From Caulobacter sp. 32-67-35 (lineage in GTDB: Bacteria > Pseudomonadota > Alphaproteobacteria > Caulobacterales > Caulobacteraceae): a DNA stretch of 64,000 bases. The notes under the pieces are model-generated. The model did no database searches. It was not told where the DNA came from and saw only the letters and a program-made list of their open reading frames with translations. A program made the position numbers and the translations under genes. This document shows positions 1 to 64,000 of the stretch, piece by piece. The stretch spans positions 117,224-181,223 of the forward strand of contig NCEV01000009.1 in the NCBI GenBank assembly GCA_002280875.1. Direction: 5' to 3'. Positions within the stretch are counted from its first letter, which is position 1. Each line of letters opens with the position of its first letter.

Positions 1-174
1 CAAAGGTCCGGCCGGAACGTTGGCGTAGCTCGCGGAGATCTGCGCTTCGTGGTGGCTCGCATTGTCGAACGCCACTTCGTACTGCACGGGCGCGCTCGCG
101 CCGGGATCCTGCGCCATGGCTTCGCTGGCGAAGAGCAGAGTGAGGCTCGCCAGGCTGATCAAAGAATTCCGCAT
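1..174 (-). CDS. M61-family peptidase, N-terminal fragment (runs off window)
   Basis: The first 58 codons of a minus-strand gene lie here; the rest is beyond base 1. The start is ATG at 174, preceded by a GGGGGA ribosome binding site 3 bases away. Residues 1-21 form a signal peptide ending Ala-Met-Ala-Gln. The mature start, PVQYEVAFDNASHHEAQIS, closely resembles the opening of M61 glycyl-aminopeptidase-like periplasmic proteases, a zinc family with a C-terminal PDZ domain. The catalytic domain is not in the window, so activity cannot be judged. The family call rests on N-terminal resemblance only. Confidence 0.65.
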   Translation of the reverse strand, partial: MRNSLISLASLTLLFASEAMAQDPGASAPVQYEVAFDNASHHEAQISASYANVPAGPL

Positions 175-290
175 TTGTCCCCCGGAGCTGCCGTATCGGC
201 GATAGCGCGCACCATGAGAGGCGCACGCGCTGGTCGCAAGGCGTGTTTACCAGACCTCAATCCTACCGCCGGGGGCTGGCGGCTTGAAGG

Positions 291-374
291 TCTCGTCGCC
301 TGGATCGCTCGCGATCAGTGGGGGGTGGGGTTACCAATCGCAGGGAGTCTCCAGCCCGCGACCAGGCGACGAGA
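291..374. repeat. 13-bp perfect inverted repeat with 58-base spacer
   Basis: Bases 291-303 (TCTCGTCGCCTGG) are the exact reverse complement of 362-374. The spacer starts with a smaller stem (ATCGC/GCGAT). As RNA on either strand this could fold into a long hairpin in the leader of the peptidase or of the XRE regulator. It could equally be a pair of protein-binding sites. I could not match it to a known riboswitch. Confidence 0.6.
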
Positions 375-390
375 AAATAACAATACGTCT

Positions 391-400
391 AGTTATAACT
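391..400. promoter_or_regulatory. Palindrome AGTTATAACT, possible operator
   Basis: This is a perfect 10-base palindrome inside a short AT-rich patch (about 375-401) in otherwise GC-rich DNA, about 190 bases upstream of the XRE regulator start. It could bind a dimeric regulator such as the XRE protein, but nothing in the sequence links the two directly. Confidence 0.3.
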
Positions 401-591
401 GTAGGTCAAGCAGCGTTCGGCGCGCGGGTTTGGCCGTCGTGTCTGCGGCGCCCTATGGCGCCCACCCAAGGCAGGGTGCAATATTATGTCCATGACGAGT
501 TCTCGCCTGTGACCCAATAAAACGTTGCATAATGACTGGATGTGGCGGAACATTTGACGACATCCGCGTCGCCCGTTGATCACGAGTCCAA

Positions 592-918
592 ATGCCCCGA
601 GCCACCCCTGATGCCGCCAAGGCCGCGCACACCAAGGCCCTGCGGCAGGAGGCCGGCCGATGGTTGAAAGCCGCCCGTGAGGCCGCTGGCCTAACCCAGG
701 CCCAGCTCTCAGAGCAGGTGGGCCTGCGTTACTACACCTTTGTTTCCCAGGTCGAGAGCGGCGTAGGGCGCTTGCCCATCGAGACCCAGGGGGCGTGGGC
801 CAAGGCTCTTCACCTGGACGAAGCCGAATTTGCCAAGACATTGCTGGCCTATTATGAACCCGAGCTGCATCGGCTGCTGTTCGAGAGCGACGCCTCTCCC
901 AGCCGAGCAATCGCCTAG
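592..918 (+). CDS. XRE-family helix-turn-helix regulator
   Basis: This small DNA-binding protein (108 aa) has an XRE/Cro-type helix-turn-helix at about residues 20-75. The recognition region reads GLTQAQLSEQVGLRYYTFVSQ, with the usual 'TQAQLSE..G' pattern and an 'E.G..RLP' loop. The C-terminal 30 residues are acidic/hydrophobic and unassigned. The ribosome binding site before ATG 592 is weak. It ends 21 bases before the RTX-protein gene on the same strand, so the two are probably cotranscribed, and it may regulate that gene. Its target is unknown. Confidence 0.85.
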   Translation: MPRATPDAAKAAHTKALRQEAGRWLKAAREAAGLTQAQLSEQVGLRYYTFVSQVESGVGRLPIETQGAWAKALHLDEAEFAKTLLAYYEPELHRLLFESDASPSRAIA

Positions 919-939
919 CGCTCGCCGAGCCGTCTCGCC

Positions 940-2154
940 GTGGGTACCGTTCTTTCGTTCGCCAATCGCACCCTGGGCAACGGCCAATGGACCGCGTCGG
1001 AGAGAAGCCGCCTTGAGGCGCTGACAGAGCGGTTCTTTGGTCCCTCCGAAAACATCCAGGTCGTCTTTGGCGCAACCGATGACGGCGCGCCCTGGTGCGC
1101 GCTAACCAACGAGGATGACGAGGTGGTGGTGCACGTCGCCCGTCTCGCTGATCAATTTCTGGTCCATTTCGTGGCGGAAGACGTCATGGCCAGCGGCGCA
1201 AACCTGCGTGAGGCCTTGGGCCAGTGGTTGAGCCCGGAGCCCGAGCGTGGTGGAGTGGTCGTGCCCTTCAGCCGGGCGCACAGCGGCGCCGGCGTACTGG
1301 TCCTGCTCGCGGTCGCCACCTTTCTGGAAGACCAGTTGCGCCTTGTTGCACCCCATTTGGCGGATGGCGGTGCGGCGCCTGCCGTGGGTCTGTCTGATGC
1401 CGAAACCGCGACCCCGTCAGAGCCTGGCGCCACAGACGAGGCGAAGGGCGGGGCAGGACCCTCAGCGGAAGATCCGTCATCGGATAGCGACGGTAGTGAC
1501 GCCGCAACGGCGTCGGCGCTGATCGAGGCTGGCGAGGATCGAGCGACTTCGGCGGCTCAGTCCGCCGGAAGCGCTACGCTTGCGCCTCCCGCAGACCCGG
1601 TCAAATCCGAGAGTCAGGCGAGTCCACCCAAAGATACGCCGCCGGAACTGCGCGGCGGCGATGGCGATGACAGGCTGATCGGGTCTCCCCGTGCAGAGCG
1701 GCTTGTGGGCGGTCCAGGGAACGATCTCCTTGTTGGCGGCGGCGGGCGCGACACCCTGGATGGCGGCCTTGGCAATGATCGGATCGTCCTGAACTCCGAC
1801 TCCGTGGCGCATGGGGGGCGGGGCGGCGACACGTTCGTGATCATTGCGCCCAGGGTCCTGAATCAACCGGATACGCTGCTGGGTACGATTTTCGACTTCA
1901 ACGCCAGCGAGGGCGATCGGCTGACGACTGCGGAGGGTGAGCTTGTCTTCGTCGGGCGTCCCGGCGGCGAACCAAGCGATCTTGGCTTTGCCTCAACGCC
2001 GGACGGTGGTCAGCGGGTCGAGGTTGATCTCGATGGGGACGGCCGCGCCGATGGCTATGTACTGCTCGCCCAGGCCTCGCCCGATGTCGTCATGCAGGGT
2101 GACGGTGGGGTGCTGATGGGCTCTTCGCCGGACTGGACTGGTATCTTCGGCTGA
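940..2154 (+). CDS. RTX-repeat calcium-binding protein, probably type I secreted
   Basis: The 404-aa product starts at GTG 940. Residues 1-135 form a domain I do not recognise, with a hydrophobic stretch near 117-130. Residues about 150-235 are a low-complexity Ala/Ser/Glu/Pro linker. Residues about 239-300 carry nonapeptide calcium-binding repeats (GGDGDDRLIG, GGPGNDLLVG, GGRDTLDGG, GNDRIVL). The C-terminal 90 residues resemble the M10/serralysin-type tail of type I secretion substrates. No Sec signal peptide is visible, as expected for type I export. No ABC exporter is encoded nearby. The upstream XRE gene is the likely partner regulator. Confidence 0.75.
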   Translation: MGTVLSFANRTLGNGQWTASERSRLEALTERFFGPSENIQVVFGATDDGAPWCALTNEDDEVVVHVARLADQFLVHFVAEDVMASGANLREALGQWLSPEPERGGVVVPFSRAHSGAGVLVLLAVATFLEDQLRLVAPHLADGGAAPAVGLSDAETATPSEPGATDEAKGGAGPSAEDPSSDSDGSDAATASALIEAGEDRATSAAQSAGSATLAPPADPVKSESQASPPKDTPPELRGGDGDDRLIGSPRAERLVGGPGNDLLVGGGGRDTLDGGLGNDRIVLNSDSVAHGGRGGDTFVIIAPRVLNQPDTLLGTIFDFNASEGDRLTTAEGELVFVGRPGGEPSDLGFASTPDGGQRVEVDLDGDGRADGYVLLAQASPDVVMQGDGGVLMGSSPDWTGIFG

Positions 2155-2315
2155 AGCCACTCCCCAACGGCCGGGCGCCGGTGCTTGTGCAGTAAAAACT
2201 AGACTTGATATTGGTGATTATCGTAGCCTGCGGCGCATCAGCATCAGCGCGTTTTGCGCCAGCCTTGGACGCCATGAGCCTGCACAGCGAATCCAGATTG
2301 CGCCCAAGGCCCCGC

Positions 2316-3386
2316 ATGGACGGCTCAAACGCGGCCCCGGATCGCCGGCCTCGGGTGTCTATAGTCATTTGCGCATTGGACGCTCATGGGACGATCGGCG
2401 AGGTGCTCGACGAAGTTGTCGCTGACTTGGCGCACCTTCCGCATGAGGTCATCGTCGTTGACGGTTCTGTTGATGATCTGACGGCGCAGGTCGTTCTTTC
2501 TCGCTCTTGGTCCAATCCCGCTATCCGGCTGGTGCGCCGCGAAGGCGTCTGCGGGCTTGTCCCGGCTGCGATCGCTGGCGGGGACCTTGCAAGGGGTGAT
2601 GTCCTGGCCATCGTGGACAGTAGGCGTGAGTATGATCCGCGCCTCATCGCTCGGATGGTGAGCCGCCTGGACGGCGCGTCCGTCGATATTGCAGTCGCCA
2701 GCCGCCACCCTGCGGGCGGCGGCTCGGGGTTGCTGGGCCACAATACCGGGCCCTGCCGCGCAGGCTCTGCCGTTTCGGGCCTGTTGCTCGGCCTGCGCCT
2801 GACCGACCCGATGGGCGGCTGCTTTGTGATGAGCCGTAGCTGGTATGCGGGGGTGCGACCCTGGCTGGCGGGCGTAGGCTCAAAGATCCTGATCGATATC
2901 GGCGGCGCGCTGGCGGCGCGCATGGCCCTGTTTCTGGTGGTCAGTCTGACGGGCCTCCTGATACACCTCATGATCGTGGCGACAAGTCGAGAGCTTGGCG
3001 CGCCGTTCTGGTTGAGCCAGGGGGGCGCCACGCTGACCGCGATGAGCTGGAATTTTATGCTCCACAACGTCCTGACCTTCCGCGATCAGCGGCTGCGGGG
3101 AACGGCTATGTGGCAAGGACTTCTGGGCTTCTACGTCGCTTGTCTGGGCGGTGCGATGGTGAGCGAGGCCGCCGCCGCCGGGTTGCATGCGTTGACTGTC
3201 CCTTGGTTCGCCGCCGGCGCAGTCGGCGCCTTGCTTGGCGCGATCTGGAACTTCGGCGCTGTACAGCGTCTCACCTGGCGGCGGCTGACGGCCGCGGAAC
3301 GCGCCCGGGCGCTGGTTGTAAGCCCCGCGGGACCTGCGGCGGACAGGTCGCCCAGCGGGTTGCACATCCCGATCTTCGGAAACTGA
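2316..3386 (+). CDS. GT2-like glycosyltransferase fused to GtrA membrane domain, altered catalytic motifs
   Basis: Residues about 12-210 match a dolichol-phosphate-mannose-synthase-like GT2 domain (RPRVSIVICAL start, DPMGGCFVMSR near its end). Residues about 215-330 are a GtrA-like domain with four hydrophobic helices. Such fusions normally load a sugar on undecaprenyl phosphate and assist its flipping. Two catalytic motifs look altered: the usual VVDDSS.DGT reads VVDGSVDDLT, and the expected DxD reads IVDSRREYDP. The enzyme may therefore be inactive or divergent. I chose ATG 2316 (AAGG seven bases upstream); ATG 2274 and TTG 2205 are in frame. Confidence 0.7.
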   Translation: MDGSNAAPDRRPRVSIVICALDAHGTIGEVLDEVVADLAHLPHEVIVVDGSVDDLTAQVVLSRSWSNPAIRLVRREGVCGLVPAAIAGGDLARGDVLAIVDSRREYDPRLIARMVSRLDGASVDIAVASRHPAGGGSGLLGHNTGPCRAGSAVSGLLLGLRLTDPMGGCFVMSRSWYAGVRPWLAGVGSKILIDIGGALAARMALFLVVSLTGLLIHLMIVATSRELGAPFWLSQGGATLTAMSWNFMLHNVLTFRDQRLRGTAMWQGLLGFYVACLGGAMVSEAAAAGLHALTVPWFAAGAVGALLGAIWNFGAVQRLTWRRLTAAERARALVVSPAGPAADRSPSGLHIPIFGN

Positions 3387-3497
3387 CATATCGTCGAAAT
3401 TCCTAATGCCGCAACAATCTGTTCAAACGACTGTTCGTTTGGTCAAGTTTTCCCATAAACAGCGCTGTCATTTTTGAATTTTGGGTCTATCTTGCCC

Positions 3498-3531
3498 TTG
3501 ACCCTCTCGCAGACCAATGTTACCGCTACCG
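3498..3531 (+). promoter_or_regulatory. Probable promoter with LacI-type operator ahead of the TonB receptor
   Basis: TTGACC at 3498-3503 is a good -35 element. TGTTACCGCTACCG at 3518-3531 overlaps the expected -10 region and resembles the partly symmetric operators of LacI-family sugar regulators found upstream of Caulobacter TonB receptors. The placement would suit repression lifted by an imported sugar. The leader to ATG 3651 would be about 120 bases. Confidence 0.4.
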
Positions 3532-3650
3532 TCATCTTCGCTGCTAGGTTGTTCGTGAGCAGGGCTAAAAAACGCTGCTGCGGGCTTTTTTGACGGCGCT
3601 GAAAAAAACAAATGTGCCCCAACATCGGGGTCTCTTGCGGGGAAACGATC

Positions 3651-6600
3651 ATGAAGCGGCAACGACGCCTCACCACATCTGTATCTTTGATAGCGCTGTC
3701 AGCCATGCTTACAGCGGGTCAAGCCTATGCGCGACAGTCGACGGACAACCAGACCGTTGACGAGGTGGTGGTCACCGGCATTCGCGCTTCGCTTGAACGC
3801 GCCATTCAGATCAAGCGGACCAACAGCGGCGTTGTCGATGCGATCTCGGCCGAAGACATCGGCAAGTTCCCCGACACCAATCTGGCGGAATCGCTCCAGC
3901 GCATCACGGGCGTCTCCATCGACCGCACCAACGGCGAAGGCTCGCAAGTTACGGTTCGCGGCTTCGGTGGCGGCTTCAATCTGGTGACGGTCAACGGTCG
4001 CACCATGCCGACCGCCAACGTCGCCACCGTCGGCGGCGACCAGTCGGCGGACTTCGCTGGCGGCACCAGCCGTTCGTTCGACTTCTCCAATCTCGCCTCG
4101 GAAGGCGTGACGACGCTTGAAGTCTACAAGACCGGCCGTGCGGCCATCCCGTCGGGCGGCATCGGCGCCACGATCAACGTCAAGACCCGTCGTCCGCTGG
4201 ACGGCAAGTCCGGCCTGAGCGGCAGCCTGGGTATCAAGGGCGTCTATGACGAGGGCGTCGACAAAAGCCAGGAAGGCGCCGACAAGATCACGCCGGAAAT
4301 CTCGGGTCTGCTCAACTGGCTCGACGACTCCGAGAAGTTCGGCATCGGCCTGTTCGGCAGTTATCAGAAGCGCAACTTCACGGGCCGCAGCGCCACGTCC
4401 AATGACTGGAATATCCGCCGCTACTCGGAGTTCATCAACCCGGCCAACGGCTTCGTCCGCAATAACGGTACGACCCAGATCACCAACGCGCCGGCCAATG
4501 GCAACGTCCTGGTCGCCATCCCCAACGACAGCCGCTACCACTTCGCCGAAGGCGAGCGCGAGCGCATCAATGGCCAGCTGTCGGTGCAATTCCGTCCGAC
4601 CGATAACCTGACCCTGACCGGCGATGTGCTGTACGCGCAGAACAAGGCCTATGAGCGCCGTAACGACAGCACCAACTGGTTCAACCGTCCGTTCGACCGC
4701 GTCACCTTCGACAGCAACCCCGTGGTCGCCACGGCCGTGCTGCTGCAGGAAACGCTCAGCGGCACAAAGGACATGGGCTTCGAGCAACAGTACCGCGCCA
4801 ATAAGGACACGCTGGAATCCTATGGCCTGAACGCCGAGTGGGCCCTCAGCGATACCTTCCGGGTGAACTTCGACGGCCATGTCTCGAAGACCGACAGCTC
4901 GCCTGATGCTCCCAACGGCACCAGCATGACCTCGGTCAGCATCGGCGCGCCCATCGTTTCGTCGCACTCGGTGGACTACAGCGGCAAGGTCCCGGTTCAG
5001 ACCTTCACGATCAACGACGCCGCGCCGCGCGGCAACGCCAACGGCACGCTGGATGTCGGCGATCTGGGCAGCCAGGTGGCCCGCACCTCGGCGCAGCGCC
5101 AGCAGCATGACATCAAGGAATTCCGGGCCGACGCCACCTGGGATCTCGATGACAACGGCAGCCGCTTCGACTTCGGTGTCGACTACCGTACGTCCAAGAT
5201 GGTCCAGTCGAACATCAACACCCAGCAGGACCTGGGCAGCTGGGGTATCTCCAACCCCCGCGACGTCTCGCAGTATGCGGGCAGCCTGGTCACCAGCTTT
5301 TGCCTGGCCTGCCAGTTCAACACCTATGAGCCCAACCAGTCGGGGGCCGGCCTGACCTCGTTCCGCGCCGACGCGATCGACCTCTACAACGCGCTGTCGC
5401 CGGTCTACACGGCCCGCGGAAACGCTGTCGGCGTCACGGGTCAGGGCAACAACCGCGTCGACGAGGACATCACGGCGGCCTACGCCCAGGTGACCTGGAA
5501 GGCCCAACTGGCCGGCCGCGACGCGACCCTGGTCACCGGCGTGCGCTACGAGCAGACCAAGGTCGACTCCACCTCGCTGATCCGTTCGCCGCGCGCCATC
5601 GTCTGGACCGCGGATAACGACTTCCGCGTCGACACGACGGCCACCTACGTGCCGGTTTCCGGCAAGGGCAAGTACAGCAACATGTTGCCGTCCTTGGACT
5701 TCCAGGTGGATCTGACCGAAAACGTGGTCGGTCGCTTCTCCTTCAGCCGCACGATCGCGCGTCCGGACTACGGCAACCTGTTCGCCGCCCAGACGGCCGG
5801 CGCGCCCAACCGCCCGGTCGCCAACGGCGCCATCCCGCTCGGCACCAGCGGCAACCCCGACCTGGAACCGCTGATCTCCGACAACTTCGACGTGTCCGTG
5901 GAGTGGTACTACAAGCCCAGCAGCTATGTTTCGGCGGGCTTCTTCGAAAAGCGCGTGAACAACTTCATCGGTACGGGCACCGTCACTCAGACCCTCTTTG
6001 ACCTGCGTGACCCTAGCTCCGGCGCGGCAGGCACCCGTTCGGGCGACGCCCGGGCCAGCCTGACCGCGATCGGCGCCAACCAGACCGACGTGAACCTCTT
6101 CACGATGACGGCCCTGATCCAGCAGACCGGATCGGTGGCGGCGGCGACGGCGGCGTTCCAGGCCAATCGCGGTCCGAGCGGCGACCTGAACCAGGCCTAT
6201 GCCGATCAGATCCTGGCGGCCTTTGATATCGAGCCGAACGCTCAGGATCCGCTGTTCAACTTCAACGTGGCGCGTCCGATCAACAACCGGACCGGCAAGA
6301 TCCACGGCTTTGAAGTCGCTGCTCAGCACTTCTTCGGCGACACCGGCTTCGGTGTGGCGGGCGCCTATACCATGGTTCGCGGCGACGTCGACTTCGACAT
6401 CGCGTCGGATCCTGGCCAGGACCAGTTCGCCCTGCTGGGTCTCAGCGACACGGCCAACGCCACCCTGATCTACGACAAGAACGGGCTCTCGGCTCGCCTG
6501 GCCTACAACTGGCGCGACCGGTTCCTGCAACAGACCAACCGTGGTGGTTCGCGCAACCCGGTGTTCGTCGAGCCCTTCGGCCAGCTGGACTTCAACATCA

Positions 6601-6752
6601 GCTACGATGTCACTGAAAAGCTGGCGGTTTCGCTGGAAGGTCTCAACCTGACGCGCGAAAGCCTGCGTACCTACGGACGTGATGTGAACCAACTCTGGTT
6701 CGCCCAGGAGCTGGACAGGCGCTTCCTCCTCGGCGCTCGCTACCGCTTCTAG
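3651..6752 (+). CDS. TonB-dependent receptor (Xanthomonas/Caulobacter type)
   Basis: This outer-membrane, TonB-energised transporter is 1033 aa. ATG 3651 follows a GGGGAAA ribosome binding site; the longer frame from 3612 lacks one. Residues 1-26 are a signal peptide ending AYARQ. The TonB box region (VDEVVVTG) follows, then the plug domain with ISAEDIGKFPDTNLAESLQ and VTVRGFGGGFNLVTVNG, and a long beta-barrel ending in an aromatic residue (LLGARYRF). The plug signature is that of the TIGR01782-like group, usually involved in uptake of plant or algal sugars. The downstream SapC, cupin and halogenase genes form a conserved partnership with such receptors. The substrate is not evident. Confidence 0.95.
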   Translation: MKRQRRLTTSVSLIALSAMLTAGQAYARQSTDNQTVDEVVVTGIRASLERAIQIKRTNSGVVDAISAEDIGKFPDTNLAESLQRITGVSIDRTNGEGSQVTVRGFGGGFNLVTVNGRTMPTANVATVGGDQSADFAGGTSRSFDFSNLASEGVTTLEVYKTGRAAIPSGGIGATINVKTRRPLDGKSGLSGSLGIKGVYDEGVDKSQEGADKITPEISGLLNWLDDSEKFGIGLFGSYQKRNFTGRSATSNDWNIRRYSEFINPANGFVRNNGTTQITNAPANGNVLVAIPNDSRYHFAEGERERINGQLSVQFRPTDNLTLTGDVLYAQNKAYERRNDSTNWFNRPFDRVTFDSNPVVATAVLLQETLSGTKDMGFEQQYRANKDTLESYGLNAEWALSDTFRVNFDGHVSKTDSSPDAPNGTSMTSVSIGAPIVSSHSVDYSGKVPVQTFTINDAAPRGNANGTLDVGDLGSQVARTSAQRQQHDIKEFRADATWDLDDNGSRFDFGVDYRTSKMVQSNINTQQDLGSWGISNPRDVSQYAGSLVTSFCLACQFNTYEPNQSGAGLTSFRADAIDLYNALSPVYTARGNAVGVTGQGNNRVDEDITAAYAQVTWKAQLAGRDATLVTGVRYEQTKVDSTSLIRSPRAIVWTADNDFRVDTTATYVPVSGKGKYSNMLPSLDFQVDLTENVVGRFSFSRTIARPDYGNLFAAQTAGAPNRPVANGAIPLGTSGNPDLEPLISDNFDVSVEWYYKPSSYVSAGFFEKRVNNFIGTGTVTQTLFDLRDPSSGAAGTRSGDARASLTAIGANQTDVNLFTMTALIQQTGSVAAATAAFQANRGPSGDLNQAYADQILAAFDIEPNAQDPLFNFNVARPINNRTGKIHGFEVAAQHFFGDTGFGVAGAYTMVRGDVDFDIASDPGQDQFALLGLSDTANATLIYDKNGLSARLAYNWRDRFLQQTNRGGSRNPVFVEPFGQLDFNISYDVTEKLAVSLEGLNLTRESLRTYGRDVNQLWFAQELDRRFLLGARYRF

Positions 6753-6777
6753 ACCGAACGTCTGGAGGGCGAGGGGA

Positions 6778-6807
6778 AAGGTCGCTGTTCGCAGCGGCCT
6801 TTTTCTT
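6778..6807 (+). terminator. Rho-independent terminator after the TonB receptor
   Basis: A 10-base-pair stem (6778-6787 with 6792-6801, one G-T pair) closes on a TTCG tetraloop and runs into TTTTTCTT. It starts 25 bases after the receptor stop codon. It separates the receptor message from sapC at least partly. Confidence 0.85.
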
Positions 6808-6878
6808 CGACAACGGCTTAGGATCGGGTCTGACTTGGACTGTCTGAAGTCAGGCCTGATCCGGCTCGAAAGGTGCGT

Positions 6879-7601
6879 ATGATCAACAGGGTGCTGCTTA
6901 ACAACGTCGATCACGCCGATCTGCGGGTGATCCCGGGCTATGGCCCGAGGTTTGGCGACAACATCAATCTGGCCTTGGTGCTGCCCACCGAGTTCGAGGA
7001 GGTCCAGCGCGAGTACCCCATCCTGCTGCGCAAGGACCAGAACGGCGACTATCAAGCCGTGGCCCTGCTGGGGCTCGATCGCGATGAGAACCTGTTCCTC
7101 GATGGGGAAACCTGGCGCGCGCGCTATGTGCCGGCGGTTCAGCAACGGGGCGCCTTTTCCATCGCGCTACAGGATCCGGGCGATGGCTCCGAGCCAGCGC
7201 CGATGATCCATGTCGATCTGGATCACCCGCGTATCGGTTCTGGCGAGGGCCAGCCTGTGTTTCTGCCGGCGGGGGGTAATGCGCCCTATCTGCAGCAGGT
7301 GATGCGTGTGCTGGGAACGATCTATGACGGGCTGGACGTGGCGCCCCAGATGTACGCTGCCTTTGCCGCCCTGGACCTGATCGCCCCGGTCGAGATCAAT
7401 ATCGCGCTGGACGGCGGAGCGTCGTACGATCTGCCCGATTTCCACACCATCGACGCCGACCGGTTGGCGGCCTTGTCTGGCATCGACCTGGAACGCATGC
7501 ATCGCGCGGGCCTTCTTCGCGCGGCTCAATGGATCATCTCGTCGCTTGGCAATATTCAGCATCTGGTCGAGCTGAAGAACCGGCGGTTGGCAACCGCATG
7601 A
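6879..7601 (+). CDS. SapC family protein
   Basis: This 240-aa protein matches the SapC family (N-terminal part INRVLLNNVDHADLRV, then LPTEFEEVQREYPILLRKD). The family was named from a Campylobacter S-layer locus, but in Caulobacter, Xanthomonas and Alteromonas it occurs beside TonB receptors and tryptophan halogenases. Its biochemical role is unknown. ATG 6879 has GAAAGG five bases upstream, so I prefer it to GTG 6873. Its stop overlaps the next start (ATGA at 7598-7601), so it is translationally coupled to the cupin gene. Confidence 0.85.
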   Translation: MINRVLLNNVDHADLRVIPGYGPRFGDNINLALVLPTEFEEVQREYPILLRKDQNGDYQAVALLGLDRDENLFLDGETWRARYVPAVQQRGAFSIALQDPGDGSEPAPMIHVDLDHPRIGSGEGQPVFLPAGGNAPYLQQVMRVLGTIYDGLDVAPQMYAAFAALDLIAPVEINIALDGGASYDLPDFHTIDADRLAALSGIDLERMHRAGLLRAAQWIISSLGNIQHLVELKNRRLATA

Positions 7602-8629
7602 CCACGCCCGCGCGAAAGGTTCTGGAGACCACGATCCCCTCGGCGCGGAGCATTCCGTTCGAGGCGGTGCTGCAGGGCCAGACGCCGATGATCTTCAAGG
7701 GACTGGCGCGCGCCTGGCCTCTGGTGCGGGCGGGCCTGGAATCGCCCAGGGCGGCCATGGACTATCTGCAGGCCAACGACGGGGGCGGGCGGCTGCTGGC
7801 CTATGTCGGCCAGCCGGAGATCAAGGGCCGCTTCTTCTACGACGACAGCCGGACGGCGATGAACTTCCGGGCCGAACGGGCCGCGCTGAGCGACATCCTT
7901 CAGCGGATCGAGGCCGGGTTCGACCAGGCCGACGCGCCGTCGCTCTATATCGGCTCAACCGATCTGGATGCCTGCTTCCCTGGCTTGGCCGCTGAGAACG
8001 ATCTTGGGCTGGACGTCGAGACTTTCGGTCCCCAGCCGCCTCTTGCGAGCATCTGGATCGGCAACCGTACGGTGGCGGCGGCCCACTACGACATGTCCAA
8101 CAACATCGCCGTCTGCGCGGTGGGCCACCGGCGTTTCACGCTGTTTCCGCCGGATCAGGTCGCCAACCTCTATCCCGGTCCGCTGGAGCCGACGCCGGGC
8201 GGACAGGTGGTCAGTCTGGTCGATTTCGACGCGCCCGACTTCGACCGTCATCCGCGTTTCAGGGATGCTCTTGCCGCCGCCCAGGTGGCCGATCTGGAGC
8301 CCGGTGACGTGCTGGTCTATCCGGCCCTGTGGTGGCATCAGGTCGAGGCGCTCGATCCCTTCAATGTGCTGGTCAATTACTGGTGGAACGCCGCGCCGGC
8401 CTTCATGGACACCCCCATGAACACCTTGCTGCACGGGCTGTTGAGCCTGCGCGACCGTCCCGACTTCGAGAAGCAGGGCTGGAAGGCCCTGTTCGACTAC
8501 TACCTGTTTGGTCCCGCCGATCAGGCCGGCGCCCATTTGCCCGAGGCCGCGCGCGGCGCGCTGGGGCCGATGGACCTGCCCAAGGCGCGCCGCCTGCGGG
8601 CTGCTCTGCTGGACCGGCTGAACCGATGA
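7598..8629 (+). CDS. Cupin-like (JmjC/cupin_8) oxygenase-family protein
   Basis: The 343-aa product resembles cupin_8/JmjC-like Fe(II)/2-oxoglutarate oxygenases. Visible features are the opening PMIFKGLARAWPLV, the candidate iron-binding HxD in AAHYDMSNNIAV, and the later histidine in LVYPALWWHQVEAL, with NVLVNYWW near the end of the core. Such proteins hydroxylate protein or small-molecule targets, but the target here is unknown. It overlaps sapC upstream and the halogenase reading region downstream, so all three are cotranslated. The start is fixed by the ATGA overlap. Confidence 0.85.
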   Translation: MTTPARKVLETTIPSARSIPFEAVLQGQTPMIFKGLARAWPLVRAGLESPRAAMDYLQANDGGGRLLAYVGQPEIKGRFFYDDSRTAMNFRAERAALSDILQRIEAGFDQADAPSLYIGSTDLDACFPGLAAENDLGLDVETFGPQPPLASIWIGNRTVAAAHYDMSNNIAVCAVGHRRFTLFPPDQVANLYPGPLEPTPGGQVVSLVDFDAPDFDRHPRFRDALAAAQVADLEPGDVLVYPALWWHQVEALDPFNVLVNYWWNAAPAFMDTPMNTLLHGLLSLRDRPDFEKQGWKALFDYYLFGPADQAGAHLPEAARGALGPMDLPKARRLRAALLDRLNR

Positions 8630-8646
8630 CAACGGGAGAGAACCAC

Positions 8647-10137
8647 GTGAGCGGTCAGATCGTGAAGAAGGTGGTCGTGGCCGGGGGCGGCACCGCCGGC
8701 TGGATGGCCGCCGCGGCGCTCTCCAAGCAGCTGGGTCCGCTTCTGGACATTACCCTGGTCGAGTCCGATGACATCGGCACGGTGGGGGTGGGGGAGTCGA
8801 CGATCCCGACTGCCCGCACCTTCAACGCCCTGCTCGGCATCGACGAAGCCACGTTCATGCGTGAGACCCAGTCGACCTTCAAGCTGGGCATCTCGTTCGA
8901 GAACTGGGGCCAGATCGGCGACCGGTATATCCACTCATTCGGCCAGGTCGGCAAATCCACCTGGATGGGCGGCTTTCATCATTTCTGGCTCCAGGCCAGG
9001 GCCCAGGGTTTTGGCGGCGAGCTGGGCGACTATTGCTTCGAGCTGAAGGCGGCCGAGGCCGACAGGTTCTTCACCGACGAGAACGCCACGACCAACTACG
9101 CCTATCATCTGGACGCCACGCTCTATGGCCGCTTCCTTCGCAAGATGAGCGAAGGCAAGGGCGTACGGCGGCTTGAGGGCAAGATCGCACGGGTTCAGCA
9201 GCGCGCTGAAGACGGTTTCATCGAGGCCCTGGTCATGGAATCGGGCGAGATCGTCGAGGGTGATCTCTTCATCGACTGCACCGGCTTTCGCGGCCTGCTG
9301 ATCGAACAGACCCTGAAGGCCGGCTGGGAGGACTGGAGCCATTGGTTGCCGACCAACAGCGCCCTGGCCGTGCAAACCACCTCGACAGAGCCCGCCGTGC
9401 CCTACACCCGGGCCATCGCGCACAAGGCCGGGTGGCGCTGGAAAATCCCGCTGCAGCACCGCGTCGGCAACGGCCTGGTCTATTGCAGCGACCACATGTC
9501 GGACGACGAGGCCCGCGCCCTGCTGCTGCGCGAGATCGACGGCGAGCCCCTGATCGAGCCCCGTGTGATCCGCTATGGCGCCGGGCGTCGCCGCAAGACC
9601 TGGAGCAAGAACTGTGTCGCCCTGGGATTGGCCAGCGGCTTTGTGGAGCCTCTGGAATCCACCTCGATCCACATGATCATGATCGGCGTCACACGGCTGA
9701 TGCAGCTGTTTCCGTTCGGCGGCGTCAACGATGCCCTGATCGAGCGCTACAATCGTCTGGCCGAGGATGAACTGGAGAAGATCCGCGACTTCATCATCCT
9801 GCACTACAAGGCCACCGAGCGGAGCGACAGCCCGTTCTGGGACTATTGCCGGACGATGGACATCCCCGACAGCCTGGCCCAGCGCATCGACCTGTTCCGC
9901 GAAAACGCCCAGGTATTCCAGGCGCCGGGCGAGCTGTTCCAGGTGGATTCCTGGCTACAGGTGCTGCTGGGCCAAAGGGTCGAGCCGCGCAGCCACCACC
10001 ACATGGGCCGCATGATGCCGCCCGACCAACTGCGTCAGGCTCTGGACTCGCTCAAGGGCAATATCGCCCGGGCCGTCGAGGGCATGCCCAGCCATCAAGC
10101 CTTCGTGGATCGCTACTGCGCGGCCGGGTCAACCTAG
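8647..10137 (+). CDS. Flavin-dependent tryptophan halogenase family protein
   Basis: This 496-aa FAD enzyme has the family's two signatures: the dinucleotide-binding loop VVVAGGGTAGWMAA at residues about 8-21 and WxWxIP (GWRWKIPLQH). The active-site lysine region TFKLGISFENW is retained. Family members halogenate tryptophan or other aromatics, but those in TonB-receptor clusters have no proven substrate. GTG 8647 has a strong GGGAGAG site eight bases upstream. ATG 8626, which overlaps the cupin stop as ATGA, is the alternative. Its stop overlaps the convergent DUF1697 gene by four bases. Confidence 0.9.
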   Translation: MSGQIVKKVVVAGGGTAGWMAAAALSKQLGPLLDITLVESDDIGTVGVGESTIPTARTFNALLGIDEATFMRETQSTFKLGISFENWGQIGDRYIHSFGQVGKSTWMGGFHHFWLQARAQGFGGELGDYCFELKAAEADRFFTDENATTNYAYHLDATLYGRFLRKMSEGKGVRRLEGKIARVQQRAEDGFIEALVMESGEIVEGDLFIDCTGFRGLLIEQTLKAGWEDWSHWLPTNSALAVQTTSTEPAVPYTRAIAHKAGWRWKIPLQHRVGNGLVYCSDHMSDDEARALLLREIDGEPLIEPRVIRYGAGRRRKTWSKNCVALGLASGFVEPLESTSIHMIMIGVTRLMQLFPFGGVNDALIERYNRLAEDELEKIRDFIILHYKATERSDSPFWDYCRTMDIPDSLAQRIDLFRENAQVFQAPGELFQVDSWLQVLLGQRVEPRSHHHMGRMMPPDQLRQALDSLKGNIARAVEGMPSHQAFVDRYCAAGST

Positions 10138-10700
10138 TCTTCCAAAGCCGGGGCGTCGGTTTCGGCCGTCGCCTCGCCGATGGCCTGGACGATGGTCCAG
10201 GAGCGGCTCGTGATGCGGGTCGCCAGGGCCTTCTCGACGACGTTGTTGCTGAACTTCGACGCACCTAGCCCATTGGGGTAGGTGACGTAGAACTGGCGGC
10301 TTTCGACGCGCAGCTGCTCGCCTTCGGTCAACTTGGTGCGCAGGGCGCCGATGACCTTCTTGTCGGGCGGATCCTTCAGAAACAGGGTCATCAGCAGGCC
10401 GGGATCGGTTTCCGCGAACTCGGCATAGGGATTGGCGGCGATGATTGCCGCCCAGGCCTGGGCGGTGCGAACATAGATGTCGGTGCGCAGGCCAAGGCGG
10501 GTGTGGATCTCGGTCTCGAGAAAGGTCTGCAGGTCGGCGCCGGTGCGCTCGGGGCTGTCGAACACCAGGTTGCTGGGCCCTCCCACCGTGCGGGCGTTGG
10601 CGAAACCCAACTCGGTCAGCAGGTCGACGAAGGTCTCTGCCGCAATCGGCTTCTGGCCGCCGACGCTGACGCCGCGCAGCAGGGCGATGTGAGTGGTCAT
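10134..10700 (-). CDS. DUF1697 family protein
   Basis: This 188-aa protein has the family's typical opening THIALLRGVSVGGQKPI and the C-terminal NVVEKALATRIT..SWTIV. The function is unknown; the family is widespread, cytoplasmic and without clear catalytic residues. It lies four bases after metC on the minus strand and so may be the last gene of the sulfur amino-acid cluster, although nothing in its sequence suggests a role in sulfur metabolism. Confidence 0.85.
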   Translation of the reverse strand: MTTHIALLRGVSVGGQKPIAAETFVDLLTELGFANARTVGGPSNLVFDSPERTGADLQTFLETEIHTRLGLRTDIYVRTAQAWAAIIAANPYAEFAETDPGLLMTLFLKDPPDKKVIGALRTKLTEGEQLRVESRQFYVTYPNGLGASKFSNNVVEKALATRITSRSWTIVQAIGEATAETDAPALED

Positions 10701-10704
10701 GGGT

Positions 10705-11862
10705 TTAAGCCTGACTGTTCAGAGCGGCGAACCCGCGCTCCAGATCGATGATGAGGTCGGCCGGGGTTTCCAGGCCGATGTGCAGGCGCAGCAATGGGCC
10801 TTCCAGGTCGACAGGGAAAGTGCGGCTGTTCAACTGCGGATCGCAGTGGATCGCCAGGCTCTCATAGCCGCCCCAGGAAAAACCCAGGCCAAACAGCTGC
10901 AGGGCGTCGAGGAAGGCGTGCACGGCCTTCTCGCGCGCGGGCTTCAGCACCACGCCGAACAGACCGCAGGCGCCGGTGAAGTCGCGCTCCCAAAGGGCGT
11001 AACCCGGATCGTCAGGCAGTGCGGGGTGCAGCACCCGCGCCACCTCGGGCCGCTCCTGCAGCCAGCGGGCGATAGTCAGGCCATTCTCGTGATGTCTGGG
11101 CAGGCGCGTCGCCATCGTGCGCAAGCCGCGAAGCATGGTGTAGGCGTCGTCCGGCGACACCGACCAGCCGATGTCCCACATGGCGTCGTCCAGCTGCTTG
11201 CCGATCGCTGCGTCCAGCGTGGCGACTGACCCCATGAAACAGTCCGAATGCCCCCCGACATATTTGGTCAGGGCCTGGATGCTGATCGTCACGCCATGGG
11301 CCAACGGCTTGAAATAGAGGCCCGCTGCCCAGGTATTGTCGATCAGGGTGAGGATGCCGCGCGCCTTGGCCGCTGCGGCGATGGCCGGGACGTCCTGCAT
11401 CTCGAAGGTGAGTGAGCCGGGCGCCTCCAGCAGGATCAGCCGGGTCCTGGCGTTGGTCAGGGCCATCAGGTCGTCTGGCGATAGGGCCGGGTCATAGTAG
11501 GTCGTTGCCACGCCGAAGCGGGCCAGCACCTGGTCGCAGAACCGGCGTGTAGGCCTGTAGGCGCTATCAACCACCAGGATCTCGTCGCCGGCCTTCAGCA
11601 CCGCAAGCAGGGCGCCGGTGATGGCGGCCAGGCCTGACGGATAGAGGGTCACGTTCGTTGCGCCTTCCAGCACGGCCAGGGCCGCCTGCAAGGCGCCAGG
11701 CGACGCGAGGCCAGTGATGCCGTAGCTGATCTGGTCATCGTCATAGAGCGACGCCGCACTTGGCATCAGCACCGTCGAGCCGCGCTGGATCGGCGGATTG
11801 ACCGTCTTGGCCGGCAGGGGCCACGATGCGCCCGTTCGGATCAGGCGGGTTTCTTCATCCAT
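10705..11862 (-). CDS. metC: Cystathionine beta-lyase (PLP enzyme)
   Basis: The 385-aa protein is a member of the Cys/Met-metabolism PLP family. The Schiff-base lysine lies in SIQALTKYVGGHSDCFMGS, and the phosphate-binding YPSGLAAI and the DNTWAAG motif are present. The reaction is cystathionine to homocysteine, pyruvate and ammonia in methionine synthesis. The opening TRLIRTG..P..VNPPIQRGST is typical of the lyase subgroup. It sits downstream of sseA and cysK on the same strand. Cystathionine gamma-synthase or other family activities cannot be excluded from sequence alone. Confidence 0.88.
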   Translation of the reverse strand: MDEETRLIRTGASWPLPAKTVNPPIQRGSTVLMPSAASLYDDDQISYGITGLASPGALQAALAVLEGATNVTLYPSGLAAITGALLAVLKAGDEILVVDSAYRPTRRFCDQVLARFGVATTYYDPALSPDDLMALTNARTRLILLEAPGSLTFEMQDVPAIAAAAKARGILTLIDNTWAAGLYFKPLAHGVTISIQALTKYVGGHSDCFMGSVATLDAAIGKQLDDAMWDIGWSVSPDDAYTMLRGLRTMATRLPRHHENGLTIARWLQERPEVARVLHPALPDDPGYALWERDFTGACGLFGVVLKPAREKAVHAFLDALQLFGLGFSWGGYESLAIHCDPQLNSRTFPVDLEGPLLRLHIGLETPADLIIDLERGFAALNSQA

Positions 11863-11924
11863 AAGGTGCTCTCGGCGTCGTGGCGAAGTCGTGGTTTAGG
11901 CCGGCTCGCCCGATGCGCCAAGCG

Positions 11925-12785
11925 TCAGGCGGGTCCCGTGACGACCGGGGTGTCCTCAAGACCGCCCCATTCGGTCCATGAGCCATCATAGACGGCGGCG
12001 CGGGGATGGCCGAGGCGGGCCAGGGCCAGGGCGACGACCGAGGCGGTGATGCCCGAGCCACAGGTGGCGGCGACCGGCTTGGCGAGATCCACGCCGGCAG
12101 CGGCAAAGACCACGCGCAGCTTGTCGGCGGTCAACATCGTGCCGTCCGGCGCCAGCATGTCGCTCAGCGGAATGTTGCGCGAGCCCGGTATGTGGCCGCC
12201 ACGCAGGCCTGCGCGGGGTTCGGGTGCTTCGCCTGTGAACCGGCCGGCGGGGCGGGCGTCGACCACCTGCTCGCGGCCGGTCTCGAGGTTGCGCTTCATC
12301 TGCTCCACCGAACGGACGATGTCGGCCTGATAGCGGGGGGTGAAGTGACGTTCCTGCGGCATGGCGGGACCGTCCTCGACGGGATGACCCTCAGCGATCC
12401 ACTTGGGCAAACCGCCATCCAGCACCACCACATCCTCGTGGCCCATGGCCCGGAAGGTCCACCAGACCCGTGCGGCGGGCAGGATGCCCAGGCTGTCATA
12501 GATGACAATGCGTGAGCCATCGCCGAGGCCCAGCTTGCGGACGCGCGAGGCGAACTTGATCGGGCTGGGCAGCATGTGCGGCAGATCGGAGGTCTCGTCC
12601 GAGATCTCGTCGATGTCGAAAAATACCGCGCCGGGGATGTGGGCCAGCAGGAACTCTTCCTTGGGATCGCGCGGCGTGCCGGGCATGAACCACGAAGCGT
12701 CGACAAGGCGTACATCCGGCGCGTCGAGATGGTCACGCAGCCAAGTGGTCGAGACGAGGGGCTCTTGTTCGCGAGAGGGGGTCAT
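11925..12785 (-). CDS. sseA: 3-mercaptopyruvate sulfurtransferase
   Basis: The 286-aa protein is a two-domain rhodanese: an inactive N-terminal domain (VRLVDASWFMPG, HIPGAVFFDID) and a catalytic C-terminal one (VVDARPAGRF, HIPGSRNIP). The active-site loop CGSGITAS is the mercaptopyruvate type rather than the thiosulfate type. It moves sulfur from 3-mercaptopyruvate to thiol acceptors or cyanide. ATG 12785 has GAAAGG nine bases upstream, so I reject the longer frame from 12842. The flanking cysK and metC genes support a sulfur amino-acid role. Confidence 0.9.
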   Translation of the reverse strand: MTPSREQEPLVSTTWLRDHLDAPDVRLVDASWFMPGTPRDPKEEFLLAHIPGAVFFDIDEISDETSDLPHMLPSPIKFASRVRKLGLGDGSRIVIYDSLGILPAARVWWTFRAMGHEDVVVLDGGLPKWIAEGHPVEDGPAMPQERHFTPRYQADIVRSVEQMKRNLETGREQVVDARPAGRFTGEAPEPRAGLRGGHIPGSRNIPLSDMLAPDGTMLTADKLRVVFAAAGVDLAKPVAATCGSGITASVVALALARLGHPRAAVYDGSWTEWGGLEDTPVVTGPA

Positions 12786-12886
12786 GTGCTGCGCCTTTCG
12801 GGGTCTGACTCGCCCCTGTTGAGAAGCGCAGGATCGCGGCATCGGCCTTGCGGGGCAAGCGGTTCAGCGCCCTTAAGCGCCCAGGC

Positions 12887-13885
12887 CTACATCCAGCCCG
12901 GCGTCGGAAGGCCCTTCTCGGCCAGGAACACGGGATTGAACAGCTTGCTCTGGTAGCGCGAGCCGTGGTCGCACAGGATGGTCACGATGGTATGGCCGGG
13001 GCCCATCGCCCTGGCCAGTTCAACGGCGCCGGCGACGTTGATCCCGGCCGAGCCGCCCAGGCACAGGCCTTCGTGCTCGACCAGATCGAAGACGACCTTC
13101 AGCATGTCCTCGTCGCTGATCCGGAAGGGATGATCGACCACCAGGCCTTCCAGATTGGCGGTGACGCGGCCCTGGCCGATGCCCTCGCTGATCGAGGTTC
13201 CCTCCGACTTCAGCGCGCCGTTCTTGTACCAACTGTAGAGGGCCGCGCCGTGGGGGTCGGCCAGGCCGATCTTCACCGAGGGCTTGCGCTCGCGCAGCGC
13301 CGCAGCGACGCCGGCCAGGGTGCCGCCCGAGCCGACGGCGCAGATGAAGCCATCGACCTTGCCGTCGGTCTGCTCGAAGATTTCGGGACCGGTGGTGCGG
13401 TAGTGGGCTTCGCGGTTGGCGAGATTGTCGAACTGGTTTGCCCAGATGACGCCGTTGGGCTCGGTCTTCGCCAGCTCTTCGGCCAGGCGGCCGGAATAGC
13501 GGACATAGTTGTCGGGGTTGGAATAGGGGACGGCGTCCACCTCGACGAGTTGCGCGCCGAGCAGGCGGATGGCGTCCTTCTTTTCCTGGCTCTGGGTGCG
13601 GGGAATGACGATCGTGGTCTTGTAGCCCAGCGCCGAGGCGACCATGGCCAGGCCGATGCCGGTGTTGCCTGCCGTGCCTTCCACGATCCGGCCGCCCGGT
13701 TTCAGCAGGCCGCGCGCTTCGGCGTCGCGGATGATGCCCAGGGCGGCGCGATCCTTCACCGACTGGCCGGGGTTCATGAACTCGGCCTTGCCCAGGATCT
13801 CACAGCCCGTCGCCTCGCTGGCGCGGTTCAGGCGGATGAGCGGGGTGTCGCCGATGGCGTCCAGGACGCTGCTTTGTATGGTCAT
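12887..13885 (-). CDS. cysK: Cysteine synthase (O-acetylserine sulfhydrylase family)
   Basis: The 332-aa PLP enzyme makes cysteine from O-acetylserine and sulfide. The Schiff-base lysine is in NPGQSVKDRAAL, the asparagine/serine loop is EGTAGNTGIGLA, and the glycine-rich phosphate loop is CAVGSGGTLAGV. It lacks a haem or CBS regulatory domain. The frame extends upstream to 14005, but ATG 13885 starts the conserved domain (IQSSVLDAIGDTPLIRL). A cystathionine-beta-synthase-like activity is possible, because TAGNTGIG occurs in several subgroups. It is the first gene of the minus-strand sulfur cluster and is divergent from the photolyase. Confidence 0.88.
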   Translation of the reverse strand: MTIQSSVLDAIGDTPLIRLNRASEATGCEILGKAEFMNPGQSVKDRAALGIIRDAEARGLLKPGGRIVEGTAGNTGIGLAMVASALGYKTTIVIPRTQSQEKKDAIRLLGAQLVEVDAVPYSNPDNYVRYSGRLAEELAKTEPNGVIWANQFDNLANREAHYRTTGPEIFEQTDGKVDGFICAVGSGGTLAGVAAALRERKPSVKIGLADPHGAALYSWYKNGALKSEGTSISEGIGQGRVTANLEGLVVDHPFRISDEDMLKVVFDLVEHEGLCLGGSAGINVAGAVELARAMGPGHTIVTILCDHGSRYQSKLFNPVFLAEKGLPTPGWM

Positions 13886-14003
13886 GTGCGCGGATCGGTG
13901 AAGCTGAAGGGCTGCGGTGCGAAGCGAGCATGGTAGATCGTGTCGCGGCGACCCGACGCAAGCCCAGTTTTCCTTAAAGAGCGGACCAGGCCGTGAGCAA
14001 ACC

Positions 14004-15545
14004 ATGACGGATCAGGCACAGGGCGCGCTGCGGCTGGTGCTGGGCGACCAGTTGAGCGACAATCTCTCGGCTCTGGAGGGGCTGGATCCCGACTGCGACC
14101 TGGTTCTGATGACCGAGTCCGTGGCCGAGGCCACAGCCTGGAAGCATCACAAGCAGAAGCTGGTCCTGGTCTGGTCGGCCATGCGCCAGTTTGCCGAGCG
14201 TCTGAGGGCACGGGGCGTGCGGGTTCGCTATGTGACGCTGGACGATCCCGCCAACACCCGCTCGATCGGCGGCGAGATTTCCCGCGCCCTGGCCGAGGAG
14301 CCGCTGGGCCGCGTGATTCGTACGGCCTGCGGGAAGTGGGGGCTGGAAGATCACCTGCTGACCCTGGCCAAGACCCTGCCGGTTCCCATGGAGACCCGCG
14401 AGGACGACCGCTTTCTGTGCTCGCGCCGGCAGTTCGCCGCCTGGGCCGAGGGGCGAAAGGAACTGCGGATGGAATATTTCTACCGCGAGATGCGCCGCTC
14501 CACGGGCCTACTGATGGACGGCGACAAGCCGGTCGGCGGGCAATGGAACTACGACGCCGAGAACCGCAAGAAGCTGCCCGCCGGCGTGCGGCCGCCGGCC
14601 CGTCTACGCACGCCGCCCAACGCCACCACGCGTGAAGTGATGGCGATGGTCGGGTCAGGCTTTGACGACCATTTCGGCCGGGTCGACACCTTTGCCTGGC
14701 CAACCCATCCCGAGGAAGCCGAAGCGATCCTTGATCACTTCTTCGACGACATGCTGGCCGGCTTTGGCGACTGGCAGGACGCCATGAGCTGGGGGCGGCC
14801 GTTCCTCTGGCACAGCCTGATCTCGCCGGCCCTGAACATCGGCCTGCTGGACCCGCTGGACATCTGCCGCCGCGCCGAGGCGGCCTATCGGGCAGGCAAG
14901 GCGCCGCTCAACGCCGTCGAGGGCTTCATCCGCCAGATCCTGGGGTGGCGCGAGTTCGTGCGCGGGGTCTACTGGCTGAAGATGCCGGAATACGCCAAGC
15001 GCAACGCCCTGGACGCCGAGGGCAAGCTGCCGTGGTTCTACTGGACCGGCGAGACCGACATGGCCTGCGTCGCCGACGCCGTCACCGCCGCCCGCGATCA
15101 CGCCTATGCCCACCACATCCAGCGGCTGATGGTCACCGGCAATCTGGCCATGCTGCTGGGCGTGCATCCCGACGCGGTCGACGACTGGTACATGGTGGTG
15201 TTCGCCGACGCCTATGAATGGGTCGAGATGCCCAATACGCGCGGCATGGCCACCTTTGCCGATGGCGGCATCGTGGGCTCTAAGCCCTATGCGGCCAGCG
15301 GCGCCTATATCGACCGGATGAGCGACTACTGCAAAGGCTGTCGCTACGACGTCAAGGATCGGCTCGGCGACAACGCCTGCCCCTTTAACGCCCTGTACTG
15401 GGACTTCATGGATCGCCACGAGACGCGGCTGGCGGGGCAGGGGCGTCTGATGATGCCGTTGAAAACCCTGTCCCGGATGCCCGATGCCGAACGGGCGGCC
15501 TTCCGCGCCAAGGCGGCGGCGACGCGCAAGGCGATGGGCGTCTAG
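14004..15545 (+). CDS. Iron-sulfur (6-4)-type photolyase / bacterial cryptochrome
   Basis: The 513-aa protein belongs to the FeS-BCP (CryPro, PhrB) group. It opens with LRLVLGDQLSDNLSAL, the deoxyribodipyrimidine-photolyase-related N-domain. Near the C-terminus are three cluster-ligand cysteines in YCKGCRYDVKD..GDNACPFN followed by LYWDF. The fourth is probably the cysteine in DMACVADAV. These enzymes repair (6-4) photoproducts using FAD, a ribolumazine antenna and a 4Fe-4S cluster. ATG 14004 was chosen because the conserved domain starts there. The gene is convergent with the cfa-phrB group, placing two different photolyases within 5 kb. Confidence 0.9.
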   Translation: MTDQAQGALRLVLGDQLSDNLSALEGLDPDCDLVLMTESVAEATAWKHHKQKLVLVWSAMRQFAERLRARGVRVRYVTLDDPANTRSIGGEISRALAEEPLGRVIRTACGKWGLEDHLLTLAKTLPVPMETREDDRFLCSRRQFAAWAEGRKELRMEYFYREMRRSTGLLMDGDKPVGGQWNYDAENRKKLPAGVRPPARLRTPPNATTREVMAMVGSGFDDHFGRVDTFAWPTHPEEAEAILDHFFDDMLAGFGDWQDAMSWGRPFLWHSLISPALNIGLLDPLDICRRAEAAYRAGKAPLNAVEGFIRQILGWREFVRGVYWLKMPEYAKRNALDAEGKLPWFYWTGETDMACVADAVTAARDHAYAHHIQRLMVTGNLAMLLGVHPDAVDDWYMVVFADAYEWVEMPNTRGMATFADGGIVGSKPYAASGAYIDRMSDYCKGCRYDVKDRLGDNACPFNALYWDFMDRHETRLAGQGRLMMPLKTLSRMPDAERAAFRAKAAATRKAMGV

Positions 15546-15826
15546 CCTGCGGCGATATGGGTCTCGATGATGTTCAGCAGCGCCAGCGGGCCACCGGCGG
15601 TGGTGGCGGCGCACCAGACATTGTGCAGGCCCTCCACCTCGACCAGGCGGTTCTCGACGGCGTCGATCATGATACCCTCGGCGACGTCGGACGACACCTC
15701 GCCCAGCAGCTGTTCTTCCTGAAGTTCGTTGCACCAGGCCGTGACCGCATCGACGGCCGTCGATGCGTCGAACTGGGTGATGTAGGTCCCCCCGTGGAAA
15801 TCCAGGACCATGGTGTAGAGGTTCAT
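15542..15826 (-). CDS. Conserved hypothetical protein, 94 aa
   Basis: I do not recognise a family. The product is small, acidic and without signal peptide or membrane segment; it opens MNLYTMVLDFHGGTYITQF and contains two cysteines and a tryptophan. Its stop overlaps the photolyase stop by four bases. It lies 68 bases downstream of cfa on the same strand and may be read through from that operon. ATG 15826 is the first start in a frame with coherent alpha/beta character. Confidence 0.6.
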   Translation of the reverse strand: MNLYTMVLDFHGGTYITQFDASTAVDAVTAWCNELQEEQLLGEVSSDVAEGIMIDAVENRLVEVEGLHNVWCAATTAGGPLALLNIIETHIAAG

Positions 15827-15894
15827 GGGACGCGACCTCGATGTGCTTTCGACTATCTACGCACACCCAAGGTCGCGACGCGAAGGCGAACTTG

Positions 15895-17130
15895 CTAGGC
15901 CTGGCTCAGCCCAAGCTGGATCACATTGGTCCGCTCGGTGCGGAAGCCGGCTTCGCAATAGCTGAGATAGAACCGCCAAAGCCGGCGGAAGCGTTCGTCG
16001 AATTTCAGCGTGGCGATATCGTCCCATGCCGCCTCGAAGCGCCGGCCCCACTCGGCCAGGGTGTCAGCATAGCTCTGGCCGAAATGGCTGATATCCCGCC
16101 ATTCCAGCCCGGCCCGGGTGGTCTCGGCCTTCAGGCGCGTCTCGCTGGGCAACATGCCGCCCGGGAAGATGTAGCGCTGGATGAAGTCGGTATGGGTCCG
16201 ATAGTGCTCGAACAGCTCGTCGCGGATGGTGATGATCTGCAGGCCGGCGCGGCCCCCGGGGGTCAGCACCTCATGGATCTTGCCAAAATAGGTGGGCCAG
16301 TACTCCTCGCCCACCGCCTCGAACATCTCGATGGAGGCGACGCGGTCAAAGCGGCCTTGCACGTCGCGATAGTCGATCAGCTGGATATCGGCCTTGTCGG
16401 CCAGACCCATCTCGAACAGGCGCTTGCGGGCAAAGTCGTGCTGGGCCTGCGAGATGGTGATGCCAGTGACCCTCGCCCCCACCTCCTTTGCGGCGAACTC
16501 GGCAAAGCCGCCCCAGCCGCAGCCGATCTCCAGAACGGTCTGGTCGGCTTGCAGATCGATGGTCCGGGCCAGGGCCGCATATTTGGCCGTCTGGGCCTGC
16601 TCCAGCGGCTGGTCTGGCGTCTGATACAGGGCTGACGAGTAAGTCATGCCGGGGTCCAGCCAGCGCGAATAGAAGGCGTTGCCCAGGTCGTAGTGGGCGT
16701 GGATATTCTTCTTCGATCCCCGCCGATCGTTGCGGTTGAACAGGTGATAGAGAGCGTTGATCGTCCGCATGACGACATTGCCCTCGACCAGATCGTGCAG
16801 GCGGTCGAAGTTCAGTGAGAAGGCTTCCAGCACCGTCGACAGGTCGGGCGTGTCCCACTCACCGGCAATGAAGCCTTCAGCAAAGCCGATGTCGCCCGAG
16901 GCCAGGGCCCGCCGCACGAAGCGATAGTCGCGTACCTGGATCACGGCGCTGGGGCCGGGCGTCTTGCCATGAATGTCGAAACGCTTGCCCGACGGCAGAA
17001 TGAAGCTGAGGGAGCCGACCGCCCAGTTTTCGGCCGCCACGCGCAGAGCCGTCCGAAACGCACCAGGTGCGCTGCGGATGTCAGGATCATTCCAGAGCGC
17101 GGTGTCCGAACAGGTCATGGCGGTTCGCAT
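15895..17130 (-). CDS. cfa: Cyclopropane-fatty-acyl-phospholipid synthase
   Basis: The 411-aa SAM-dependent methyltransferase adds a methylene bridge to unsaturated acyl chains of membrane phospholipids. The SAM site LEIGCGWGGFAEFA is at about residues 205-218. The family motif HYDLGNAFYSRWLD comes before it, and the C-terminal FYLSYCEAGFRT ends the fold. ATG 17130 is fixed by AGGAGA four bases upstream; the longer frame to 17241 lacks a binding site. It lies 49 bases downstream of phrB and is probably cotranscribed with it. In Rhodobacter, cfa and a photolyase gene are joint targets of the singlet-oxygen sigma factor RpoE, a suggestive parallel. Confidence 0.92.
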   Translation of the reverse strand: MRTAMTCSDTALWNDPDIRSAPGAFRTALRVAAENWAVGSLSFILPSGKRFDIHGKTPGPSAVIQVRDYRFVRRALASGDIGFAEGFIAGEWDTPDLSTVLEAFSLNFDRLHDLVEGNVVMRTINALYHLFNRNDRRGSKKNIHAHYDLGNAFYSRWLDPGMTYSSALYQTPDQPLEQAQTAKYAALARTIDLQADQTVLEIGCGWGGFAEFAAKEVGARVTGITISQAQHDFARKRLFEMGLADKADIQLIDYRDVQGRFDRVASIEMFEAVGEEYWPTYFGKIHEVLTPGGRAGLQIITIRDELFEHYRTHTDFIQRYIFPGGMLPSETRLKAETTRAGLEWRDISHFGQSYADTLAEWGRRFEAAWDDIATLKFDERFRRLWRFYLSYCEAGFRTERTNVIQLGLSQA

Positions 17131-17179
17131 GAAATCTCCTGGCATTAAACGCTCTCGGGACCGTCCCCGCAAACCCTCC

Positions 17180-18628
17180 TCAACCTCCCTTGAGGCTTTG
17201 ATAGGCAGCCAGCGCGCGTTCCCGCGCCTGGCTGTGATCAACGATCGGTCGCAAGTATGTACGCTTGGCGGCCGGCGTCAGATGCGGGGCCGCCGTCCAC
17301 GGGCTGTGGATAAGCTTGTCGGGCAGATTGGACAGCTCCGGAACCCAGCGGCGAACATAGACGCCGTTGGGGTCGAACTTCTCGCCCTGGCTGATCGGAT
17401 TGAAGATCCGGAAATAGGGGGCGGCGTCGGCGCCGCTGCCCGCCACCCACTGCCAGTTGCCCACATTGTTGGGCAGGTCGGCGTCCAGCAGCGTGTCCCA
17501 GAACCAGGCTTCGCCCTGTCGCCAGTCGATCAGCAGGTGCTTGATCAGGAATGAAGCGACGATCATCCGTACACGGTTGTGCATGAAGCCGGTCGTCCAC
17601 AGCTCGCGCATCCCGGCGTCGACGATGGGATAGCCGGTCTGGCCCCGGGTCCAGGCCTTGAACGCCGCATCGTCACGGTTCCACGGAAAGGCGTCGAACT
17701 CGGGGCGGAAATTGGCGGTGGTGATGTCGGGACGGTGGAAGAGGATCGAGTGGTTGAATTCCCGCCAGCCCACCTCCGACAGGAACTTCTCGCCCTGGCC
17801 CGCCGGCACGTCGCCAGCGGCGATGGCGCTACGCGTCGCGGCCCAGACCTGACGTGGCCCGATCTCGCCAAAATGCAGGTGCGGCGACAGGCGGGAGGTC
17901 ACCTCCACGCCGGGAATGTCGCGCTTGTCATAGTTCTGGACCTGCGAGGCAAGGAAGGCCTGCAGGCGCTCGGCGGCGCCCGCCTCGCCGGGCGTCCAGC
18001 TTGAAAAGCCTTTCGACCAGTCCGGCTTCGTTGGATGCAAATTCCAGTCGCCCAGGCCGTCGCTGGCGGGCTGTTTGGCTGGAGCCGGCAAGGCTGCCGG
18101 CGCAGGCGACACATGCACCTCGCCGATATGCTCACGAGCCGCCCGCCAGTAGGGCGTGAAGACCTTGTAGCCTTCGCCCGAGCCGTTCTTCACCGTCCAG
18201 GGCTCATTGAGCAGGCTGGCGTTGAAGCTCTCGCAGGTCAGGCCCTGGCCGCGCAGGTCAGCCTTGATAGCCGCGTCGCGGTCGATGCTGGCCTTGTCGT
18301 AGAGCCGGTTCCAGACCACGCCCGCTGCGCCGGTCTCGGCGACCAGTTGGTTCAGGATTTCAGCAGCCTTGCCGCGTCGCAGGATCAGTCGCCCGCCGCG
18401 CTGCTCGATATCAGCGCCCAAGGCCGCCAGCGACTTGTCCAGCCACCACAGTGACGCCGCGCCCATGGGCCGAACACCCTCGGTTTCGTCGAGGATATAG
18501 AGCGGGATCACCGATCGTCCGGTCGAAACCGCTGCATCCAGGGCCGGATTGTCAGTGAGGCGCAGGTCCCTGCGAAGCCACACCAGGATGGGTCCGTCGC
18601 CTGCCGTGTCGATCCGCACTTGCACCAT
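17180..18628 (-). CDS. phrB: Deoxyribodipyrimidine photolyase (class I CPD type)
   Basis: The 482-aa light-driven enzyme splits cyclobutane pyrimidine dimers. The N-terminal antenna domain begins ILVWLRRDLRLTDNPALDAA. The FAD domain includes SRLSPHLHFGEIGPRQVW, WREFNHSILFH, GYPIVDAGMRELW and the TGFMHNRVRMIVASFL motif with WRQGEAWFWDTLLDAD. The start ATG 18628 precedes MVQVRIDTAG. It is divergent from kdsA and heads a probable phrB-cfa operon. Confidence 0.93.
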   Translation of the reverse strand: MVQVRIDTAGDGPILVWLRRDLRLTDNPALDAAVSTGRSVIPLYILDETEGVRPMGAASLWWLDKSLAALGADIEQRGGRLILRRGKAAEILNQLVAETGAAGVVWNRLYDKASIDRDAAIKADLRGQGLTCESFNASLLNEPWTVKNGSGEGYKVFTPYWRAAREHIGEVHVSPAPAALPAPAKQPASDGLGDWNLHPTKPDWSKGFSSWTPGEAGAAERLQAFLASQVQNYDKRDIPGVEVTSRLSPHLHFGEIGPRQVWAATRSAIAAGDVPAGQGEKFLSEVGWREFNHSILFHRPDITTANFRPEFDAFPWNRDDAAFKAWTRGQTGYPIVDAGMRELWTTGFMHNRVRMIVASFLIKHLLIDWRQGEAWFWDTLLDADLPNNVGNWQWVAGSGADAAPYFRIFNPISQGEKFDPNGVYVRRWVPELSNLPDKLIHSPWTAAPHLTPAAKRTYLRPIVDHSQARERALAAYQSLKGG

Positions 18629-18687
18629 CTCGCTTCTGAGGCCACCTGTCTGGGGCCTGAAAACATCTAGTCGCCGGAAGTCTTGCC

Positions 18688-19554
18688 GTGAGTCAGCCCC
18701 AAGCCGTAGCCCCAAACGCTGTTGTCGAGGTCAAGACCGCGACCGGCGCGCCCGTTCGCATCGGCAATGGCGAGAAGTTGTCGATTATCGCCGGCCCCTG
18801 CCAGATGGAAAGCCGCCAGCACGCGCTGGAGACGGCCCTCGCCCTGAAAGAGATGGCCGCCCGTTTGGACGTCGGCCTGATCTACAAGACCTCCTACGAC
18901 AAGGCCAACCGCACCTCGGCCAACGCCCAGCGCGGTATCGGACTGCACGACAGTCTGGCGATCTTTCAGGAGATCCGCGAGGTCACCGGCCTGCCGACGC
19001 TGACCGACGTGCATGAGATCAGCCACTGCGCCCCGGTGGCCGAGGCGGTCGACGTGATCCAGATCCCGGCCTTCCTGTGCCGCCAGACTGATCTGCTGGT
19101 CGCCGCCGCCAACACGGGCCGGGCGATCAACATCAAGAAGGGCCAGTTCCTGGCCCCGTGGGACATGAAGAACGTCATCGCCAAGGTGACGGGCGCGGGC
19201 AATCCCAACGTCATGGCCTGCGAGCGCGGCGTGTCGTTCGGCTACAACACCCTGGTCAGCGACATGCGCTCCCTGCCGATCATGAAGGAGATCGGCTGTC
19301 CGGTCGTCTTCGACGCCACCCACAGCGTGCAGCAGCCTGGCGGACTGGGCGGCTCCTCGGGCGGCCAGCGCGAGTTCGTGCCGGTGCTGGCCCGCGCCGC
19401 CGTGTCGATCGGCGTGGCCTGCGTGTTCATGGAAACCCACCCCGACCCCGACAACGCCCCGTCCGACGGCCCCAACATGGTGCCGATGAGCCAGTTCGAG
19501 GCCCTGATCGCCAATCTCCTGGAATACGACGCCCTGACCAAGCGGGCCGCATGA
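18688..19554 (+). CDS. kdsA: 2-dehydro-3-deoxyphosphooctonate aldolase (Kdo-8-phosphate synthase)
   Basis: The 288-aa enzyme condenses phosphoenolpyruvate with arabinose 5-phosphate to give Kdo-8-phosphate, a precursor of the LPS inner core. Visible motifs are [44 protein letters not shown] and [13 protein letters not shown]. The DATHS..QPG signature is the KdsA hallmark. The gene starts at GTG 18688. Its stop overlaps the next start (ATGA at 19551-19554), so it is translationally coupled to hldD. The gene suggests that Kdo-containing LPS is made. Confidence 0.95.
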
Positions 19555-20552
19555 CCCGGAAGACCGTTCTCGTCACCGGCGGCGCCGGTTTCATCGGCTC
19601 CAATATCGTCGCCAGGCTTTGCGAGGATCCCACCATCGACGTGGTGGTCTGCGACCGCCTGCGCGAGGCGGCGGGCGGCAAGTGGCGCAACCTCTCCAAG
19701 CACGCCATTGCCGACTTCGTTGCGCCGGACGACCTGATGGCCTGGTTGGCCAGGCGCGGCGGCGACGTCGAGCTGGTGATCCACATGGGCGCGGTCTCGT
19801 CGACCACCGAGCCGGATGCCGACAAGATCATCCAGTCCAACTTCGTCCTGCCGCGGGACCTGTGGGACTGGTGCGCCGAGCATGACAAGCGGCTGATCTA
19901 TGCCTCGTCGGCGGCGACCTATGGCGACGGTTCGCAGGGTTTTGATGGCCTCGATGATCTGGACTCGCTGAAGGCCCTGCGACCGCTGAACGCCTATGGC
20001 TGGTCCAAGGCCCTGTTCGACATCTATGCCGTCCGCGAGGCGTCTCGCGGCAGGAAGCCCCTGCAATGGGTCGGACTGAAGTTCTTCAACGTCTATGGCC
20101 CCAACGAGGACCACAAGGACGGCATGAAGTCGGTAGTCGCCCAGATCTGGCCCAAGATTGCGGCGGGCGAGGGGGTCAAGCTCTTCAAGTCGCACCACCC
20201 GGACTACGCAGACGGCGGGCAGCTGCGCGATTTCGTCTATGTGCGCGACGTGGCCGACATCGTCGCCTGGCTGGCCGAAAACCCGCAGGTCAATGGCGTC
20301 TACAACCTGGGTTCGGGCCAGGCGCGCACCTTCAGGGCTCTTGCCGAAGCGACTTTCCACGCCATCGGACGCCAGCCTGACATCGCCTATGTCGACATGC
20401 CCGAAGTGCTGCGCGGCAAGTACCAGTACTTTACCGAAGCGAAGATGGAACGGCTGCGGGCTGCAGGTTTCACCGCGCCGATGACGTCGCTTGAAGACGG
20501 CGTGGGCGACTACGTGGCGGGCTATCTGAATACAGACGACCCGTATCGCTGA
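19551..20552 (+). CDS. hldD: ADP-glyceromanno-heptose 6-epimerase
   Basis: The 333-aa short-chain dehydrogenase-like epimerase has the NAD(P) loop [16 protein letters not shown], the catalytic YxxxK in [11 protein letters not shown], and the heptose-epimerase hallmark [19 protein letters not shown]. It converts ADP-D-glycero- to ADP-L-glycero-mannoheptose for LPS core assembly. The start is set by the ATGA overlap with kdsA. Pairing with kdsA makes an LPS-core precursor operon. Confidence 0.93.
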
Positions 20553-20674
20553 CCCGCTGTGCGCCTGCCTGGGCCGGACGTCATGCCTTCCGATCCGTGC
20601 GGCGCGCTGCGTGGAGTGAAGCCGCGACGCCCGCGGGGTGCTAGACTGGCCATCCGTTAGGAAAGACCATTCCA

Positions 20675-21742
20675 TTGATCCAGCAGTATGGCTGGTCCGG
20701 CCCCCTGGCGCAGGACTTCGAGCCGCATGCCCGCGCCGGCCAGACCCCCGGGCGCGTGGTCGTCCAGCGACGTGGCGCCTATCTGGTGGCCACCGACGAG
20801 GGCGAGCTTCGCGCCAAGCCTGCCGGCCGCCTGCTTCACGATGCTGGGGAGGCGGAGCACCCGGTCGTTGGCGACTGGGTCGCGCTCACCGTCAACAAGG
20901 CCCAGCGTACGGCCACAATCCACGCCATCCTGCCGCGCCGCACCGCCTTCATGCGCCGTGCTGCCGACAGTGTTCAGACCCTGCAGGTCATCGCCGCAAA
21001 CATTGACGTCGCCTTCGTCGTCACCTCGATGAATGCCGACTTCAATCCGCGTCGACTTGAGCGCTATCTGGCTGCGGCCTGGCAAAGCGGGGCGCGGCCG
21101 GTCGTGCTGCTGACCAAGTCCGACCTCGCAGATCAGCCGGAGACCCTCGCCCAACAGGCTGCTGGCCTTGCCGCGCGCTGCCCGGTGATCGCGGTTTCGG
21201 CGCGTCAGGGTGTTGGCCTGGACGCTGTCCGCGACCATATCGCGCCGGGCGAGACCTGCGTGCTGATCGGGTCGTCCGGCGTCGGCAAGTCAACACTCGT
21301 CAATGTCCTGTCAGGCGAGGAGCGGATGGCGACCCAGGAGATCCGTGCGGCAGACGCTCGGGGGCGGCACACAACCAGTCATCGGCAGCTGTTTCTGTTG
21401 CCTGGCGGCGGGCTGATACTCGACACGCCAGGCATTCGGGAAGTGGGCCTGATCGACGCCGAAGAGGGTTTGAGTGTGGTGTTCGATGATATCGAGCGCC
21501 TGGCCCATGATTGCCGGTTCCGTGACTGCGGTCATGCCAATGAGCCAGGCTGCGCGGTGCGCGCCGCTCTGCAGAGCGGCGCTCTGGACCCCGGTCGCTG
21601 GGCGTCGTTTCAGAAGCTGGGCCTGGAGCTGGCTGCCGTGGAAAACAAGGCTGATCGGATCGCCAAGGAGGCTGAACGCCGTCGGCAGCTATCGCTCCAG
21701 AAAGCCTACCGAACGACCAAGAAGGATCTCCGGGGCGAGTGA
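20675..21742 (+). CDS. rsgA: Ribosome small-subunit maturation GTPase RsgA
   Basis: The 355-aa protein has an N-terminal OB-fold, then a circularly permuted GTPase: LLTKSD (G4) precedes GSSGVGKSTLVN (G1) and DTPGIREV (G3). The C-terminal zinc site CRFRDCGHANEPGC is present. It acts late in 30S subunit maturation. It starts at TTG 20675 behind an AGGAAAG site; no ATG closer than the OB-fold fits better. The gene stands alone, 122 bases after hldD. Confidence 0.93.
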   Translation: MIQQYGWSGPLAQDFEPHARAGQTPGRVVVQRRGAYLVATDEGELRAKPAGRLLHDAGEAEHPVVGDWVALTVNKAQRTATIHAILPRRTAFMRRAADSVQTLQVIAANIDVAFVVTSMNADFNPRRLERYLAAAWQSGARPVVLLTKSDLADQPETLAQQAAGLAARCPVIAVSARQGVGLDAVRDHIAPGETCVLIGSSGVGKSTLVNVLSGEERMATQEIRAADARGRHTTSHRQLFLLPGGGLILDTPGIREVGLIDAEEGLSVVFDDIERLAHDCRFRDCGHANEPGCAVRAALQSGALDPGRWASFQKLGLELAAVENKADRIAKEAERRRQLSLQKAYRTTKKDLRGE

Positions 21743-21851
21743 AATGAGTGCGAGGCCATCGCGCCTCGCCAACAAGGCTAAGCCCAGCTTCACCATTCGC
21801 TCACTACCTTCGACAACCGTTCCTAGACATCTGGCGGTATAGCTTGGCTGC

Positions 21852-22160
21852 ATGTCGAACGCTGAAGTCCTCTTTCAACAACCCGTCGAGCGGCGCGCCG
21901 AGAGTCGGCGGGCCTGTCTGTTGCGCGGCGATCTGATCATCGGCGGCGGGCGCGCCGAGCCGGTGGCGGTGCTGGACCTGACGGCCTTTGGCGCGCGGGT
22001 GGCGATGCGGCGGACCTTGCTGCTGCCGACGCGCCTTCTGCTTCGCCTGACCCTGGTCGAGGGCATGGTGCTCTACGACGCCGAGCTGGCGTGGCGACGT
22101 GGCCTGGACGCCGGCATGGCCTTGTCAGGCCGGCGCGAAGCCAAGGGCCTGACCCACTAG
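21852..22160 (+). CDS. PilZ-domain protein, putative c-di-GMP receptor
   Basis: This single-domain protein is 102 aa. The RxxxR motif lies in ERRAESRRA near residue 14, and the second motif reads LDLTAFGARV, where D/N-x-S-x-x-G has Thr in place of Ser. The fold is otherwise conserved to ELAWRR. PilZ proteins bind cyclic di-GMP and alter motility, secretion or polysaccharide synthesis. The partner is unknown. The stop overlaps the convergent downstream gene by four bases. Confidence 0.75.
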   Translation: MSNAEVLFQQPVERRAESRRACLLRGDLIIGGGRAEPVAVLDLTAFGARVAMRRTLLLPTRLLLRLTLVEGMVLYDAELAWRRGLDAGMALSGRREAKGLTH

Positions 22161-22624
22161 GTCTGAAGCAGCGCCTCTAGCGTCTGGACGATCAGGCCAT
22201 GGTCTTCCACCTGCGGCAGGCCCGAGACCGTGATCGCGCCGATGCAGCCCAGGCCTTCAAGGATCAGCGGAAACCCGCCCCCATGGGCCGCGTGGTCGCG
22301 CAGCGACAGGCCATAGCGACCTTCCAGCGTCTCGCCCGAAGCGGTCAGTTTCAGGCCTATGCCCAGGGTGCTGGTTCCCAGTCTCAGAACCGTGTTGCGC
22401 TTGCGACGGACCCAGTCAGCGTTGTCCGGGCCCGCACCGGGCAGGGCGGCGTGAAACAGCGGGCGCTCGGGCAGGCTGATGTCGATGGCCACGGGCGCCG
22501 CGCGGGCCAGGGCGGCGTCGCGCAAGGCGGTTCCCAGGCTCCAGGCGGTGTCGAGCGTGAAGCGCGGGAAGACCAGCATACGCTCCTGCTCGGCGATCAG
22601 GGCGAGGTCGGGGGGCAGGCTCAC
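22157..22624 (-). CDS. HbpS/GlcG-like (UPF0303) protein
   Basis: The 155-aa cytoplasmic protein matches the UPF0303/haem-degrading-domain group (HbpS/GlcG-like fold), with KRNTVLRLGTSTLGIGL and the conserved GLSLRDHAAHGGGFPL. Members bind haem or corrinoid cofactors in some organisms, but function is mostly unproven. The GTG 22624 start overlaps the stop of the broken Gfo/Idh/MocA gene upstream (GTGA), so translation of this gene may depend on the remnant frame being read. Confidence 0.75.
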   Translation of the reverse strand: MSLPPDLALIAEQERMLVFPRFTLDTAWSLGTALRDAALARAAPVAIDISLPERPLFHAALPGAGPDNADWVRRKRNTVLRLGTSTLGIGLKLTASGETLEGRYGLSLRDHAAHGGGFPLILEGLGCIGAITVSGLPQVEDHGLIVQTLEALLQT

Positions 22625-23540
22625 AGGGTGATCTCGCGACGCTCCACGGCGCTGCGCTGGGCGGCGTCGATCACTTCCATGACCAGCAGGGCTTCTTCCA
22701 CCGGCACGGGGCTGGGCGCGCCCATCGTGATCGCCTCGCGGATGCCGGCATAATAGGCGCGATAGTCGGCGGGCAGGGGCTGCACGGGCGTGCTGACCGG
22801 TTCGCCGTCCTCCATCTGGATCAGGACGCCCAGGCGGGGATCGTCGCCATAGCCGGGCGCGCCGGGCCTTAGCCCCGCCTTCAGATGGTCCTCCTGGGTG
22901 TCGAGGCCGCTCTTGATAAAGCTGCCGGCGGTTCCGTGCACGGCCAGGCGCAGATTGGTGGCCTGGGTCATCTGACTGGCGTGCAGCAGCACCCGAAGGC
23001 GCGGATAGCGCAGCAGCAGGTGGAAATAGTCGCCGGCCACGCCGCCATCCTTCTGGACCGCGACGTCGGCATAGACCGCCAGCGGCCTCCCAAACAGCAC
23101 CAGGGCCTGGTCGATCAGGTGCGGACCCAGGTCCAGCAACACCCCGGCCCCCGGCTTTTCCCGCCAGCGGTCGCGGACCAGCGGGCGGAAGCGGTCGAAA
23201 TGGCTTTCGTACTGGATGATCTCGCCCAGATGGCCGCGCGCGATCAGGGCCTGCAGGCCACATGCTTGCCGGCGTCGAGGGCGGCGTGGGCCTGGCTGGC
23301 GTGCAGAGCGTCGGGGGTAGCGATCACCACCAGGTTGATGTCGGGATCGGCCAGGGCCCGCACCAGATCGGCGGCGACAACCGCGACCTCGGGAAAGTCG
23401 GCACGCACCTTGGCCGGATCGCTGGAAATCACGGTGTGCAGGTCCAGGCCCGGCGTGGCGGCGATCAGGGGCGCGTGGAACGTTTTGCCGGCATAGCCAT
23501 AGCCGACCAGGGCGACCTTGATGGGGGAGGGGGACGACAT
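22621..23540 (-). pseudogene. Gfo/Idh/MocA-family oxidoreductase, disrupted by internal deletion and frameshift
   Basis: The N-terminal Rossmann part starts at ATG 23540 (KVALVGYGYAGKTFHAPLI ... LDAGKHV) and then meets a stop near 23246 after about 98 codons. The C-terminal part resumes in another frame around 23257 (ALIARGHLGEIIQYESHFD, then LLDLGPHLIDQALVLFG) and runs to 22621. Compared with the family, about 45-50 residues are missing at the junction, including the invariant EKP motif. The join lies in a 12-base perfect palindrome (GGCCTGCAGGCC, 23248-23259). The protein cannot be functional as assembled. An assembly error is the alternative. Confidence 0.8.
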
Positions 23541-23596
23541 GGCGGGTCCTCGATACTGCGGCCCTGCAGATAGGCCCTGACCTGGCGATGGGCCAG

Positions 23597-23629
23597 AAAA
23601 AAGCCCCCGACGCACAGCGCGCCGGGGGC
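23597..23629 (-). terminator. Rho-independent terminator of the hydratase-MFS operon
   Basis: On the minus strand, a GC-rich stem (23629-23619 with 23613-23603; 11 pairs, one mismatch) has a 5-base loop and is followed by six T residues (23602-23597). It lies 27 bases past the MFS stop codon. Confidence 0.8.
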
Positions 23630-23655
23630 CTTGTTCGTCGAGGCGGGATGAAGAC

Positions 23656-24930
23656 CTAGATCCTCACCGGTTCCATCTTGGGCATCAACAGGTGCACCAC
23701 CAGCAGGGCCACCAGATAGGCGCTGCCAGCCACGATGAAGATCGGGGTGTAGGTGCCGATCTGCTCCAGCACCTGGCCGATATACTTCGAGAACACCATG
23801 CCGCCGACGGCGCCCAGCATCCCGCCGATGCCGACCACCGATCCGACCGCGCCGCGCGGGAAGACGTCCGACGGCAGGGTATAGAGGTTGGCCGAGAAGC
23901 CCTGGTGGGCCGCGGTGGCGACACCGATGATCAGCACGGCCAGCCAGACGCTGTCAGCATAAGAGGCGAACATGACCGGCACGGCCAGCAGGGCGCAGAC
24001 CAGCATGGTCATCTTGCGGGCCTTGTTGATGCTCCAGCCCATCTTCATGAACTTGGACGACATCCAGCCGCCGCCCACGCTGCCGACGTCGCTGAGCAGA
24101 TAGATGGCGATCAGCGGCGGGCCGAAGGTCTTGAGGTCCATGCCATAGCGCTTGCCCAGGAAGTCGGGCAACCAGAACAGGAACATCCACCAGATCGGGT
24201 CGATCAGGAACTTGCCCAGCGAATAGGCCCAAGTTTCGCGCTTGGTCAGCAGCTTGATCCAGGGGATTTTCTCCACCGGATCGGCCTCGTCCTGCTCGAT
24301 GTGCGCCAGCTCGGCGGCGCCGATCTTCTTATGCTGGCGGGGCGTGCGGTACATGATCAGCCAGATGGGCAGCCAGATCAGGCCGGCCACGCCGGTGACG
24401 ATGAAGGCCATCTGCCAGCCCCAGGCCAGCACGATGCCCGGCACCACCAGCGGGGTGACGATCGCGCCGATATTGGTGCCGGCGTTGAAGATGCCGGTGG
24501 CGAGGGCGCGTTCCTTCTTGGGGAACCACTCGGCCACCGCCTTGATGCCGCCCGGGAAGCCGCCGGCCTCACCAATGCCCAGGCCCATGCGGGCGAAAAT
24601 GAAGCCGTTCAGGCCCCGCGCGCCGGCGTGGGCGATGTGGGCGATCTGCCAGATGGCGAAGGCGATACCGAAGCCCCAGCGGGCCCCGATCTTGTCCATG
24701 ATCTTGCCCCAGGCCAGATAGGCCACGGCATAGGACAGCTGGAAATAGAACACGAGGTCAGCATAGTCGCCCTCGCTCCAGCCAAATTCCTTGGAGAGAT
24801 CGGACTTCAGAATGCCGATCGTCTGCCGATCAACATAGTTGATGACCATCGCTGCAAACAGCAGGCTGACGATCACCCACCGATACCGACCGATCTTTTC
24901 GGAGGGTTCGGGGGCTTTGGGAATGACCAT
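23656..24930 (-). CDS. MFS transporter, hexuronate-like (ACS family)
   Basis: The 424-aa inner-membrane transporter has 12 predicted helices. It shows the anion:cation symporter pattern: NYVDRQTIGILKSDL in helix 1, GIGEAGGFPGGIKAVAEWFP and GIFNAGTNIGAIVTPL in helices 4-5. These motifs are typical of ExuT-type galacturonate/glucuronate and related sugar-acid carriers. The adjacent hydratase gene, in the same operon, fits uptake of a sugar acid or its keto-deoxy derivative. The exact substrate is not readable from the sequence. Confidence 0.85.
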   Translation of the reverse strand: MVIPKAPEPSEKIGRYRWVIVSLLFAAMVINYVDRQTIGILKSDLSKEFGWSEGDYADLVFYFQLSYAVAYLAWGKIMDKIGARWGFGIAFAIWQIAHIAHAGARGLNGFIFARMGLGIGEAGGFPGGIKAVAEWFPKKERALATGIFNAGTNIGAIVTPLVVPGIVLAWGWQMAFIVTGVAGLIWLPIWLIMYRTPRQHKKIGAAELAHIEQDEADPVEKIPWIKLLTKRETWAYSLGKFLIDPIWWMFLFWLPDFLGKRYGMDLKTFGPPLIAIYLLSDVGSVGGGWMSSKFMKMGWSINKARKMTMLVCALLAVPVMFASYADSVWLAVLIIGVATAAHQGFSANLYTLPSDVFPRGAVGSVVGIGGMLGAVGGMVFSKYIGQVLEQIGTYTPIFIVAGSAYLVALLVVHLLMPKMEPVRI

Positions 24931-24963
24931 GGACTCGTCTTCCTTACCCTGGATTGTCGTTTC

Positions 24964-25782
24964 TTATTTTGCCGGGACGGCGACGCACTCCACCTGTCCC
25001 AAGGCGCCGAAGCTAACCGTTGCCGCGTCGCCCGCAACCACATCGTGGATGCCGGTGCTGGCGCCGGTGGTGACCAGCATCTCCTTCTTCAGCGGACGGC
25101 CGCGCGAGGCGACGTGACCCAGCAGGAAGGCCAGGGCCGCCAGCGGGGAACCGGGGATCGAGGCCGCCGTGCCCTTGCCGACGACGACGCCGTTGATCGT
25201 GGTCTCGACGGCCATGTCTTCCCAGGCGATGTCGCGCCAGTTTTCCAGCACCGGACCCAGGATCTGGCCGTCATTGTTGCCAAAGTCCGAGGCCACGATG
25301 GGCGGTCCCAGCACATTGATGGTCTTCAGCGGGCTGCCGGCGATCTCGACGCCGAGGATCAGCTCGCCCACATACTCGGCGGCTTCCTCGGCGGTCCATT
25401 GCGTCTTGCCCTCGGGCGCGTCCTTGCCCAGGCGGATGATGAACTCGGCCTCAACAGCGGTGAAGCCGCCCTCAATGGCGCGGAACGGCGTCGGCGCGGC
25501 CCCGGCTTCCCATAGGTTCTTCTTGAAGATGCAACCGGCCAGACGCTCGGCGCCCAGGCGGGCCTGATGCTGAGGCGGCACATAGCCGACCTTCCAGCCG
25601 ACCAGTTCGTCGGGCCAAGAATCGATGGCGATGTCCTGAACGGCGTAGCCGTCGGCCATGGTCTCGGGGAGCACGCCGCCCGGATAGCCGGGAACGGAGA
25701 CGCCAGTCAGGCGCGCCTGCACGAATTGGGGGGCTATTGACGCCGGTGCGAACACATCGCTCTCGGCCGCAGAAACGGTCAC
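24964..25782 (-). CDS. 2-keto-4-pentenoate hydratase family protein
   Basis: The 272-aa protein belongs to the fumarylacetoacetase/hydratase-decarboxylase superfamily. The metal-binding acidic residues lie in AVEAEFIIRLG, the core includes ELILGVEIAGS and VASDFGNNDGQILGP, and the C-terminal loop reads LLVTTGASTGIHDV. Family members hydrate 2-keto-4-pentenoate or handle keto-deoxy acids. It starts at GTG 25782 behind GGGAGGA. It lies 33 bases upstream of the MFS gene, so import and breakdown of one compound is a fair inference. Confidence 0.85.
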   Translation of the reverse strand: MTVSAAESDVFAPASIAPQFVQARLTGVSVPGYPGGVLPETMADGYAVQDIAIDSWPDELVGWKVGYVPPQHQARLGAERLAGCIFKKNLWEAGAAPTPFRAIEGGFTAVEAEFIIRLGKDAPEGKTQWTAEEAAEYVGELILGVEIAGSPLKTINVLGPPIVASDFGNNDGQILGPVLENWRDIAWEDMAVETTINGVVVGKGTAASIPGSPLAALAFLLGHVASRGRPLKKEMLVTTGASTGIHDVVAGDAATVSFGALGQVECVAVPAK

Positions 25783-25835
25783 GCCGCTAATCCTCCCTAC
25801 ACTAACCCGATAGCCCGTTTTGCGGGTCTGCGTCG

Positions 25836-25864
25836 TCTCTAATGGAAACCGGTGTCATTGACAA
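25836..25864 (-). promoter_or_regulatory. Promoter with CCGG-centred operator upstream of the hydratase operon
   Basis: Read on the minus strand, TTGTCA (25864-25859) is followed after 17 bases by TAGAGA (25841-25836). The spacer contains the near-palindrome GAnACCGGTnTC (25845-25856), one half of which is the clean half-site ACCGGTGTCA. Such CCGG-centred sites are typical of LacI-family sugar regulators. A repressor bound between -35 and -10 would control the hydratase-MFS operon. No LacI-family gene is nearby. Confidence 0.4.
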
Positions 25865-26073
25865 TGAGGCCGGGCGGTTGTGGTCGCTACGTTCGACACC
25901 TTGTTGCGATCGCCCCGTTTGGGGGCGCCCTGCCGTCCAAAAGGGCGGGAGAGATTGATCCGACAGGCGCGCCGCTAACCTTGATCGGGGTAGTTCGCGA
26001 CGTCACTGAAGATCATGCTCGCCAGATCGCCCGCACGGCGGCTTGTCTCTGGGTTCAATGGGCAATCGATTGA
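25852..26073 (+). pseudogene. Possible remnant of a PAS/PAC-domain protein
   Basis: The 73-codon frame contains DPTGAPLTLIGVVRDVTED, which matches the end of a PAC motif (G.P..L.GVVRDITER). Upstream the frame gives no PAS core, and it stops soon after. I read it as a leftover of a lost sensor gene. A chance match is possible, because the stretch is short and it starts inside the hydratase promoter. Confidence 0.25.
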
Positions 26074-26138
26074 CCCTGAGCCGCTGCTGCTGGCGCGCGG
26101 ATGCAGAACGCCTGTTTGGGCTTGATCGTCGCCATCGC

Positions 26139-26188
26139 TTGACAGGCTGCAGCACGGGTATAGCGTCGTGTGGTATTACGGATGTAAT
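26139..26188 (+). promoter_or_regulatory. blaI promoter and self-operator
   Basis: TTGACAG at 26139-26145 and GTATAGCG at about 26158-26165 fit the Caulobacter housekeeping promoter pattern with a short spacer. ATTAC-GGAT-GTAAT (26175-26188) is a perfect inverted repeat like the TTACA/TGTAA boxes bound by BlaI/MecI repressors. It ends five bases before the start codon, so bound repressor would sit across the transcription and translation start. Confidence 0.55.
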
Positions 26189-26193
26189 GAGCT

Positions 26194-26562
26194 ATGCATA
26201 TCACTTCGGCTGAAAGTCATGTCATGGAGGCGCTGTGGCGGCGTGAGCCCCTGACAGCCGACGAGTTGGTGGCTGAAGTCGGCGCCAGCCAGACCTGGGG
26301 CGAAGCCACGGTCAAAACGCTGATCAATCGGCTGCTGAAGAAAAAGGCCATCAAGTCCGAGCGCGCCGATGGCAAGCATGGCTACCGTCCGCTTATCGCG
26401 CGAAGCGTCTATGTCCAGGCCGAGAGCCAGGGGCTTCTGGATCGCCTGTTCGAAGGCCAGTTGGCCCCCATGATCAGCCATTTTGCCCAGCATCGTGAGC
26501 TGAAGGCTGAGGAGATCGCCCGACTAAAGCGCCTGATTGAGGAGCTCGAACAGGGCGACTGA
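26194..26562 (+). CDS. BlaI/MecI/CopY-family winged-helix repressor
   Basis: The 122-aa regulator opens HITSAESHVMEALWRREPLTADE, the BlaI winged-helix start, with TVKTLINRLLKKKAI as the recognition helix and HGYRPLIARSVYVQAES as the wing. The C-terminal half would form the dimerisation helices. Classical partners (the BlaR1 sensor protease, a beta-lactamase or a copper ATPase) are absent from this neighbourhood, so it is an orphan. The palindrome just upstream suggests autoregulation. The downstream membrane protein, 117 bases away, may be a target. Confidence 0.88.
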   Translation: MHITSAESHVMEALWRREPLTADELVAEVGASQTWGEATVKTLINRLLKKKAIKSERADGKHGYRPLIARSVYVQAESQGLLDRLFEGQLAPMISHFAQHRELKAEEIARLKRLIEELEQGD

Positions 26563-26679
26563 GGTCGGCGTCAGGGAGCGCTGGCCTGCCCGCCTGTTCC
26601 AAAGGCCATAACCTGACGGGTAATTGCGCGCGCTTGCCCCGTCGACCAAGGCTCTGTCATCACAATTTGGGAGAAGGCC

Positions 26680-27108
26680 ATGTCAGGCTTCTGGCGCAAT
26701 TGGTTGGCGGTTTGGTGCGGGGCGGTCGGCGTGTTTGGCGCCGTACTGGTCGGGGGCGGTCTGGAGGTCACCAGCGGTCCGACCCGGCTGATCTTCGATA
26801 TTCTGAATGGCCCGATGGAGCTGGATCTGAATGCCCAGATTCGCTTCAGCCTGGCAGTGATGGGTGCGGTGACTCTCGGCTGGGCCATAACCGCGGCGGC
26901 CACGATCCGGGCAGCGATCCTGCTGGGTGAACGCGGTACGCCCATCTGGCGCCTTCTGCTGGGAGGCGTGATGGTCTGGTTTGTGATCGACACTGCGATG
27001 TCGATCCTTACTGGCTACGGGAACAACGCCATTCCGAACCTGGTCCTGCTGACCACCTTCCTTGTGCCGATCATCCGCAGCGGCGTGCTTCAGCAGGCGC
27101 GAGGCTAG
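26680..27108 (+). CDS. Four-helix membrane protein of unknown function
   Basis: The 142-aa product has hydrophobic segments at about residues 9-29, 54-80, 89-110 and 118-135, with a polar loop (LNGPMELDLNAQIRF) between the first two. I do not recognise a family. ATG 26680 has a clear GGGAGAAGG site upstream. It lies on the same strand as blaI and its stop overlaps the convergent otsA stop by four bases. A role in envelope stress would be speculation. Confidence 0.7.
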   Translation: MSGFWRNWLAVWCGAVGVFGAVLVGGGLEVTSGPTRLIFDILNGPMELDLNAQIRFSLAVMGAVTLGWAITAAATIRAAILLGERGTPIWRLLLGGVMVWFVIDTAMSILTGYGNNAIPNLVLLTTFLVPIIRSGVLQQARG

Positions 27109-28613
27109 GATTGTCGCCGGTTTTCCGTTGCCGTCGCAGGCAGGATCTTAGCCGCCCTTGCCTCGACATAGGCCGAAGTAGAGGCCTCCTGCAGGGACAT
27201 GGGTGGGGTAACGGGCTGAATTTCTTGGGTCGACGCGGTGAGAGCGCCGACGAAATCATCGCGCCAGGCCGTGACATCCTTGCGTTGCACATTGTCGAAC
27301 AGAGTCTCCCAGCGCCGTTTGCGCTCGGGCAGCCCCATCGCCAGGGCCCGGCTCAGGGCGTCAGAGATTTCTTCAGGACTGTTGGGATTGACGATCAGGG
27401 CGTCCGACAGCTGTCGCGCCGCGCCGGCGAAGCGCGACAGGATCAGGACACCGGGATCCTCAGGGTCCTGTGAGGCGACATACTCCTTGGCCACCAGGTT
27501 CATGCCATCGCGCAGGGGCGTCACCAGGCCGACCTTGGCCGCGCGATAGATCCCCGCAAGCTCGTCCCTACGGTAGGACTTGTTCACGTAGCGGATCGGC
27601 GTGAAGTCCATCTCGGCGTAGGCGCCGTTGATCCGGCCGATCAAACCGTCCAGTCGCGACCGCAGGTCCTGATAGGCCTCGACCTCATCGCGCGACAGGG
27701 GTGCGATCTGCAGCAGCATGACCTCGCGGCGCATGTCGGGATTGTCGTGCAGGAAGCGCTCGAAGCCGATCAGCCGCTCTTCCAGACCCTTGGAATAGTC
27801 CAGGCGATCGACGCCCACGACCATCTTGCGGAACACGCTGTTGGCCAGCATGCGGTCATAGACCTTGCGGGCGCGGGGGCTTTCGATGATCCGGGCGAAG
27901 TCCTCGGCGTCGATGCCGATCGGGAAGGTGGCCGCGCGCGTGGTCTTGCCAAACGCCGTCAACTCGCCGTTCGGCGCGACCGAGCCGTCGACCTCGGAGG
28001 TGACATAGCCCTCGAAGGCGTGACGCGATTCCTCGGTCTGGAAGCCTATCAGGTCGTAGTCGAACATCGCCTCCACCAGCGGCCGGTGGCGGGGCAGGGT
28101 GACCACCAGCTGGTGAGCGGGCCACGGGATGTGCAGGAAGAAGCCGATACGGTTGGTCACGCCCATCCGGCGCAGCTCCCGCGCCATCGGGATCAGGTGG
28201 TAGTCGTGGACCCAGATGATGTCATCGGGTTCGATCAAGGGCCTCAGGGTCTCGGCGAAACGCTTGTTGACCCGATCATAGCCCTCGCCGAACGAGCGAT
28301 CATAGGCGGTCAGGTCGACACGGTAGTGAAAGAGCGGCCACAGGGTCTTGTTGGCGTAGCCGTTGTAATATTCCTGATAGTCGCCGTCCTCGAGATCCAC
28401 CGTTGCTGTGGTCACGCCATCGACCCGCTGCATCGCAAGCTGGCCCGTGAACTGCGGCGTCGTCTTTCCGCTCCAGCCAAACCAGATCCCGGAATACTCG
28501 CGCAACGCCGCAGCCAGAGCCATTGCCAGTCCGCCGACGCTGCCGTCGCCATCGCCCTTTTCTGGACTTGGAGGCGGGTTGACCCGATTGGAGACGACGA
28601 TCAGCCGGCTCAT
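27105..28613 (-). CDS. otsA: Trehalose-6-phosphate synthase
   Basis: The 502-aa GT20 enzyme transfers glucose from a nucleotide sugar to glucose 6-phosphate. Landmarks are the N-terminal RLIVVSNRVNPP, WFGWSG, the DDIIWVHDYHLIPMARELR motif, FFLHIPWPA and VGVDRLDYSKGLEERL, with GMNLVAKEYVASQ near the sugar-nucleotide site. Its start overlaps the otsB stop (ATGA at 28610-28613), so phosphatase and synthase are co-translated. Trehalose protects against osmotic and desiccation stress. The last 30 residues are a variable tail. Confidence 0.95.
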   Translation of the reverse strand: MSRLIVVSNRVNPPPSPEKGDGDGSVGGLAMALAAALREYSGIWFGWSGKTTPQFTGQLAMQRVDGVTTATVDLEDGDYQEYYNGYANKTLWPLFHYRVDLTAYDRSFGEGYDRVNKRFAETLRPLIEPDDIIWVHDYHLIPMARELRRMGVTNRIGFFLHIPWPAHQLVVTLPRHRPLVEAMFDYDLIGFQTEESRHAFEGYVTSEVDGSVAPNGELTAFGKTTRAATFPIGIDAEDFARIIESPRARKVYDRMLANSVFRKMVVGVDRLDYSKGLEERLIGFERFLHDNPDMRREVMLLQIAPLSRDEVEAYQDLRSRLDGLIGRINGAYAEMDFTPIRYVNKSYRRDELAGIYRAAKVGLVTPLRDGMNLVAKEYVASQDPEDPGVLILSRFAGAARQLSDALIVNPNSPEEISDALSRALAMGLPERKRRWETLFDNVQRKDVTAWRDDFVGALTASTQEIQPVTPPMSLQEASTSAYVEARAAKILPATATENRRQS

Positions 28614-29389
28614 GCGGGCATCAGCGTCGCCACGCCCTCCAGCCAGGCCGAAACGGCGGCCGTGTCCTTCAAACGGTAGGCAGCGGAGGTCGCGCGCATC
28701 TCGCCGACCAGAACGCCGTAGCCGCCCAGTTGCAGAGCGGCGGCAAAGCCATCTTCGTCGGTCAGGTCGTCGCCGACGAAGATTGGGGTGGATCCGGTAA
28801 AGGGGCGCTCGCGCAGAAAGGCGGCGACGGACTGGCCCTTGTCCTGGCCTGGCGTTCGCAGCTCAACGACCATGTCGCCCAGCTGAAGCACCAGCCCTGT
28901 GGTGCGCGCGATACGCTCGGCAGCTTCGATCACGGCTTCGCCAGCGGCCGGCGCGTTTCGATAGTGCAGGGTGACGCTGACGCCCTTGTCCTCAAACTGA
29001 AGGTCCTTGTCGCATCGCGCCAGCTCACGCAGTAGCACGCGTGCGTCCGCCACGCCCGGATGCGGTGGGGTCCTGGATATCTGCCCGGCGGCGTCGCGAC
29101 GGACCAAGCCATGCACGGCCGCGACGGGCGTCACGCCACGCTCAAGAATGCGATCCAGATCCTCAAGAGAGCGGCCGCTCACGATGGCGACGCGACCGCT
29201 CAAGGTTGTGGCAAGTCGTTGCATCAGCACCGCGCGACGGCGGTCAGGACCCACCTGCTCCGGGCGGGGCATGATGGGCGCAAGCGTGCCATCGAGGTCC
29301 AGAAAGAGCGCTGCCGAAGTCGGCGGAAAAGCCGGTGGCGGTGGAAGGTCATGGGGCTGTTGTGTCGTGGTTGATCCGGCCGAGCCCAT
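28610..29389 (-). CDS. otsB: Trehalose-6-phosphate phosphatase
   Basis: The 259-aa HAD-superfamily phosphatase removes the phosphate from trehalose 6-phosphate. Motif I is LFLDLDGTLAPI, motif II VAIVSGRS, and motif IV IFVGDDLTDEDGF. ATG 29389 has GAGGGG nine bases upstream and gives a normal length; the frame extends to 29458 without a better site. It lies between the GH15 gene (88 bases upstream) and otsA. Confidence 0.93.
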   Translation of the reverse strand: MGSAGSTTTQQPHDLPPPPAFPPTSAALFLDLDGTLAPIMPRPEQVGPDRRRAVLMQRLATTLSGRVAIVSGRSLEDLDRILERGVTPVAAVHGLVRRDAAGQISRTPPHPGVADARVLLRELARCDKDLQFEDKGVSVTLHYRNAPAAGEAVIEAAERIARTTGLVLQLGDMVVELRTPGQDKGQSVAAFLRERPFTGSTPIFVGDDLTDEDGFAAALQLGGYGVLVGEMRATSAAYRLKDTAAVSAWLEGVATLMPA

Positions 29390-29477
29390 CACCAGACGCC
29401 CCTCTTCAAAGCGATACATGACCATACAAACGCCAAAGTCCGGCTTTCGATCCGCCACGCCACGGTGAAGTTGGCGA

Positions 29478-31274
29478 CTAGCGCACCGAGGTCCAGGGCC
29501 GACTGAGCAGGACTGCGCAGTTGATCAGGCCGACCAGCGAATAGGTCTGCGGGTAATTCCCCCACAGTTCGCCGTCTGAGAATCCGATGTCCTCCGACAG
29601 GAGACCGGCTGCGGTGCGGCGGGCCAGCATGTCCTCAAACAGGGCGCGGGCCTCTTCGGCCCGGCCGGCCAGATGCATGGCCTCGATCAGCCAGAAAGTG
29701 CAGATGTTGAAGGCCGTCTCGGGCTCGCCGAAGTCGTCCGGGATAGCGTAGCGCAGCAGGTAAGAGCCCTTGCGCAGGCCGCTCTCAACCGCTGCGACGG
29801 TGGCTATGTTGCGTGGATCATTGGCGCTGATGAAGCGCAGGTCGACCAGTTGAAGCAGGCTTGCATCCAACTCGTCGCCGCCAAAGGTTGCGGCAAAGCG
29901 GCCAAGCTCGGGGTTCCAGGCAGCGTCGTCGATCGTGGCGCGCACCTGGGCGGCGCGGTCGTTCCAGAAGGCGGCGCGGTCAGTCAGGCCCAGCTTCTCA
30001 GCTGCGTTGCCCAGCCGGTCGCAGGCAGCCCAGCACATGACCGACGAATAGGTGTGCACATTGGCCCGCCCCCGGAACTCCCACAGACTGGCGTCGGGCT
30101 GGTCGTGCAGCTGGAAGGCGCGTTCGCCCACCGGCTCCAGGGCCTCGAAGTCGGCGACCGTAGCTTGGCGCAGCAGCCGCTCGTCAAAGAAGGCCTGGGT
30201 GCTGGACAGCACGATCTGGCCGTACACGTCGTGCTGCTGGTGCTCGAAGGCCTGGTTGCCAATGCGCACCGGTCCCATGCCGCGATAGCCGGAGAGGGCG
30301 GGTGCGAAACGTTCGGTCAACTGCGGCTCGAACCCGACGCCGAACAGCGGCTGGATATGACCTCCGGCGGCTCGGTCGACGATGTTTCGCAGGTAGCCCA
30401 GATAGTTCTCCAGAATATCCACCGCGCCCAGCCGGTTCAGGGCCTGGACCACGTAGTAGGCGTCGCGCATCCAGCAGTAGCGGTAGTCCCAGTTGCGACC
30501 GCTGTCGGAATGCTCGGGAATTGAGGTGGTCAGCGCCGCGACGATGGCGCCCGTCTCTTCGTGGACACAGAGCTTGAGGGTGATCGCCGCACGGATGACA
30601 GCTGACTGCCACTCCAGCGGAATGGCCAGACCCCGGACCCAGGTCATCCAGTAGGCGGTGGTTTCGCGCAGCATGCGCTCGCAGGTCGACCCGATGTCGG
30701 CGTCAAAACCTTCGTCGGGACCAAGGAACAGGGCGATGGGCTGCTCCAGGCGGAAGGTGCGTTCTTCGAGGATGTGCGACACCGGGCAGTCCGTGGTCAG
30801 CCGCATCGTGAGGTCCGAGCACAGGTAGCGGATGTGGTTGGACCCCGAGGTCCGCTCGGCCAGCCGCGCCCCCCACTGGGCGGTCGGGCGCAGGCGTATC
30901 GTGATCCGCGCCGTGCCAGCCACAGGCCGGATGAGGCGGATAAAGGCCGTGGGTCGAAAGATCCGGCCAAACTGCTGGTAGCGTGGCGCGAAATCGATGA
31001 TCTCGATCCTGGCGCCGTCGGCATCGGTGATTTCGGTGCGCAGGATCGGCGTGTTGCGAAGATAGGCCTGGGTTGTTGACACCGAGTCCTCGACATCGAC
31101 ATCCCAGACGCCGGTCGCCCCGCTGCCCTGCGGCTCTACATCACTGAGCAGCGCGCTGAACACGGGATCAGAGTCGACGCGAGGGGCGCAAGCCCAGACG
31201 AAGCGCCCAGCACGGTCGATGAGCGCGCTCACGGCGCAGTTGCCGATGGGGAAGAGGTCGAGAGTTTGGGGCAC
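29478..31274 (-). CDS. Glycoside hydrolase family 15 protein (glucoamylase/trehalase-like)
   Basis: The 598-aa cytoplasmic protein has an N-terminal beta-sandwich (FPIGNCAVSALIDRAGRFVWACAP is the family opening) and an (alpha/alpha)6 barrel with GRNWDYRYCWMRDAYYVV. C-terminal landmarks are FNICTFWLIEA and LLSEDIGFSDGELWGNYPQTYS, where the catalytic acids are expected. Bacterial GH15 enzymes of this kind include trehalases and glucoamylases. Placement directly upstream of otsB-otsA suggests trehalose turnover or glucan processing. No signal peptide is visible. Confidence 0.88.
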   Translation of the reverse strand: MPQTLDLFPIGNCAVSALIDRAGRFVWACAPRVDSDPVFSALLSDVEPQGSGATGVWDVDVEDSVSTTQAYLRNTPILRTEITDADGARIEIIDFAPRYQQFGRIFRPTAFIRLIRPVAGTARITIRLRPTAQWGARLAERTSGSNHIRYLCSDLTMRLTTDCPVSHILEERTFRLEQPIALFLGPDEGFDADIGSTCERMLRETTAYWMTWVRGLAIPLEWQSAVIRAAITLKLCVHEETGAIVAALTTSIPEHSDSGRNWDYRYCWMRDAYYVVQALNRLGAVDILENYLGYLRNIVDRAAGGHIQPLFGVGFEPQLTERFAPALSGYRGMGPVRIGNQAFEHQQHDVYGQIVLSSTQAFFDERLLRQATVADFEALEPVGERAFQLHDQPDASLWEFRGRANVHTYSSVMCWAACDRLGNAAEKLGLTDRAAFWNDRAAQVRATIDDAAWNPELGRFAATFGGDELDASLLQLVDLRFISANDPRNIATVAAVESGLRKGSYLLRYAIPDDFGEPETAFNICTFWLIEAMHLAGRAEEARALFEDMLARRTAAGLLSEDIGFSDGELWGNYPQTYSLVGLINCAVLLSRPWTSVR

Positions 31275-31486
31275 GCGGTCTCCGGATTGTGGCGAGACCT
31301 AAGGTCGGCCTGACGACACAAGGGAAACCGCTTGTGTGGCTTCCCGGTTCCTGCTGGCAGAAAAGAACGCTGTGGACCAGTGAGGGTTCGCGTTTCACGA
31401 TACTCGCGTTGACGGACGCTGCTTCCACCAGCCATTTGAGGCGGCGCGGACACATCGCGCACGGTGTGCGGCGAGATTCATTGGCG

Positions 31487-33004
31487 GTGAGCAGTTTGTC
31501 GAGACTAACCTGCGCGCTGGCCGCCGGAGCGCTATGGCTTGCGGCGGGCGGGATCGGGCATGCCCAGTCCCAACGGCCCTCCCTGGCTGGTGTCCGACCG
31601 CCTCAGTCCGGGCTGCAGCAGCCCCTTGCGTTCCCCACCAGTCCCTATTCGGTAAGCCTGCGCGTTGATCAGATCGAACTTCTGGGACGTGCGCTGTCCG
31701 AGGCTCACACTCATGGCTTCGAGGTGGGGGCCTACTCACCTGATCAGGCCCTGACCTTGCTGGCCTCTCGCGACGCGGTTGCGCGTCAGGCGGGGCATGG
31801 CCAGCTGATCGGCCTGACCCTGGCTTACGCCAAGGCCGTGCGCTCGGGACGGCTGCCGCTGACGAGCTTCCGAACCGATTGGGGCCTCCGTCCGGCGGCC
31901 TACGATCCCAGCCTCGAGTTCGTCCAGGCCGTGACCCAGGATCGCCTTGGCTCGTGGCTTGATACGCTACCGCCACCCTATACGGGCTACCAGACCCTGC
32001 GCCGGGGCCTGGTGACCTATCGCGACATCGCCACGCGCGGTGGCTGGGCTCTTCTGCCGGCTGGACCTGATCTGAAGCTGGGCTCTACCGATCCGCGCGT
32101 CATCGCGCTGGAAGCCCGCCTCGCTGTCGAAGACCCGACCGTGGCCGTCGATGGCGTGTCCCTGTTTGATGAAGGCCTGGCCCAAGCGCTGATGCGGGCG
32201 CAGAAGCGCTTTGGCTTGAATCCGAACGGTGTGCTCGACAAGAAAACCCTGGCTGCGCTCAATATCCCGGTCGGGCTGCGATTGGATCAGATCGTGGCCA
32301 ATATGGAACGCTGGCGGTGGTTGCCCCAGGTGCTGCCGGCCGACCGTATCCAGGTCAATATCGCTGCCGCCGTACTTTCGGTGTTCCACCACGACAAGCC
32401 GACCCTGACCATGCGCGCCGTTACTGGCCGGCCCGGCGACGAGACGCCGATGCTGCAGTCGAATATCCATAGCATTGTACTCAACCCGCCCTGGAACGTG
32501 CCGTCGTCGATCGCCGCCAAGGAACTCTGGCCCAAGGAGCGCGCGAATCCGGGTTACTTCCGACGCAATGACTTCATCGTCATTCCGACCGAGGGCGGTG
32601 GTTCGCGACTGCAGCAGAAGGCCGGGCCAAAGGCCGCTCTGGGCCTGATCAAGTTCGACTTCGTCAACAGCTACGGGGTCTATCTGCACGACACGCCCAG
32701 CCGCGCGCGCTTCGCCAGCTATAGCCGTCTGGCCAGCCATGGCTGCGTGCGTGTCGAAAAGCCCGTCGATCTGGCCCGCGCCGTGATGGAAGGGGACGCT
32801 ACCTGGACCCCCCAGGTGATTGACGACACCATCGCCAGCGGCAAGACCGTCCGAGCCCAGCTGCCGCAGCAGATCGCGGTCTTCCTGCTGTATTGGACGG
32901 CATATGTGACACCCGATGGCCAGGTCAATTTCCGCGATGACCCCTATGGCTGGGACAAGCTCCTGGTGCAGCGGATCGCCGCATCCCTCCCTGGCTCTGC
33001 TTGA
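31487..33004 (+). CDS. L,D-transpeptidase (YcbB/LdtD-like)
   Basis: The 505-aa envelope enzyme cross-links or modifies peptidoglycan through meso-diaminopimelate residues. A signal peptide (LTCALAAGALWLAAGGIGHAQ) is followed by a scaffold domain, a peptidoglycan-binding domain (about residues 200-260, ALMRAQKRFGLNPNGVLDKKT) and a YkuD catalytic domain with YGVYLHDTPSRARF and the catalytic SHGCVRV. GTG 31487 fits the signal peptide and has GGCGAGA about ten bases upstream; GTG 31466 and TTG 31481 are alternatives. The next gene, DUF882, is also predicted to act on the cell wall. Confidence 0.88.
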   Translation: MSSLSRLTCALAAGALWLAAGGIGHAQSQRPSLAGVRPPQSGLQQPLAFPTSPYSVSLRVDQIELLGRALSEAHTHGFEVGAYSPDQALTLLASRDAVARQAGHGQLIGLTLAYAKAVRSGRLPLTSFRTDWGLRPAAYDPSLEFVQAVTQDRLGSWLDTLPPPYTGYQTLRRGLVTYRDIATRGGWALLPAGPDLKLGSTDPRVIALEARLAVEDPTVAVDGVSLFDEGLAQALMRAQKRFGLNPNGVLDKKTLAALNIPVGLRLDQIVANMERWRWLPQVLPADRIQVNIAAAVLSVFHHDKPTLTMRAVTGRPGDETPMLQSNIHSIVLNPPWNVPSSIAAKELWPKERANPGYFRRNDFIVIPTEGGGSRLQQKAGPKAALGLIKFDFVNSYGVYLHDTPSRARFASYSRLASHGCVRVEKPVDLARAVMEGDATWTPQVIDDTIASGKTVRAQLPQQIAVFLLYWTAYVTPDGQVNFRDDPYGWDKLLVQRIAASLPGSA

Positions 33005-33058
33005 CCTTCGGGCTGCCTTGGGGTGTCCTGCCGGCAGTTCGGTGCCGGGGATAGCGTT

Positions 33059-33613
33059 ATGATCGCACGACGTAGGCTTTTTCAGCTGGGTTTCAGCGCG
33101 CTAGGCGCGGCTGCGATTGGTCCGTCGGCTCATGCGCAGGACGATATCATTGGCGCGCTTCTTGAGGCACAGCCCCCGGCGCCCGTCACCACGGTTGCCG
33201 TGGCGCAACCCGCCCTCGAGGCCGCCCCCAAATGGCTCTCCCTGCACAATCTTCACACGGCCGAAAAGTTGCAGGCCGTGTACTGGGAAAAGGGCGCCTA
33301 TCCGATGAACGTCCAGTTGTTCGATCTGCTGGCGGACATCCACCACAAGACCGAAACAAGAACGGCATTCCAGATCATTTCCGGCTATCGCTCACCCGCC
33401 AGCAACCGCCTTCTGTCGGCCCGTAGTGGCGAGGTCGCCAAGCGCAGCCTGCACATGGACGGCAAGGCCATGGACATCTATCTGGAAGACGTGGCCCTCG
33501 ACCGGCTTCGCGCTGCGGCGCTGGATCTGAAACGGGGCGGCGTCGGCTACTATCCCGACAGCAAATTTGTACACGTCGACGTCGGGCCGTTCCGACGCTG
33601 GCAGGGAAGCTAG
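33059..33613 (+). CDS. DUF882 / YcbK-like murein peptidase family protein
   Basis: The 184-aa exported protein has a Tat-like leader (ARRRLFQLGFSALGAAAI ... SAHAQ) and a peptidase-M15-like domain. Candidate zinc ligands are the histidine and aspartate in SLHMDGKAMDI and the histidine in FVHVDVGPF; FQIISGYRSPASN is the family core. It is expected to cleave or bind peptidoglycan in the periplasm. It lies 54 bases after the L,D-transpeptidase and is probably cotranscribed. ATG 33059 precedes the Tat motif, so the frame from 33023 is rejected. Confidence 0.85.
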   Translation: MIARRRLFQLGFSALGAAAIGPSAHAQDDIIGALLEAQPPAPVTTVAVAQPALEAAPKWLSLHNLHTAEKLQAVYWEKGAYPMNVQLFDLLADIHHKTETRTAFQIISGYRSPASNRLLSARSGEVAKRSLHMDGKAMDIYLEDVALDRLRAAALDLKRGGVGYYPDSKFVHVDVGPFRRWQGS

Positions 33614-33637
33614 GCCCTCAGGGGCAGGGAGTCGGGA

Positions 33638-33985
33638 ATGAGCGCTGAGCGTCGTAGCAATCCGTTCGGATGGATCTTCCTGGGCTTTGTCGTGGGCGTC
33701 ATCGCGACGTTCGGCGCCATTCTGTTCCTGACCGCCGGCTTGGGGGGGTATGACGAGGGCTCCGACGAAATGCGCACCGCCGCCGATGACGCGGCCGCTG
33801 AAGCCATGGTCACGGCGCCCTTGGCGCCGGCCGCTCGCAAGGTTGAAGCGCCGGTCGCGACTGTTCCACCGCCAGCCGTTGATGTGCCGGTTCGCCAGAC
33901 GCCGCAGGTCGACTCGCAGATGGCCGACGACGCCGCAGCTGCTGGCATGACCTCGCGCGCAACGCCGGATCAGGCGACCAACTAG
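33638..33985 (+). CDS. Single-pass membrane protein, hypothetical
   Basis: The 115-aa product has one transmembrane helix (about residues 11-34, GWIFLGFVVGVIATFGAILF) and an Ala/Pro/Val-rich tail that would be periplasmic. No family is recognised. It follows the DUF882 gene by 24 bases and may share its message. Composition and the GGGAGTCGGGA region before ATG 33638 support a real gene. Confidence 0.65.
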   Translation: MSAERRSNPFGWIFLGFVVGVIATFGAILFLTAGLGGYDEGSDEMRTAADDAAAEAMVTAPLAPAARKVEAPVATVPPPAVDVPVRQTPQVDSQMADDAAAAGMTSRATPDQATN

Positions 33986-33994
33986 AAGTTTGGA

Positions 33995-34153
33995 TCAGGC
34001 CGCTTCGCTTTCCAGCGGCTGGGTGTTCAGGGCGCCGTGACGCGCCATGCGCATCAGGGCCTCCAACTGCTGCTCCAGATCCTCGATCCGTTCGGCTTGT
34101 TTGATGACAAGTCGTTCGAGGTCCTGCAGGCGTTCTTCGACACGTTCAGCCAT
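33995..34153 (-). CDS. slyX: SlyX-like small coiled-coil protein
   Basis: This is a 52-codon gene. The product is almost entirely one heptad-rich helix: RVEERLQDLERLVIKQAER then IEDLEQQLEALMRM, ending ALNTQPLESEAA. This matches the size and pattern of SlyX proteins (short coiled coil with a polar tail), whose function is unknown. It is convergent with the 115-aa membrane protein. The SlyX name rests on pattern, not on a unique motif. Confidence 0.6.
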   Translation of the reverse strand: MAERVEERLQDLERLVIKQAERIEDLEQQLEALMRMARHGALNTQPLESEAA

Positions 34154-34252
34154 GAAAGCTCTCCGAAATCGGCGCTCGTGTCATGGGGCGCTCAAGGCTG
34201 CGCGCGGTCAAGGTCTTTGGGTGTGGTTGCACGATTGTGAAGCCGGCAAACG

Positions 34253-34283
34253 GCGTCATCCCGGATCAGGTCCGGGATGACGC
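34253..34283. repeat. REP-like palindromic hairpin
   Basis: A perfect 13-base-pair stem (34253-34265 with 34271-34283, GCGTCATCCCGGA) has a 5-base loop and lies seven bases past the pstS stop. Palindromes of the form GTCATCCCGG...CCGGGATGAC are widespread repetitive elements in alphaproteobacterial genomes. It has no T-tract; it may stabilise or end the pstS message. Confidence 0.65.
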
Positions 34284-34289
34284 GCAAGA

Positions 34290-35330
34290 TCAGGACTCCG
34301 GTGCGGGCATGGCGGGGAGCGCCTTGGACTTGGCCTTGTTGGCCTCGTGCTGAACGGGCGGCAGAGGGATCAGGCCGCGCGATTGCAGATAGCCCCCGCG
34401 GCCGGTAGCGGCGTCGGACACGAACTCGCTGACGAACTCGCGCAGGCCCGGCGTCACGCCGATCTGGCTCTTCTTCACGTAGATGAAGAGCGAACGCGAG
34501 ATCGGGTAGGCCCCGCTGGTGATCGTTTGGACAGATGGCTCAACGCCTTCAATGGTGGCGGCCTTGATGTTGTTGGCGTTCTGCTCAAGGAACGAATAGC
34601 CGAACACGCCGATGGCGTTGGGAGTCTTCTGGATAGTGCCGATGATGGCGTTGTCATTCTCGCCGGCGTCGACCCAGCCGCCATCGGTGCGCATCGGCGC
34701 GACCTTCGCCTTGAAGGTCTTGTCGTCGCTGGCTTTCAGCTTGGCCAGGGTGGAAAGCTTTGCGGCGCCGCCCTCGATGCCCAGTTCAATCCAGGCGTCG
34801 CGCGTGCCCGAGGTGGGCGGCGGGCCATAGGCCAGGATGCGGGTGTTGGGCAGGCCGGGACCGATTTCGTTCCAGCTCTTGTAGGGGTTCTCGACCAACT
34901 GGCCGCCGCGCAAGGTCTGGTCGGCCAGGCCAAGGTAAAGGTGCTCAAGCTTGAAATTGTAGTCAGGAGCCTTCTTGTCCATGGCCACGACGATGCCATC
35001 GAAGCCGATCTTCAGCTCGATGATGTCCTTGACGCCGGCCTTCTGGCAGGCCTCGAACTCGGACTTCTTCATCGGGCGTGAGGCATTGGCGATATCGGGG
35101 TACTTCTCGCCCGTGCCGCCGCAGAACATCTTGAATCCGCCGCCCGTTCCCAGGCTTTCGACCTTCGGCGACTTGTTGCCGGTCTTCTTGGCGTAGTTCT
35201 CGGCCACGCGCGTCGTGAACGGGAACACGGTGGAGGAGCCGGCGGCCCACACATAGTCGCGCGCGGCATAGGCGGTGTCGGCGGCGGCCAGCAGCGCGAG
35301 GGCCGCAGTGGCTCCCAGAAGCTTGTTCAT
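34290..35330 (-). CDS. pstS: Phosphate-binding protein of ABC transporter (PstS family)
   Basis: The 346-aa periplasmic protein begins with a signal peptide (LLGATAALALLAAADTAYA). The phosphate-binding core is visible: WAAGSSTVFPFT, LGTGGGFKMFCGG, NASRPMKKSE, and PPPTSGTRDAW. This is the larger, divergent PstS type common in alphaproteobacteria. The pstCAB permease genes are not in the window. A Pho-box-like sequence upstream implies PhoB control. It sits next to an arsenate operon, which is notable because arsenate enters cells through phosphate systems. Confidence 0.9.
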   Translation of the reverse strand: MNKLLGATAALALLAAADTAYAARDYVWAAGSSTVFPFTTRVAENYAKKTGNKSPKVESLGTGGGFKMFCGGTGEKYPDIANASRPMKKSEFEACQKAGVKDIIELKIGFDGIVVAMDKKAPDYNFKLEHLYLGLADQTLRGGQLVENPYKSWNEIGPGLPNTRILAYGPPPTSGTRDAWIELGIEGGAAKLSTLAKLKASDDKTFKAKVAPMRTDGGWVDAGENDNAIIGTIQKTPNAIGVFGYSFLEQNANNIKAATIEGVEPSVQTITSGAYPISRSLFIYVKKSQIGVTPGLREFVSEFVSDAATGRGGYLQSRGLIPLPPVQHEANKAKSKALPAMPAPES

Positions 35331-35386
35331 GACTTTGTTTCCGTGTCGTCGAAGAGCGCAGTAAACTCTTAGGTCAGCGGGCTTTT

Positions 35387-35404
35387 GTCACGCTTTAATG
35401 ACGG
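35387..35404 (-). promoter_or_regulatory. Pho-box-like site upstream of pstS
   Basis: On the minus strand the sequence reads CCGTCAT-TAAA-GCGTGAC. The first heptamer differs from the enteric consensus CTGTCAT by one base. The second keeps G, T, A and C at the conserved positions. It lies about 60-75 bases upstream of the pstS start, a suitable distance for a PhoB-activated promoter. Confidence 0.5.
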
Positions 35405-35442
35405 CTTTGCGACATCCGCACGGCGCGAGGAGGTGTCACCGT

Positions 35443-35859
35443 TCAGACCCGTGATACGACTTCGCCGTCTTCCTTGGTGAAGCTATCGGGAGCCTTTTCC
35501 AATAGCGGAAACACCGCTTCCGACGGCCGGCACAGGGCCACGCCCTTGGGTGTCACCACGATGGGCCGGTTCACCAGGATCGGATGCTCGACCATGGCGT
35601 CCAGGATCGCCTCGTCGGTCGCGGCCGGATCCAGAAGGCCCAGCTCGGCGGCGGGCGTACCCTTCTCGCGCATCAGCGCGCGCAGGCTCAGGCCGGCTTC
35701 TCCGGCCAGTTCGCGGAGCTGCTCGCGGGTCCACCCCGCTTTCAGATATTCGACCACCTGGGGCGCGTAGCCGGCGGCCTCGACCATCGCTACCACGTTG
35801 CGCGAGGTTCCGCAGGCGGGGTTGTGGAAGATCACGACGGGGAAATCAGCGTTGCTCAT
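35443..35859 (-). CDS. arsC: Arsenate reductase, glutaredoxin-dependent
   Basis: The 138-aa thioredoxin-fold enzyme reduces arsenate to arsenite using glutathione and glutaredoxin. The catalytic cysteine is Cys16 in FHNPACGTSRN, and the arginine-bearing HPILVNRPIVVTPKG motif follows at about residues 91-105. Its ATG overlaps the acr3 stop (35856-35859), so the reductase and the arsenite pump are translated together. The product arsenite is the substrate of the pump. Confidence 0.95.
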   Translation of the reverse strand: MSNADFPVVIFHNPACGTSRNVVAMVEAAGYAPQVVEYLKAGWTREQLRELAGEAGLSLRALMREKGTPAAELGLLDPAATDEAILDAMVEHPILVNRPIVVTPKGVALCRPSEAVFPLLEKAPDSFTKEDGEVVSRV

Positions 35860-36941
35860 ACGTCACCGGTCTGGGGTTGAGGGGAGGGTTCACGGGCCGC
35901 CGCGACCTTGCGCACGGCGGGGCCGCGCTCGTACCACGCCTTGCTGGCGTTCACGATGGCGACGACCGACAGCATCACGGGCACCTCGATCAGCACTCCG
36001 ACCACGGTCGCCAGGGCGGCGCCGGACTGGAAACCGAAGATGCTGATGGCGGCGGCGACGGCCAGTTCAAAGAAGTTGCTGGCCCCGATCAGGGCCGAGG
36101 GCCCGGCCACGCAGTGGGCCTCGCCGGTCATGCGGTTGAGCAGATAGGCCAGGCCCGAGTTGAAATAGACCTGGATCAGGATCGGCACGGCCAGGATGGC
36201 GATGACCAGGGGCTGGCGCAGGATCTGCTCGCCCTGGAAGCCAAACAGCAGCACCAGCGTCGCCAGCAGGGCGATCATCGACAGCGGTTGCAGTCTGGCC
36301 ATCAGGGCGTCCAGAGCTGGCTGGCCGCCTGCGTTCAGCAGGGCCTTGCGGATCAACTGGGCCGCCAGCACGGGAACCACGATATAGAGCCCCACCGACA
36401 GGGTCAGGGTCGACCACGGCACGGTGATCGCCGACAGACCCAACAGCAGGCCGACAATCGGGGCGAAGGCCACGACCATGATGGTGTCGTTCAGCGCCAC
36501 CTGGCTGAGTGTGAAATTGGGTTCGCCCTTTGTCAGGTTGCTCCAGACGAACACCATGGCCGTGCAGGGCGCGGCCGCCAGCAGGATCAGGCCGGCGATA
36601 TAGCTCTCGATCTGGTCGGCGGGCAGCCAGGGGCGAAAAAGGTTGGCGATGAAGATCCAGCCCAGGGCCGCCATGCCGAACGGCTTGACCACCCAGTTGA
36701 TGAACAGGGTCACGCCGATGCCGCGCCAGTGGTTGCGCACCTCGCCCAGTGCGGCGAAATCCACCTTGACGAGCATGGGAACGATCATCAGCCATATCAG
36801 CCCCGCCATGGGCAGGTTGACATTGGCGATCTCGGCCGAGGCGATCAGATGGAAGGCGGGCGCGAAAAAATGGCCCAGGGCCACGCCGGCGACGATGCAC
36901 AGCGCCACCCACAGGGTTAGGTAGCGTTCAAAGACGGACAT
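35856..36941 (-). CDS. acr3: Arsenite efflux permease ACR3
   Basis: The 361-aa inner-membrane carrier has ten predicted helices and belongs to the ACR3 (BART superfamily) type, not ArsB. It opens FERYLTLWVALCIVAGVALG, and the conserved cysteine is in AAPCTAMVFVWSNL in helix 4. It exports arsenite using the proton-motive force. It lies between arsR (nine bases upstream) and arsC (overlap), forming a compact operon. Confidence 0.95.
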   Translation of the reverse strand: MSVFERYLTLWVALCIVAGVALGHFFAPAFHLIASAEIANVNLPMAGLIWLMIVPMLVKVDFAALGEVRNHWRGIGVTLFINWVVKPFGMAALGWIFIANLFRPWLPADQIESYIAGLILLAAAPCTAMVFVWSNLTKGEPNFTLSQVALNDTIMVVAFAPIVGLLLGLSAITVPWSTLTLSVGLYIVVPVLAAQLIRKALLNAGGQPALDALMARLQPLSMIALLATLVLLFGFQGEQILRQPLVIAILAVPILIQVYFNSGLAYLLNRMTGEAHCVAGPSALIGASNFFELAVAAAISIFGFQSGAALATVVGVLIEVPVMLSVVAIVNASKAWYERGPAVRKVAAAREPSPQPQTGDV

Positions 36942-36950
36942 GGCGGTCGG

Positions 36951-37322
36951 TCACGCGGTTTCCAGTTCGGGCAGGCAGGTCCCATGGCAGGCGACGGCTC
37001 TGGCGAAGATCTCGCCGAGGGGCGCGCAGATCTCTGGCGCGCCGCCGCAGCAGTCTTCCAGCAGGAAGCCCAGCAGCTCCTGCATCGCGCCATAGTCGGC
37101 GGTATAGATGATCGAGCGGCCCTCGCGCCGGGCGTGGATCAGACCGGCTTTGTCGAGAATGGCCAGATGGCTCGACAGGCTGTTGGGCAGCATTTTCAGG
37201 CACCGTGCGATCTCACCGGCCGGCAGTCCGGCTGCGCCGGCCTGGACCAGCATCCGGAACGCCGAAAGGCGGCCGCCATGGGCGAGGGCTGAAAGGCTTG
37301 CGACGGCGCTAGTCATTTCCAT
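36951..37322 (-). CDS. arsR: ArsR-family arsenic-responsive repressor
   Basis: The 123-aa winged-helix regulator has the recognition helix in [19 protein letters not shown] and a C-terminal cysteine cluster ([10 protein letters not shown], later ACHGTC). Placing the sensor cysteines after the DNA-binding domain resembles the Acidithiobacillus-type ArsR rather than the classic CxC in helix 4. Starts ATG 37322 and 37316 are both possible. It represses its own operon and arsH, judging by the inverted repeat that abuts its start. Confidence 0.92.
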
Positions 37323-37342
37323 ATTTCGACGATAATCGAAAT
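37323..37342. promoter_or_regulatory. ArsR operator between arsR and arsH
   Basis: ATTTCGA-CGATAA-TCGAAAT is a perfect 7-6-7 inverted repeat immediately upstream of the arsR start codon and 35 bases before arsH. Its position in a short divergent region allows one repressor dimer to control both messages. Confidence 0.75.
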
Positions 37343-37376
37343 GTATGACATTGTGAAGATGTCTCCCGGAGCGCCC

Positions 37377-38096
37377 ATGACCGATTTCCCCGCCCTCGAC
37401 GCCCGCTATCTGGATGCGCCTGCCACCGCCAGGCTTCTGGCGGGGGCTCCCGATCACCCGCCGCGCATCCTGCTGCTGTACGGCTCGCTGCGGGAGCGCT
37501 CGTTCAGCCGGCTGCTGGTCGAGGAGGCGGCGCGCATCCTTCAGCGCCTGGGCGCGGAGACAAAGATCTTCGACCCGCGCGACCTGCCGGCGCCCGACTC
37601 GGTCGACGCCAGCCATCCCAAGGTGCAGGAGCTTCGCGCTCTGTCGCTGTGGTCGGAAGGGCAGGTGTGGTGCAGTCCTGAACGGCATGGCGCCATCACC
37701 GGCGTGATCAAGAGCCAGATCGACTGGATCCCGCTGGAGATGGGCAGCGTGCGGCCCACGCAAGGCCGGACCCTGGCGGTGATGCAGGTCAGCGGCGGCT
37801 CGCAGTCGTTCAACGCCGTCAACACCCTGCGCCTGCTGGGCCGCTGGATGCGGATGATCACCATCCCCAACCAGTCGTCAGTGGCCATGGCCTGGAAGGA
37901 GTTCGACGACAACGACCGGATGAAGCCCTCGTCCTATTACGACCGCGTAGTCGACGTCATGGAGGAACTGGTCAAGTTCACCCTGCTGACGCGGGGCCAC
38001 GCCGACTATCTGGTCGACCGCTACAGTGAGCGAAAGGCCAGCGGCGATGCCGCGCCCCTGAACGCGCCCGCCGCCGCTGTCGCGCGAGGCGCGTGA
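37377..38096 (+). CDS. arsH: ArsH-type NADPH-dependent FMN oxidoreductase
   Basis: The 239-aa flavodoxin-like enzyme has the FMN loop [34 protein letters not shown] and [15 protein letters not shown]. ArsH proteins oxidise trivalent organoarsenicals to less toxic forms and give resistance to methylarsenite-type compounds. ATG 37377 follows GGAG by five bases; upstream ATGs at 37359 and 37341 are less likely because the latter lies in the operator. It is divergent from arsR. Confidence 0.92.
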
Positions 38097-38217
38097 CTGC
38101 GACCTTCCGCCTCCCACCGGGCCGCCGCGGGGCCCCTATATGGAGGCCGCTGTATCCTGTAGCTTCCCGCCCTGAATCAGACGCCGACGCGTGCGGCCAG
38201 AAGTGAGACGAGTCCCT

Positions 38218-38973
38218 GTGGGCCACCCGACCAAAGCCATCATCCTGAGCGCGGGCCAGGGCAAACGTCTGTCGCCCCTGACCGACACGCGCCCCAAGTG
38301 CCTGGTCGAGCTGTCGGGCCGCACCGTGCTGCACTGGCAGCTGCGCCATCTGCGTCAGGCCGGGATCACCGAGGCCGTGGTCGTCACCGGCTTCGCTGCG
38401 GAGACGGTCGAGGCCGAGATCGGGGGTCTCGACTTGCCTGGCATGACGGTGCGCACCCTGTTCAACCCGTTCTTCGGCCTGACCGACAACCTGGCTACCT
38501 GCTGGCTGGCGCGCGGCGAGATGGTCGGCGACTTCCTGCTGCTGAACGGCGACACCCTGTTCGAGCCGGCCATCGCCGAACGCCTGATCGCCGCCCCGCC
38601 GGCACGGATTACTGTCACCATCGACCGCAAGGGTGGCTACGACGCCGACGACATGAAGGTGTTGACCGATGGCCTCAGCTTGCGCGCCATCGGCAAGACC
38701 ATCGAGACCTATGACGCCGAGTCGATCGGCTTTCTGCGCTTCGATCCCGAGGGCGCGGCGTTGTTCACGGCGATCGTCGAGGCGGCCCTGCGCACGCCCG
38801 AGGGCCTGAAGCGCTGGTATCTCAGCGTCATCAACCAGATCGCCCAGGAACACGACGTGGTCCGCGTGCAGTCGATCCAGGGCCTCGACTGGGCCGAGAT
38901 GGATTTCCCCGAAGACCTGCCGCGCAACCGCGAGCTGGCGGCGTCTTGGGTGGCGGAGCTGGTCGGGGCGTAA
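38218..38973 (+). CDS. LicC-like nucleotidyltransferase (sphingolipid locus)
   Basis: The 251-aa protein has the sugar/choline-phosphate nucleotidyltransferase fold: KAIILSAGQGKRLSPLTDTR with PKCLVEL, the LLLNGDTLFEP acidic motif and a late DWAEMDFPEDL. LicC-type enzymes make CDP-choline; others make CDP-glycerol or NDP-sugars. At the edge of the sphingolipid locus it is a candidate for activating the phosphoglycerate head group, but the substrate is unproven. GTG 38218 starts the conserved part; GTG 38191 and 38203 are in frame. Confidence 0.75.
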   Translation: MGHPTKAIILSAGQGKRLSPLTDTRPKCLVELSGRTVLHWQLRHLRQAGITEAVVVTGFAAETVEAEIGGLDLPGMTVRTLFNPFFGLTDNLATCWLARGEMVGDFLLLNGDTLFEPAIAERLIAAPPARITVTIDRKGGYDADDMKVLTDGLSLRAIGKTIETYDAESIGFLRFDPEGAALFTAIVEAALRTPEGLKRWYLSVINQIAQEHDVVRVQSIQGLDWAEMDFPEDLPRNRELAASWVAELVGA

Positions 38974-38989
38974 GGCTCCTCTTATAAAT

Positions 38990-39021
38990 CCGCTCTTCCC
39001 GGCCTTCGCCGGGGAAAGCGG
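38990..39021. terminator. Bidirectional hairpin between convergent genes
   Basis: A 13-pair stem (38990-39002 with 39009-39021, one mismatch and one G-T pair) with a 6-base loop lies 17 bases after the LicC-like stop and 14 bases from the stop of the minus-strand MobA-like gene. It has no long T-tract. Confidence 0.55.
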
Positions 39022-39034
39022 GCAATGGATTGGC

Positions 39035-39784
39035 TCAGCGTTCGACGATCATCCGTACCAGATCCAGATCCGCCGGCTTGTCGACATCCACCGCCGCCAG
39101 CCCGTACGAAGACCGCACCGCCGCCGCCCTAACCCCGGCCGCTCGGCCCAGCCGTTCCAGGGTCTCGTCCAGGGTCATCAGCCCCAGGGCGTAGCGCAGC
39201 AGCATCATCGGGCCGATCATCGCCGCGATGCGCCAGGGCTGTTTGCGCAGTCCCTCGACCGTTTGCCAGAAGACCACGGCGTTCAGGGCTGTCTCGTTGC
39301 GCAGCAGGAACAGGTTGCAGCCCGAAAACCGGCCGTCCTTGAACTTCAGATAGGTCCGCTTGGTCTCTGGCGCGGCCGCGCGGACCACCGCCTCGGGGGC
39401 CAGCAGGATGGCGATGTCGCAGTCGGCCGGGGCCTTGGTCAGGAATTCAGTCATCCATTCGGGCTGCAGCAGGGCATGGTCCACCGTGGTGACCAGTAGC
39501 GGCGTCCCCATCAGGCTGGCGCCATCGTGCACGCTCTGGCTGGGACCGCCGGCAGCAGGGAAGGGGCTGACCCTGTCCTGCCCTTCGAGCGCCGAAACGA
39601 CCGCGATGTCTGAGGTCGAGACCCCGATCCGCGTTGCGCCGGCCTGATCCAGCGCGCGCAGCACCCGGGTCAGCAGGGTCTGGCCGCCCAGGACGATCAG
39701 GCCCTTGTGACTGACGCCGGCATAGTCGGCGACCGGGTCGACGCCACCACGCGAGCCCGCCAGAACCAGTGCCTGGAAGCTCAC
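39035..39784 (-). CDS. MobA-like nucleotidyltransferase (sphingolipid locus)
   Basis: The 249-aa product has a MobA/IspD-like fold: ALVLAGSRGGVDPVADYAG in place of the usual LAGGxSxRMGxxK, then HKGLIVLGGQTLLTRVLRAL and TTVDHALLQPEW. Residues 165-210 contain two hydrophobic stretches that may associate with the membrane. The substrate is unknown. GTG 39784 overlaps the bcerS stop (GTGA), so it is the last gene of the coupled HIT-lptF-lptG-bcerS series. That coupling argues for a sphingolipid role. Confidence 0.75.
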   Translation of the reverse strand: MSFQALVLAGSRGGVDPVADYAGVSHKGLIVLGGQTLLTRVLRALDQAGATRIGVSTSDIAVVSALEGQDRVSPFPAAGGPSQSVHDGASLMGTPLLVTTVDHALLQPEWMTEFLTKAPADCDIAILLAPEAVVRAAAPETKRTYLKFKDGRFSGCNLFLLRNETALNAVVFWQTVEGLRKQPWRIAAMIGPMMLLRYALGLMTLDETLERLGRAAGVRAAAVRSSYGLAAVDVDKPADLDLVRMIVER

Positions 39785-40932
39785 AGCGTTTTCTCGTAAA
39801 TCCGATAGGTCTTGTAGATCGTCGCGCCCATGGCCTCGGAGATCCGCCGCATCGGCATGTTCTCCTCCAGCACCCACGAGAACTCGAACTGGGTGTAGCC
39901 CAGCGCCAGCGAAGCGTTACGGCCGGCGTTCATCAGGTGGAACGGCAACAGCTGGCCGCGCATGGTGTCGGCGAACTTGCGTTTCACGCCCATCAGCGGC
40001 ACCCGCGCCGACTTCACGCCGCTCACCTTCAGCCGCCACAGCAGCTTGGCCCAGCCGAACGGCAGCAGCTTACCCTTCAGGTCGGCGATCGCCTCGTTGA
40101 CGTTGGGCAGCAGCACGATGAAGCCCGCCGGCTCGCCGTCGATCTCGGCGAACAGGGTCATCTTCTTCTCGATGACGGGTTTCAGGGCCTTGGCCAGTTG
40201 CCGCGTCTCGGCCTCGGTAGTCGGCACAAAGCCCCAGTTACCCGACCAGGCGTCGTTGAGGATTTCGGTCAGCGAGACGACCTCTTCGTCGTAGCGGCTC
40301 ATGTCCAGCTCTCGCAGCGTCACGCCGTCGGGCAGGCCGCGCCTGACCCGGCGCACCACCACGGCCGGCAGGTCGGCGGTCGGGTCGCACAGATAGGCAT
40401 AGACGTCCTTGGCCTTGGCGTAGCCCTGCTCCTCGACACGGCCGCCGGTATAGGCCGGGTCGTGGCCCATCATCACCATGGGCGGGGTGTCGAAGCCGTC
40501 GACCAGCAGGCCGACCTCTTCATTGACCGACAGGTTGAAGGGCCCCAGCGCTCGGACGCAGCCGCGCGCCCGCAGCCAGTCCTCGGCGGCGCGGAACAGC
40601 AGGCTGAAGATGACCGCATCGTCTTCGGCCGCGATCAGGCCGAAATTGCCGGTCTTCAGGCCGGGCGTCTGCGGCGCCAGGGCGTCGATCTGGGCGCTGA
40701 TCCGGCCCACATCGCGGCCCCCGCGCACAGCCAGCCACAGCTGCACCTCGGCGTGCTCGAAGAACGGGTTGGTCTTGGGCGACAGGGCCTCGGCCCGCTC
40801 CATCATCAGCGGCGTGATCCAGTTGGGATCACCGGCGTTCAGGCGGATGGGCAGCTTGATGAAGCGCGTCAGCTCGGCGCGGGTGCGAACCGGCACGATG
40901 GTGATGTCAGCGCCATGAGAGTCGAACGGCAT
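39781..40932 (-). CDS. bcerS: Bacterial ceramide synthase (acyl-CoA-dependent N-acyltransferase, GNAT-like)
   Basis: The 383-aa protein resembles the GNAT-fold bacterial ceramide synthase characterised in Caulobacter crescentus, which N-acylates 3-oxosphinganine. Visible landmarks are FIKLPIRLNAGDPNWITPL, ALGPFNLSVNEEVGLLVDGFD, EILNDAWSGNWGFVPTTE, PAGFIVLLPNVNEAI and EFSWVLEENMPMRRI. No signal peptide is evident. Its start overlaps the lptG-like stop (TGATG at 40930-40934), and its own stop overlaps the MobA-like start, so synthesis and transport genes are translated as one series. Confidence 0.88.
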   Translation of the reverse strand: MPFDSHGADITIVPVRTRAELTRFIKLPIRLNAGDPNWITPLMMERAEALSPKTNPFFEHAEVQLWLAVRGGRDVGRISAQIDALAPQTPGLKTGNFGLIAAEDDAVIFSLLFRAAEDWLRARGCVRALGPFNLSVNEEVGLLVDGFDTPPMVMMGHDPAYTGGRVEEQGYAKAKDVYAYLCDPTADLPAVVVRRVRRGLPDGVTLRELDMSRYDEEVVSLTEILNDAWSGNWGFVPTTEAETRQLAKALKPVIEKKMTLFAEIDGEPAGFIVLLPNVNEAIADLKGKLLPFGWAKLLWRLKVSGVKSARVPLMGVKRKFADTMRGQLLPFHLMNAGRNASLALGYTQFEFSWVLEENMPMRRISEAMGATIYKTYRIYEKTL

Positions 40933-41993
40933 CAGCCCTCCAGATTGATCAGGGCGTTGATGGCCAGGGCCCCGAAGATCACCGGACCGCCCCAGACCGC
41001 CAGGATGGGCGAGACCGCGCCGCTTTCGCCCAGCGCCGTCAGCAGACCGTCGATCACCAGAAACACCAGGCCAGCCGCCAGTCCTGCTGCGAGTAGCGTC
41101 GCGCCCTGGCTGCTGCGGAAATTGGCCAGGGCGACCGGCGCGCTCAACAGCAGCATGATCAACGCCCCAAAGGGTCCGGCATAGGCGCTCCAGAGACGGG
41201 TCTCATAGTAGCTGGGCGGTCGGTCGGTGCCGCCATTCAGCAGCGCGCGACGGGCTGAACCGGCTGAAGGGGCGGGGTTTTCGGAAAACAGAGCTTGGAT
41301 ATCCTCGGGGCGCAGGGACGAAGCCCAGGTCATCTGGCTGGTGGTCACGGTATCGGCTCGCTCGCCAGCGAAGCGGGTGGTCACAGCCTTCGACAGGCGC
41401 CAGCCCCTGGTGTCGGCGGTGGCCGAAGGCGCCTCGATCCGCTCGATCAAGCGGCCGGTGTTGTCGCGTCGATAGATCTTCACCGCCTCAAGGGTGCGGC
41501 CGTCCGGGCTGCTGCTGGCGGCGATCACCAGATCGTCGCCGACCCTGAAACTGACGGGGCCGGGGGCCTTGCGGTCGGCGGCGGGAGTGTGGGCCTTCCA
41601 CCAGGCGTCGAGGATTGGATCGGTCCGCGGGGCGATCACCTGTGCGCAGGCGAAGTCCAGCAGCATTACTGCCAACGCCGCCGGGGCGGCCATGGCCACG
41701 ATGCGATAGGCCGAGATGCCGGCCGCCCGCATGGCGATCACGGCGCTCTCGCGGGCCAGCTGCGAAAAGGCGAACAGGCCGCCGGCCAGCACGGCGATCG
41801 GGGCGACCTGCTCGAACAGGCGAGGCATGCGCAGGACGGCGTAATAGACCACTCCGCCCAGGCCCAGGCCCCGGTCGAGGATGTCGGTGGTCACCTCCAG
41901 CAGGTCGAGGATCTGCAGGATGCCCATCAGAATGGCGGCGGCGCCGACGATGCGGATCGCGGCGACGCTCAGGACGTAGGATTGCAGCCTCAT
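40932..41993 (-). CDS. LptG-like permease in the sphingolipid locus
   Basis: The 353-aa inner-membrane protein is of the YjgP/YjgQ (LptF/LptG) family: three N-terminal helices (ILMGILQILDLLEVTTDIL, YYAVLRMPRLFEQVAPIAVL), a periplasmic beta-domain at about residues 120-260, and three C-terminal helices (ending ILAVWGGPVIFGALAINAL). LptG pairs with LptF to extract LPS under power of LptB. Here it lies between lptF-like and bcerS, in translational overlap with both, so an LPS-independent lipid substrate is inferred. ATG 41993 is fixed by the ATGA overlap with lptF-like. Confidence 0.85.
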   Translation of the reverse strand: MRLQSYVLSVAAIRIVGAAAILMGILQILDLLEVTTDILDRGLGLGGVVYYAVLRMPRLFEQVAPIAVLAGGLFAFSQLARESAVIAMRAAGISAYRIVAMAAPAALAVMLLDFACAQVIAPRTDPILDAWWKAHTPAADRKAPGPVSFRVGDDLVIAASSSPDGRTLEAVKIYRRDNTGRLIERIEAPSATADTRGWRLSKAVTTRFAGERADTVTTSQMTWASSLRPEDIQALFSENPAPSAGSARRALLNGGTDRPPSYYETRLWSAYAGPFGALIMLLLSAPVALANFRSSQGATLLAAGLAAGLVFLVIDGLLTALGESGAVSPILAVWGGPVIFGALAINALINLEG

Positions 41994-43198
41994 GATGCGG
42001 CCTGTCGTTTCGGAGCGACCATGCGCACCGCTCTGTCGATAGTTTCGCCGATCCGGCGCAGGAGGCGGCTGACAGGGGTGTCGCCGGGCCGCTTGCGGCT
42101 GCCCATGAACATCCACACGCTGAAGCTGGTGAAGATCAGGAACGGCCCCCAGATCGCCAGCAGGGGATTGGCCTTGCCGGCCTCGGCGAGGCTCTGGCCC
42201 ATCAGCAACGAGTGCTGGAAGGCCAGCAGCAGGATGCCGGCCACGACCAGACCCGGGGTGCGGTCGCCGCGCTTTGCGGCCAGACCGAGAGGAAAGGCCA
42301 GCAGGGGCAGGAACGGGAGGAACGCGGCGCGCGCCAAGCGGCCGTACAACTCCGCCAACAGGGTGGACCTGGGCAGGACCGAGGTTCCCGATTCGGCCTG
42401 GCGGGCCAGCTCGCCCAAGGTCAGTTCGCGCTCGTCGCCGCCACGCTCGCGCAGCAGGGTGGCGGCGCCGGCCAGGGGCATTTCGGTGGTCAGCTGGTCG
42501 AAGGCCAGGGTGCGATAGCCGCCGGCCGCGTCTACGCCGACCCGCTGGCCGCGACGCAGCAGAAGGATAACCTTCTCGCCGGCAGGATCGGCGCTGAGAC
42601 TGGCCGTAGCGGCGGTGATCACCTCTTCGCGCCCCTTGTCGTCAAGGCGGCGGATGAAGACACGCGTGAGGCTCTGGCCAGCCGGATCGGCGTCGTCGGC
42701 CGTCATCAGCAGGTTGTTCTCGTCGATAAAGGCGCCGCCAGACAGCCGGCCATTCCAGCCTGCATTGACGGCGGCGTGCATCACCGAGCGATAGGCGTAG
42801 CGGCTGTAGGGCTGGCTGTAGCCGAACAGGGCCACGCTGAAGAGGCTGAGGAACAGGCCGACGCAGACGAACGGGATCGCCACCCGGCTCAGAGACTGAC
42901 CGCTGGCCAGCAGGGCGTCGATCTCGGAGCCGTCCGACAGCTTCGTAATCACGATGAACAGGGCGACAAAGAAGGCCACGGGCAGGGCCAGGCCCAGATA
43001 GTGCGGCACCAGATTGGCGGCCAGTTCAGTGACATAGCCAAAGCGGGCGCTGCTCTGCGACAGCGCGTCGAGCAGGCGCAGGATACGTTCCAGCAGCAGG
43101 GCCACAACGGTGACACCCAGGCAGCCGACGATGGGCCACGCCACCAGCTTGAGCATGTAGCGATCGATCAGGCGCAGGTTGGGCAACGAAGCGCTCAC
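41990..43198 (-). CDS. LptF-like permease in the sphingolipid locus
   Basis: The 402-aa inner-membrane protein has the LptF pattern: LIDRYMLKLVAWPIVGCLGVTV, PHYLGLALPVAFFVALFIVI, SDGSEIDALLASGQSL (the cytoplasmic coupling helix that contacts LptB), a periplasmic domain at about residues 115-270, then LAAKRGDRTPGLVVAG and two further helices. It would form a heterodimer with the adjacent LptG-like protein. GTG 43198 overlaps the HIT-protein stop as GTGA; ATG 43210 is the alternative. No lptB ATPase gene is in the window, so the housekeeping LptB is presumably shared. Confidence 0.85.
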   Translation of the reverse strand: MSASLPNLRLIDRYMLKLVAWPIVGCLGVTVVALLLERILRLLDALSQSSARFGYVTELAANLVPHYLGLALPVAFFVALFIVITKLSDGSEIDALLASGQSLSRVAIPFVCVGLFLSLFSVALFGYSQPYSRYAYRSVMHAAVNAGWNGRLSGGAFIDENNLLMTADDADPAGQSLTRVFIRRLDDKGREEVITAATASLSADPAGEKVILLLRRGQRVGVDAAGGYRTLAFDQLTTEMPLAGAATLLRERGGDERELTLGELARQAESGTSVLPRSTLLAELYGRLARAAFLPFLPLLAFPLGLAAKRGDRTPGLVVAGILLLAFQHSLLMGQSLAEAGKANPLLAIWGPFLIFTSFSVWMFMGSRKRPGDTPVSRLLRRIGETIDRAVRMVAPKRQAAS

Positions 43199-43629
43199 GC
43201 CTTGGACCATTCCCGGGCCAGCATCGCCGCCAGGTCCTTGGCGGCCTCGCCCAGATCGACTGCCGTGGCGAGTGCGGGCGCAGCGGGCCAACCCGCGTCG
43301 GGAAACTCGCGACCCGCGTAGCTGCGTAGGCCCTCGTAGCGGGGAATCACGTGAAAATGCACATCGTGGTCGACCATCATCAGCATCAGGTAGTTGATCT
43401 TCTCATAGGCCACGACCTTGTTCAGCAATCGCTCGATCCCGTCGACCGCGACCTTCAGATCGGCGAAGGCGGCGGGACTTAGCTGGGAGAACGCGTCTGC
43501 CTTTTCCTTGCATATGAGGACCAAGGCCCCAAATGTCGGCTGTTTTGGGCGCACAAGCACAAGCCAATAGTCGGTCTCGGCCACCTTGGTCTCAGGATAG
43601 CCAAAGTTTACGGCGGTGGAATTGGTCAT
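43195..43629 (-). CDS. HIT-family nucleotide hydrolase/transferase
   Basis: The 144-aa histidine-triad protein has DHDVHFHVIPRY, a variant of HxHxHxx with the catalytic histidine in the HFHV segment. Family members cleave nucleotide-phosphate bonds such as AMP-lysine, ADP-sugars or dinucleoside polyphosphates. Being first in the operon and overlapping the lptF-like start, it may recycle a nucleotide by-product of the head-group reactions, but this is inference. ATG 43629 gives a normal family length. Confidence 0.85.
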   Translation of the reverse strand: MTNSTAVNFGYPETKVAETDYWLVLVRPKQPTFGALVLICKEKADAFSQLSPAAFADLKVAVDGIERLLNKVVAYEKINYLMLMMVDHDVHFHVIPRYEGLRSYAGREFPDAGWPAAPALATAVDLGEAAKDLAAMLAREWSKA

Positions 43630-43712
43630 GTGCAGGCTCGCCTCGTGGCGTTGACCGCCGCCGATTCACAATAGGGACCCGGCCTTTTTCATGGAAGTGC
43701 GATCAGCGTTGT

Positions 43713-44165
43713 TTGTCTCGGCCCTGGCTGGCCGTGCTCATCACGGCCGCGCCGGCGATGGCTGAGCCGGACTGCGCCGGTCGCGCAAGCGCCACAAGGC
43801 TCACGGTGCAGGTTTCCCAGCTATCCTCGGCCGTCGGTAAGGTCGTGGTTACCCTCTATCCGTCCAACCCACGCCGCTTTCTGGCCCCGCGCGGCAAGCT
43901 GCTACGGCTGCGGGTCAAGGCCGTCACGCCAATGACGAGAGCCTGTTTCAATCTGCCGGGGCCGGACGTCTACGCCGTGGCGGTCTATCATGATGCAAAC
44001 GCCAATGAGGATTTCGACCGCAACCGCCTGGGCATGCCCACCGAGGGGTTCGGCTTCTCCAATGACGCTCCCACGCAGTTTGGCCTGCCCTCGTTTGAGT
44101 CCGCACGCTTTGTGGCCCAGCCCGGCGACAATACCCTGCGGGTTGGGATGCGCTATCAGCGCTGA
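43713..44165 (+). CDS. DUF2141 family periplasmic protein
   Basis: The mature protein is clear: a signal-like stretch LAVLITAAPAMAEPDCA followed by LTVQVSQLSSAVGKVVVTLY, AVAVYHDANANEDFDRNRLGMPTEGFGFSND and a C-terminal beta-strand, as in DUF2141 proteins of unknown function. The start is uncertain. TTG 43713 gives a plausible 150-aa precursor, but an ATG at 43691 opens a signal-like peptide (MEVRSALFVSALAG) in another frame. A one-base indel between them is possible. It is divergent from the HIT gene. Confidence 0.7.
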   Translation: MSRPWLAVLITAAPAMAEPDCAGRASATRLTVQVSQLSSAVGKVVVTLYPSNPRRFLAPRGKLLRLRVKAVTPMTRACFNLPGPDVYAVAVYHDANANEDFDRNRLGMPTEGFGFSNDAPTQFGLPSFESARFVAQPGDNTLRVGMRYQR

Positions 44166-44168
44166 ACC

Positions 44169-44187
44169 AGAGAGCGTTCCGCTCTCT
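44169..44187. terminator. Short hairpin between convergent genes
   Basis: AGAGAGCG (44169-44176) pairs with CGCTCTCT (44180-44187) around a 3-base loop, three bases past the DUF2141 stop and 24 bases from the metallophosphoesterase stop. There is no strong T-tract, so termination may be partial. Confidence 0.45.
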
Positions 44188-44210
44188 TCGGCGAAGCGGG
44201 CCTTGCAGGC

Positions 44211-45128
44211 CTAGGCCAGAACGTAGCGCCCCAGCTCCGCAGGCTGGCCCGTTTCCGGATCCAGGCCCCGTGCGACCACGCGGACAGAAACAGGAGCCGA
44301 CCCGGTGCGCGTGATTTCGATCGCGTGCCAGCGCGCCGCAGGATGGTTGCCCTTACCGAGCGCCGAGGCCGAGGGAACGCCCAGCACTGGGATCGCCAAG
44401 CCGCTTGGGCCAGGCAGGGCCGCAACGAGACTCTCGTGGGCATGGCCATGCAGCACCAGATCGGCGCTCTGGCGGGTCAGGATCGCGCGCAGGGCGTCCA
44501 GGTCCTCCAGGGACTTGCGCCTGGAGACGGCGCCCTGGAGCGGCGGATGATGGATCAGGACAACGCGAAAGAGGTCACGATGGGCCGGATCAGCGAGCAG
44601 GGCCTCCAGTCGGGCCAGTTGCGCGTCGCCCAGCCGGCCGGTGGCGAGGTGCGGCGCGGTGGGAATGGCGGAACACAGGTTGATGATCGCCACGCCGTCG
44701 CGGATCCGGAGCCTGGGAAAAGCGATGTCGTCGCCGTCGCCCAGCCAGGCGGACCACACCGCGAAGCGATCGGGAGTTCTGGCGCCCACGAGCGCGTCGT
44801 GGTTGCCGGGGCTGAGAGTGACGCTATCTGTAGCGCCAAGTCCGCTCAGCCACTGGCGTGCGGCCTCGATCTCGACAGCCGACGCGAAATTGGTCAGGTC
44901 GCCCGTGATGGCGATATGGTCGGGCGCATAGGCCTTGATATCGGCGATGAGGGCCGCCAGCACCCAGGGCTGATGTTCCTTTTGCTTGCGGCGCCACGCA
45001 ATGCGGCTCAGCAGGCGCTTGGAAACGATATCCCGCCAGCCAAAAGCGCCCGGGGGCGGCGGCAGATGCGGGTCGGAAAGGTGGGCAATGCGGAATATCG
45101 ACAAGTCAGAATCGCGCTTTTTCGCCAT
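44211..45128 (-). CDS. Calcineurin-like metallophosphoesterase
   Basis: The 305-aa protein carries the full metallophosphoesterase signature: AHLSDPHLP (DxH), AITGDLTNF (GDxxN variant), SPGNHDALV (GNHD), VVLIHHPPLQ and LHGHAHES (GHxH). No membrane segment or signal peptide is seen, so it should act in the cytoplasm. It is divergent from the CDP-alcohol transferase (54 bases) and sits inside the sphingolipid locus, where it could remove a phosphate from a head-group intermediate, act on a lipid phosphate, or be unrelated. ATG 45128 starts the conserved domain. Confidence 0.85.
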   Translation of the reverse strand: MAKKRDSDLSIFRIAHLSDPHLPPPPGAFGWRDIVSKRLLSRIAWRRKQKEHQPWVLAALIADIKAYAPDHIAITGDLTNFASAVEIEAARQWLSGLGATDSVTLSPGNHDALVGARTPDRFAVWSAWLGDGDDIAFPRLRIRDGVAIINLCSAIPTAPHLATGRLGDAQLARLEALLADPAHRDLFRVVLIHHPPLQGAVSRRKSLEDLDALRAILTRQSADLVLHGHAHESLVAALPGPSGLAIPVLGVPSASALGKGNHPAARWHAIEITRTGSAPVSVRVVARGLDPETGQPAELGRYVLA

Positions 45129-45182
45129 AAACGAGGCAAAGCTGCTTATCACTCGCCACGGGTTTCCAGGGGTTCTCGCACA

Positions 45183-46298
45183 TTGACCGGCGGAAGTAAT
45201 CAAGGCGCCTGCGCCAAGCCTGTGGCCGTAACAGTTGGCCAGGCCTCTACGCGCATCTGGGGTATGACCTCGGCTCAGCGGCTGTCGCGGATCTATGCGC
45301 GCGTGGGGCTGAGCGAAGTCACGCGCGAGACGGCGCCTGCCATCGGCGACGTGGTCGTCGTCGACGCCGGCTGGGTGTTCGATGAGGCGCTGATCCGCGC
45401 CCTGGCCGGGCGGCCCGGCGTGGCCCTGGTGGACGAGACCGGACGCATCGTGGCCGCTCACCTGCCGTCTAGCGCGGGCGAGGACCTTTCCGCCATCGCC
45501 GCTGACGTTCCGCGCCTGACGGCCATGGAGCTGGGCTCGGCCTATAACAGCGAACTGCGCAAGCGCGAGCCGCCGGTGCTGGAGCGCTTGACGCCGGAAA
45601 CGGTCGACGCGGTCGAGAAGCGATTGTTCAAGGGCTCCTACAAGGGCGTCACCGATCTTGTGACCAAGTATGTCTGGCCCGCGCCGGCCCGGGTTGTCAC
45701 CCGCTGGTGCGCCCTGGCCAAGCTGACGCCCAACATGGTGACCTTCGCCAGCTTCCTGATGGTGCTGGCCGCGTTCTGGCTGTTCTGGACGGGCCAATAT
45801 GGCTTGGGCCTGGTCTGCGCCTGGATCATGACCTTCCTCGACACCGTGGATGGCAAGCTGGCCCGGGTGACCCTGACCTCGTCCAAATGGGGCAATGTCT
45901 TCGACCACGGTATCGACCTGATCCATCCGCCCTTCTGGTGGTGGGCCTGGTTCGTCGGCCTGGGCGCGCTGGGCTTCGCCGTGCCGCATGGCGGACTGCT
46001 GCTGGCCATTGTGGTGGGCGGCTATGTGGCCCAGCGGGTGGAGGAGGGGATCTTTCTCTCCCTTTTCAAGGTCGAGATGCATGCCTGGCGGCCGTTCGAC
46101 AGTTTCTTCCGGCTGATCACCGCGCGCCGCAATCCCAACCTGCTGTTCTTGACCGCCTCGACCGCAGTTGGCCGTCCAGACGTGGGGTTTGTCCTTGTGG
46201 CGGCCTGGACCGCGATCTGCTTCGTCGTTCACGCCAGCCAGATCGTTCAGGGCCTGCTGACGCCCCGCGGCGGCGTCACGTCCTGGCTGTCGCGCTGA
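45183..46298 (+). CDS. cpgC: CDP-alcohol phosphatidyltransferase (CpgC-like)
   Basis: The 371-aa protein has an N-terminal region (about 1-150, GQASTRIWGMTSAQRLSRIY) of nucleotidyltransferase-like character, then a membrane CDP-alcohol transferase domain with the exact signature D-x2-D-G-x2-A-R-x8-G-x3-D-x3-D (FLDTVDGKLAR ... GNVFDHGID). In Caulobacter crescentus the equivalent gene is needed for ceramide phosphoglycerate. TTG 45183 (AGGGG upstream) keeps the conserved N-terminus; GTG 45222 and ATG 45264 are alternatives. Its stop shares a base with the next start (TGATG). Confidence 0.83.
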   Translation: MTGGSNQGACAKPVAVTVGQASTRIWGMTSAQRLSRIYARVGLSEVTRETAPAIGDVVVVDAGWVFDEALIRALAGRPGVALVDETGRIVAAHLPSSAGEDLSAIAADVPRLTAMELGSAYNSELRKREPPVLERLTPETVDAVEKRLFKGSYKGVTDLVTKYVWPAPARVVTRWCALAKLTPNMVTFASFLMVLAAFWLFWTGQYGLGLVCAWIMTFLDTVDGKLARVTLTSSKWGNVFDHGIDLIHPPFWWWAWFVGLGALGFAVPHGGLLLAIVVGGYVAQRVEEGIFLSLFKVEMHAWRPFDSFFRLITARRNPNLLFLTASTAVGRPDVGFVLVAAWTAICFVVHASQIVQGLLTPRGGVTSWLSR

Positions 46299-47215
46299 TG
46301 AAGGTCGGCGTCGTCCACAATCCGCGCAGCCACGCCAATATGGGGCGTAGCGCCGACTCGTGGGCGCCCGACGACGTGATGCTGGTGCGGCCGGCCACGC
46401 GCGAGGCGCTGGAGGTCGATCTGGTGGCCTTCGCCGCCCGGGGCGTGGAGTTGCTGGTCATCGACGGCGGCGACGGCACGATCCGCGATGTGCTGAGCCT
46501 GCTGCCGCGCGCCTTTGGCGATGCGCCGCCGCTGATCGCTCTGTTGCCGTCTGGCAAGACCAATGTCCTGGCGATCGACCTTGGCGTTCCGCCAGGCCGA
46601 ACCCTGCAGGAAGCTCTGATTGCGGCCCGCTCGCCCAGGGCCGTGGTCAAGCACCGGGCGCCGCTGGAGGTCGCCTGGGATGATGGCCGCCCGACGATGT
46701 GCGGCTTTGTATTCGGCCTGGGCGCCTTTGTGCGCGCCACCAACATGTCCAAGAGCGTCAATCGTATGGGCGCCTTCCATGGCCTGTCGGTGGCCCTGAC
46801 CGTGGCGGGGGCGGCGGCCGGGGCGCTGATGGGCGGCGCGCGCGACCACTGGCGGGCCGGCGTGCCTTTGAGCCTTTCCATCGATGATCAACCCACGCCG
46901 GATGCGCGCCGGTTCCTGCTGATGGCCACGACGCTGAAGCGCCTGCCGCTGGGGCTGAAGCCCTTCGGACCGCCGCGCGAGGGGTTGAAGATCCTCGACG
47001 TGGACGCGCCTCCCAAGCGACTGCTGGCGGCGCTGGCTGTTCTGTTGAGCGGCGGCGACGCTGGCTGGTTGCCCAGGCTCGGTTACAGACGAGGTGACGC
47101 ACGGATTCTGCGCGTCCAGACGGCCGAGGCCTTTGTGCTGGATGGCGAGGTGTATGACGCAGCGGGCGGTCTGACTGTTGCTCTGGGCTCGACCCTGAGG
47201 TTTCTGGCGTCATGA
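46298..47215 (+). CDS. cpgB: Lipid kinase, diacylglycerol-kinase fold (CpgB-like ceramide kinase)
   Basis: The 305-aa kinase opens KVGVVHNPRSHANMG and has the DAGK nucleotide motif LLVIDGGDGTIRDVLS at about residues 50-65. LLPSGKTNVLAIDL is the second substrate/ATP loop (usually GTxN). The C-terminal beta-sandwich contains VLDGEVYDA. The Caulobacter homologue phosphorylates ceramide to ceramide 1-phosphate. The gene is coupled on both sides: a one-base overlap with cpgC and ATGA with cpgA. Confidence 0.87.
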   Translation: MKVGVVHNPRSHANMGRSADSWAPDDVMLVRPATREALEVDLVAFAARGVELLVIDGGDGTIRDVLSLLPRAFGDAPPLIALLPSGKTNVLAIDLGVPPGRTLQEALIAARSPRAVVKHRAPLEVAWDDGRPTMCGFVFGLGAFVRATNMSKSVNRMGAFHGLSVALTVAGAAAGALMGGARDHWRAGVPLSLSIDDQPTPDARRFLLMATTLKRLPLGLKPFGPPREGLKILDVDAPPKRLLAALAVLLSGGDAGWLPRLGYRRGDARILRVQTAEAFVLDGEVYDAAGGLTVALGSTLRFLAS

Positions 47216-48141
47216 CCAGCCAGGTGCTGGCGATGGTCGAGGCAGAGTTGCGCGCCCCTGCGCCGCCGCACGCCGTGGCCTTCGCCAGACAGCTGGTCTC
47301 CGCCTTCGAAGACCCTGTGGCTGTTCTGTTCTACGGGTCCGTCCTGCGCACCGGCGACCTTGACGGGGTCATGGACTTCTATGTGCTCACTGGCCGGGCC
47401 CGCCGTGGCTGGCGAGGCGTCGTTGGCCGCAAGCTCTGGCCGGACGTCAGCTATCACGAGATCGAGCACGGCGGGCGAACCCTGCGCGCCAAGGTCGCTT
47501 CCATGACCCTGGCCCAGTTCACCTTGGCGGCGCGGGGGCGTGAGATCGACACCACGATCTGGACCCGTTTCGTCCAGCCGTCTGCTCTGGTGTGGTCCTC
47601 CAGCGCGGAGATTGAGCCCGTCGTCATCAACGCCGTCGCAGAGGCTGCCCATTCGGCTGCGCGCTTCGCGGCGGCGCTGGGACCCGCTGAAGGGCCATCA
47701 GAAGCCTACTGGTCGGCCCTGTTTCAGCAAACCTACAAGGCCGAGTTCCGCGTCGAGCGCAGCGGTCGCGAGCAATCGATCCTGGCCTTCGACGCTGCGC
47801 GCTATGATCGACTGCTGATCGCCTGTTGGCGCGAGCAGGGCCTTCTTGACATCCTGGCCCCTGGATCGGTTCAGCCCAATCTCACGGAAGAAGCGCGGGA
47901 TCGTTTCGGGCGCGCCTGGCGGGTGCGGCGGCGGCTGGGCAAATCCTTGAACGTCGCGCGGCTTATCAAGGCCGCCTTTACCTTCGAAGGTGCAGCGCGC
48001 TATGCCGCGTGGAAGATCGAGCGCCACACCGGCGTCGCGGTGCCCCTGACGCCTTGGCGCGAGAAACATCCGGTGCTGGCGGCCCCCGGGGTCTTGTGGA
48101 GACTATGGCGCGCCCAGAGAGCGCGAAGGGCCGAGACCTGA
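47212..48141 (+). CDS. cpgA: Nucleotidyltransferase-like protein (CpgA-like)
   Basis: The 309-aa protein has a minimal pol-beta-type nucleotidyltransferase signature, VLFYGSVLRTGDLDGVMDFYVL at residues about 38-59 (GS followed by DxD-like acids), reminiscent of Tam41-type phosphatidate cytidylyltransferases. The rest is helical and unassigned. In Caulobacter crescentus its homologue is required for anionic sphingolipids. A cytidylyltransferase acting on ceramide 1-phosphate, feeding the CDP-alcohol transferase, is a reasonable inference. Its stop codon is the loop of the terminator hairpin. Confidence 0.8.
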   Translation: MTSQVLAMVEAELRAPAPPHAVAFARQLVSAFEDPVAVLFYGSVLRTGDLDGVMDFYVLTGRARRGWRGVVGRKLWPDVSYHEIEHGGRTLRAKVASMTLAQFTLAARGREIDTTIWTRFVQPSALVWSSSAEIEPVVINAVAEAAHSAARFAAALGPAEGPSEAYWSALFQQTYKAEFRVERSGREQSILAFDAARYDRLLIACWREQGLLDILAPGSVQPNLTEEARDRFGRAWRVRRRLGKSLNVARLIKAAFTFEGAARYAAWKIERHTGVAVPLTPWREKHPVLAAPGVLWRLWRAQRARRAET

Positions 48142-48152
48142 GGTCTCGGCCC
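48128..48152. terminator. Terminator hairpin between cpgA and spt
   Basis: A perfect 11-base-pair stem (48128-48138 with 48142-48152, GGGCCGAGACC) has a TGA loop at 48139-48141. The loop is the cpgA stop codon itself. It lies 23 bases from the convergent spt stop and can serve both strands. T-tracts are weak. Confidence 0.65.
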
Positions 48153-48175
48153 TCTGGCGCGTCGTCCTGATTGCG

Positions 48176-49393
48176 TCAGGCCGAAACGCGCTGGCGCTGG
48201 TTGTCGATCAGGCCCAGGGCCTGGCCGAGCTGCGCGAAGACCGACAAGACCTTGTCGATCTGCTCGTCAGTATGGGCTGCGCTGACACTGGTCCGCAGCA
48301 GCGGTCGGCTATCCGGCGTGGCGGGCGGCAAGGCAAGGTTCAGATAGACCCCGTTCTGCAGCAGAGCATTCCACATGCCGATGGCGCTCTCCTGATCGGG
48401 CATGGTGACGGCAACGATCGGGCTGGCGGTGGGGCCGGTCTGGAAGCCCAGTTCGCTCAGGCCGTCATACAGGCGGCGGGCGTTGGCCATCAGGCGATGA
48501 CGCAGCTGCGGGCTTTCCTCCAGGCGCTTGAGGGCGACCAGGGTCGAGCTGACGACAGCCGGCGGCAGCGAGGCGGTGAACATGTAGGGGCGGCAGACCA
48601 CGCGCATGACGTCGAAGTCGTCCATATTGCTGACGCAGAAGCCGCCGATGGCGCCCAGGCTCTTGGAGAAGGTGCCGACCACGAAGTCGACGTCGTCCTC
48701 GACGCCTTCCTGCTCGGCCAGGCCGCGACCGTTCTCGCCCAGCACGCCCATCGAGTGGGCTTCGTCGACCAGCAGATAGCCGCCCAGCTCGCGCTTCACG
48801 GCGGCGATTTCCTTGAGCGGCGCGGTGTCGCCGATCATCGAATAGATGCCTTCGACCACGATCAGGCGCTCGCCGGGCATGTCCTTCATGCGCTTGAGGC
48901 GCTTGTAGAGGTCTTCGGGATCGTTGTGGCGGAAGCGGATAACCTCGGCGTGGCCCAGACGGGAGCCGTCATAGATGCTGGCGTGGCTGTCGGCGTCCAG
49001 GATCAGGTGGTCTCCGCGACCCACCAGGGTCGACAGGACGCCCAGATTGGCCTGATAGCCGGTGGTGAAGACCATGGCGTGCTTGCGGCGATAGAACTTG
49101 GCCAGGGCGTGTTCAAGCTCGACATGCGCCTCGAAACTGCCGTTCGCGATCCGCGAACCGGTCGTCCCGGTGCCTCGCTCCTGCACAGCCTTGACCGACG
49201 CGGCGATGCTCTCAGCGTCGAAGGTCAGGCCAAGATAGTTGTTGGTGCCGAGCAGGATCGTTGGGCGCCCGTCAATAACGCCCTCGGTCGGTGAAACCAC
49301 CGCGTCGAGTCGAACGTTGAAGGGATCGGCCCCGGCTTGCCGGATCGCCTGATAGGCGTCGCGGTAGGCTAGGTGTTTGTCGAACAGCCCCAT
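48176..49393 (-). CDS. spt: Serine palmitoyltransferase
   Basis: The 405-aa PLP enzyme is an alpha-oxoamine synthase. The Schiff-base lysine is at about residue 243 in VVGTFSKSLGAIGGF. Supporting motifs are FTTGYQANLGVLSTL, DADSHASIYDG, RHNDPEDLYKRL and LLVDEAHSMGVLG. It condenses serine with a long acyl donor to 3-oxosphinganine, the first step of sphingolipid synthesis. An acp gene starts three bases upstream, so the donor is probably acyl-ACP rather than acyl-CoA, as in related bacteria. Other family members (KBL, AONS) are less likely in this context. Confidence 0.95.
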   Translation of the reverse strand: MGLFDKHLAYRDAYQAIRQAGADPFNVRLDAVVSPTEGVIDGRPTILLGTNNYLGLTFDAESIAASVKAVQERGTGTTGSRIANGSFEAHVELEHALAKFYRRKHAMVFTTGYQANLGVLSTLVGRGDHLILDADSHASIYDGSRLGHAEVIRFRHNDPEDLYKRLKRMKDMPGERLIVVEGIYSMIGDTAPLKEIAAVKRELGGYLLVDEAHSMGVLGENGRGLAEQEGVEDDVDFVVGTFSKSLGAIGGFCVSNMDDFDVMRVVCRPYMFTASLPPAVVSSTLVALKRLEESPQLRHRLMANARRLYDGLSELGFQTGPTASPIVAVTMPDQESAIGMWNALLQNGVYLNLALPPATPDSRPLLRTSVSAAHTDEQIDKVLSVFAQLGQALGLIDNQRQRVSA

Positions 49394-49395
49394 AG

Positions 49396-49647
49396 TTATC
49401 CCTTGTTCCGAAGTTCTTTTATCAAATTGGACAAGTCGCCCGCCGTCTCGACCGAGGCCAGACGATCAAGCGGGATCGAGATGTCGAATGCGTCTTCCAG
49501 TTCCATGATGATGTTCATCAGGGCCAGGGAATCGACCTGCAGGTCTCGGCCGATGTGAGTCTCGTCCGAAACCTCCACGCTGCGCCCCAGCACTGAGGAC
49601 GCCGCAAGGCCAATTTCACGCAAGGTAAGATCTGTAACCGCTTTCAT
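49396..49647 (-). CDS. Dedicated acyl carrier protein for sphingolipid synthesis
   Basis: The 83-aa acidic four-helix protein has the phosphopantetheine serine at residue 40 in LQVDSLALMNIIMELEDAF (the DSL motif). It differs from housekeeping AcpP, which has DSLDTVEL. It lies two bases before spt and 85 bases after cerR. It would be charged by the acyl-ACP synthetase two genes upstream and would hand the chain to Spt. Confidence 0.93.
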   Translation of the reverse strand: MKAVTDLTLREIGLAASSVLGRSVEVSDETHIGRDLQVDSLALMNIIMELEDAFDISIPLDRLASVETAGDLSNLIKELRNKG

Positions 49648-49693
49648 GCCGACTCGCTGACGCCCCCGTGAGCGGGCCTAACTGACTCGAATT

Positions 49694-49723
49694 GTAACAG
49701 CCCTGTTGTCGGAATCCTGTCAA
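49694..49723 (-). promoter_or_regulatory. Promoter for acp-spt inside the sphingolipid operon
   Basis: On the minus strand, TTGACAG (49723-49717) is followed after 15 bases by GCTGTTAC (49701-49694), close to the Caulobacter housekeeping pattern TTGACGS-N10-14-GCTANAWC. It lies about 46 bases upstream of the acp start, in the only gap longer than 20 bases in this minus-strand gene series. Confidence 0.5.
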
Positions 49724-49732
49724 AATAGGCTG

Positions 49733-50683
49733 CTATAGTTCTCTCAACGCAACTAAAAACCCCTTGGCGCGATACCATTGCACGCTTTGGGCGAACCCTG
49801 ACTCTATCCCGTACCGTGGAGCGATAGCCCGCGGCAGCATCTCGCTGTCCGAAACGCTCCAATCCAGATGGAGCATTTCGCGCGCTTTTCCAGTCGTGAA
49901 AATGGAAATCTTCCCAATGGCGAGTGAGACGCCTTCGGACAATCGCGCCAAGGCTTTGATTAGCCAGGTTGGCACGCGCCCGATATGTGGCTTTTTGCCC
50001 ACTGCGCCAGCGGCGGCCGTCATCACTTCGGTCCAGCTGTAACCGTCGGTGCGGCTGTCCGACAGGGCGAAAAGGCCTGATCTGGGATCGCCGGCCAGTC
50101 CGGTGATTGCGGCGACCGCATCGTCAACGTGGATCATAGCGATCCTGGCCGCCGGATCGAGCACGGGCAGAAACGGCGCGCTCTGGGCAGCCTTGAACAG
50201 ACCCAGGGTCTCCATGTCGCCTGGGCCATAGATCGCGGGCGGCCGCACGATTGTCAGACGCTCTCCGAAGGCGTCACGGGCCGCATCCTCGCCGCCGCGC
50301 TTGCTGGCCGCATAGTCAGACAGACCCGGCTCCCGCGCCGCCAGGCTGGAAACCAGGATCAGCCGTCCGCCCGCTGCTTTGGCCGCGCTGGCGACGTCAC
50401 GGGCGCCGTGGACATTTGTACGGTCAAATTCCGCCCGCGAGCGCGCCTTGATCAGGCCCGCGACATGGATGATCACGGCGGCGCCGCTGCAAAGCCTCTC
50501 CAAGGCTGCGGGATCCGACAGCCCGCCGATCACGACCTGGGGCTCCAGCCCCGCCCAGTCCGGATCGATGATGTCGCGGCGAGCCAGGATGCGGACGGTC
50601 CAGCCGTCGGCAAACAGGGCGGTGACGAGTCGCCGGCCCAGAAAACCGGTGGCGCCGGTAACGGCGACGACACCCCGGCTCAT
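49733..50683 (-). CDS. cerR: 3-oxo-sphingolipid (ceramide) reductase, NAD-dependent epimerase fold
   Basis: The 316-aa extended short-chain dehydrogenase has the cofactor loop VAVTGATGFLGRRL at residues 6-19, SSLAA with the catalytic YAASK (LSDYAASKRGGED), and IVRPPAIYGPGD. In Caulobacter the homologue CerR reduces the 3-oxo group after N-acylation, giving ceramide. That order is reversed compared with eukaryotes. ATG 50683 is close behind the acyl-ACP synthetase stop (two-base gap). The longer frame to 50980 overlaps that gene and is rejected. Confidence 0.9.
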   Translation of the reverse strand: MSRGVVAVTGATGFLGRRLVTALFADGWTVRILARRDIIDPDWAGLEPQVVIGGLSDPAALERLCSGAAVIIHVAGLIKARSRAEFDRTNVHGARDVASAAKAAGGRLILVSSLAAREPGLSDYAASKRGGEDAARDAFGERLTIVRPPAIYGPGDMETLGLFKAAQSAPFLPVLDPAARIAMIHVDDAVAAITGLAGDPRSGLFALSDSRTDGYSWTEVMTAAAGAVGKKPHIGRVPTWLIKALARLSEGVSLAIGKISIFTTGKAREMLHLDWSVSDSEMLPRAIAPRYGIESGFAQSVQWYRAKGFLVALREL

Positions 50684-50685
50684 GC

Positions 50686-52386
50686 TCAGGCGCGCTCGGT
50701 ATAGGCGCCGGCCAGGAAAGCGGCCTTGGCCTTGGAGCGGCTCAGCTTGCCTGAGGAGGTCTGGGGCAGGGCGTGGGCGCCGACGAGGTGCACCTGCACC
50801 TCGACGCTGTGGCGCAGCCTCAGCACGGTGGCGACGTTCTCGGCGAGGGCCTTGCGGGTCTCGGGATCGCCGCCGCGCGCCTGGACCAGCACGACCACCA
50901 CCTCTTCGCCCGCGCCGGGCGTCGAGAAGGCGGCGACGTCGCCGCTGCGCAAGGACTCGATCTCGGCCTCGGCGGTCCATTCCAGGTCCTGCGGCCAGAT
51001 GTTGCGGCCGTTGAGGATGATCAGGTCCTTGCCACGCCCGGTGATGACGATCTCGCCGTCGATCAGATAGCCAAGGTCACCGGTGTCCAGCCAGCCGTCG
51101 GCCGACAGCACGCGGGCGGTCTCTTCGGGCTGCTCGAAATATTCCCGCATCAGGCTTGGGCCGCGCGCATAGATCCTGCCAACGCCGCGCTCGGGCAGAA
51201 CCGCGCCGTCATCTCCGCGCACTTCCAGTTCGTGGTGCGGGAGGACAGGGCCATTGCGGGCGAAGTCGCGCGCGCGGTCGGTGTCGGTGGTGATCACCGC
51301 CAGGCCCTGTTCCAGCTGTTCGACGTCCAGGGTCTCGACCTTCAAGCCCTCGCCCAGCGGTGACATCGACAAGGCCAGGGTGGCCTCGGCCATGCCATAG
51401 CTGGCGACAAAGGCGCTGTCGGAGAAGCCTACGGTCTTGAAGCGTTCTGCGAAGGCCCGCAGGGGGCCGGTTCGGATCATGTCGCCGCCCAGGCCGGCGC
51501 TGCGCCAGCCCGAAAGGTCCAGATGCTCGATCGAGGCGGCCTCGGCCCGGCGGGCGCACAGCTCATAGCCGAAGGTCGGGCTATAGCTGATCGTGCCGCC
51601 ATTCTTCGTCATCAGGTCCAGCCACATCAGCGGCCGGCGCACGAAGGCCCCGGTGGGCAGCAGGTCGACCGTCATCTGGCTGGTCATGGGGCTGAGCAGG
51701 AAGCCGATCAGGCCCATGTCGTGATAGAGCGGCAGCCACGAGATCGCGCGGTCTTCAGGCCGCACTTGCAGGCCATCGCGGGTGATCGCCTGGGCATTGG
51801 CCATCAAGGCGCGATGCGTGACCACGACGCCGGTCGGAAAGCGCGTGCTGCCCGACGAGAACTGCAGATAGCACGTCCGGTCAGGCTCGATGACAGGCAA
51901 CGGCGCGCCGTCGGCGGCCGGCAGGTCGGCCAGGGTTCCGGCGAAGCTCAGGGGTTGCCTGGCGACGACCTCGGGCAGCCACGCCGCCATTGAGGCCGGG
52001 CCGATCAGCACCGAAGCCTTGGCCGAGGCCAGCATCCGGGCGATCTGCTCGATATAGGCCTCGCGCCCCCCCAGGGGCGCGGGTAGCGGCAGGGGCGCGG
52101 GTGGCAGGCCGGCATACTGGCAGGCGAAGAAGGCGCGGACGAAGTCGGCGTCGGTCTCGGCGATCAGGCCCACGCTGTCGCCGGGCTTGGCGCCGGCTGC
52201 CAGCAGGCGCTGAGCCAGCTCGACCGCCTGCTGGCGGAGCCTGGCATAGGGCAGGGCCTCGACCAGTTCGCCGCGCAGGGAAAACAGGTTCACGCCCGTC
52301 TCGCCGGTGGCAGCGAAGTCGAGCGCGGCGGTCAGGGTGGGGAAATCGGCGAAACGAACCGTTCGCGCGGCGCCAGTCGGAGTCAT
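50686..52386 (-). CDS. Fatty acyl-AMP ligase / acyl-ACP synthetase
   Basis: The 566-aa adenylating enzyme has the ATP loop YLQFSSGSTRFPTGVVVTH, SWLPLYHDMGLIGFLLSPM, VASYGMAEATLALS and WLDTGDLGYLIDGEIVITGRGKDLII. These are features of the FAAL branch, which activates fatty acids as acyl-AMP and loads ACP instead of CoA. It would charge the neighbouring acp for Spt. Three tandem ATG codons overlap the flippase stop (TGATGATGATG). I chose the third (52386), which sits about eight bases from the AGG site; 52392 is possible. Confidence 0.9.
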   Translation of the reverse strand: MTPTGAARTVRFADFPTLTAALDFAATGETGVNLFSLRGELVEALPYARLRQQAVELAQRLLAAGAKPGDSVGLIAETDADFVRAFFACQYAGLPPAPLPLPAPLGGREAYIEQIARMLASAKASVLIGPASMAAWLPEVVARQPLSFAGTLADLPAADGAPLPVIEPDRTCYLQFSSGSTRFPTGVVVTHRALMANAQAITRDGLQVRPEDRAISWLPLYHDMGLIGFLLSPMTSQMTVDLLPTGAFVRRPLMWLDLMTKNGGTISYSPTFGYELCARRAEAASIEHLDLSGWRSAGLGGDMIRTGPLRAFAERFKTVGFSDSAFVASYGMAEATLALSMSPLGEGLKVETLDVEQLEQGLAVITTDTDRARDFARNGPVLPHHELEVRGDDGAVLPERGVGRIYARGPSLMREYFEQPEETARVLSADGWLDTGDLGYLIDGEIVITGRGKDLIILNGRNIWPQDLEWTAEAEIESLRSGDVAAFSTPGAGEEVVVVLVQARGGDPETRKALAENVATVLRLRHSVEVQVHLVGAHALPQTSSGKLSRSKAKAAFLAGAYTERA

Positions 52387-52391
52387 CATCA

Positions 52392-53750
52392 TCACCTGCC
52401 GCCTTTGGCGTCTTTTGCGTCTTCGGCGCAAGAGGGTTCGTTGTCTCCGACCACCGACGATCGTGCAAGTCGCACGCGCAGTGCCAGAAACATCCCGATC
52501 GCCATGGCCAGGGCCGCGCCGACCAGCGCCGTGCCGGCTCCGTTCAGGCCCCAGGTCTGGACCAGCGGCGTCAGCGCCAGAAGGAAGACCGCACAGACCA
52601 CCATGCGGACACGCAGGGCGTCGCCCGGCGCGCGCATCGACACCAGCATGGGTTCGAGCGGCAGGGCCAGCACGCCAATCGCGGCGGCGGCCACCTGCCA
52701 GGTCATGACGCCTGCCGCCGATTCATAAGCCTTGCCCATGACCAGGATCAGGAGCGGTTTGCCAAACAGGGTAGTGATCAGCAGCAGCACGCCGGCCACC
52801 GCGCCGCCCAGCAGGGCGATCTGGCCGGCCAGTTTGCGCATTGCCGCGTCGCCGCCCATGGCGCGCATCTTGGCCAGTTCGGGATAGAGCGCAGGGATAA
52901 CCAGCCGGGCGGGCTTGGCCATGCCATCGGCCACCTGCCGGCCGATCCGCCAAAGCGCAGCCTGGGTAGGACCCAGCAGGGCGCCGACCATCAGGGTGAT
53001 CACATGGGTGAAGGCCACGTCCAGACTGCTGCTGAAATTGGTCGCCCAGGCAAATTTCCAGACGCCCGGCAAACCCTCGCTCAACGCGCCGCGCAGGCGA
53101 AAACCCTCCAGCAGGTTCCGGCGGCCCATTTCGCGCCAGGCGACGATCCCGACATAGAGAAAGGAGACCAGGGGGCCGAGGGCCCAGGCCAGCAGGAAAG
53201 CCCATAGGGGGGCGTGGGTCGATAAGGCGATGGCCGCGCCGATCAGCCGAACCGTGGAGCTGATGGCCTGCTCACCGGCCAGGTAACGGAACTTGTCGAA
53301 CAGACGCAGCAGGCCCACCGAGGTGGCCGACGTCATCACGAAGATGGTCAGGGCGTAGAGCGCCGCGATGGGCGCGACCTGGGACGACCAGCCCAGCACC
53401 GGCCCAAGCAGAAATGCGCCGCCGACGCCGAGCGTAACCCCTGCCAGTCCGCTGACCAGGTCCAGGAACAGCGACAGCCGCACCACCTGCTGGAAGCGCG
53501 GGCGATCGCCCTCCAGCAGCGGCCCGGCGCCATATTGCAGCACGGTCTGCCAGGACTGGAACTTGACCACGTCGCCCAGGAACTGGGCGAAGGCGTTGAT
53601 CAGCACCAGAACGCCCATCTGGGCCGGGCTGAGCCCTCGGGCCGTCAGGGCGATATAGCCCAGGCTGACAACGGCGTTGACCGTCCGGCCACCCAGCAGG
53701 GTTCCAGCGTTGGCCAGCACCCGGGCCAGGATGGAGCGCTCGGCGCTCAT
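52392..53750 (-). CDS. Oligosaccharide/lipid flippase-like membrane protein (MATE/Wzx type)
   Basis: The 452-aa protein has about 12-14 hydrophobic helices, with LARVLANAGTLLGGRTVNAVVSLGYIALTARGLSP at the N-terminus in separate segments and a PALYPELAKMRA loop, as in Wzx/MurJ-like exporters. It may flip a lipid-linked intermediate or the finished sphingolipid across the inner membrane, as inferred from its position between the TagF-like and acyl-ACP synthetase genes. It is coupled to both by overlaps. The substrate is unknown. Confidence 0.8.
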   Translation of the reverse strand: MSAERSILARVLANAGTLLGGRTVNAVVSLGYIALTARGLSPAQMGVLVLINAFAQFLGDVVKFQSWQTVLQYGAGPLLEGDRPRFQQVVRLSLFLDLVSGLAGVTLGVGGAFLLGPVLGWSSQVAPIAALYALTIFVMTSATSVGLLRLFDKFRYLAGEQAISSTVRLIGAAIALSTHAPLWAFLLAWALGPLVSFLYVGIVAWREMGRRNLLEGFRLRGALSEGLPGVWKFAWATNFSSSLDVAFTHVITLMVGALLGPTQAALWRIGRQVADGMAKPARLVIPALYPELAKMRAMGGDAAMRKLAGQIALLGGAVAGVLLLITTLFGKPLLILVMGKAYESAAGVMTWQVAAAAIGVLALPLEPMLVSMRAPGDALRVRMVVCAVFLLALTPLVQTWGLNGAGTALVGAALAMAIGMFLALRVRLARSSVVGDNEPSCAEDAKDAKGGR

Positions 53751-54910
53751 CCGGCCTGGCGGACCCTGGCCAACACGCGCTCGGCGATCGCCTGGGCTGC
53801 GCGCTGCGAGGACGGGGTGTCGGTCAGGTCAAAGCTCTGGGCGAAGCCAGTTTTCTGGGCCTGCAGATAGTCGCCATGACCCATGCGGGCCGCCTCGACA
53901 GCGTCGATCAGGCGGTCGGTCGACGCCAGCACCGGGCCATAGCGCCAGTGGTGGAAGCTCTCGTCGTCCTGCCAGTCCGCGTTTGACGGATTGAGGAACA
54001 GGCAGGGCTTGGGCGTGCGCAGGAACTCGTAGACCTGGCTGGAGACGTCGCCCAGATAGATGTCGGCGGCGCGGGTATAGGTCATGTCGATGGCGGCGGG
54101 GCCGCCCAAATCGATATGGATGCGGGGATGGTCGCGGAACGGGGCCAGGCTCTCCAGCATGGCCGGAGTGGCGCCGTCGAACAGCCGGATGTGCGGCGCG
54201 AAGATCAGGTTGAAGCGATCATTCGCCGCGAACTGCTCCAGCACGCTGACGCCAAAACGCGGCCACGAGCCCAGGGTCGCGTGGAAGTGCGGGTTGTAGA
54301 TCACGATTGGCTTTGCGTCGGGAAAGCTCGGTAGCGGCGAGCCGGGCAGGGCGTCGATGATGTCGAACTTGGGATAGCCGACCATGGCGCAGTTTTCGGG
54401 CTTCACCCAGCCCCCGTCGACCATGCGGGCGCGCTGTTTGGGTCCTGCGGCCATCACCAGATCGAACTGGCGCAGACGTGGCTCGAACACCCCGCCGCGA
54501 TCGCCGGCCCCGTGCTGGGTATAGACCAGCAGCGACTTGCGAACGCCCAGCTTGCGCAGCAGGGCTGTGGTGCGTTCCGGCGTGACGATGGCGTCCATCC
54601 GGCCCAGGGCCAGGGCGTTGGCGGCCAGCATCAGGGCCTTGGGCGGGGTCGAATCCTCCTTCAGGCGCACCCTGCGCAGCCAGGCCGGCGGCAGCAGCCG
54701 GGAGGCGATGGGGGCGCCGCCCAGCGCGTCCAGCAACTGGCGTGCGTAGTCGAGATGATCCTGGGTGGTGGCCGCGATCTCGACCTCAAGGCCCGGCCAG
54801 CCCTTGGCCAGGGCGACGGCGATGGGCAGGCTGTGGAGGATCTGGTGCGTCTGCGCGATGTAGAGAAAACAGACCTTGGGTCTGGATATGGCGGTCTTTG
54901 CCGGGGTCAT
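53747..54910 (-). CDS. CDP-glycerol glycerophosphotransferase-like protein (TagF-type)
   Basis: The 387-aa GT-B-like protein has LLVYTQHGAGDRGG, IVIYNPHFHATLGSWPRFG, NLIFAPHIRLF and DIYLGDVSSQVYEFL, the last being the counterpart of the TagF ITDYSS motif. Family members add glycerol phosphate from CDP-glycerol to lipid-linked acceptors. In the sphingolipid locus it is a candidate for adding phosphoglycerate, including the second unit of the di-phosphoglycerate species. It has no membrane segment. It is coupled to the flippase gene by ATGA at 53747-53750. Confidence 0.8.
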   Translation of the reverse strand: MTPAKTAISRPKVCFLYIAQTHQILHSLPIAVALAKGWPGLEVEIAATTQDHLDYARQLLDALGGAPIASRLLPPAWLRRVRLKEDSTPPKALMLAANALALGRMDAIVTPERTTALLRKLGVRKSLLVYTQHGAGDRGGVFEPRLRQFDLVMAAGPKQRARMVDGGWVKPENCAMVGYPKFDIIDALPGSPLPSFPDAKPIVIYNPHFHATLGSWPRFGVSVLEQFAANDRFNLIFAPHIRLFDGATPAMLESLAPFRDHPRIHIDLGGPAAIDMTYTRAADIYLGDVSSQVYEFLRTPKPCLFLNPSNADWQDDESFHHWRYGPVLASTDRLIDAVEAARMGHGDYLQAQKTGFAQSFDLTDTPSSQRAAQAIAERVLARVRQAG

Positions 54911-54929
54911 GAGCGCGTCGCCGGCCGGT

Positions 54930-55544
54930 TCAATTGCCGGGATTGAGGCGCGAGCGCACTCGGCCCTTGAAGATCACCCGGTCGCCCTTGTCCGTGACGG
55001 AATAGCTATCGGCCTTGACCTGGGCGCCAGAGGCGGCGCCCTCGACACCGGCGTCGCCCATCAGCTCGCCGGTGCGCGTGTCGATGACCGCCTTCTCGGT
55101 CTTGAAGGCGTAGCCGTCGCCATTCTCGATCTCCACTCGGCCTGTCAGCAGCAGGGCGCCCTTGGCCTCGTCATAGTTTCCCTGTCTGGCCACGACCCGG
55201 GTTGGATTGTCGGAACCGTAGCCACGCGTGAGCTCGGGGGCTTCCAGCGCGACCTTGTTGGGGTCGACCTTGTCGCGAATGGCGGCGGTGGCGACGATCA
55301 GGAACTCGCGGCCATCCTTCATCGTGCCCGTGAAGCGCGGGTTTTCCATCCGCAATGGGGCGCTGGTCACCGTGATTGAGGCCTTGGCCCGGGCAGCGCG
55401 GATGACAGCCTGGGTCGCGATCGCGCCGCCTACGATCAGGGCTAGGGCCGGCAGGGCCAGTCGCAGCGCGCTGATCGACTTACGCCGGCGCGGTCGGATT
55501 TTACGCCTCAAGACGAGGGCTGAAGACGGAGCAAACGAGGTCAT
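54930..55544 (-). CDS. LptC-like periplasmic lipid-transport protein
   Basis: The 204-aa product has a basic N-terminus (RRKIRPRRRKS), one membrane anchor at about residues 28-50 (ALRLALPALALIVGGAIA) and a periplasmic LptC/OstA-like beta-jellyroll (ENPRFTGTMKDGREFLIVA, VARQGNYDEAKGALLLTG, IFKGRVRSRLNP). LptC receives lipid from LptFG and passes it to LptA. It is the first gene of the minus-strand sphingolipid series, 19 bases before the TagF-like gene, so a role in sphingolipid export is inferred. ATG 55544 was chosen over TTG 55553. Confidence 0.82.
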   Translation of the reverse strand: MTSFAPSSALVLRRKIRPRRRKSISALRLALPALALIVGGAIATQAVIRAARAKASITVTSAPLRMENPRFTGTMKDGREFLIVATAAIRDKVDPNKVALEAPELTRGYGSDNPTRVVARQGNYDEAKGALLLTGRVEIENGDGYAFKTEKAVIDTRTGELMGDAGVEGAASGAQVKADSYSVTDKGDRVIFKGRVRSRLNPGN

Positions 55545-55693
55545 GGCGGCCAAGATGGGCGAGGTCAGACGTCCGGCTTAATCCCGTCCGGGCCAACACC
55601 CAAGAGATATTCCAGCCCGTCCCCATGCGCCCTCGCAGCGCCAGAGGTCGCGGAGCCCGTGACGGTGTCCTGGACGCTGACCTGCAGATAGCG

Positions 55694-55732
55694 GGAAAAG
55701 AAAACGACCGGCGGGCTTGCGCTCGCCGGTCG
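55694..55732 (-). terminator. Rho-independent terminator of hup
   Basis: A 9-base-pair stem (55732-55724 with 55713-55705, CGACCGGCG) with a 10-base loop is followed on the minus strand by TTTTCTTTTC (55704-55695). It lies 17 bases after the hup stop. Confidence 0.88.
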
Positions 55733-55749
55733 CTTCAAATCCTAGAGGA

Positions 55750-56028
55750 TTAGCCGTTGACGGCGTCCTTGAGTTGCTTGGCGGGCGTGAAGGCGACCTT
55801 CTTGGAGGCCGCGATTTCGATCGCCGCGCCCGTGGCCGGGTTACGGCCGGTGCGGGCCGGCTTGGCCTGGACCTTGAACTTGCCAAAGCCCGGGATCGAG
55901 ACTTCTTCGCCCTTTACGGCGGCGTCGGTCACGGCCTTGAACACGCCATCGATGATCGCCTTGGCCTGAGCCTTGGTCAGCTTGTCGTCAGCGGCGACTG
56001 CGGCGTCGACCAGATCGGAAACGTTCAT
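55750..56028 (-). CDS. hup: HU-family DNA-binding protein
   Basis: The 92-aa nucleoid protein has the HU fold: NVSDLVDAAVAADDKLTKAQ, VSIPGFGKFKVQAKPARTG and the arm NPATGAAIEIAASKKVAFTP with the conserved proline. It bends DNA and compacts the nucleoid. It is a single gene with its own terminator, separating the sphingolipid locus from the symporter gene. The AAGAAA preceding ATG 56028 is a weak site. IHF subunits are excluded by length and arm sequence. Confidence 0.95.
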   Translation of the reverse strand: MNVSDLVDAAVAADDKLTKAQAKAIIDGVFKAVTDAAVKGEEVSIPGFGKFKVQAKPARTGRNPATGAAIEIAASKKVAFTPAKQLKDAVNG

Positions 56029-56249
56029 TTTCTTCGCTCATCCAAAGTTGGAATCAAGGAACGCCAAGCCTGACGAACCGGGAAGGTTTTGTCACGTCAT
56101 CCCAGCAAATACGGGCGTTTCTACGACGTAAAGGGCAAGGTTCACCTCCCTGGCGGCCAAAAACTCTGCCAGCATGCCGATGAGGGCGAGTCTGAGCGTG
56201 GTGACGCTCAACTCATGCCATGGTAGCGATAACAAAAATGGGGGAATCC

Positions 56250-57917
56250 ATGGCGAAGACCGATAGCTCGGGCGCGAAAGACGGTGTTGTGGTGGGCCGC
56301 AAGGACGGACTCGTCATCGGCGCGGCCTCGGTGGGCACGGTTTTCGAGTGGTACGACTTCTACCTGTACGGTTCGCTGGCCACCTACATCACCCACCATT
56401 TCTTCTCCGGCGTGAACGAGACGACGGGCTATATCTTCGCCCTGCTGGCGTTTGCCGCTGGCTTTGCCGTGCGCCCGTTCGGAGCGCTGGTCTTTGGTCG
56501 CCTGGGCGACCTGTGGGGCCGCAAGAACACCTTCTTGGTCACCATGCTGCTGATGGGGCTATCGACCTTCGTGGTCGGCCTGCTGCCCAGCTACGACCAG
56601 ATCGGCATCATCGCGCCTATCGCCCTGGTGCTGATGCGACTGCTGCAGGGCCTGGCCCTGGGCGGCGAGTACGGCGGCGCAGCGACCTATGTGGCCGAAC
56701 ATGCGCCGGCCAACCGCCGCGGCCTCTACACCAGCTTCATCCAGATCACCGCGACCTTCGGCCTGTTCCTCAGCCTGATCGTCATCCTGGCGACGCGCAA
56801 TCTGATCGGTGAGGACGCCTTCAAGGAATTTGGCTGGCGCATTCCCTTCCTGATCTCCGTGCTGCTGCTGGGCGTGTCGCTGTGGATTCGCCTGCAACTG
56901 TCGGAAAGCCCGTCATTCCAGAAGATGATCGACGAGGGCAAGGGCTCCAAGAAGCCGTTGGCCGACAGCTTCGCCAAGTGGGGCAACCTGAAGATTGTCA
57001 TCCTGGCTCTGGTCGGTCTGACCGCCGGTCAGGCCGTGGTCTGGTACACCGGCCAGTTCTACGCCCTGTTCTTCCTGGAGAAGATGCTCAAGGTTGATGG
57101 CGGCCTGACCAACATGCTGGTGGCGATCTCGCTGCTGATCGGCACGCCGTTCTTCGTGTTCTTCGGCTGGCTTTCTGACAAGATCGGCCGCAAGTGGATC
57201 ATTATGGCCGGCTGCGTCCTGGCCTGCCTGACCTATTTCCCGCTGTTCAAGACCCTGACCGTGGCGGCCAATCCGCAACTGGCCGCCGCCGTTGCCAGCG
57301 CGCCGGTGACCGTGGTCGCCGACCCGGCCGACTGCTCGTTCCAGTTCGATCCGATCGGCAAGACGGTATTCAACACCTCCTGCGATCTGGCCAAGTCGTA
57401 CCTGGCCAAGGCGGGCGTCACCTACACGAACGCGCCGGCGGCGGCCGGGGCGGTGGCGCAGGTGAGGATCGGCGACACGATCCTGCCCTCCTTTGCCGGC
57501 GATACACTCGACAAGGCACAGTTCGCCGAGCGCAAGAAAAGCTGGGAGGCCGAGCTGGGCGCCGCCCTGACAACAGCCGGCTATCCGACCAAGGCCGACA
57601 GCGCGCTGGTCAACAAGCCGCTGGTGGTCGGCATCCTGACCCTGCTGGTGATCTATGTGACCATGGTTTACGGCCCGATCGCGGCGATGCTGGTCGAGAT
57701 GTTCCCGACCAATATCCGCTACACGTCGATGAGCCTGCCCTACCATATCGGCAACGGCTGGTTCGGCGGCTTCCTGCCGACCACGGCCTTCGCGATGGTC
57801 GCGGCTACGGGCAACATCTACTACGGCCTTTGGTACCCGATCGTGGTGGCTGGCGTGACGGCGGTGATCGGCATCCTGTTCCTCAAGGAAACCAAGGACG
57901 TCGACATCGAGGCCTAG
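56250..57917 (+). CDS. MHS-family MFS symporter with large periplasmic or cytoplasmic insert
   Basis: The 555-aa transporter has the metabolite:H+ symporter hallmarks: SVGTVFEWYDFYLYG in helix 1, GRLGDLWGRKNTFLVTML in loop 2-3, LQGLALGGEYGGAATYVAEHAP and FGWLSDKIGRKW. Typical members (ProP, ShiA, KgtP) have about 430-500 residues. Here about 110 extra residues (about 338-452) lie between helices, containing two cysteines (PADCSFQFDPIGKTVFNTSCDL in two parts). ATG 56250 follows GGGGGA. The downstream succinate-semialdehyde dehydrogenase on the same strand, 126 bases away, may be related. Confidence 0.88.
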   Translation: MAKTDSSGAKDGVVVGRKDGLVIGAASVGTVFEWYDFYLYGSLATYITHHFFSGVNETTGYIFALLAFAAGFAVRPFGALVFGRLGDLWGRKNTFLVTMLLMGLSTFVVGLLPSYDQIGIIAPIALVLMRLLQGLALGGEYGGAATYVAEHAPANRRGLYTSFIQITATFGLFLSLIVILATRNLIGEDAFKEFGWRIPFLISVLLLGVSLWIRLQLSESPSFQKMIDEGKGSKKPLADSFAKWGNLKIVILALVGLTAGQAVVWYTGQFYALFFLEKMLKVDGGLTNMLVAISLLIGTPFFVFFGWLSDKIGRKWIIMAGCVLACLTYFPLFKTLTVAANPQLAAAVASAPVTVVADPADCSFQFDPIGKTVFNTSCDLAKSYLAKAGVTYTNAPAAAGAVAQVRIGDTILPSFAGDTLDKAQFAERKKSWEAELGAALTTAGYPTKADSALVNKPLVVGILTLLVIYVTMVYGPIAAMLVEMFPTNIRYTSMSLPYHIGNGWFGGFLPTTAFAMVAATGNIYYGLWYPIVVAGVTAVIGILFLKETKDVDIEA

Positions 57918-58043
57918 GGCAGCCGCCGGAGAGCTTGTCTGCTGGCGAGCTCTACGGCGCGAGATCGTGCTGGGCTCTGGCCGGTGAATCCGGTCAGAAT
58001 GGCCATGGTCGACCAGCGCGGCCTTGCCAAAGGTGATCCAGAG

Positions 58044-59492
58044 ATGCGGCATCTGTTGAACGATCCGGCCCTCTTGCGCGAGCAGTGCTGGATTGGCGGC
58101 GTGTGGACTGGCGACCCCAGCCTTGCCGTCACCGATCCGGCGACGGGCGAGACGCTGGGCCAGGTTCCCAGTCTTGCCGCAGACCAGGTGAGCGCCGCCA
58201 TCGCCGCCGCCGAAGCGGCGCTGCCTGAGTGGCGAGCCAGGACGGCAGGCGACCGCGCCCGTATCCTGCGCCGGTGGTTTGACGCCGTGACAGCGGCGCA
58301 GGAAGACTTGGCGCTGATCCTGACGCGCGAGCAGGGCAAGCCCCTGGCCGAAGCGCGCGGCGAGATCGCCTATGCCGCCAGCTATATCGAGTGGTTCGCC
58401 GAGGAGGCCAAGCGTCTGTATGGCGAGGTGATCCCCAGCCACCGGGCCGACAGCCGGCTGGTGGTGATCCGCCAGCCTGTGGGCGTGGTCGCGGCCATCA
58501 CACCCTGGAATTTCCCGGCGGCCATGGTCACGCGCAAGATCGCGCCAGCCCTGGCGGCGGGCTGCACGCTCATCCTCAAGCCGGCGTCCCAAACTCCACT
58601 GACGGCCCTGGCGCTGGTGCGCCTGGCCGAGCAGGCCGGCATCCCGCCTGGCGTCCTCAACGTGGTCACGGGCTCGGCCCGGGTGATCGGCGGGGAACTC
58701 ACCGCCAGCCCGGTGGTGCGCAAGCTGACCTTCACGGGCTCGACCGAGGTGGGAAAGACCCTGATGGCGCAGTGCGCGCCGACGATGAAGAAGATCTCCA
58801 TGGAACTGGGGGGCAACGCCCCGTTCATCGTCTTTGCCGACGCAGACCTGGACGCCGCCGTCGAGGGCGCGATCGCCTCGAAGTATCGCAACAACGGCCA
58901 GACCTGCGTCTGCGTGAACCGCATCCTCGTCCATCGGGATATTGCTGCAGCCTTCGAGGCCAAGCTGGCCCAGGCCGTGGCCAGGCTGAAGGTCGGCCCC
59001 GGCAGTGACGCGGGCGTGGCCCTGGGCCCGCTCATCGACGAGGCTGCAGTTCTCAAGGTGGAGGAGCATATCGCCGACGCGCTGGGCCAAGGCGGGCGTC
59101 TTGTCGCTGGCGGACGCCGCCACGACCTCGGCCATGGCTTCTTCGAGCCCACGGTGATCGGGGGCTGCACGCCATCGATGCTGATTGCTCACGAAGAGAC
59201 CTTCGGTCCCGTCGCCGCCCTGTTCGAGTTCGAGACCGAAGCCCAGGCCCTGGCCATGGCCAATGACACCGAGGTGGGTCTGGCCGGCTATTTCTACACG
59301 CGCGACATCGGCCGGGTCTGGCGGGTGGCCGAGGCGCTTGAGGTCGGCATGGTCGGGATCAATACCGGCCTGATCTCCACCGAGGTCGCGCCGTTCGGCG
59401 GGATCAAGGAGTCCGGCACGGGTCGCGAGGGCTCGCGCCATGGTCTGGAGGACTATAGCGAGCTCAAATATCTCTGCATGGGCGGCCTCTAG
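58044..59492 (+). CDS. gabD: NAD(P)-dependent succinate-semialdehyde dehydrogenase
   Basis: The 482-aa aldehyde dehydrogenase has ITPWNFPAAMVTRKIAPALA, LTFTGSTEVGKTLM, the general-base glutamate in KISMELGGNAPFIVF and the catalytic cysteine in NNGQTCVCVNRILVH. The end GGIKESGTGREGSRHGLEDY is the succinate-semialdehyde branch signature. It oxidises succinate semialdehyde (from GABA or other routes) to succinate. ATG 58044 has AAAGGTGA upstream; the frame from 57984 is longer than usual. GABA transaminase is not nearby. Confidence 0.9.
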   Translation: MRHLLNDPALLREQCWIGGVWTGDPSLAVTDPATGETLGQVPSLAADQVSAAIAAAEAALPEWRARTAGDRARILRRWFDAVTAAQEDLALILTREQGKPLAEARGEIAYAASYIEWFAEEAKRLYGEVIPSHRADSRLVVIRQPVGVVAAITPWNFPAAMVTRKIAPALAAGCTLILKPASQTPLTALALVRLAEQAGIPPGVLNVVTGSARVIGGELTASPVVRKLTFTGSTEVGKTLMAQCAPTMKKISMELGGNAPFIVFADADLDAAVEGAIASKYRNNGQTCVCVNRILVHRDIAAAFEAKLAQAVARLKVGPGSDAGVALGPLIDEAAVLKVEEHIADALGQGGRLVAGGRRHDLGHGFFEPTVIGGCTPSMLIAHEETFGPVAALFEFETEAQALAMANDTEVGLAGYFYTRDIGRVWRVAEALEVGMVGINTGLISTEVAPFGGIKESGTGREGSRHGLEDYSELKYLCMGGL

Positions 59493-59500
59493 ACTGGCCG

Positions 59501-60244
59501 CTACGGCATCGCCTTGACCAGAGCCAGCAAGCGTTCGGCTAGTTCCGGCCGGCAGATCAGCAGGTCGGGCAGAGAGGGGTCTTCGCGGTTGTAGCGCAGC
59601 GGCGAACCATCAACGCGACTGACATGCAGCCCCGCCGCCTGGGCCACGGCGACCGGCGCGCAGCTGTCCCACTCATACTGACCGCCGGTATGGAGATAGA
59701 TATCGGCCTCGCCGCGCACGACGGCCATGGCCTTGGCGCCGGCCGAGCCCATGGGGACGAGCTCGGCGCCTAGCGCCTCGGCCACAGCCACGGCCTCAGC
59801 GGCGGGGCGGGTGCGGCTGACCAGCATGCGCGGCGGGTTGTTCGCCGGAGGTAGCGGTTGCGGCTTGCCCGTGGTGAGGGTCAGGCCAAGGCCGGGCAGG
59901 GCGACGGCCCCCACCGTGGCCAACCCGTCAATGGCCAGGGCGACGTGCACCGCCCAGTCGGTTCGACCTTCGCCATACTCGCGCGTGCCGTCGACGGGAT
60001 CGATGATCCATACCCGGCTCTGCGCCAGGCGGGATCCGTCGCACTTCATCTCTTCGGACAGCAACCCGTCATCGGGCCGTTGCTCGCGCAGCGCATGGAC
60101 CAGAAACTGGTTGGCGGTCTGGTCTCCGGCCTTGCCCAGGGCCTTGTCTGAGAACAGCCCGGACTCGCGAACCTGGATCAGGATCTTGCCTGCAGTTTCC
60201 GCCAGGTGGGCGGCGAGGTCGACATCGGTCAGGGTGTGGGTCAT
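59501..60244 (-). CDS. cysQ: 3'(2'),5'-bisphosphate nucleotidase
   Basis: The 247-aa inositol-monophosphatase-fold enzyme removes the 3'-phosphate from adenosine 3',5'-bisphosphate, the by-product of sulfate activation. Metal-site motifs are [25 protein letters not shown] and the C-terminal [16 protein letters not shown]. Its start overlaps the cysNC stop (60241-60244, ATGA), so it is translated with the sulfate-activation genes. The match to context is strong. Confidence 0.93.
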
Positions 60245-62169
60245 TTCAGCGGCATGATCTGGCGGATGATGAAGTCTGCAGCCTCGGCGGGTGTCATCTC
60301 GACCGTATTGACCCGAATCTGTGGCTGCAAAGGCGGCTCGTAGGGGCTGTCGATGCCTGTGAAGTTCTTCAGATCGCCCGCGCGCGCCTTCTTGTAGAGG
60401 CCCTTGACGTCCCGCGCCTCGGCGACCTCCAGCGGGGTATCGACGAAGATCTCGACGAACTCGCCCTCGGGCAGCATGGCGCGGACCATGTCGCGCTCGG
60501 CCCGGAACGGCGAGATGAAGGCCGTAAGCACGATCAGGCCGGCGTCGGCCATCAGCTTGGCGACTTCACCAACTCGGCGGATGTTTTCGATCCGGTCGGC
60601 CTCGGTGAAGCCCAGGTCCTTGTTGAGCCCGTGGCGGATATTGTCGCCGTCGAGCAGGAAGGTGTGGCGGTTCATCAAGGCCAGTCGCTTTTCCACCTCG
60701 TTGGCGATGGTTGACTTGCCCGAGCCCGACAGACCCGTGAACCAGAGCACCTTGGCCTTCTGGTTCTTCAGGCTGGCATGCGCCTCACGGCTGATGTCGG
60801 TTGCCTGCCAGTGCACGTTCTGGGCGCGGCGCAGGCTGAAGTGCAGCGTGCCGGCGGCCACCGTGGCGTTGGTGATCTTGTCGATCAGGATGAAGCCGCC
60901 CAGCGTGTGATTGTCGGCATAGGGTTCGAACACGATCGGGCGGTCGGTGGCCAGCTCGGCCACGCCGATGGCGTTCAGCTCCAGCGTCTTGGCGGCCAGG
61001 TGCTCCATCGTGTTGACGTTCACCTGGTACTTGGGCTGATGAACGGTGGCGGAGACGAGTTGGGTTCCCAACTTCAACCAGTAGGACCGCCCGACAATCA
61101 ACGGATCGTCATCCATCCAGACGATGGTCGCCTCGAACTGGTCCGACACTTCGGGCGGAGCGTCGGCGGCTGCGATGACGCTGCCGCGCGAGCAGTCGAT
61201 CTCGTCGGCGAAGGTCAGCGTGACCGACTGGCCCGCCACCGCCTCGTCCAGATCGGCGCCCAGGGTGGTGATGCGGCTGATGGTCGAGGTCTTGCCGCCC
61301 GGCAGCACGCGGATCGCGTCGCCCGGCTTGACCGAGCCGCTACTGATCTGACCGGAGAAGCCGCGGAAATCCAGATTGGGCCGGTTCACCCACTGCACGG
61401 CCATGCGCAGCGGCTTGGCCTGATCGGTCGCGATGCCCACCTCGACGGTCTCAAGGTGCTGCATCAGCGTCGGGCCGCTATACCAGGGCGTGTTGTCGCT
61501 GGGCTCGGTGATGTTGTCGCCCTTGAAGCCGGAAATTGGCATGGGCGTGAAGGCGGTGATCCCGAGGCTCAGCGCGAAGGCGGCGTAGTCGGCGACGATG
61601 GCGTCGTACCTGGCCTGATCGTAGCCGACCAGATCCATCTTGTTGACGGCCAGCACCAGGTTCCGGATGCCGATCAGGTGCGCCAGATACGAGTGGCGAC
61701 GGGTCTGGGTCAGCACGCCCTTGCGGGCGTCGATCAGGATGACCGCCAGATCAGCGGTTGAGGCGCCGGTGACCATGTTGCGGGTATATTGCTCATGGCC
61801 AGGCGTGTCGGCGACGATGAACTTGCGCTTGTCGGTCGAAAAGAAACGATAGGCGACATCGATGGTGATGCCCTGCTCGCGCTCGGCGGCCAGACCGTCG
61901 ACCAGCAGGGCGAAGTCGATCTCCTGACCCTGGGTGCCCACCCGCCGGGAGTCGGCTTCAAGAGCCGCCAGTTGGTCCTCGAAGATCATCTTGCTGTCGT
62001 ACAGCAGTCGCCCGATCAGCGTGGACTTGCCGTCATCAACACTGCCGCAGGTGATGAACCGCAGCATCGTCTTGTGCTGGTGCGCCTCGAGATAGGCGTC
62101 GATGTCTTCGGCGATCAGCGCGTCGGTCTGATAGACGCTGTCCCGCGCGCCGGAAGGGCCGGTCGTCAT
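60241..62169 (-). CDS. cysNC: Bifunctional sulfate adenylyltransferase subunit 1 / adenylylsulfate kinase
   Basis: The 642-aa fusion makes APS and then PAPS. Residues about 30-440 are the CysN GTPase ([43 protein letters not shown]) with EF-Tu-like beta-domains. Residues about 450-642 are the CysC kinase ([58 protein letters not shown]). CysN stimulates CysD by GTP hydrolysis. The start shares a base with the cysD stop (TGATG). The fused form is common in alphaproteobacteria. Confidence 0.96.
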
Positions 62170-63071
62170 CAGAAATACCCTTCCTGCTTCTTCTTTTCCA
62201 TGCCGGCGCCGCCCGCATCCTTGTCGATCGCGCGGCCCTGTCGCTCGGAGGTCGTGGTCAACAAGGTCTCCTGGATGATCTCCGACAGGGTCGAGGCCGT
62301 GCTCTCGACCGCCCCGGTCAGCGGGTAGCAGCCCAGCGTGCGGAAGCGGACCGAGCGCTCGACGGGGACTTCGCCGGGGCGCAGCGGGAAGCGGTCGTCA
62401 TCGACCATCAGCAGCATGCCGTCGCGCTCCACGGTCGGGCGCTTGTCGGCAAAATAGAGCGGCACGATCGGCACGTCGTTCAGCTGGATGTATTGCCAGA
62501 CGTCCAGTTCGGTCCAGTTGCTGATCGGAAAGACGCGGATGCTCTCACCCTTGTTCTTCCGGGCGTTGTAGAGGTTCCACAGTTCAGGGCGCTGCTTCTT
62601 CGGGTCCCAGCCATGGGTCGCGGTTCGGAACGAGAAGATGCGCTCCTTGGCGCGGCTCTTTTCCTCGTCGCGCCGGGCGCCGCCAAAGGCCGCATCGAAG
62701 CCGTACTTGTCGAGGGCCTGTTTCAGGCCCTCGGTCTTCCACATATCCGTATGCAGAGCGCCATGGTCGAACGGGTTGATGCCTCGCTCGGCGGCCTCGG
62801 GGTTCTGATAGACCAGCAGCTCCATGCCGCTGTCGGTCGCCATGCGGTCGCGCAGCTTGTACATCTCCTTGAACTTCCAGGTCGTATCGACATGAAGGAG
62901 CGGGAAGGGCGGCGGCGATGGATAAAACGCCTTGCGCGCCAGGTGCAGCATCACGGCCGAGTCCTTGCCGACCGAATAGAGCATCACTGGCTTCTCGGTC
63001 TCGGCGACGACCTCACGCATGATGTGGATCGCTTCGGCTTCGAGCCGTTCCAGATGAGTCAGGGTCTTCAT
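62169..63071 (-). CDS. cysD: Sulfate adenylyltransferase subunit 2
   Basis: The 300-aa PP-loop ATP pyrophosphatase forms adenylyl sulfate from ATP and sulfate. The PP motif is [20 protein letters not shown]. Other landmarks are [37 protein letters not shown] and [15 protein letters not shown]. It is the first gene of the cysD-cysNC-cysQ operon. The ATG 63071 start has GGAGAATCG upstream. Confidence 0.96.
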
Positions 63072-63467
63072 GGTTCGATTCTCCGCAGGCGGTTCGACCG
63101 GAACCGGCGCGCTCCTGCAATCAATGCTTTCTTAGGGCCGCAATAGCCCCGCTATCCGCAAGGCGTTCTGGACGCCGGCGATCATGACGTTCAACCCCAT
63201 GCTTTGGCCCGATGTCCTGGCGTGCGGGCAGCGTCCGATGGGTCGGGATTGCCCCCGCGGTCATGGTCATCTTAGTGATCAGCATTGGCCCGACTGAAGC
63301 GCGATGGAAGTCTATACAGGCGGGGGCAATAGTCTGGCGAGCCTGGGTTTCGGCCAGGGCGAAGGTCGCTCAGCATCCAGAGCGGCGCAGCTCGTGTGCC
63401 CTAGTCGGTTTGCGGTCGAAGGCGGTCAACCCATGCTCGCCCAGAGCGACGGCCTCCCTGGTGCTGT
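63072..63467. other. Intergenic region upstream of cysD
   Basis: The 396 bases contain the cysD leader and promoter region, but I cannot point to a clear -35/-10 pair or operator. Two short plus-strand frames (63212-63496, 63304-63597) have no recognisable sequence and run into the merR gene on the other strand, so I do not call them genes. Confidence 0.5.
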
Positions 63468-63902
63468 TTATTCGTCTTCGGCGCGGACAGAGGTGAATGT
63501 CGCTCCGACATCGACCATCAGGGCTTCGATGGCCGCGACGCAGCGTCGACGCTCCAGAAGGGCGTCGGCCAGGACGTTGCGAAGCGCCCGGATGTAAGCC
63601 TTGGGGTCGGATCGTTGGCTCATCACGGCCCGGATCTCGGCGATCGGCACATCAACGCCGCGCAGCAGGGTGATGGCTTCGAGAATGGCGACGGTGTCCT
63701 GATCGTAGCATCGCACGCCGCGTGATCCGCGTCCCGACGACACCAGGCCGATGGCCTCATAGTGACGTAAAGCTCGGGCCGTCACACCCAGGCGCGTAGC
63801 CAGCACATTGATAGGGGTCAGCATGGTCGGCGACCGCAGGGGCGCCGAAATCGCGCTCGGTCGCGTGGCTGAGGTCTCCTGGAGGATCTGCTGAAAAGCC
63901 AT
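63468..63902 (-). CDS. MerR-family transcriptional regulator
   Basis: The 144-aa protein has a MerR winged helix from about residue 27 (INVLATRLGVTARALRHYEAIGLV) with the RCYDQDTVAIL wing, then a dimerisation helix (VPIAEIRAVMSQR). Cysteine metal-ligand patterns of metal-sensing MerR proteins are absent. ATG 63902 overlaps the stop of the carboxylase gene (TGATG) and has GGTGGAG eight bases upstream, so I prefer it to ATG 63824. Coupling suggests it responds to, or controls, acyl-CoA carboxylation or related metabolism. Confidence 0.83.
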   Translation of the reverse strand: MAFQQILQETSATRPSAISAPLRSPTMLTPINVLATRLGVTARALRHYEAIGLVSSGRGSRGVRCYDQDTVAILEAITLLRGVDVPIAEIRAVMSQRSDPKAYIRALRNVLADALLERRRCVAAIEALMVDVGATFTSVRAEDE

Positions 63903-64000
63903 CAGGCGAACTCCACCAGCACTTCATCGGCCGCGACGGGGTCGCCGCCCTTGGCGTTGACGGCCTTGACCACGCCGTCGCGCTCGGCGCGGATGATGTT
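63902..64000 (-). CDS. Biotin-dependent acyl-CoA carboxylase subunit, C-terminal end (partial)
   Basis: The last 32 codons of a minus-strand gene enter from the window edge. They read as the end of a biotinyl domain: NIIRAERDGVVKAVNAKGG then DPVAADEVLVEFA, the part after the biotin lysine (AMKM, outside the window). This ending is typical of the alpha subunit of propionyl-/acetyl-CoA carboxylases. The specific substrate cannot be told from this fragment. Confidence 0.75.
   Translation of the reverse strand, partial: NIIRAERDGVVKAVNAKGGDPVAADEVLVEFA

Follow-up and report, generated by a model that had tools for sequence, protein, structure and literature searches.

A second LptF–LptG permease pair within a Caulobacter sphingolipid locus, and its predicted role in sphingolipid export

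The window, that is, the whole stretch of 64,000 nucleotides of Caulobacter DNA analysed here, carries genes for two LptF/LptG-like permeases and an LptC-like protein embedded among genes for sphingolipid synthesis (Table 1). The lptF-like, lptG-like, HIT and lptC-like genes lie where a preliminary description of this DNA had placed them, as judged by their profile matches (PF03739 twice, PF01230 and PF06835), and the translational overlap claimed for HIT, lptF2, lptG2 and bCerS is confirmed by the junction sequences. The HIT stop codon (43197–43195) overlaps the candidate LptF2 starts (ATG at 43210, or GTG at 43198 as GTGA), ATGA at 41993–41990 combines the LptF2 stop with the LptG2 ATG, the LptG2 stop and the bCerS ATG have a single base (40932) in common in TGATG, and GTGA at 39784–39781 joins the bCerS stop to the GTG of the following gene. 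Among loci containing both bCerS and LptF2, the HIT gene directly precedes lptF2 in 37 of the 54 named ones and in 9 of the remaining 36; its C. crescentus counterpart, CC_1157, is regarded as unrelated in PMC11324152 (this and the other papers are cited from excerpts).

Table 1. Genes of the sphingolipid locus, with positions in the window and the basis of each assignment.
Gene or product	Position	Strand	Basis and remarks
Nucleotidyl transferase (CC_1152 position)	38191..38973	+	PF00483
MobA-like NTP transferase (CC_1153 position)	39035..39784	-	PF12804
bCerS, bacterial ceramide synthase (CC_1154 position)	39781..40932	-	Named by cluster position relative to PMC11324152
lptG2 (LptG-like permease, type 2)	40932..41993	-	PF03739, 8.5e-70
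lptF2 (LptF-like permease, type 2)	41990..43210	-	PF03739, 8.5e-66; start ATG 43210 or GTG 43198
HIT-domain protein (CC_1157 position)	43195..43629	-	PF01230, 1.6e-5; coupled upstream of lptF2
DUF2141 protein	43533..44165	+	PF09912; coordinates of the longest ORF
Calcineurin-like phosphoesterase (CC_1158 position)	44211..45128	-	PF00149; chosen start
CDP-alcohol phosphatidyltransferase (CC_1159 position)	45264..46298	+	PF01066; chosen start
DAGK-type lipid kinase (CC_1160 position)	46298..47215	+	PF00781; chosen start
CC_1161-position protein	47212..48141	+	Position; no Pfam match
Serine palmitoyltransferase Spt	48176..49393	-	PF00155; position
AcpR candidate (acyl carrier protein)	49396..49647	-	83-aa ORF with a D-S-L stretch; assigned by position
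Ceramide reductase CerR	49733..50683	-	PF01370; chosen start
Acyl-ACP synthetase AasR	50686..52392	-	PF00501; chosen start
Flippase candidate (CC_1166 position)	52392..53750	-	PF01943 (Polysacc_synt)
Glyphos_transf-like protein (CC_1167 position)	53747..54910	-	PF04464, 0.0007, under cut-off
lptC2 (LptC-like)	54930..55544	-	PF06835, 1.8e-11, above cut-off; ATG start; head of the ceramide-synthesis run

The cluster corresponds, in gene order and protein families, to the C. crescentus region encoding LptC2, LptF2 and LptG2 (CC_1168, CC_1156 and CC_1155; PMC11324152), where CC_1160 is a ceramide kinase and CC_1161 is required for ceramide phosphoglycerate (CPG). An lptC-like gene does head a run of sphingolipid genes, as had been noted, but this run does not oppose lptFG, since both occupy the minus strand; it is the plus-strand run at about 45.3–48.1 kb, situated between the two, that opposes both. 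The bCerS protein had no match in Pfam or NCBIfam profile searches; it is 76% identical to a homologue from Caulobacter endophyticus, and the nearest named homologue of the window is from Caulobacter. The absence of bCerS from three sampled members of the family and one of the order at first suggested that the cluster had been gained by transfer, an idea that was dropped because Caulobacter and Phenylobacterium are among the best-matching named records that share this gene order, so that loss in those relatives is equally likely.

Both permeases match PF03739 across nearly the whole profile (236 and 222.8 bits against a cut-off of 27.9, spanning positions 2–350 and 1–351 of 353), and the two members of this adjacent pair fall into the LptF and the LptG half of the family tree, respectively. 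The LptF and LptG equivalogs were their best NCBIfam matches but stayed under the cut-offs (187.2 versus 230 and 233.6 versus 240 bits). LptC2 scored 44.4 bits against PF06835 (cut-off 21) and 28 bits against the NCBIfam LptC equivalog, whose cut-off is 38; judged by eye, it has a hydrophobic stretch at about residues 30–50. Residues of LptF and LptG that contact LptB, namely the coupling-helix glutamate and a tyrosine in TM1, were taken from PMC5548808. LptF E84 is conserved in 100% of canonical and 100% of type-2 sequences and LptG E88 in 100% and 98%; the corresponding values are 93% and 98% for LptF Y6 and 100% and 95% for LptG Y10, whereas alanine predominates in type 2 at the hydrophobic contacts LptF V87 (64%) and LptG V91 (74%). 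Type 2 thus has the permease family and the key LptB-contact residues in common with the E. coli LptB2FGC-LptA-LptDE machine and differs from it in TM1 residues, in its linkage to sphingolipid genes and in its occurrence without LPS genes. In the alignment, E. coli numbering near LptG K34–K41 carries an uncertainty of a few residues.

A search of the same genome for a canonical set, which the preliminary description had suggested as a check, was successful on both counts: a canonical lptFG pair adjoins the only lptD, and canonical lptC-lptA-lptB and lpxC are present as well. The lptFG genes of the window are therefore a second set. The genome has a single LptB over the cut-off and a single LptD, so that these two components look borrowed from the LPS machine, as had been supposed; the sole match to the LptB profile on this contig is located about 95 kb outside the window. 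Compared within each of 15 genomes, type-2 and canonical pairs share about 21% identity. In phylogenetic trees of both sets, the type-2 LptF and LptG sequences resolve into two clades, both devoid of canonical members, and the window pair does not cluster with lptD-linked pairs. Support was 1.0 (F2) and 0.98 (G2) in FastTree and 99.3 and 97.4 by SH-aLRT in IQ-TREE, calculated on fast trees; in a tree of 299 sequences it was 0.99 for F2 and just 0.53 for the whole G2 clade.

Lipid A-less Caulobacter is reportedly viable without fur. We surveyed 385 alphaproteobacterial genomes and found bCerS in 50, among them 23 with LpxC (including that of the window) and 27 without. LPS absence was inferred from LpxC and LpxB; the latter gave no match in 25 of the 27 LpxC-negative bCerS genomes, and the other two (G058 and G275) have divergent LpxB matches above the cut-off. 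Canonical LptFG is present in all 23 LpxC-positive and in none of the 27 LpxC-negative bCerS genomes (Fisher p 9e-15 when counted by genome; when counted by family, with 15 versus 11 families, p 1.3e-7). Type-2 LptFG, on the other hand, occurs in 19/23 and 24/27, respectively, which bears out the proposed co-occurrence with bCerS (43/50 genomes; the LptG2 of G256 was not placed in the tree). Four LpxC-positive bCerS genomes lack type 2, two having no second pair (G035, G079) and two having another type (G246, G355). The LPS-less genomes represent about seven lineages. When 43 genomes, 18 of the 24 LPS-less type-2 genomes included, were placed in a tree built from rsmA+pdxA, Fitch parsimony gave at least seven changes of LPS state. 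More than two PF03739 matches were seen in G244, whose third match falls with type-2 LptF at the end of a long branch, and in G025, where the three matches are one whole and two part-length.

Among 80 named bCerS loci, type 2 was found in 56, type 3 (see below) in 7 and canonical LptFG in none, while 17 had no scored LptFG. Type-2 LptFG is found next to sphingolipid genes time and again in many related loci, so its linkage to them is not a matter of chance. Type 2 thus forms a clade of its own with a link to sphingolipid genes, and it is the sole kind of LptFG in most of the LPS-less bCerS genomes sampled. A role of the pair as the genome's housekeeping LPS exporter, or as a redundant spare, would agree with its families and lptFG-like gene order, but is very improbable given the canonical pair beside lptD in the same genome, the separate clades and the 24 genomes without LpxC in which type 2 is the only LptFG.

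We consider instead, with a probability of about 0.8, that LptF2–LptG2 is a second, sphingolipid-specialised LptFG permease pair feeding a shared LptB/C/A/D bridge. The pair would act as the cargo selector at the inner membrane: it would form a complex with LptB and extract sphingolipid from the inner membrane for delivery to the outer membrane through the shared bridge. In C. crescentus, cofitness with CC_1159 is 0.78 for CC_1168 and 0.60 for CC_1156 (PMC11324152). An unlikely alternative is that LptF2G2 and LptB move sphingolipid intermediates within the inner membrane alone, serving head-group transfer or CerR, for instance, and that the outer membrane is supplied by another route. The coupling of lptFG2 to bCerS among biosynthetic genes would suit such a role, and LptD could serve some other use. 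However, LptD is retained as a single copy in all 24 LPS-less type-2 genomes, which usually keep LptC and LptB as well (of 14 LPS-less loci examined, 12 have LptB adjacent to LptC), as would be expected for a whole bridge. Matches to the LptA of the window's own genome were seen in only 5 of these 14 loci. The three LPS-less bCerS genomes without LptFG (G066, G280 and G358, all of one genus) gave no match to LptD or LptC either, and some sphingolipid makers therefore manage without LptFG, LptD and LptC.

Two parts of the initial proposal need amendment. F, G and C had been treated as one set, and it is F2 and G2 that form a conserved unit: a second LptC was found by Pfam profile, which may miss divergent LptC proteins, in none of the 22 other LpxC-positive bCerS genomes, and LptC2 is absent in three beta- and gammaproteobacteria (PMC11324152). 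As a core part, LptC2 is thus unsupported for other genomes by the Pfam-profile search. Ceramide phosphoglycerates had been named as the cargo. Because several LPS-less loci have no ceramide phosphoglycerate head-group genes nearby, the cargo of LptF2G2 probably comprises sphingolipids more broadly.

Variation in head-group genes among loci would also suit a different envelope lipid encoded nearby as the cargo, with only an indirect link to sphingolipids. This is highly unlikely, as Spt, bCerS, CerR, AasR and ceramide head-group genes recur as neighbours in alpha-, beta- and gammaproteobacterial records, and further LptFG types are also found at sphingolipid-type loci. A third type, the nearest to E. 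coli LptFG among the sampled sequences, mostly occurs together with inositol-1-phosphate synthase genes (6 of 9 genomes or records, namely L169, L174, L176, L178, G355 and G246, the last with the synthase and LptFG on different contigs). The synthase was not found in the type-3 loci L177, L223 and L228 and is present in two type-2 loci (L163, L167), so that a strict correspondence between LptFG type and head group was rejected. A control genome with four PF03739 matches and no bCerS (G022) was discarded as a counterexample, as its extra pair sits in a run encoding an Spt-like protein, DUF4833, inositol-1-phosphate synthase, a cytidylyltransferase and a CDP-alcohol transferase. A search of the open-access literature for inositol phosphorylceramide in alphaproteobacteria returned nothing.

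At somewhat better than even odds, the Lpt bridge would be a general lipid-export chassis with exchangeable LptFG cargo adaptors. On at least three occasions, a distinct LptFG lineage would have been recruited to sphingolipid loci. Type 2 is mostly accompanied by ceramide phosphoglycerate-type genes and type 3 by those for inositol-1-phosphate synthase; the third lineage is represented by a very divergent pair at a locus that lacks bCerS and contains Spt-like and inositol genes. After loss of LPS, the sphingolipid pair would have taken over the whole bridge, with LptD as a sphingolipid translocon.

Selective transport of phosphosphingolipids by LptC2/F2/G2 has been put forward as a possibility for Caulobacter (PMC11324152). 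The export idea is thus already published as a proposal, and what is new here is the natural experiment in LPS-less genomes: the excerpts of that paper contain neither a tree of the two LptFG kinds nor figures for how many LPS-less genomes have canonical LptFG nor another LptFG type. According to search listings of the open-access literature, which leave most subscription papers and bioRxiv outside, it alone ties a second LptF/LptG to sphingolipids. The Lpt-like system of Borrelia burgdorferi is likewise an Lpt-type transport system in a diderm lacking LPS, and the excerpts describing it state no tie to sphingolipid genes or a second permease pair (PMC10353723).

The route of bacterial sphingolipids to the outer membrane was called unknown in 2024 (PMC11324152, PMC11087976), and our analysis offers a specific candidate machine and a clean genetic prediction for this transport. 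Natural knock-outs exist as well, in bacteria that lack LPS genes and retain LptD together with the sphingolipid-type LptFG alone. Since most LPS-less sphingolipid-making relatives sampled have type 2 without canonical LptFG, gene content suggests that one export bridge may carry different lipids through the exchange of a single part. If true, this would account for the persistence of Lpt parts without LPS, and LptFG would be the substrate-selecting module.

The sphingolipid cluster of the window spans 38.2-55.5 kb, and its gene order is that published for CC_1168 to CC_1152 of C. crescentus (PMC11324152), with counterparts assigned by order and family. Its ceramide synthase, bCerS, has its closest named homologue in Caulobacter endophyticus (76% identity, among the best 80 of at least 582 relatives), which makes membership in the Caulobacteraceae probable. 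The translational coupling noticed in the preliminary description is real, as overlaps of 1 to 16 bases occur at every junction (HIT/lptF2, lptF2/lptG2, lptG2/bcerS and bcerS/next gene). No ABC ATPase turned up in the cluster: among the 52 matches of the genome to the LptB profile, the sole one on the same contig lies about 95 kb outside the window.

Features of the sphingolipid cluster and of an inositol-gene run in a control genome
Feature	Position	Strand	Genes or remark
Leading run	from 55.5 kb	-	lptC2, Glyphos_transf-like, flippase-type, aasR, cerR, acpR, spt
Opposing run		+	counterparts of CC_1161, CC_1160 (lipid kinase), CC_1159 (CDP-alcohol transferase)
Next genes			phosphoesterase (-), DUF2141 gene (+)
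lptFG run		-	HIT, lptF2, lptG2, bcerS, nucleotidyltransferase
HIT gene	43195-43629	-	overlaps lptF2
lptF2	41990-43210	-	
lptG2	40932-41993	-	
Last gene		+	second nucleotidyltransferase
G022 run	L133:2997-13369	+	Spt-like, DUF4833, myo-inositol-1-phosphate synthase, SDR, cytidylyltransferase, very divergent LptF and LptG, glycosyltransferase, FGGY kinase, CDP-alcohol transferase

The window's lptF, lptG and lptC had been taken for a second set, and the source genome (4.1 Mb, 163 contigs, 96% complete) indeed contains another. Of its four PF03739 (LptFG) matches, two are the window pair and the other two, on contig C126, neighbour the sole lptD. One of two LptC matches, on contig C122, adjoins genes for an LptA-like protein (TIGR03002, 6e-16, below cut-off) and for the only LptB to exceed the equivalog cut-off (at 362.6 bits, against 144.5 for the runner-up). 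LpxC is also present. The window genes are therefore not the genome's sole lptF/G/C set, which was the condition under which the preliminary description would have taken them for the housekeeping LPS set. Type-2 (LptF2/LptG2) and canonical, LPS-exporting proteins share about 21% identity within one genome (15 genomes).

Among 385 alphaproteobacterial genomes, 50 encode bCerS, the window's genome counted. The other 49 (22 with and 27 without LpxC) and 31 bCerS-negative controls were searched for PF03739, LpxC, LptD, LptC and LpxB, with the PF03739 search repeated in ten of these 80 genomes to obtain all places. The controls were not random but picked in listing order, four relatives first, with several small or incomplete genomes skipped. 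Two PF03739 matches were found in 25 of the 31, four in G022, three (in pieces) in G025, one each in G030, G031 and G038, and none in G024. LpxC went unmatched in three controls. Two of them, G019 and G023, are fragmented or 71% complete and have LpxB and two LptFG matches each; the third, G024, has no LpxC, LpxB, LptFG or LptD match.

The co-occurrence with bCerS that the preliminary description proposed to test was found, and the two LptFG types differ in how they go with LpxC. With the window's genome counted, canonical LptFG is present in all 23 LpxC-positive bCerS genomes and type 2 in 19; two (G246, G355) have another LptFG type and two (G035, G079) no second pair, G079 having ceramide genes and none of the sought head-group genes within 10 kb. 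In the LpxC-negative bCerS genomes, canonical LptFG occurs in 0/27 and type 2 in 24/27; the remaining three, from one genus, yielded no LptFG, LptD, LptC or LpxB match. These three (G066, G280, G358; loci L036, L067, L077) are 99-100% complete and possess bCerS, Spt, CerR and AasR while lacking LpxC. The association of canonical LptFG with LpxC is significant by genome (Fisher p 9e-15) and by family (p 1.3e-7; 15 LpxC-positive and 11 LpxC-negative families). LpxB was unmatched in 25 of the 27 LpxC-negative genomes (divergent matches above cut-off in G058 and G275) and also in two of 22 LpxC-positive ones, both fragmented (G027, G227). Fitch parsimony on an rsmA+pdxA tree of 43 genomes, including 18 of the 24 LPS-less type-2 ones, gave at least seven changes of LPS state, a number that is approximate because the deep nodes are weak. 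All 24 LPS-less type-2 genomes carry a single lptD and 19 have an LptC match; LptB adjoins LptC in 12 of 14 LPS-less loci examined, with 56-65% identity to LptB of the window's genome.

Domain trees were calculated from bCerS neighbourhoods and LptFG loci, initially with 172 and then with 179 sequences, including LptFG from 20 of the 31 controls and omitting one duplicate locus, a repeat entry for the G246 locus, a split LptG-like match (G256) and a short LptF-like match (G022). LptF2 and LptG2 form two distinct clades (support 1.0/0.98 with 172 and 0.996/0.96 with 179 domains; IQ-TREE SH-aLRT 99.3 and 97.4 with 91 and 89 sequences), and type 2 stands apart from the canonical set. In the 172-domain tree, every one of the 25 LPS-less loci (from 24 genomes) is represented in each clade, as are 17 LpxC-positive genomes; canonical and control sequences are absent from both. 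In a 299-sequence tree including named loci, support was 0.99 for F2 and only 0.53 for the whole G2 clade. One LPS-less genome, G341, has two bCerS loci (L073, L074), each with a type-2 pair; G244 encodes a lone extra divergent LptF2-like protein off its main locus, near a DUF2141 gene (L132:3174-4511).

In all but one of the 24 LPS-less genomes with type 2, no more than about 10 kb separates the pair from bCerS; in the exception, G192, the distance is about 24 kb and the pair adjoins other cluster genes. Of the 19 LpxC-positive type-2 genomes, 13 have the pair inside the examined bCerS locus and six elsewhere: among sphingolipid head-group genes in G026, G256, G158 and G124, with only HIT and DUF2141 genes nearby in G343, and with nothing further in G227, the flanking stretches being short. 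Named alpha-, beta- and gammaproteobacterial loci (the best 80 of at least 582 relatives) contain type 2 in 56 cases, type 3 in seven and canonical LptFG in none; 17 have no LptFG domain of scorable length, although two of these carry partial pieces at the end of a contig. HIT is directly upstream of LptF2 in 37/54 named and 9/36 other loci with bCerS and LptF2. This recurrence argues against the view taken in PMC11324152 that the HIT gene (CC_1157) is probably unrelated, although no high cofitness was reported there for this gene.

Type 3, a third LptFG type found in G355, G246 and the seven named loci, clusters with the LptF and LptG of E. coli (FastTree 0.994 and 1.0; SH-aLRT 99.1 and 100). 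E. coli was the sole chosen non-alphaproteobacterial reference, beta- and gammaproteobacterial records entering via type-2 or type-3 pairs, and type 3 is its nearest relative among those sampled. Type 3 accompanies inositol-1-phosphate synthase in bCerS clusters of Nitrospirillum, Acidocella and others (L178, L076, L174, L176, L169). In Nitrospirillum amazonense (L178:14166-19128), the pair occurs with myo-inositol-1-phosphate synthase (PF01658) and frames resembling the nucleotidyltransferase and the CDP-alcohol transferase. A survey of the window and 146 loci located the synthase in ten loci, and a 25-residue piece of it in L175. The ten comprise loci from six of the nine genomes or records with type 3, two loci with type 2, that of G022, and L184, whose examined stretch has no LptFG. 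In the control G022, which has no bCerS, a highly divergent LptFG pair accompanies an Spt-like protein and inositol genes; this run appears to be an inositol-sphingolipid locus equipped with a pair of its own.

Residues contacting LptB (PMC5548808) were compared in 43 canonical and 45 type-2 LptF and in 43 LptG of each type. The glutamates and tyrosines are kept (canonical/type 2: LptF E84 100/100%, Y6 93/98%; LptG E88 100/98%, Y10 100/95%), with type-2 shifts to Ala at LptF V87 (64%) and LptG V91 (74%). TM1 differs, type-2 LptF having Leu, Glu and Arg at 26, 29 and 30 (93, 96, 82%). Aligned to LptG 40-41, canonical alphaproteobacterial proteins have Arg-Arg (88, 77%) and type 2 a net negative charge instead (mean -0.35 and -0.53), a hint only, since the E. 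coli pair is not conserved and the double mutant grows (PMC5548808). This pattern is consistent with a retained motor and an altered cargo pocket.

Selective transport by LptC2/F2/G2 has already been put forward for Caulobacter as a proposal (PMC11324152); the open-access literature searched yielded no experimental test of it. Strong comparative evidence from sequences now leads us to predict that LptF2G2 is a sphingolipid-dedicated LptFG that would use the shared bridge.
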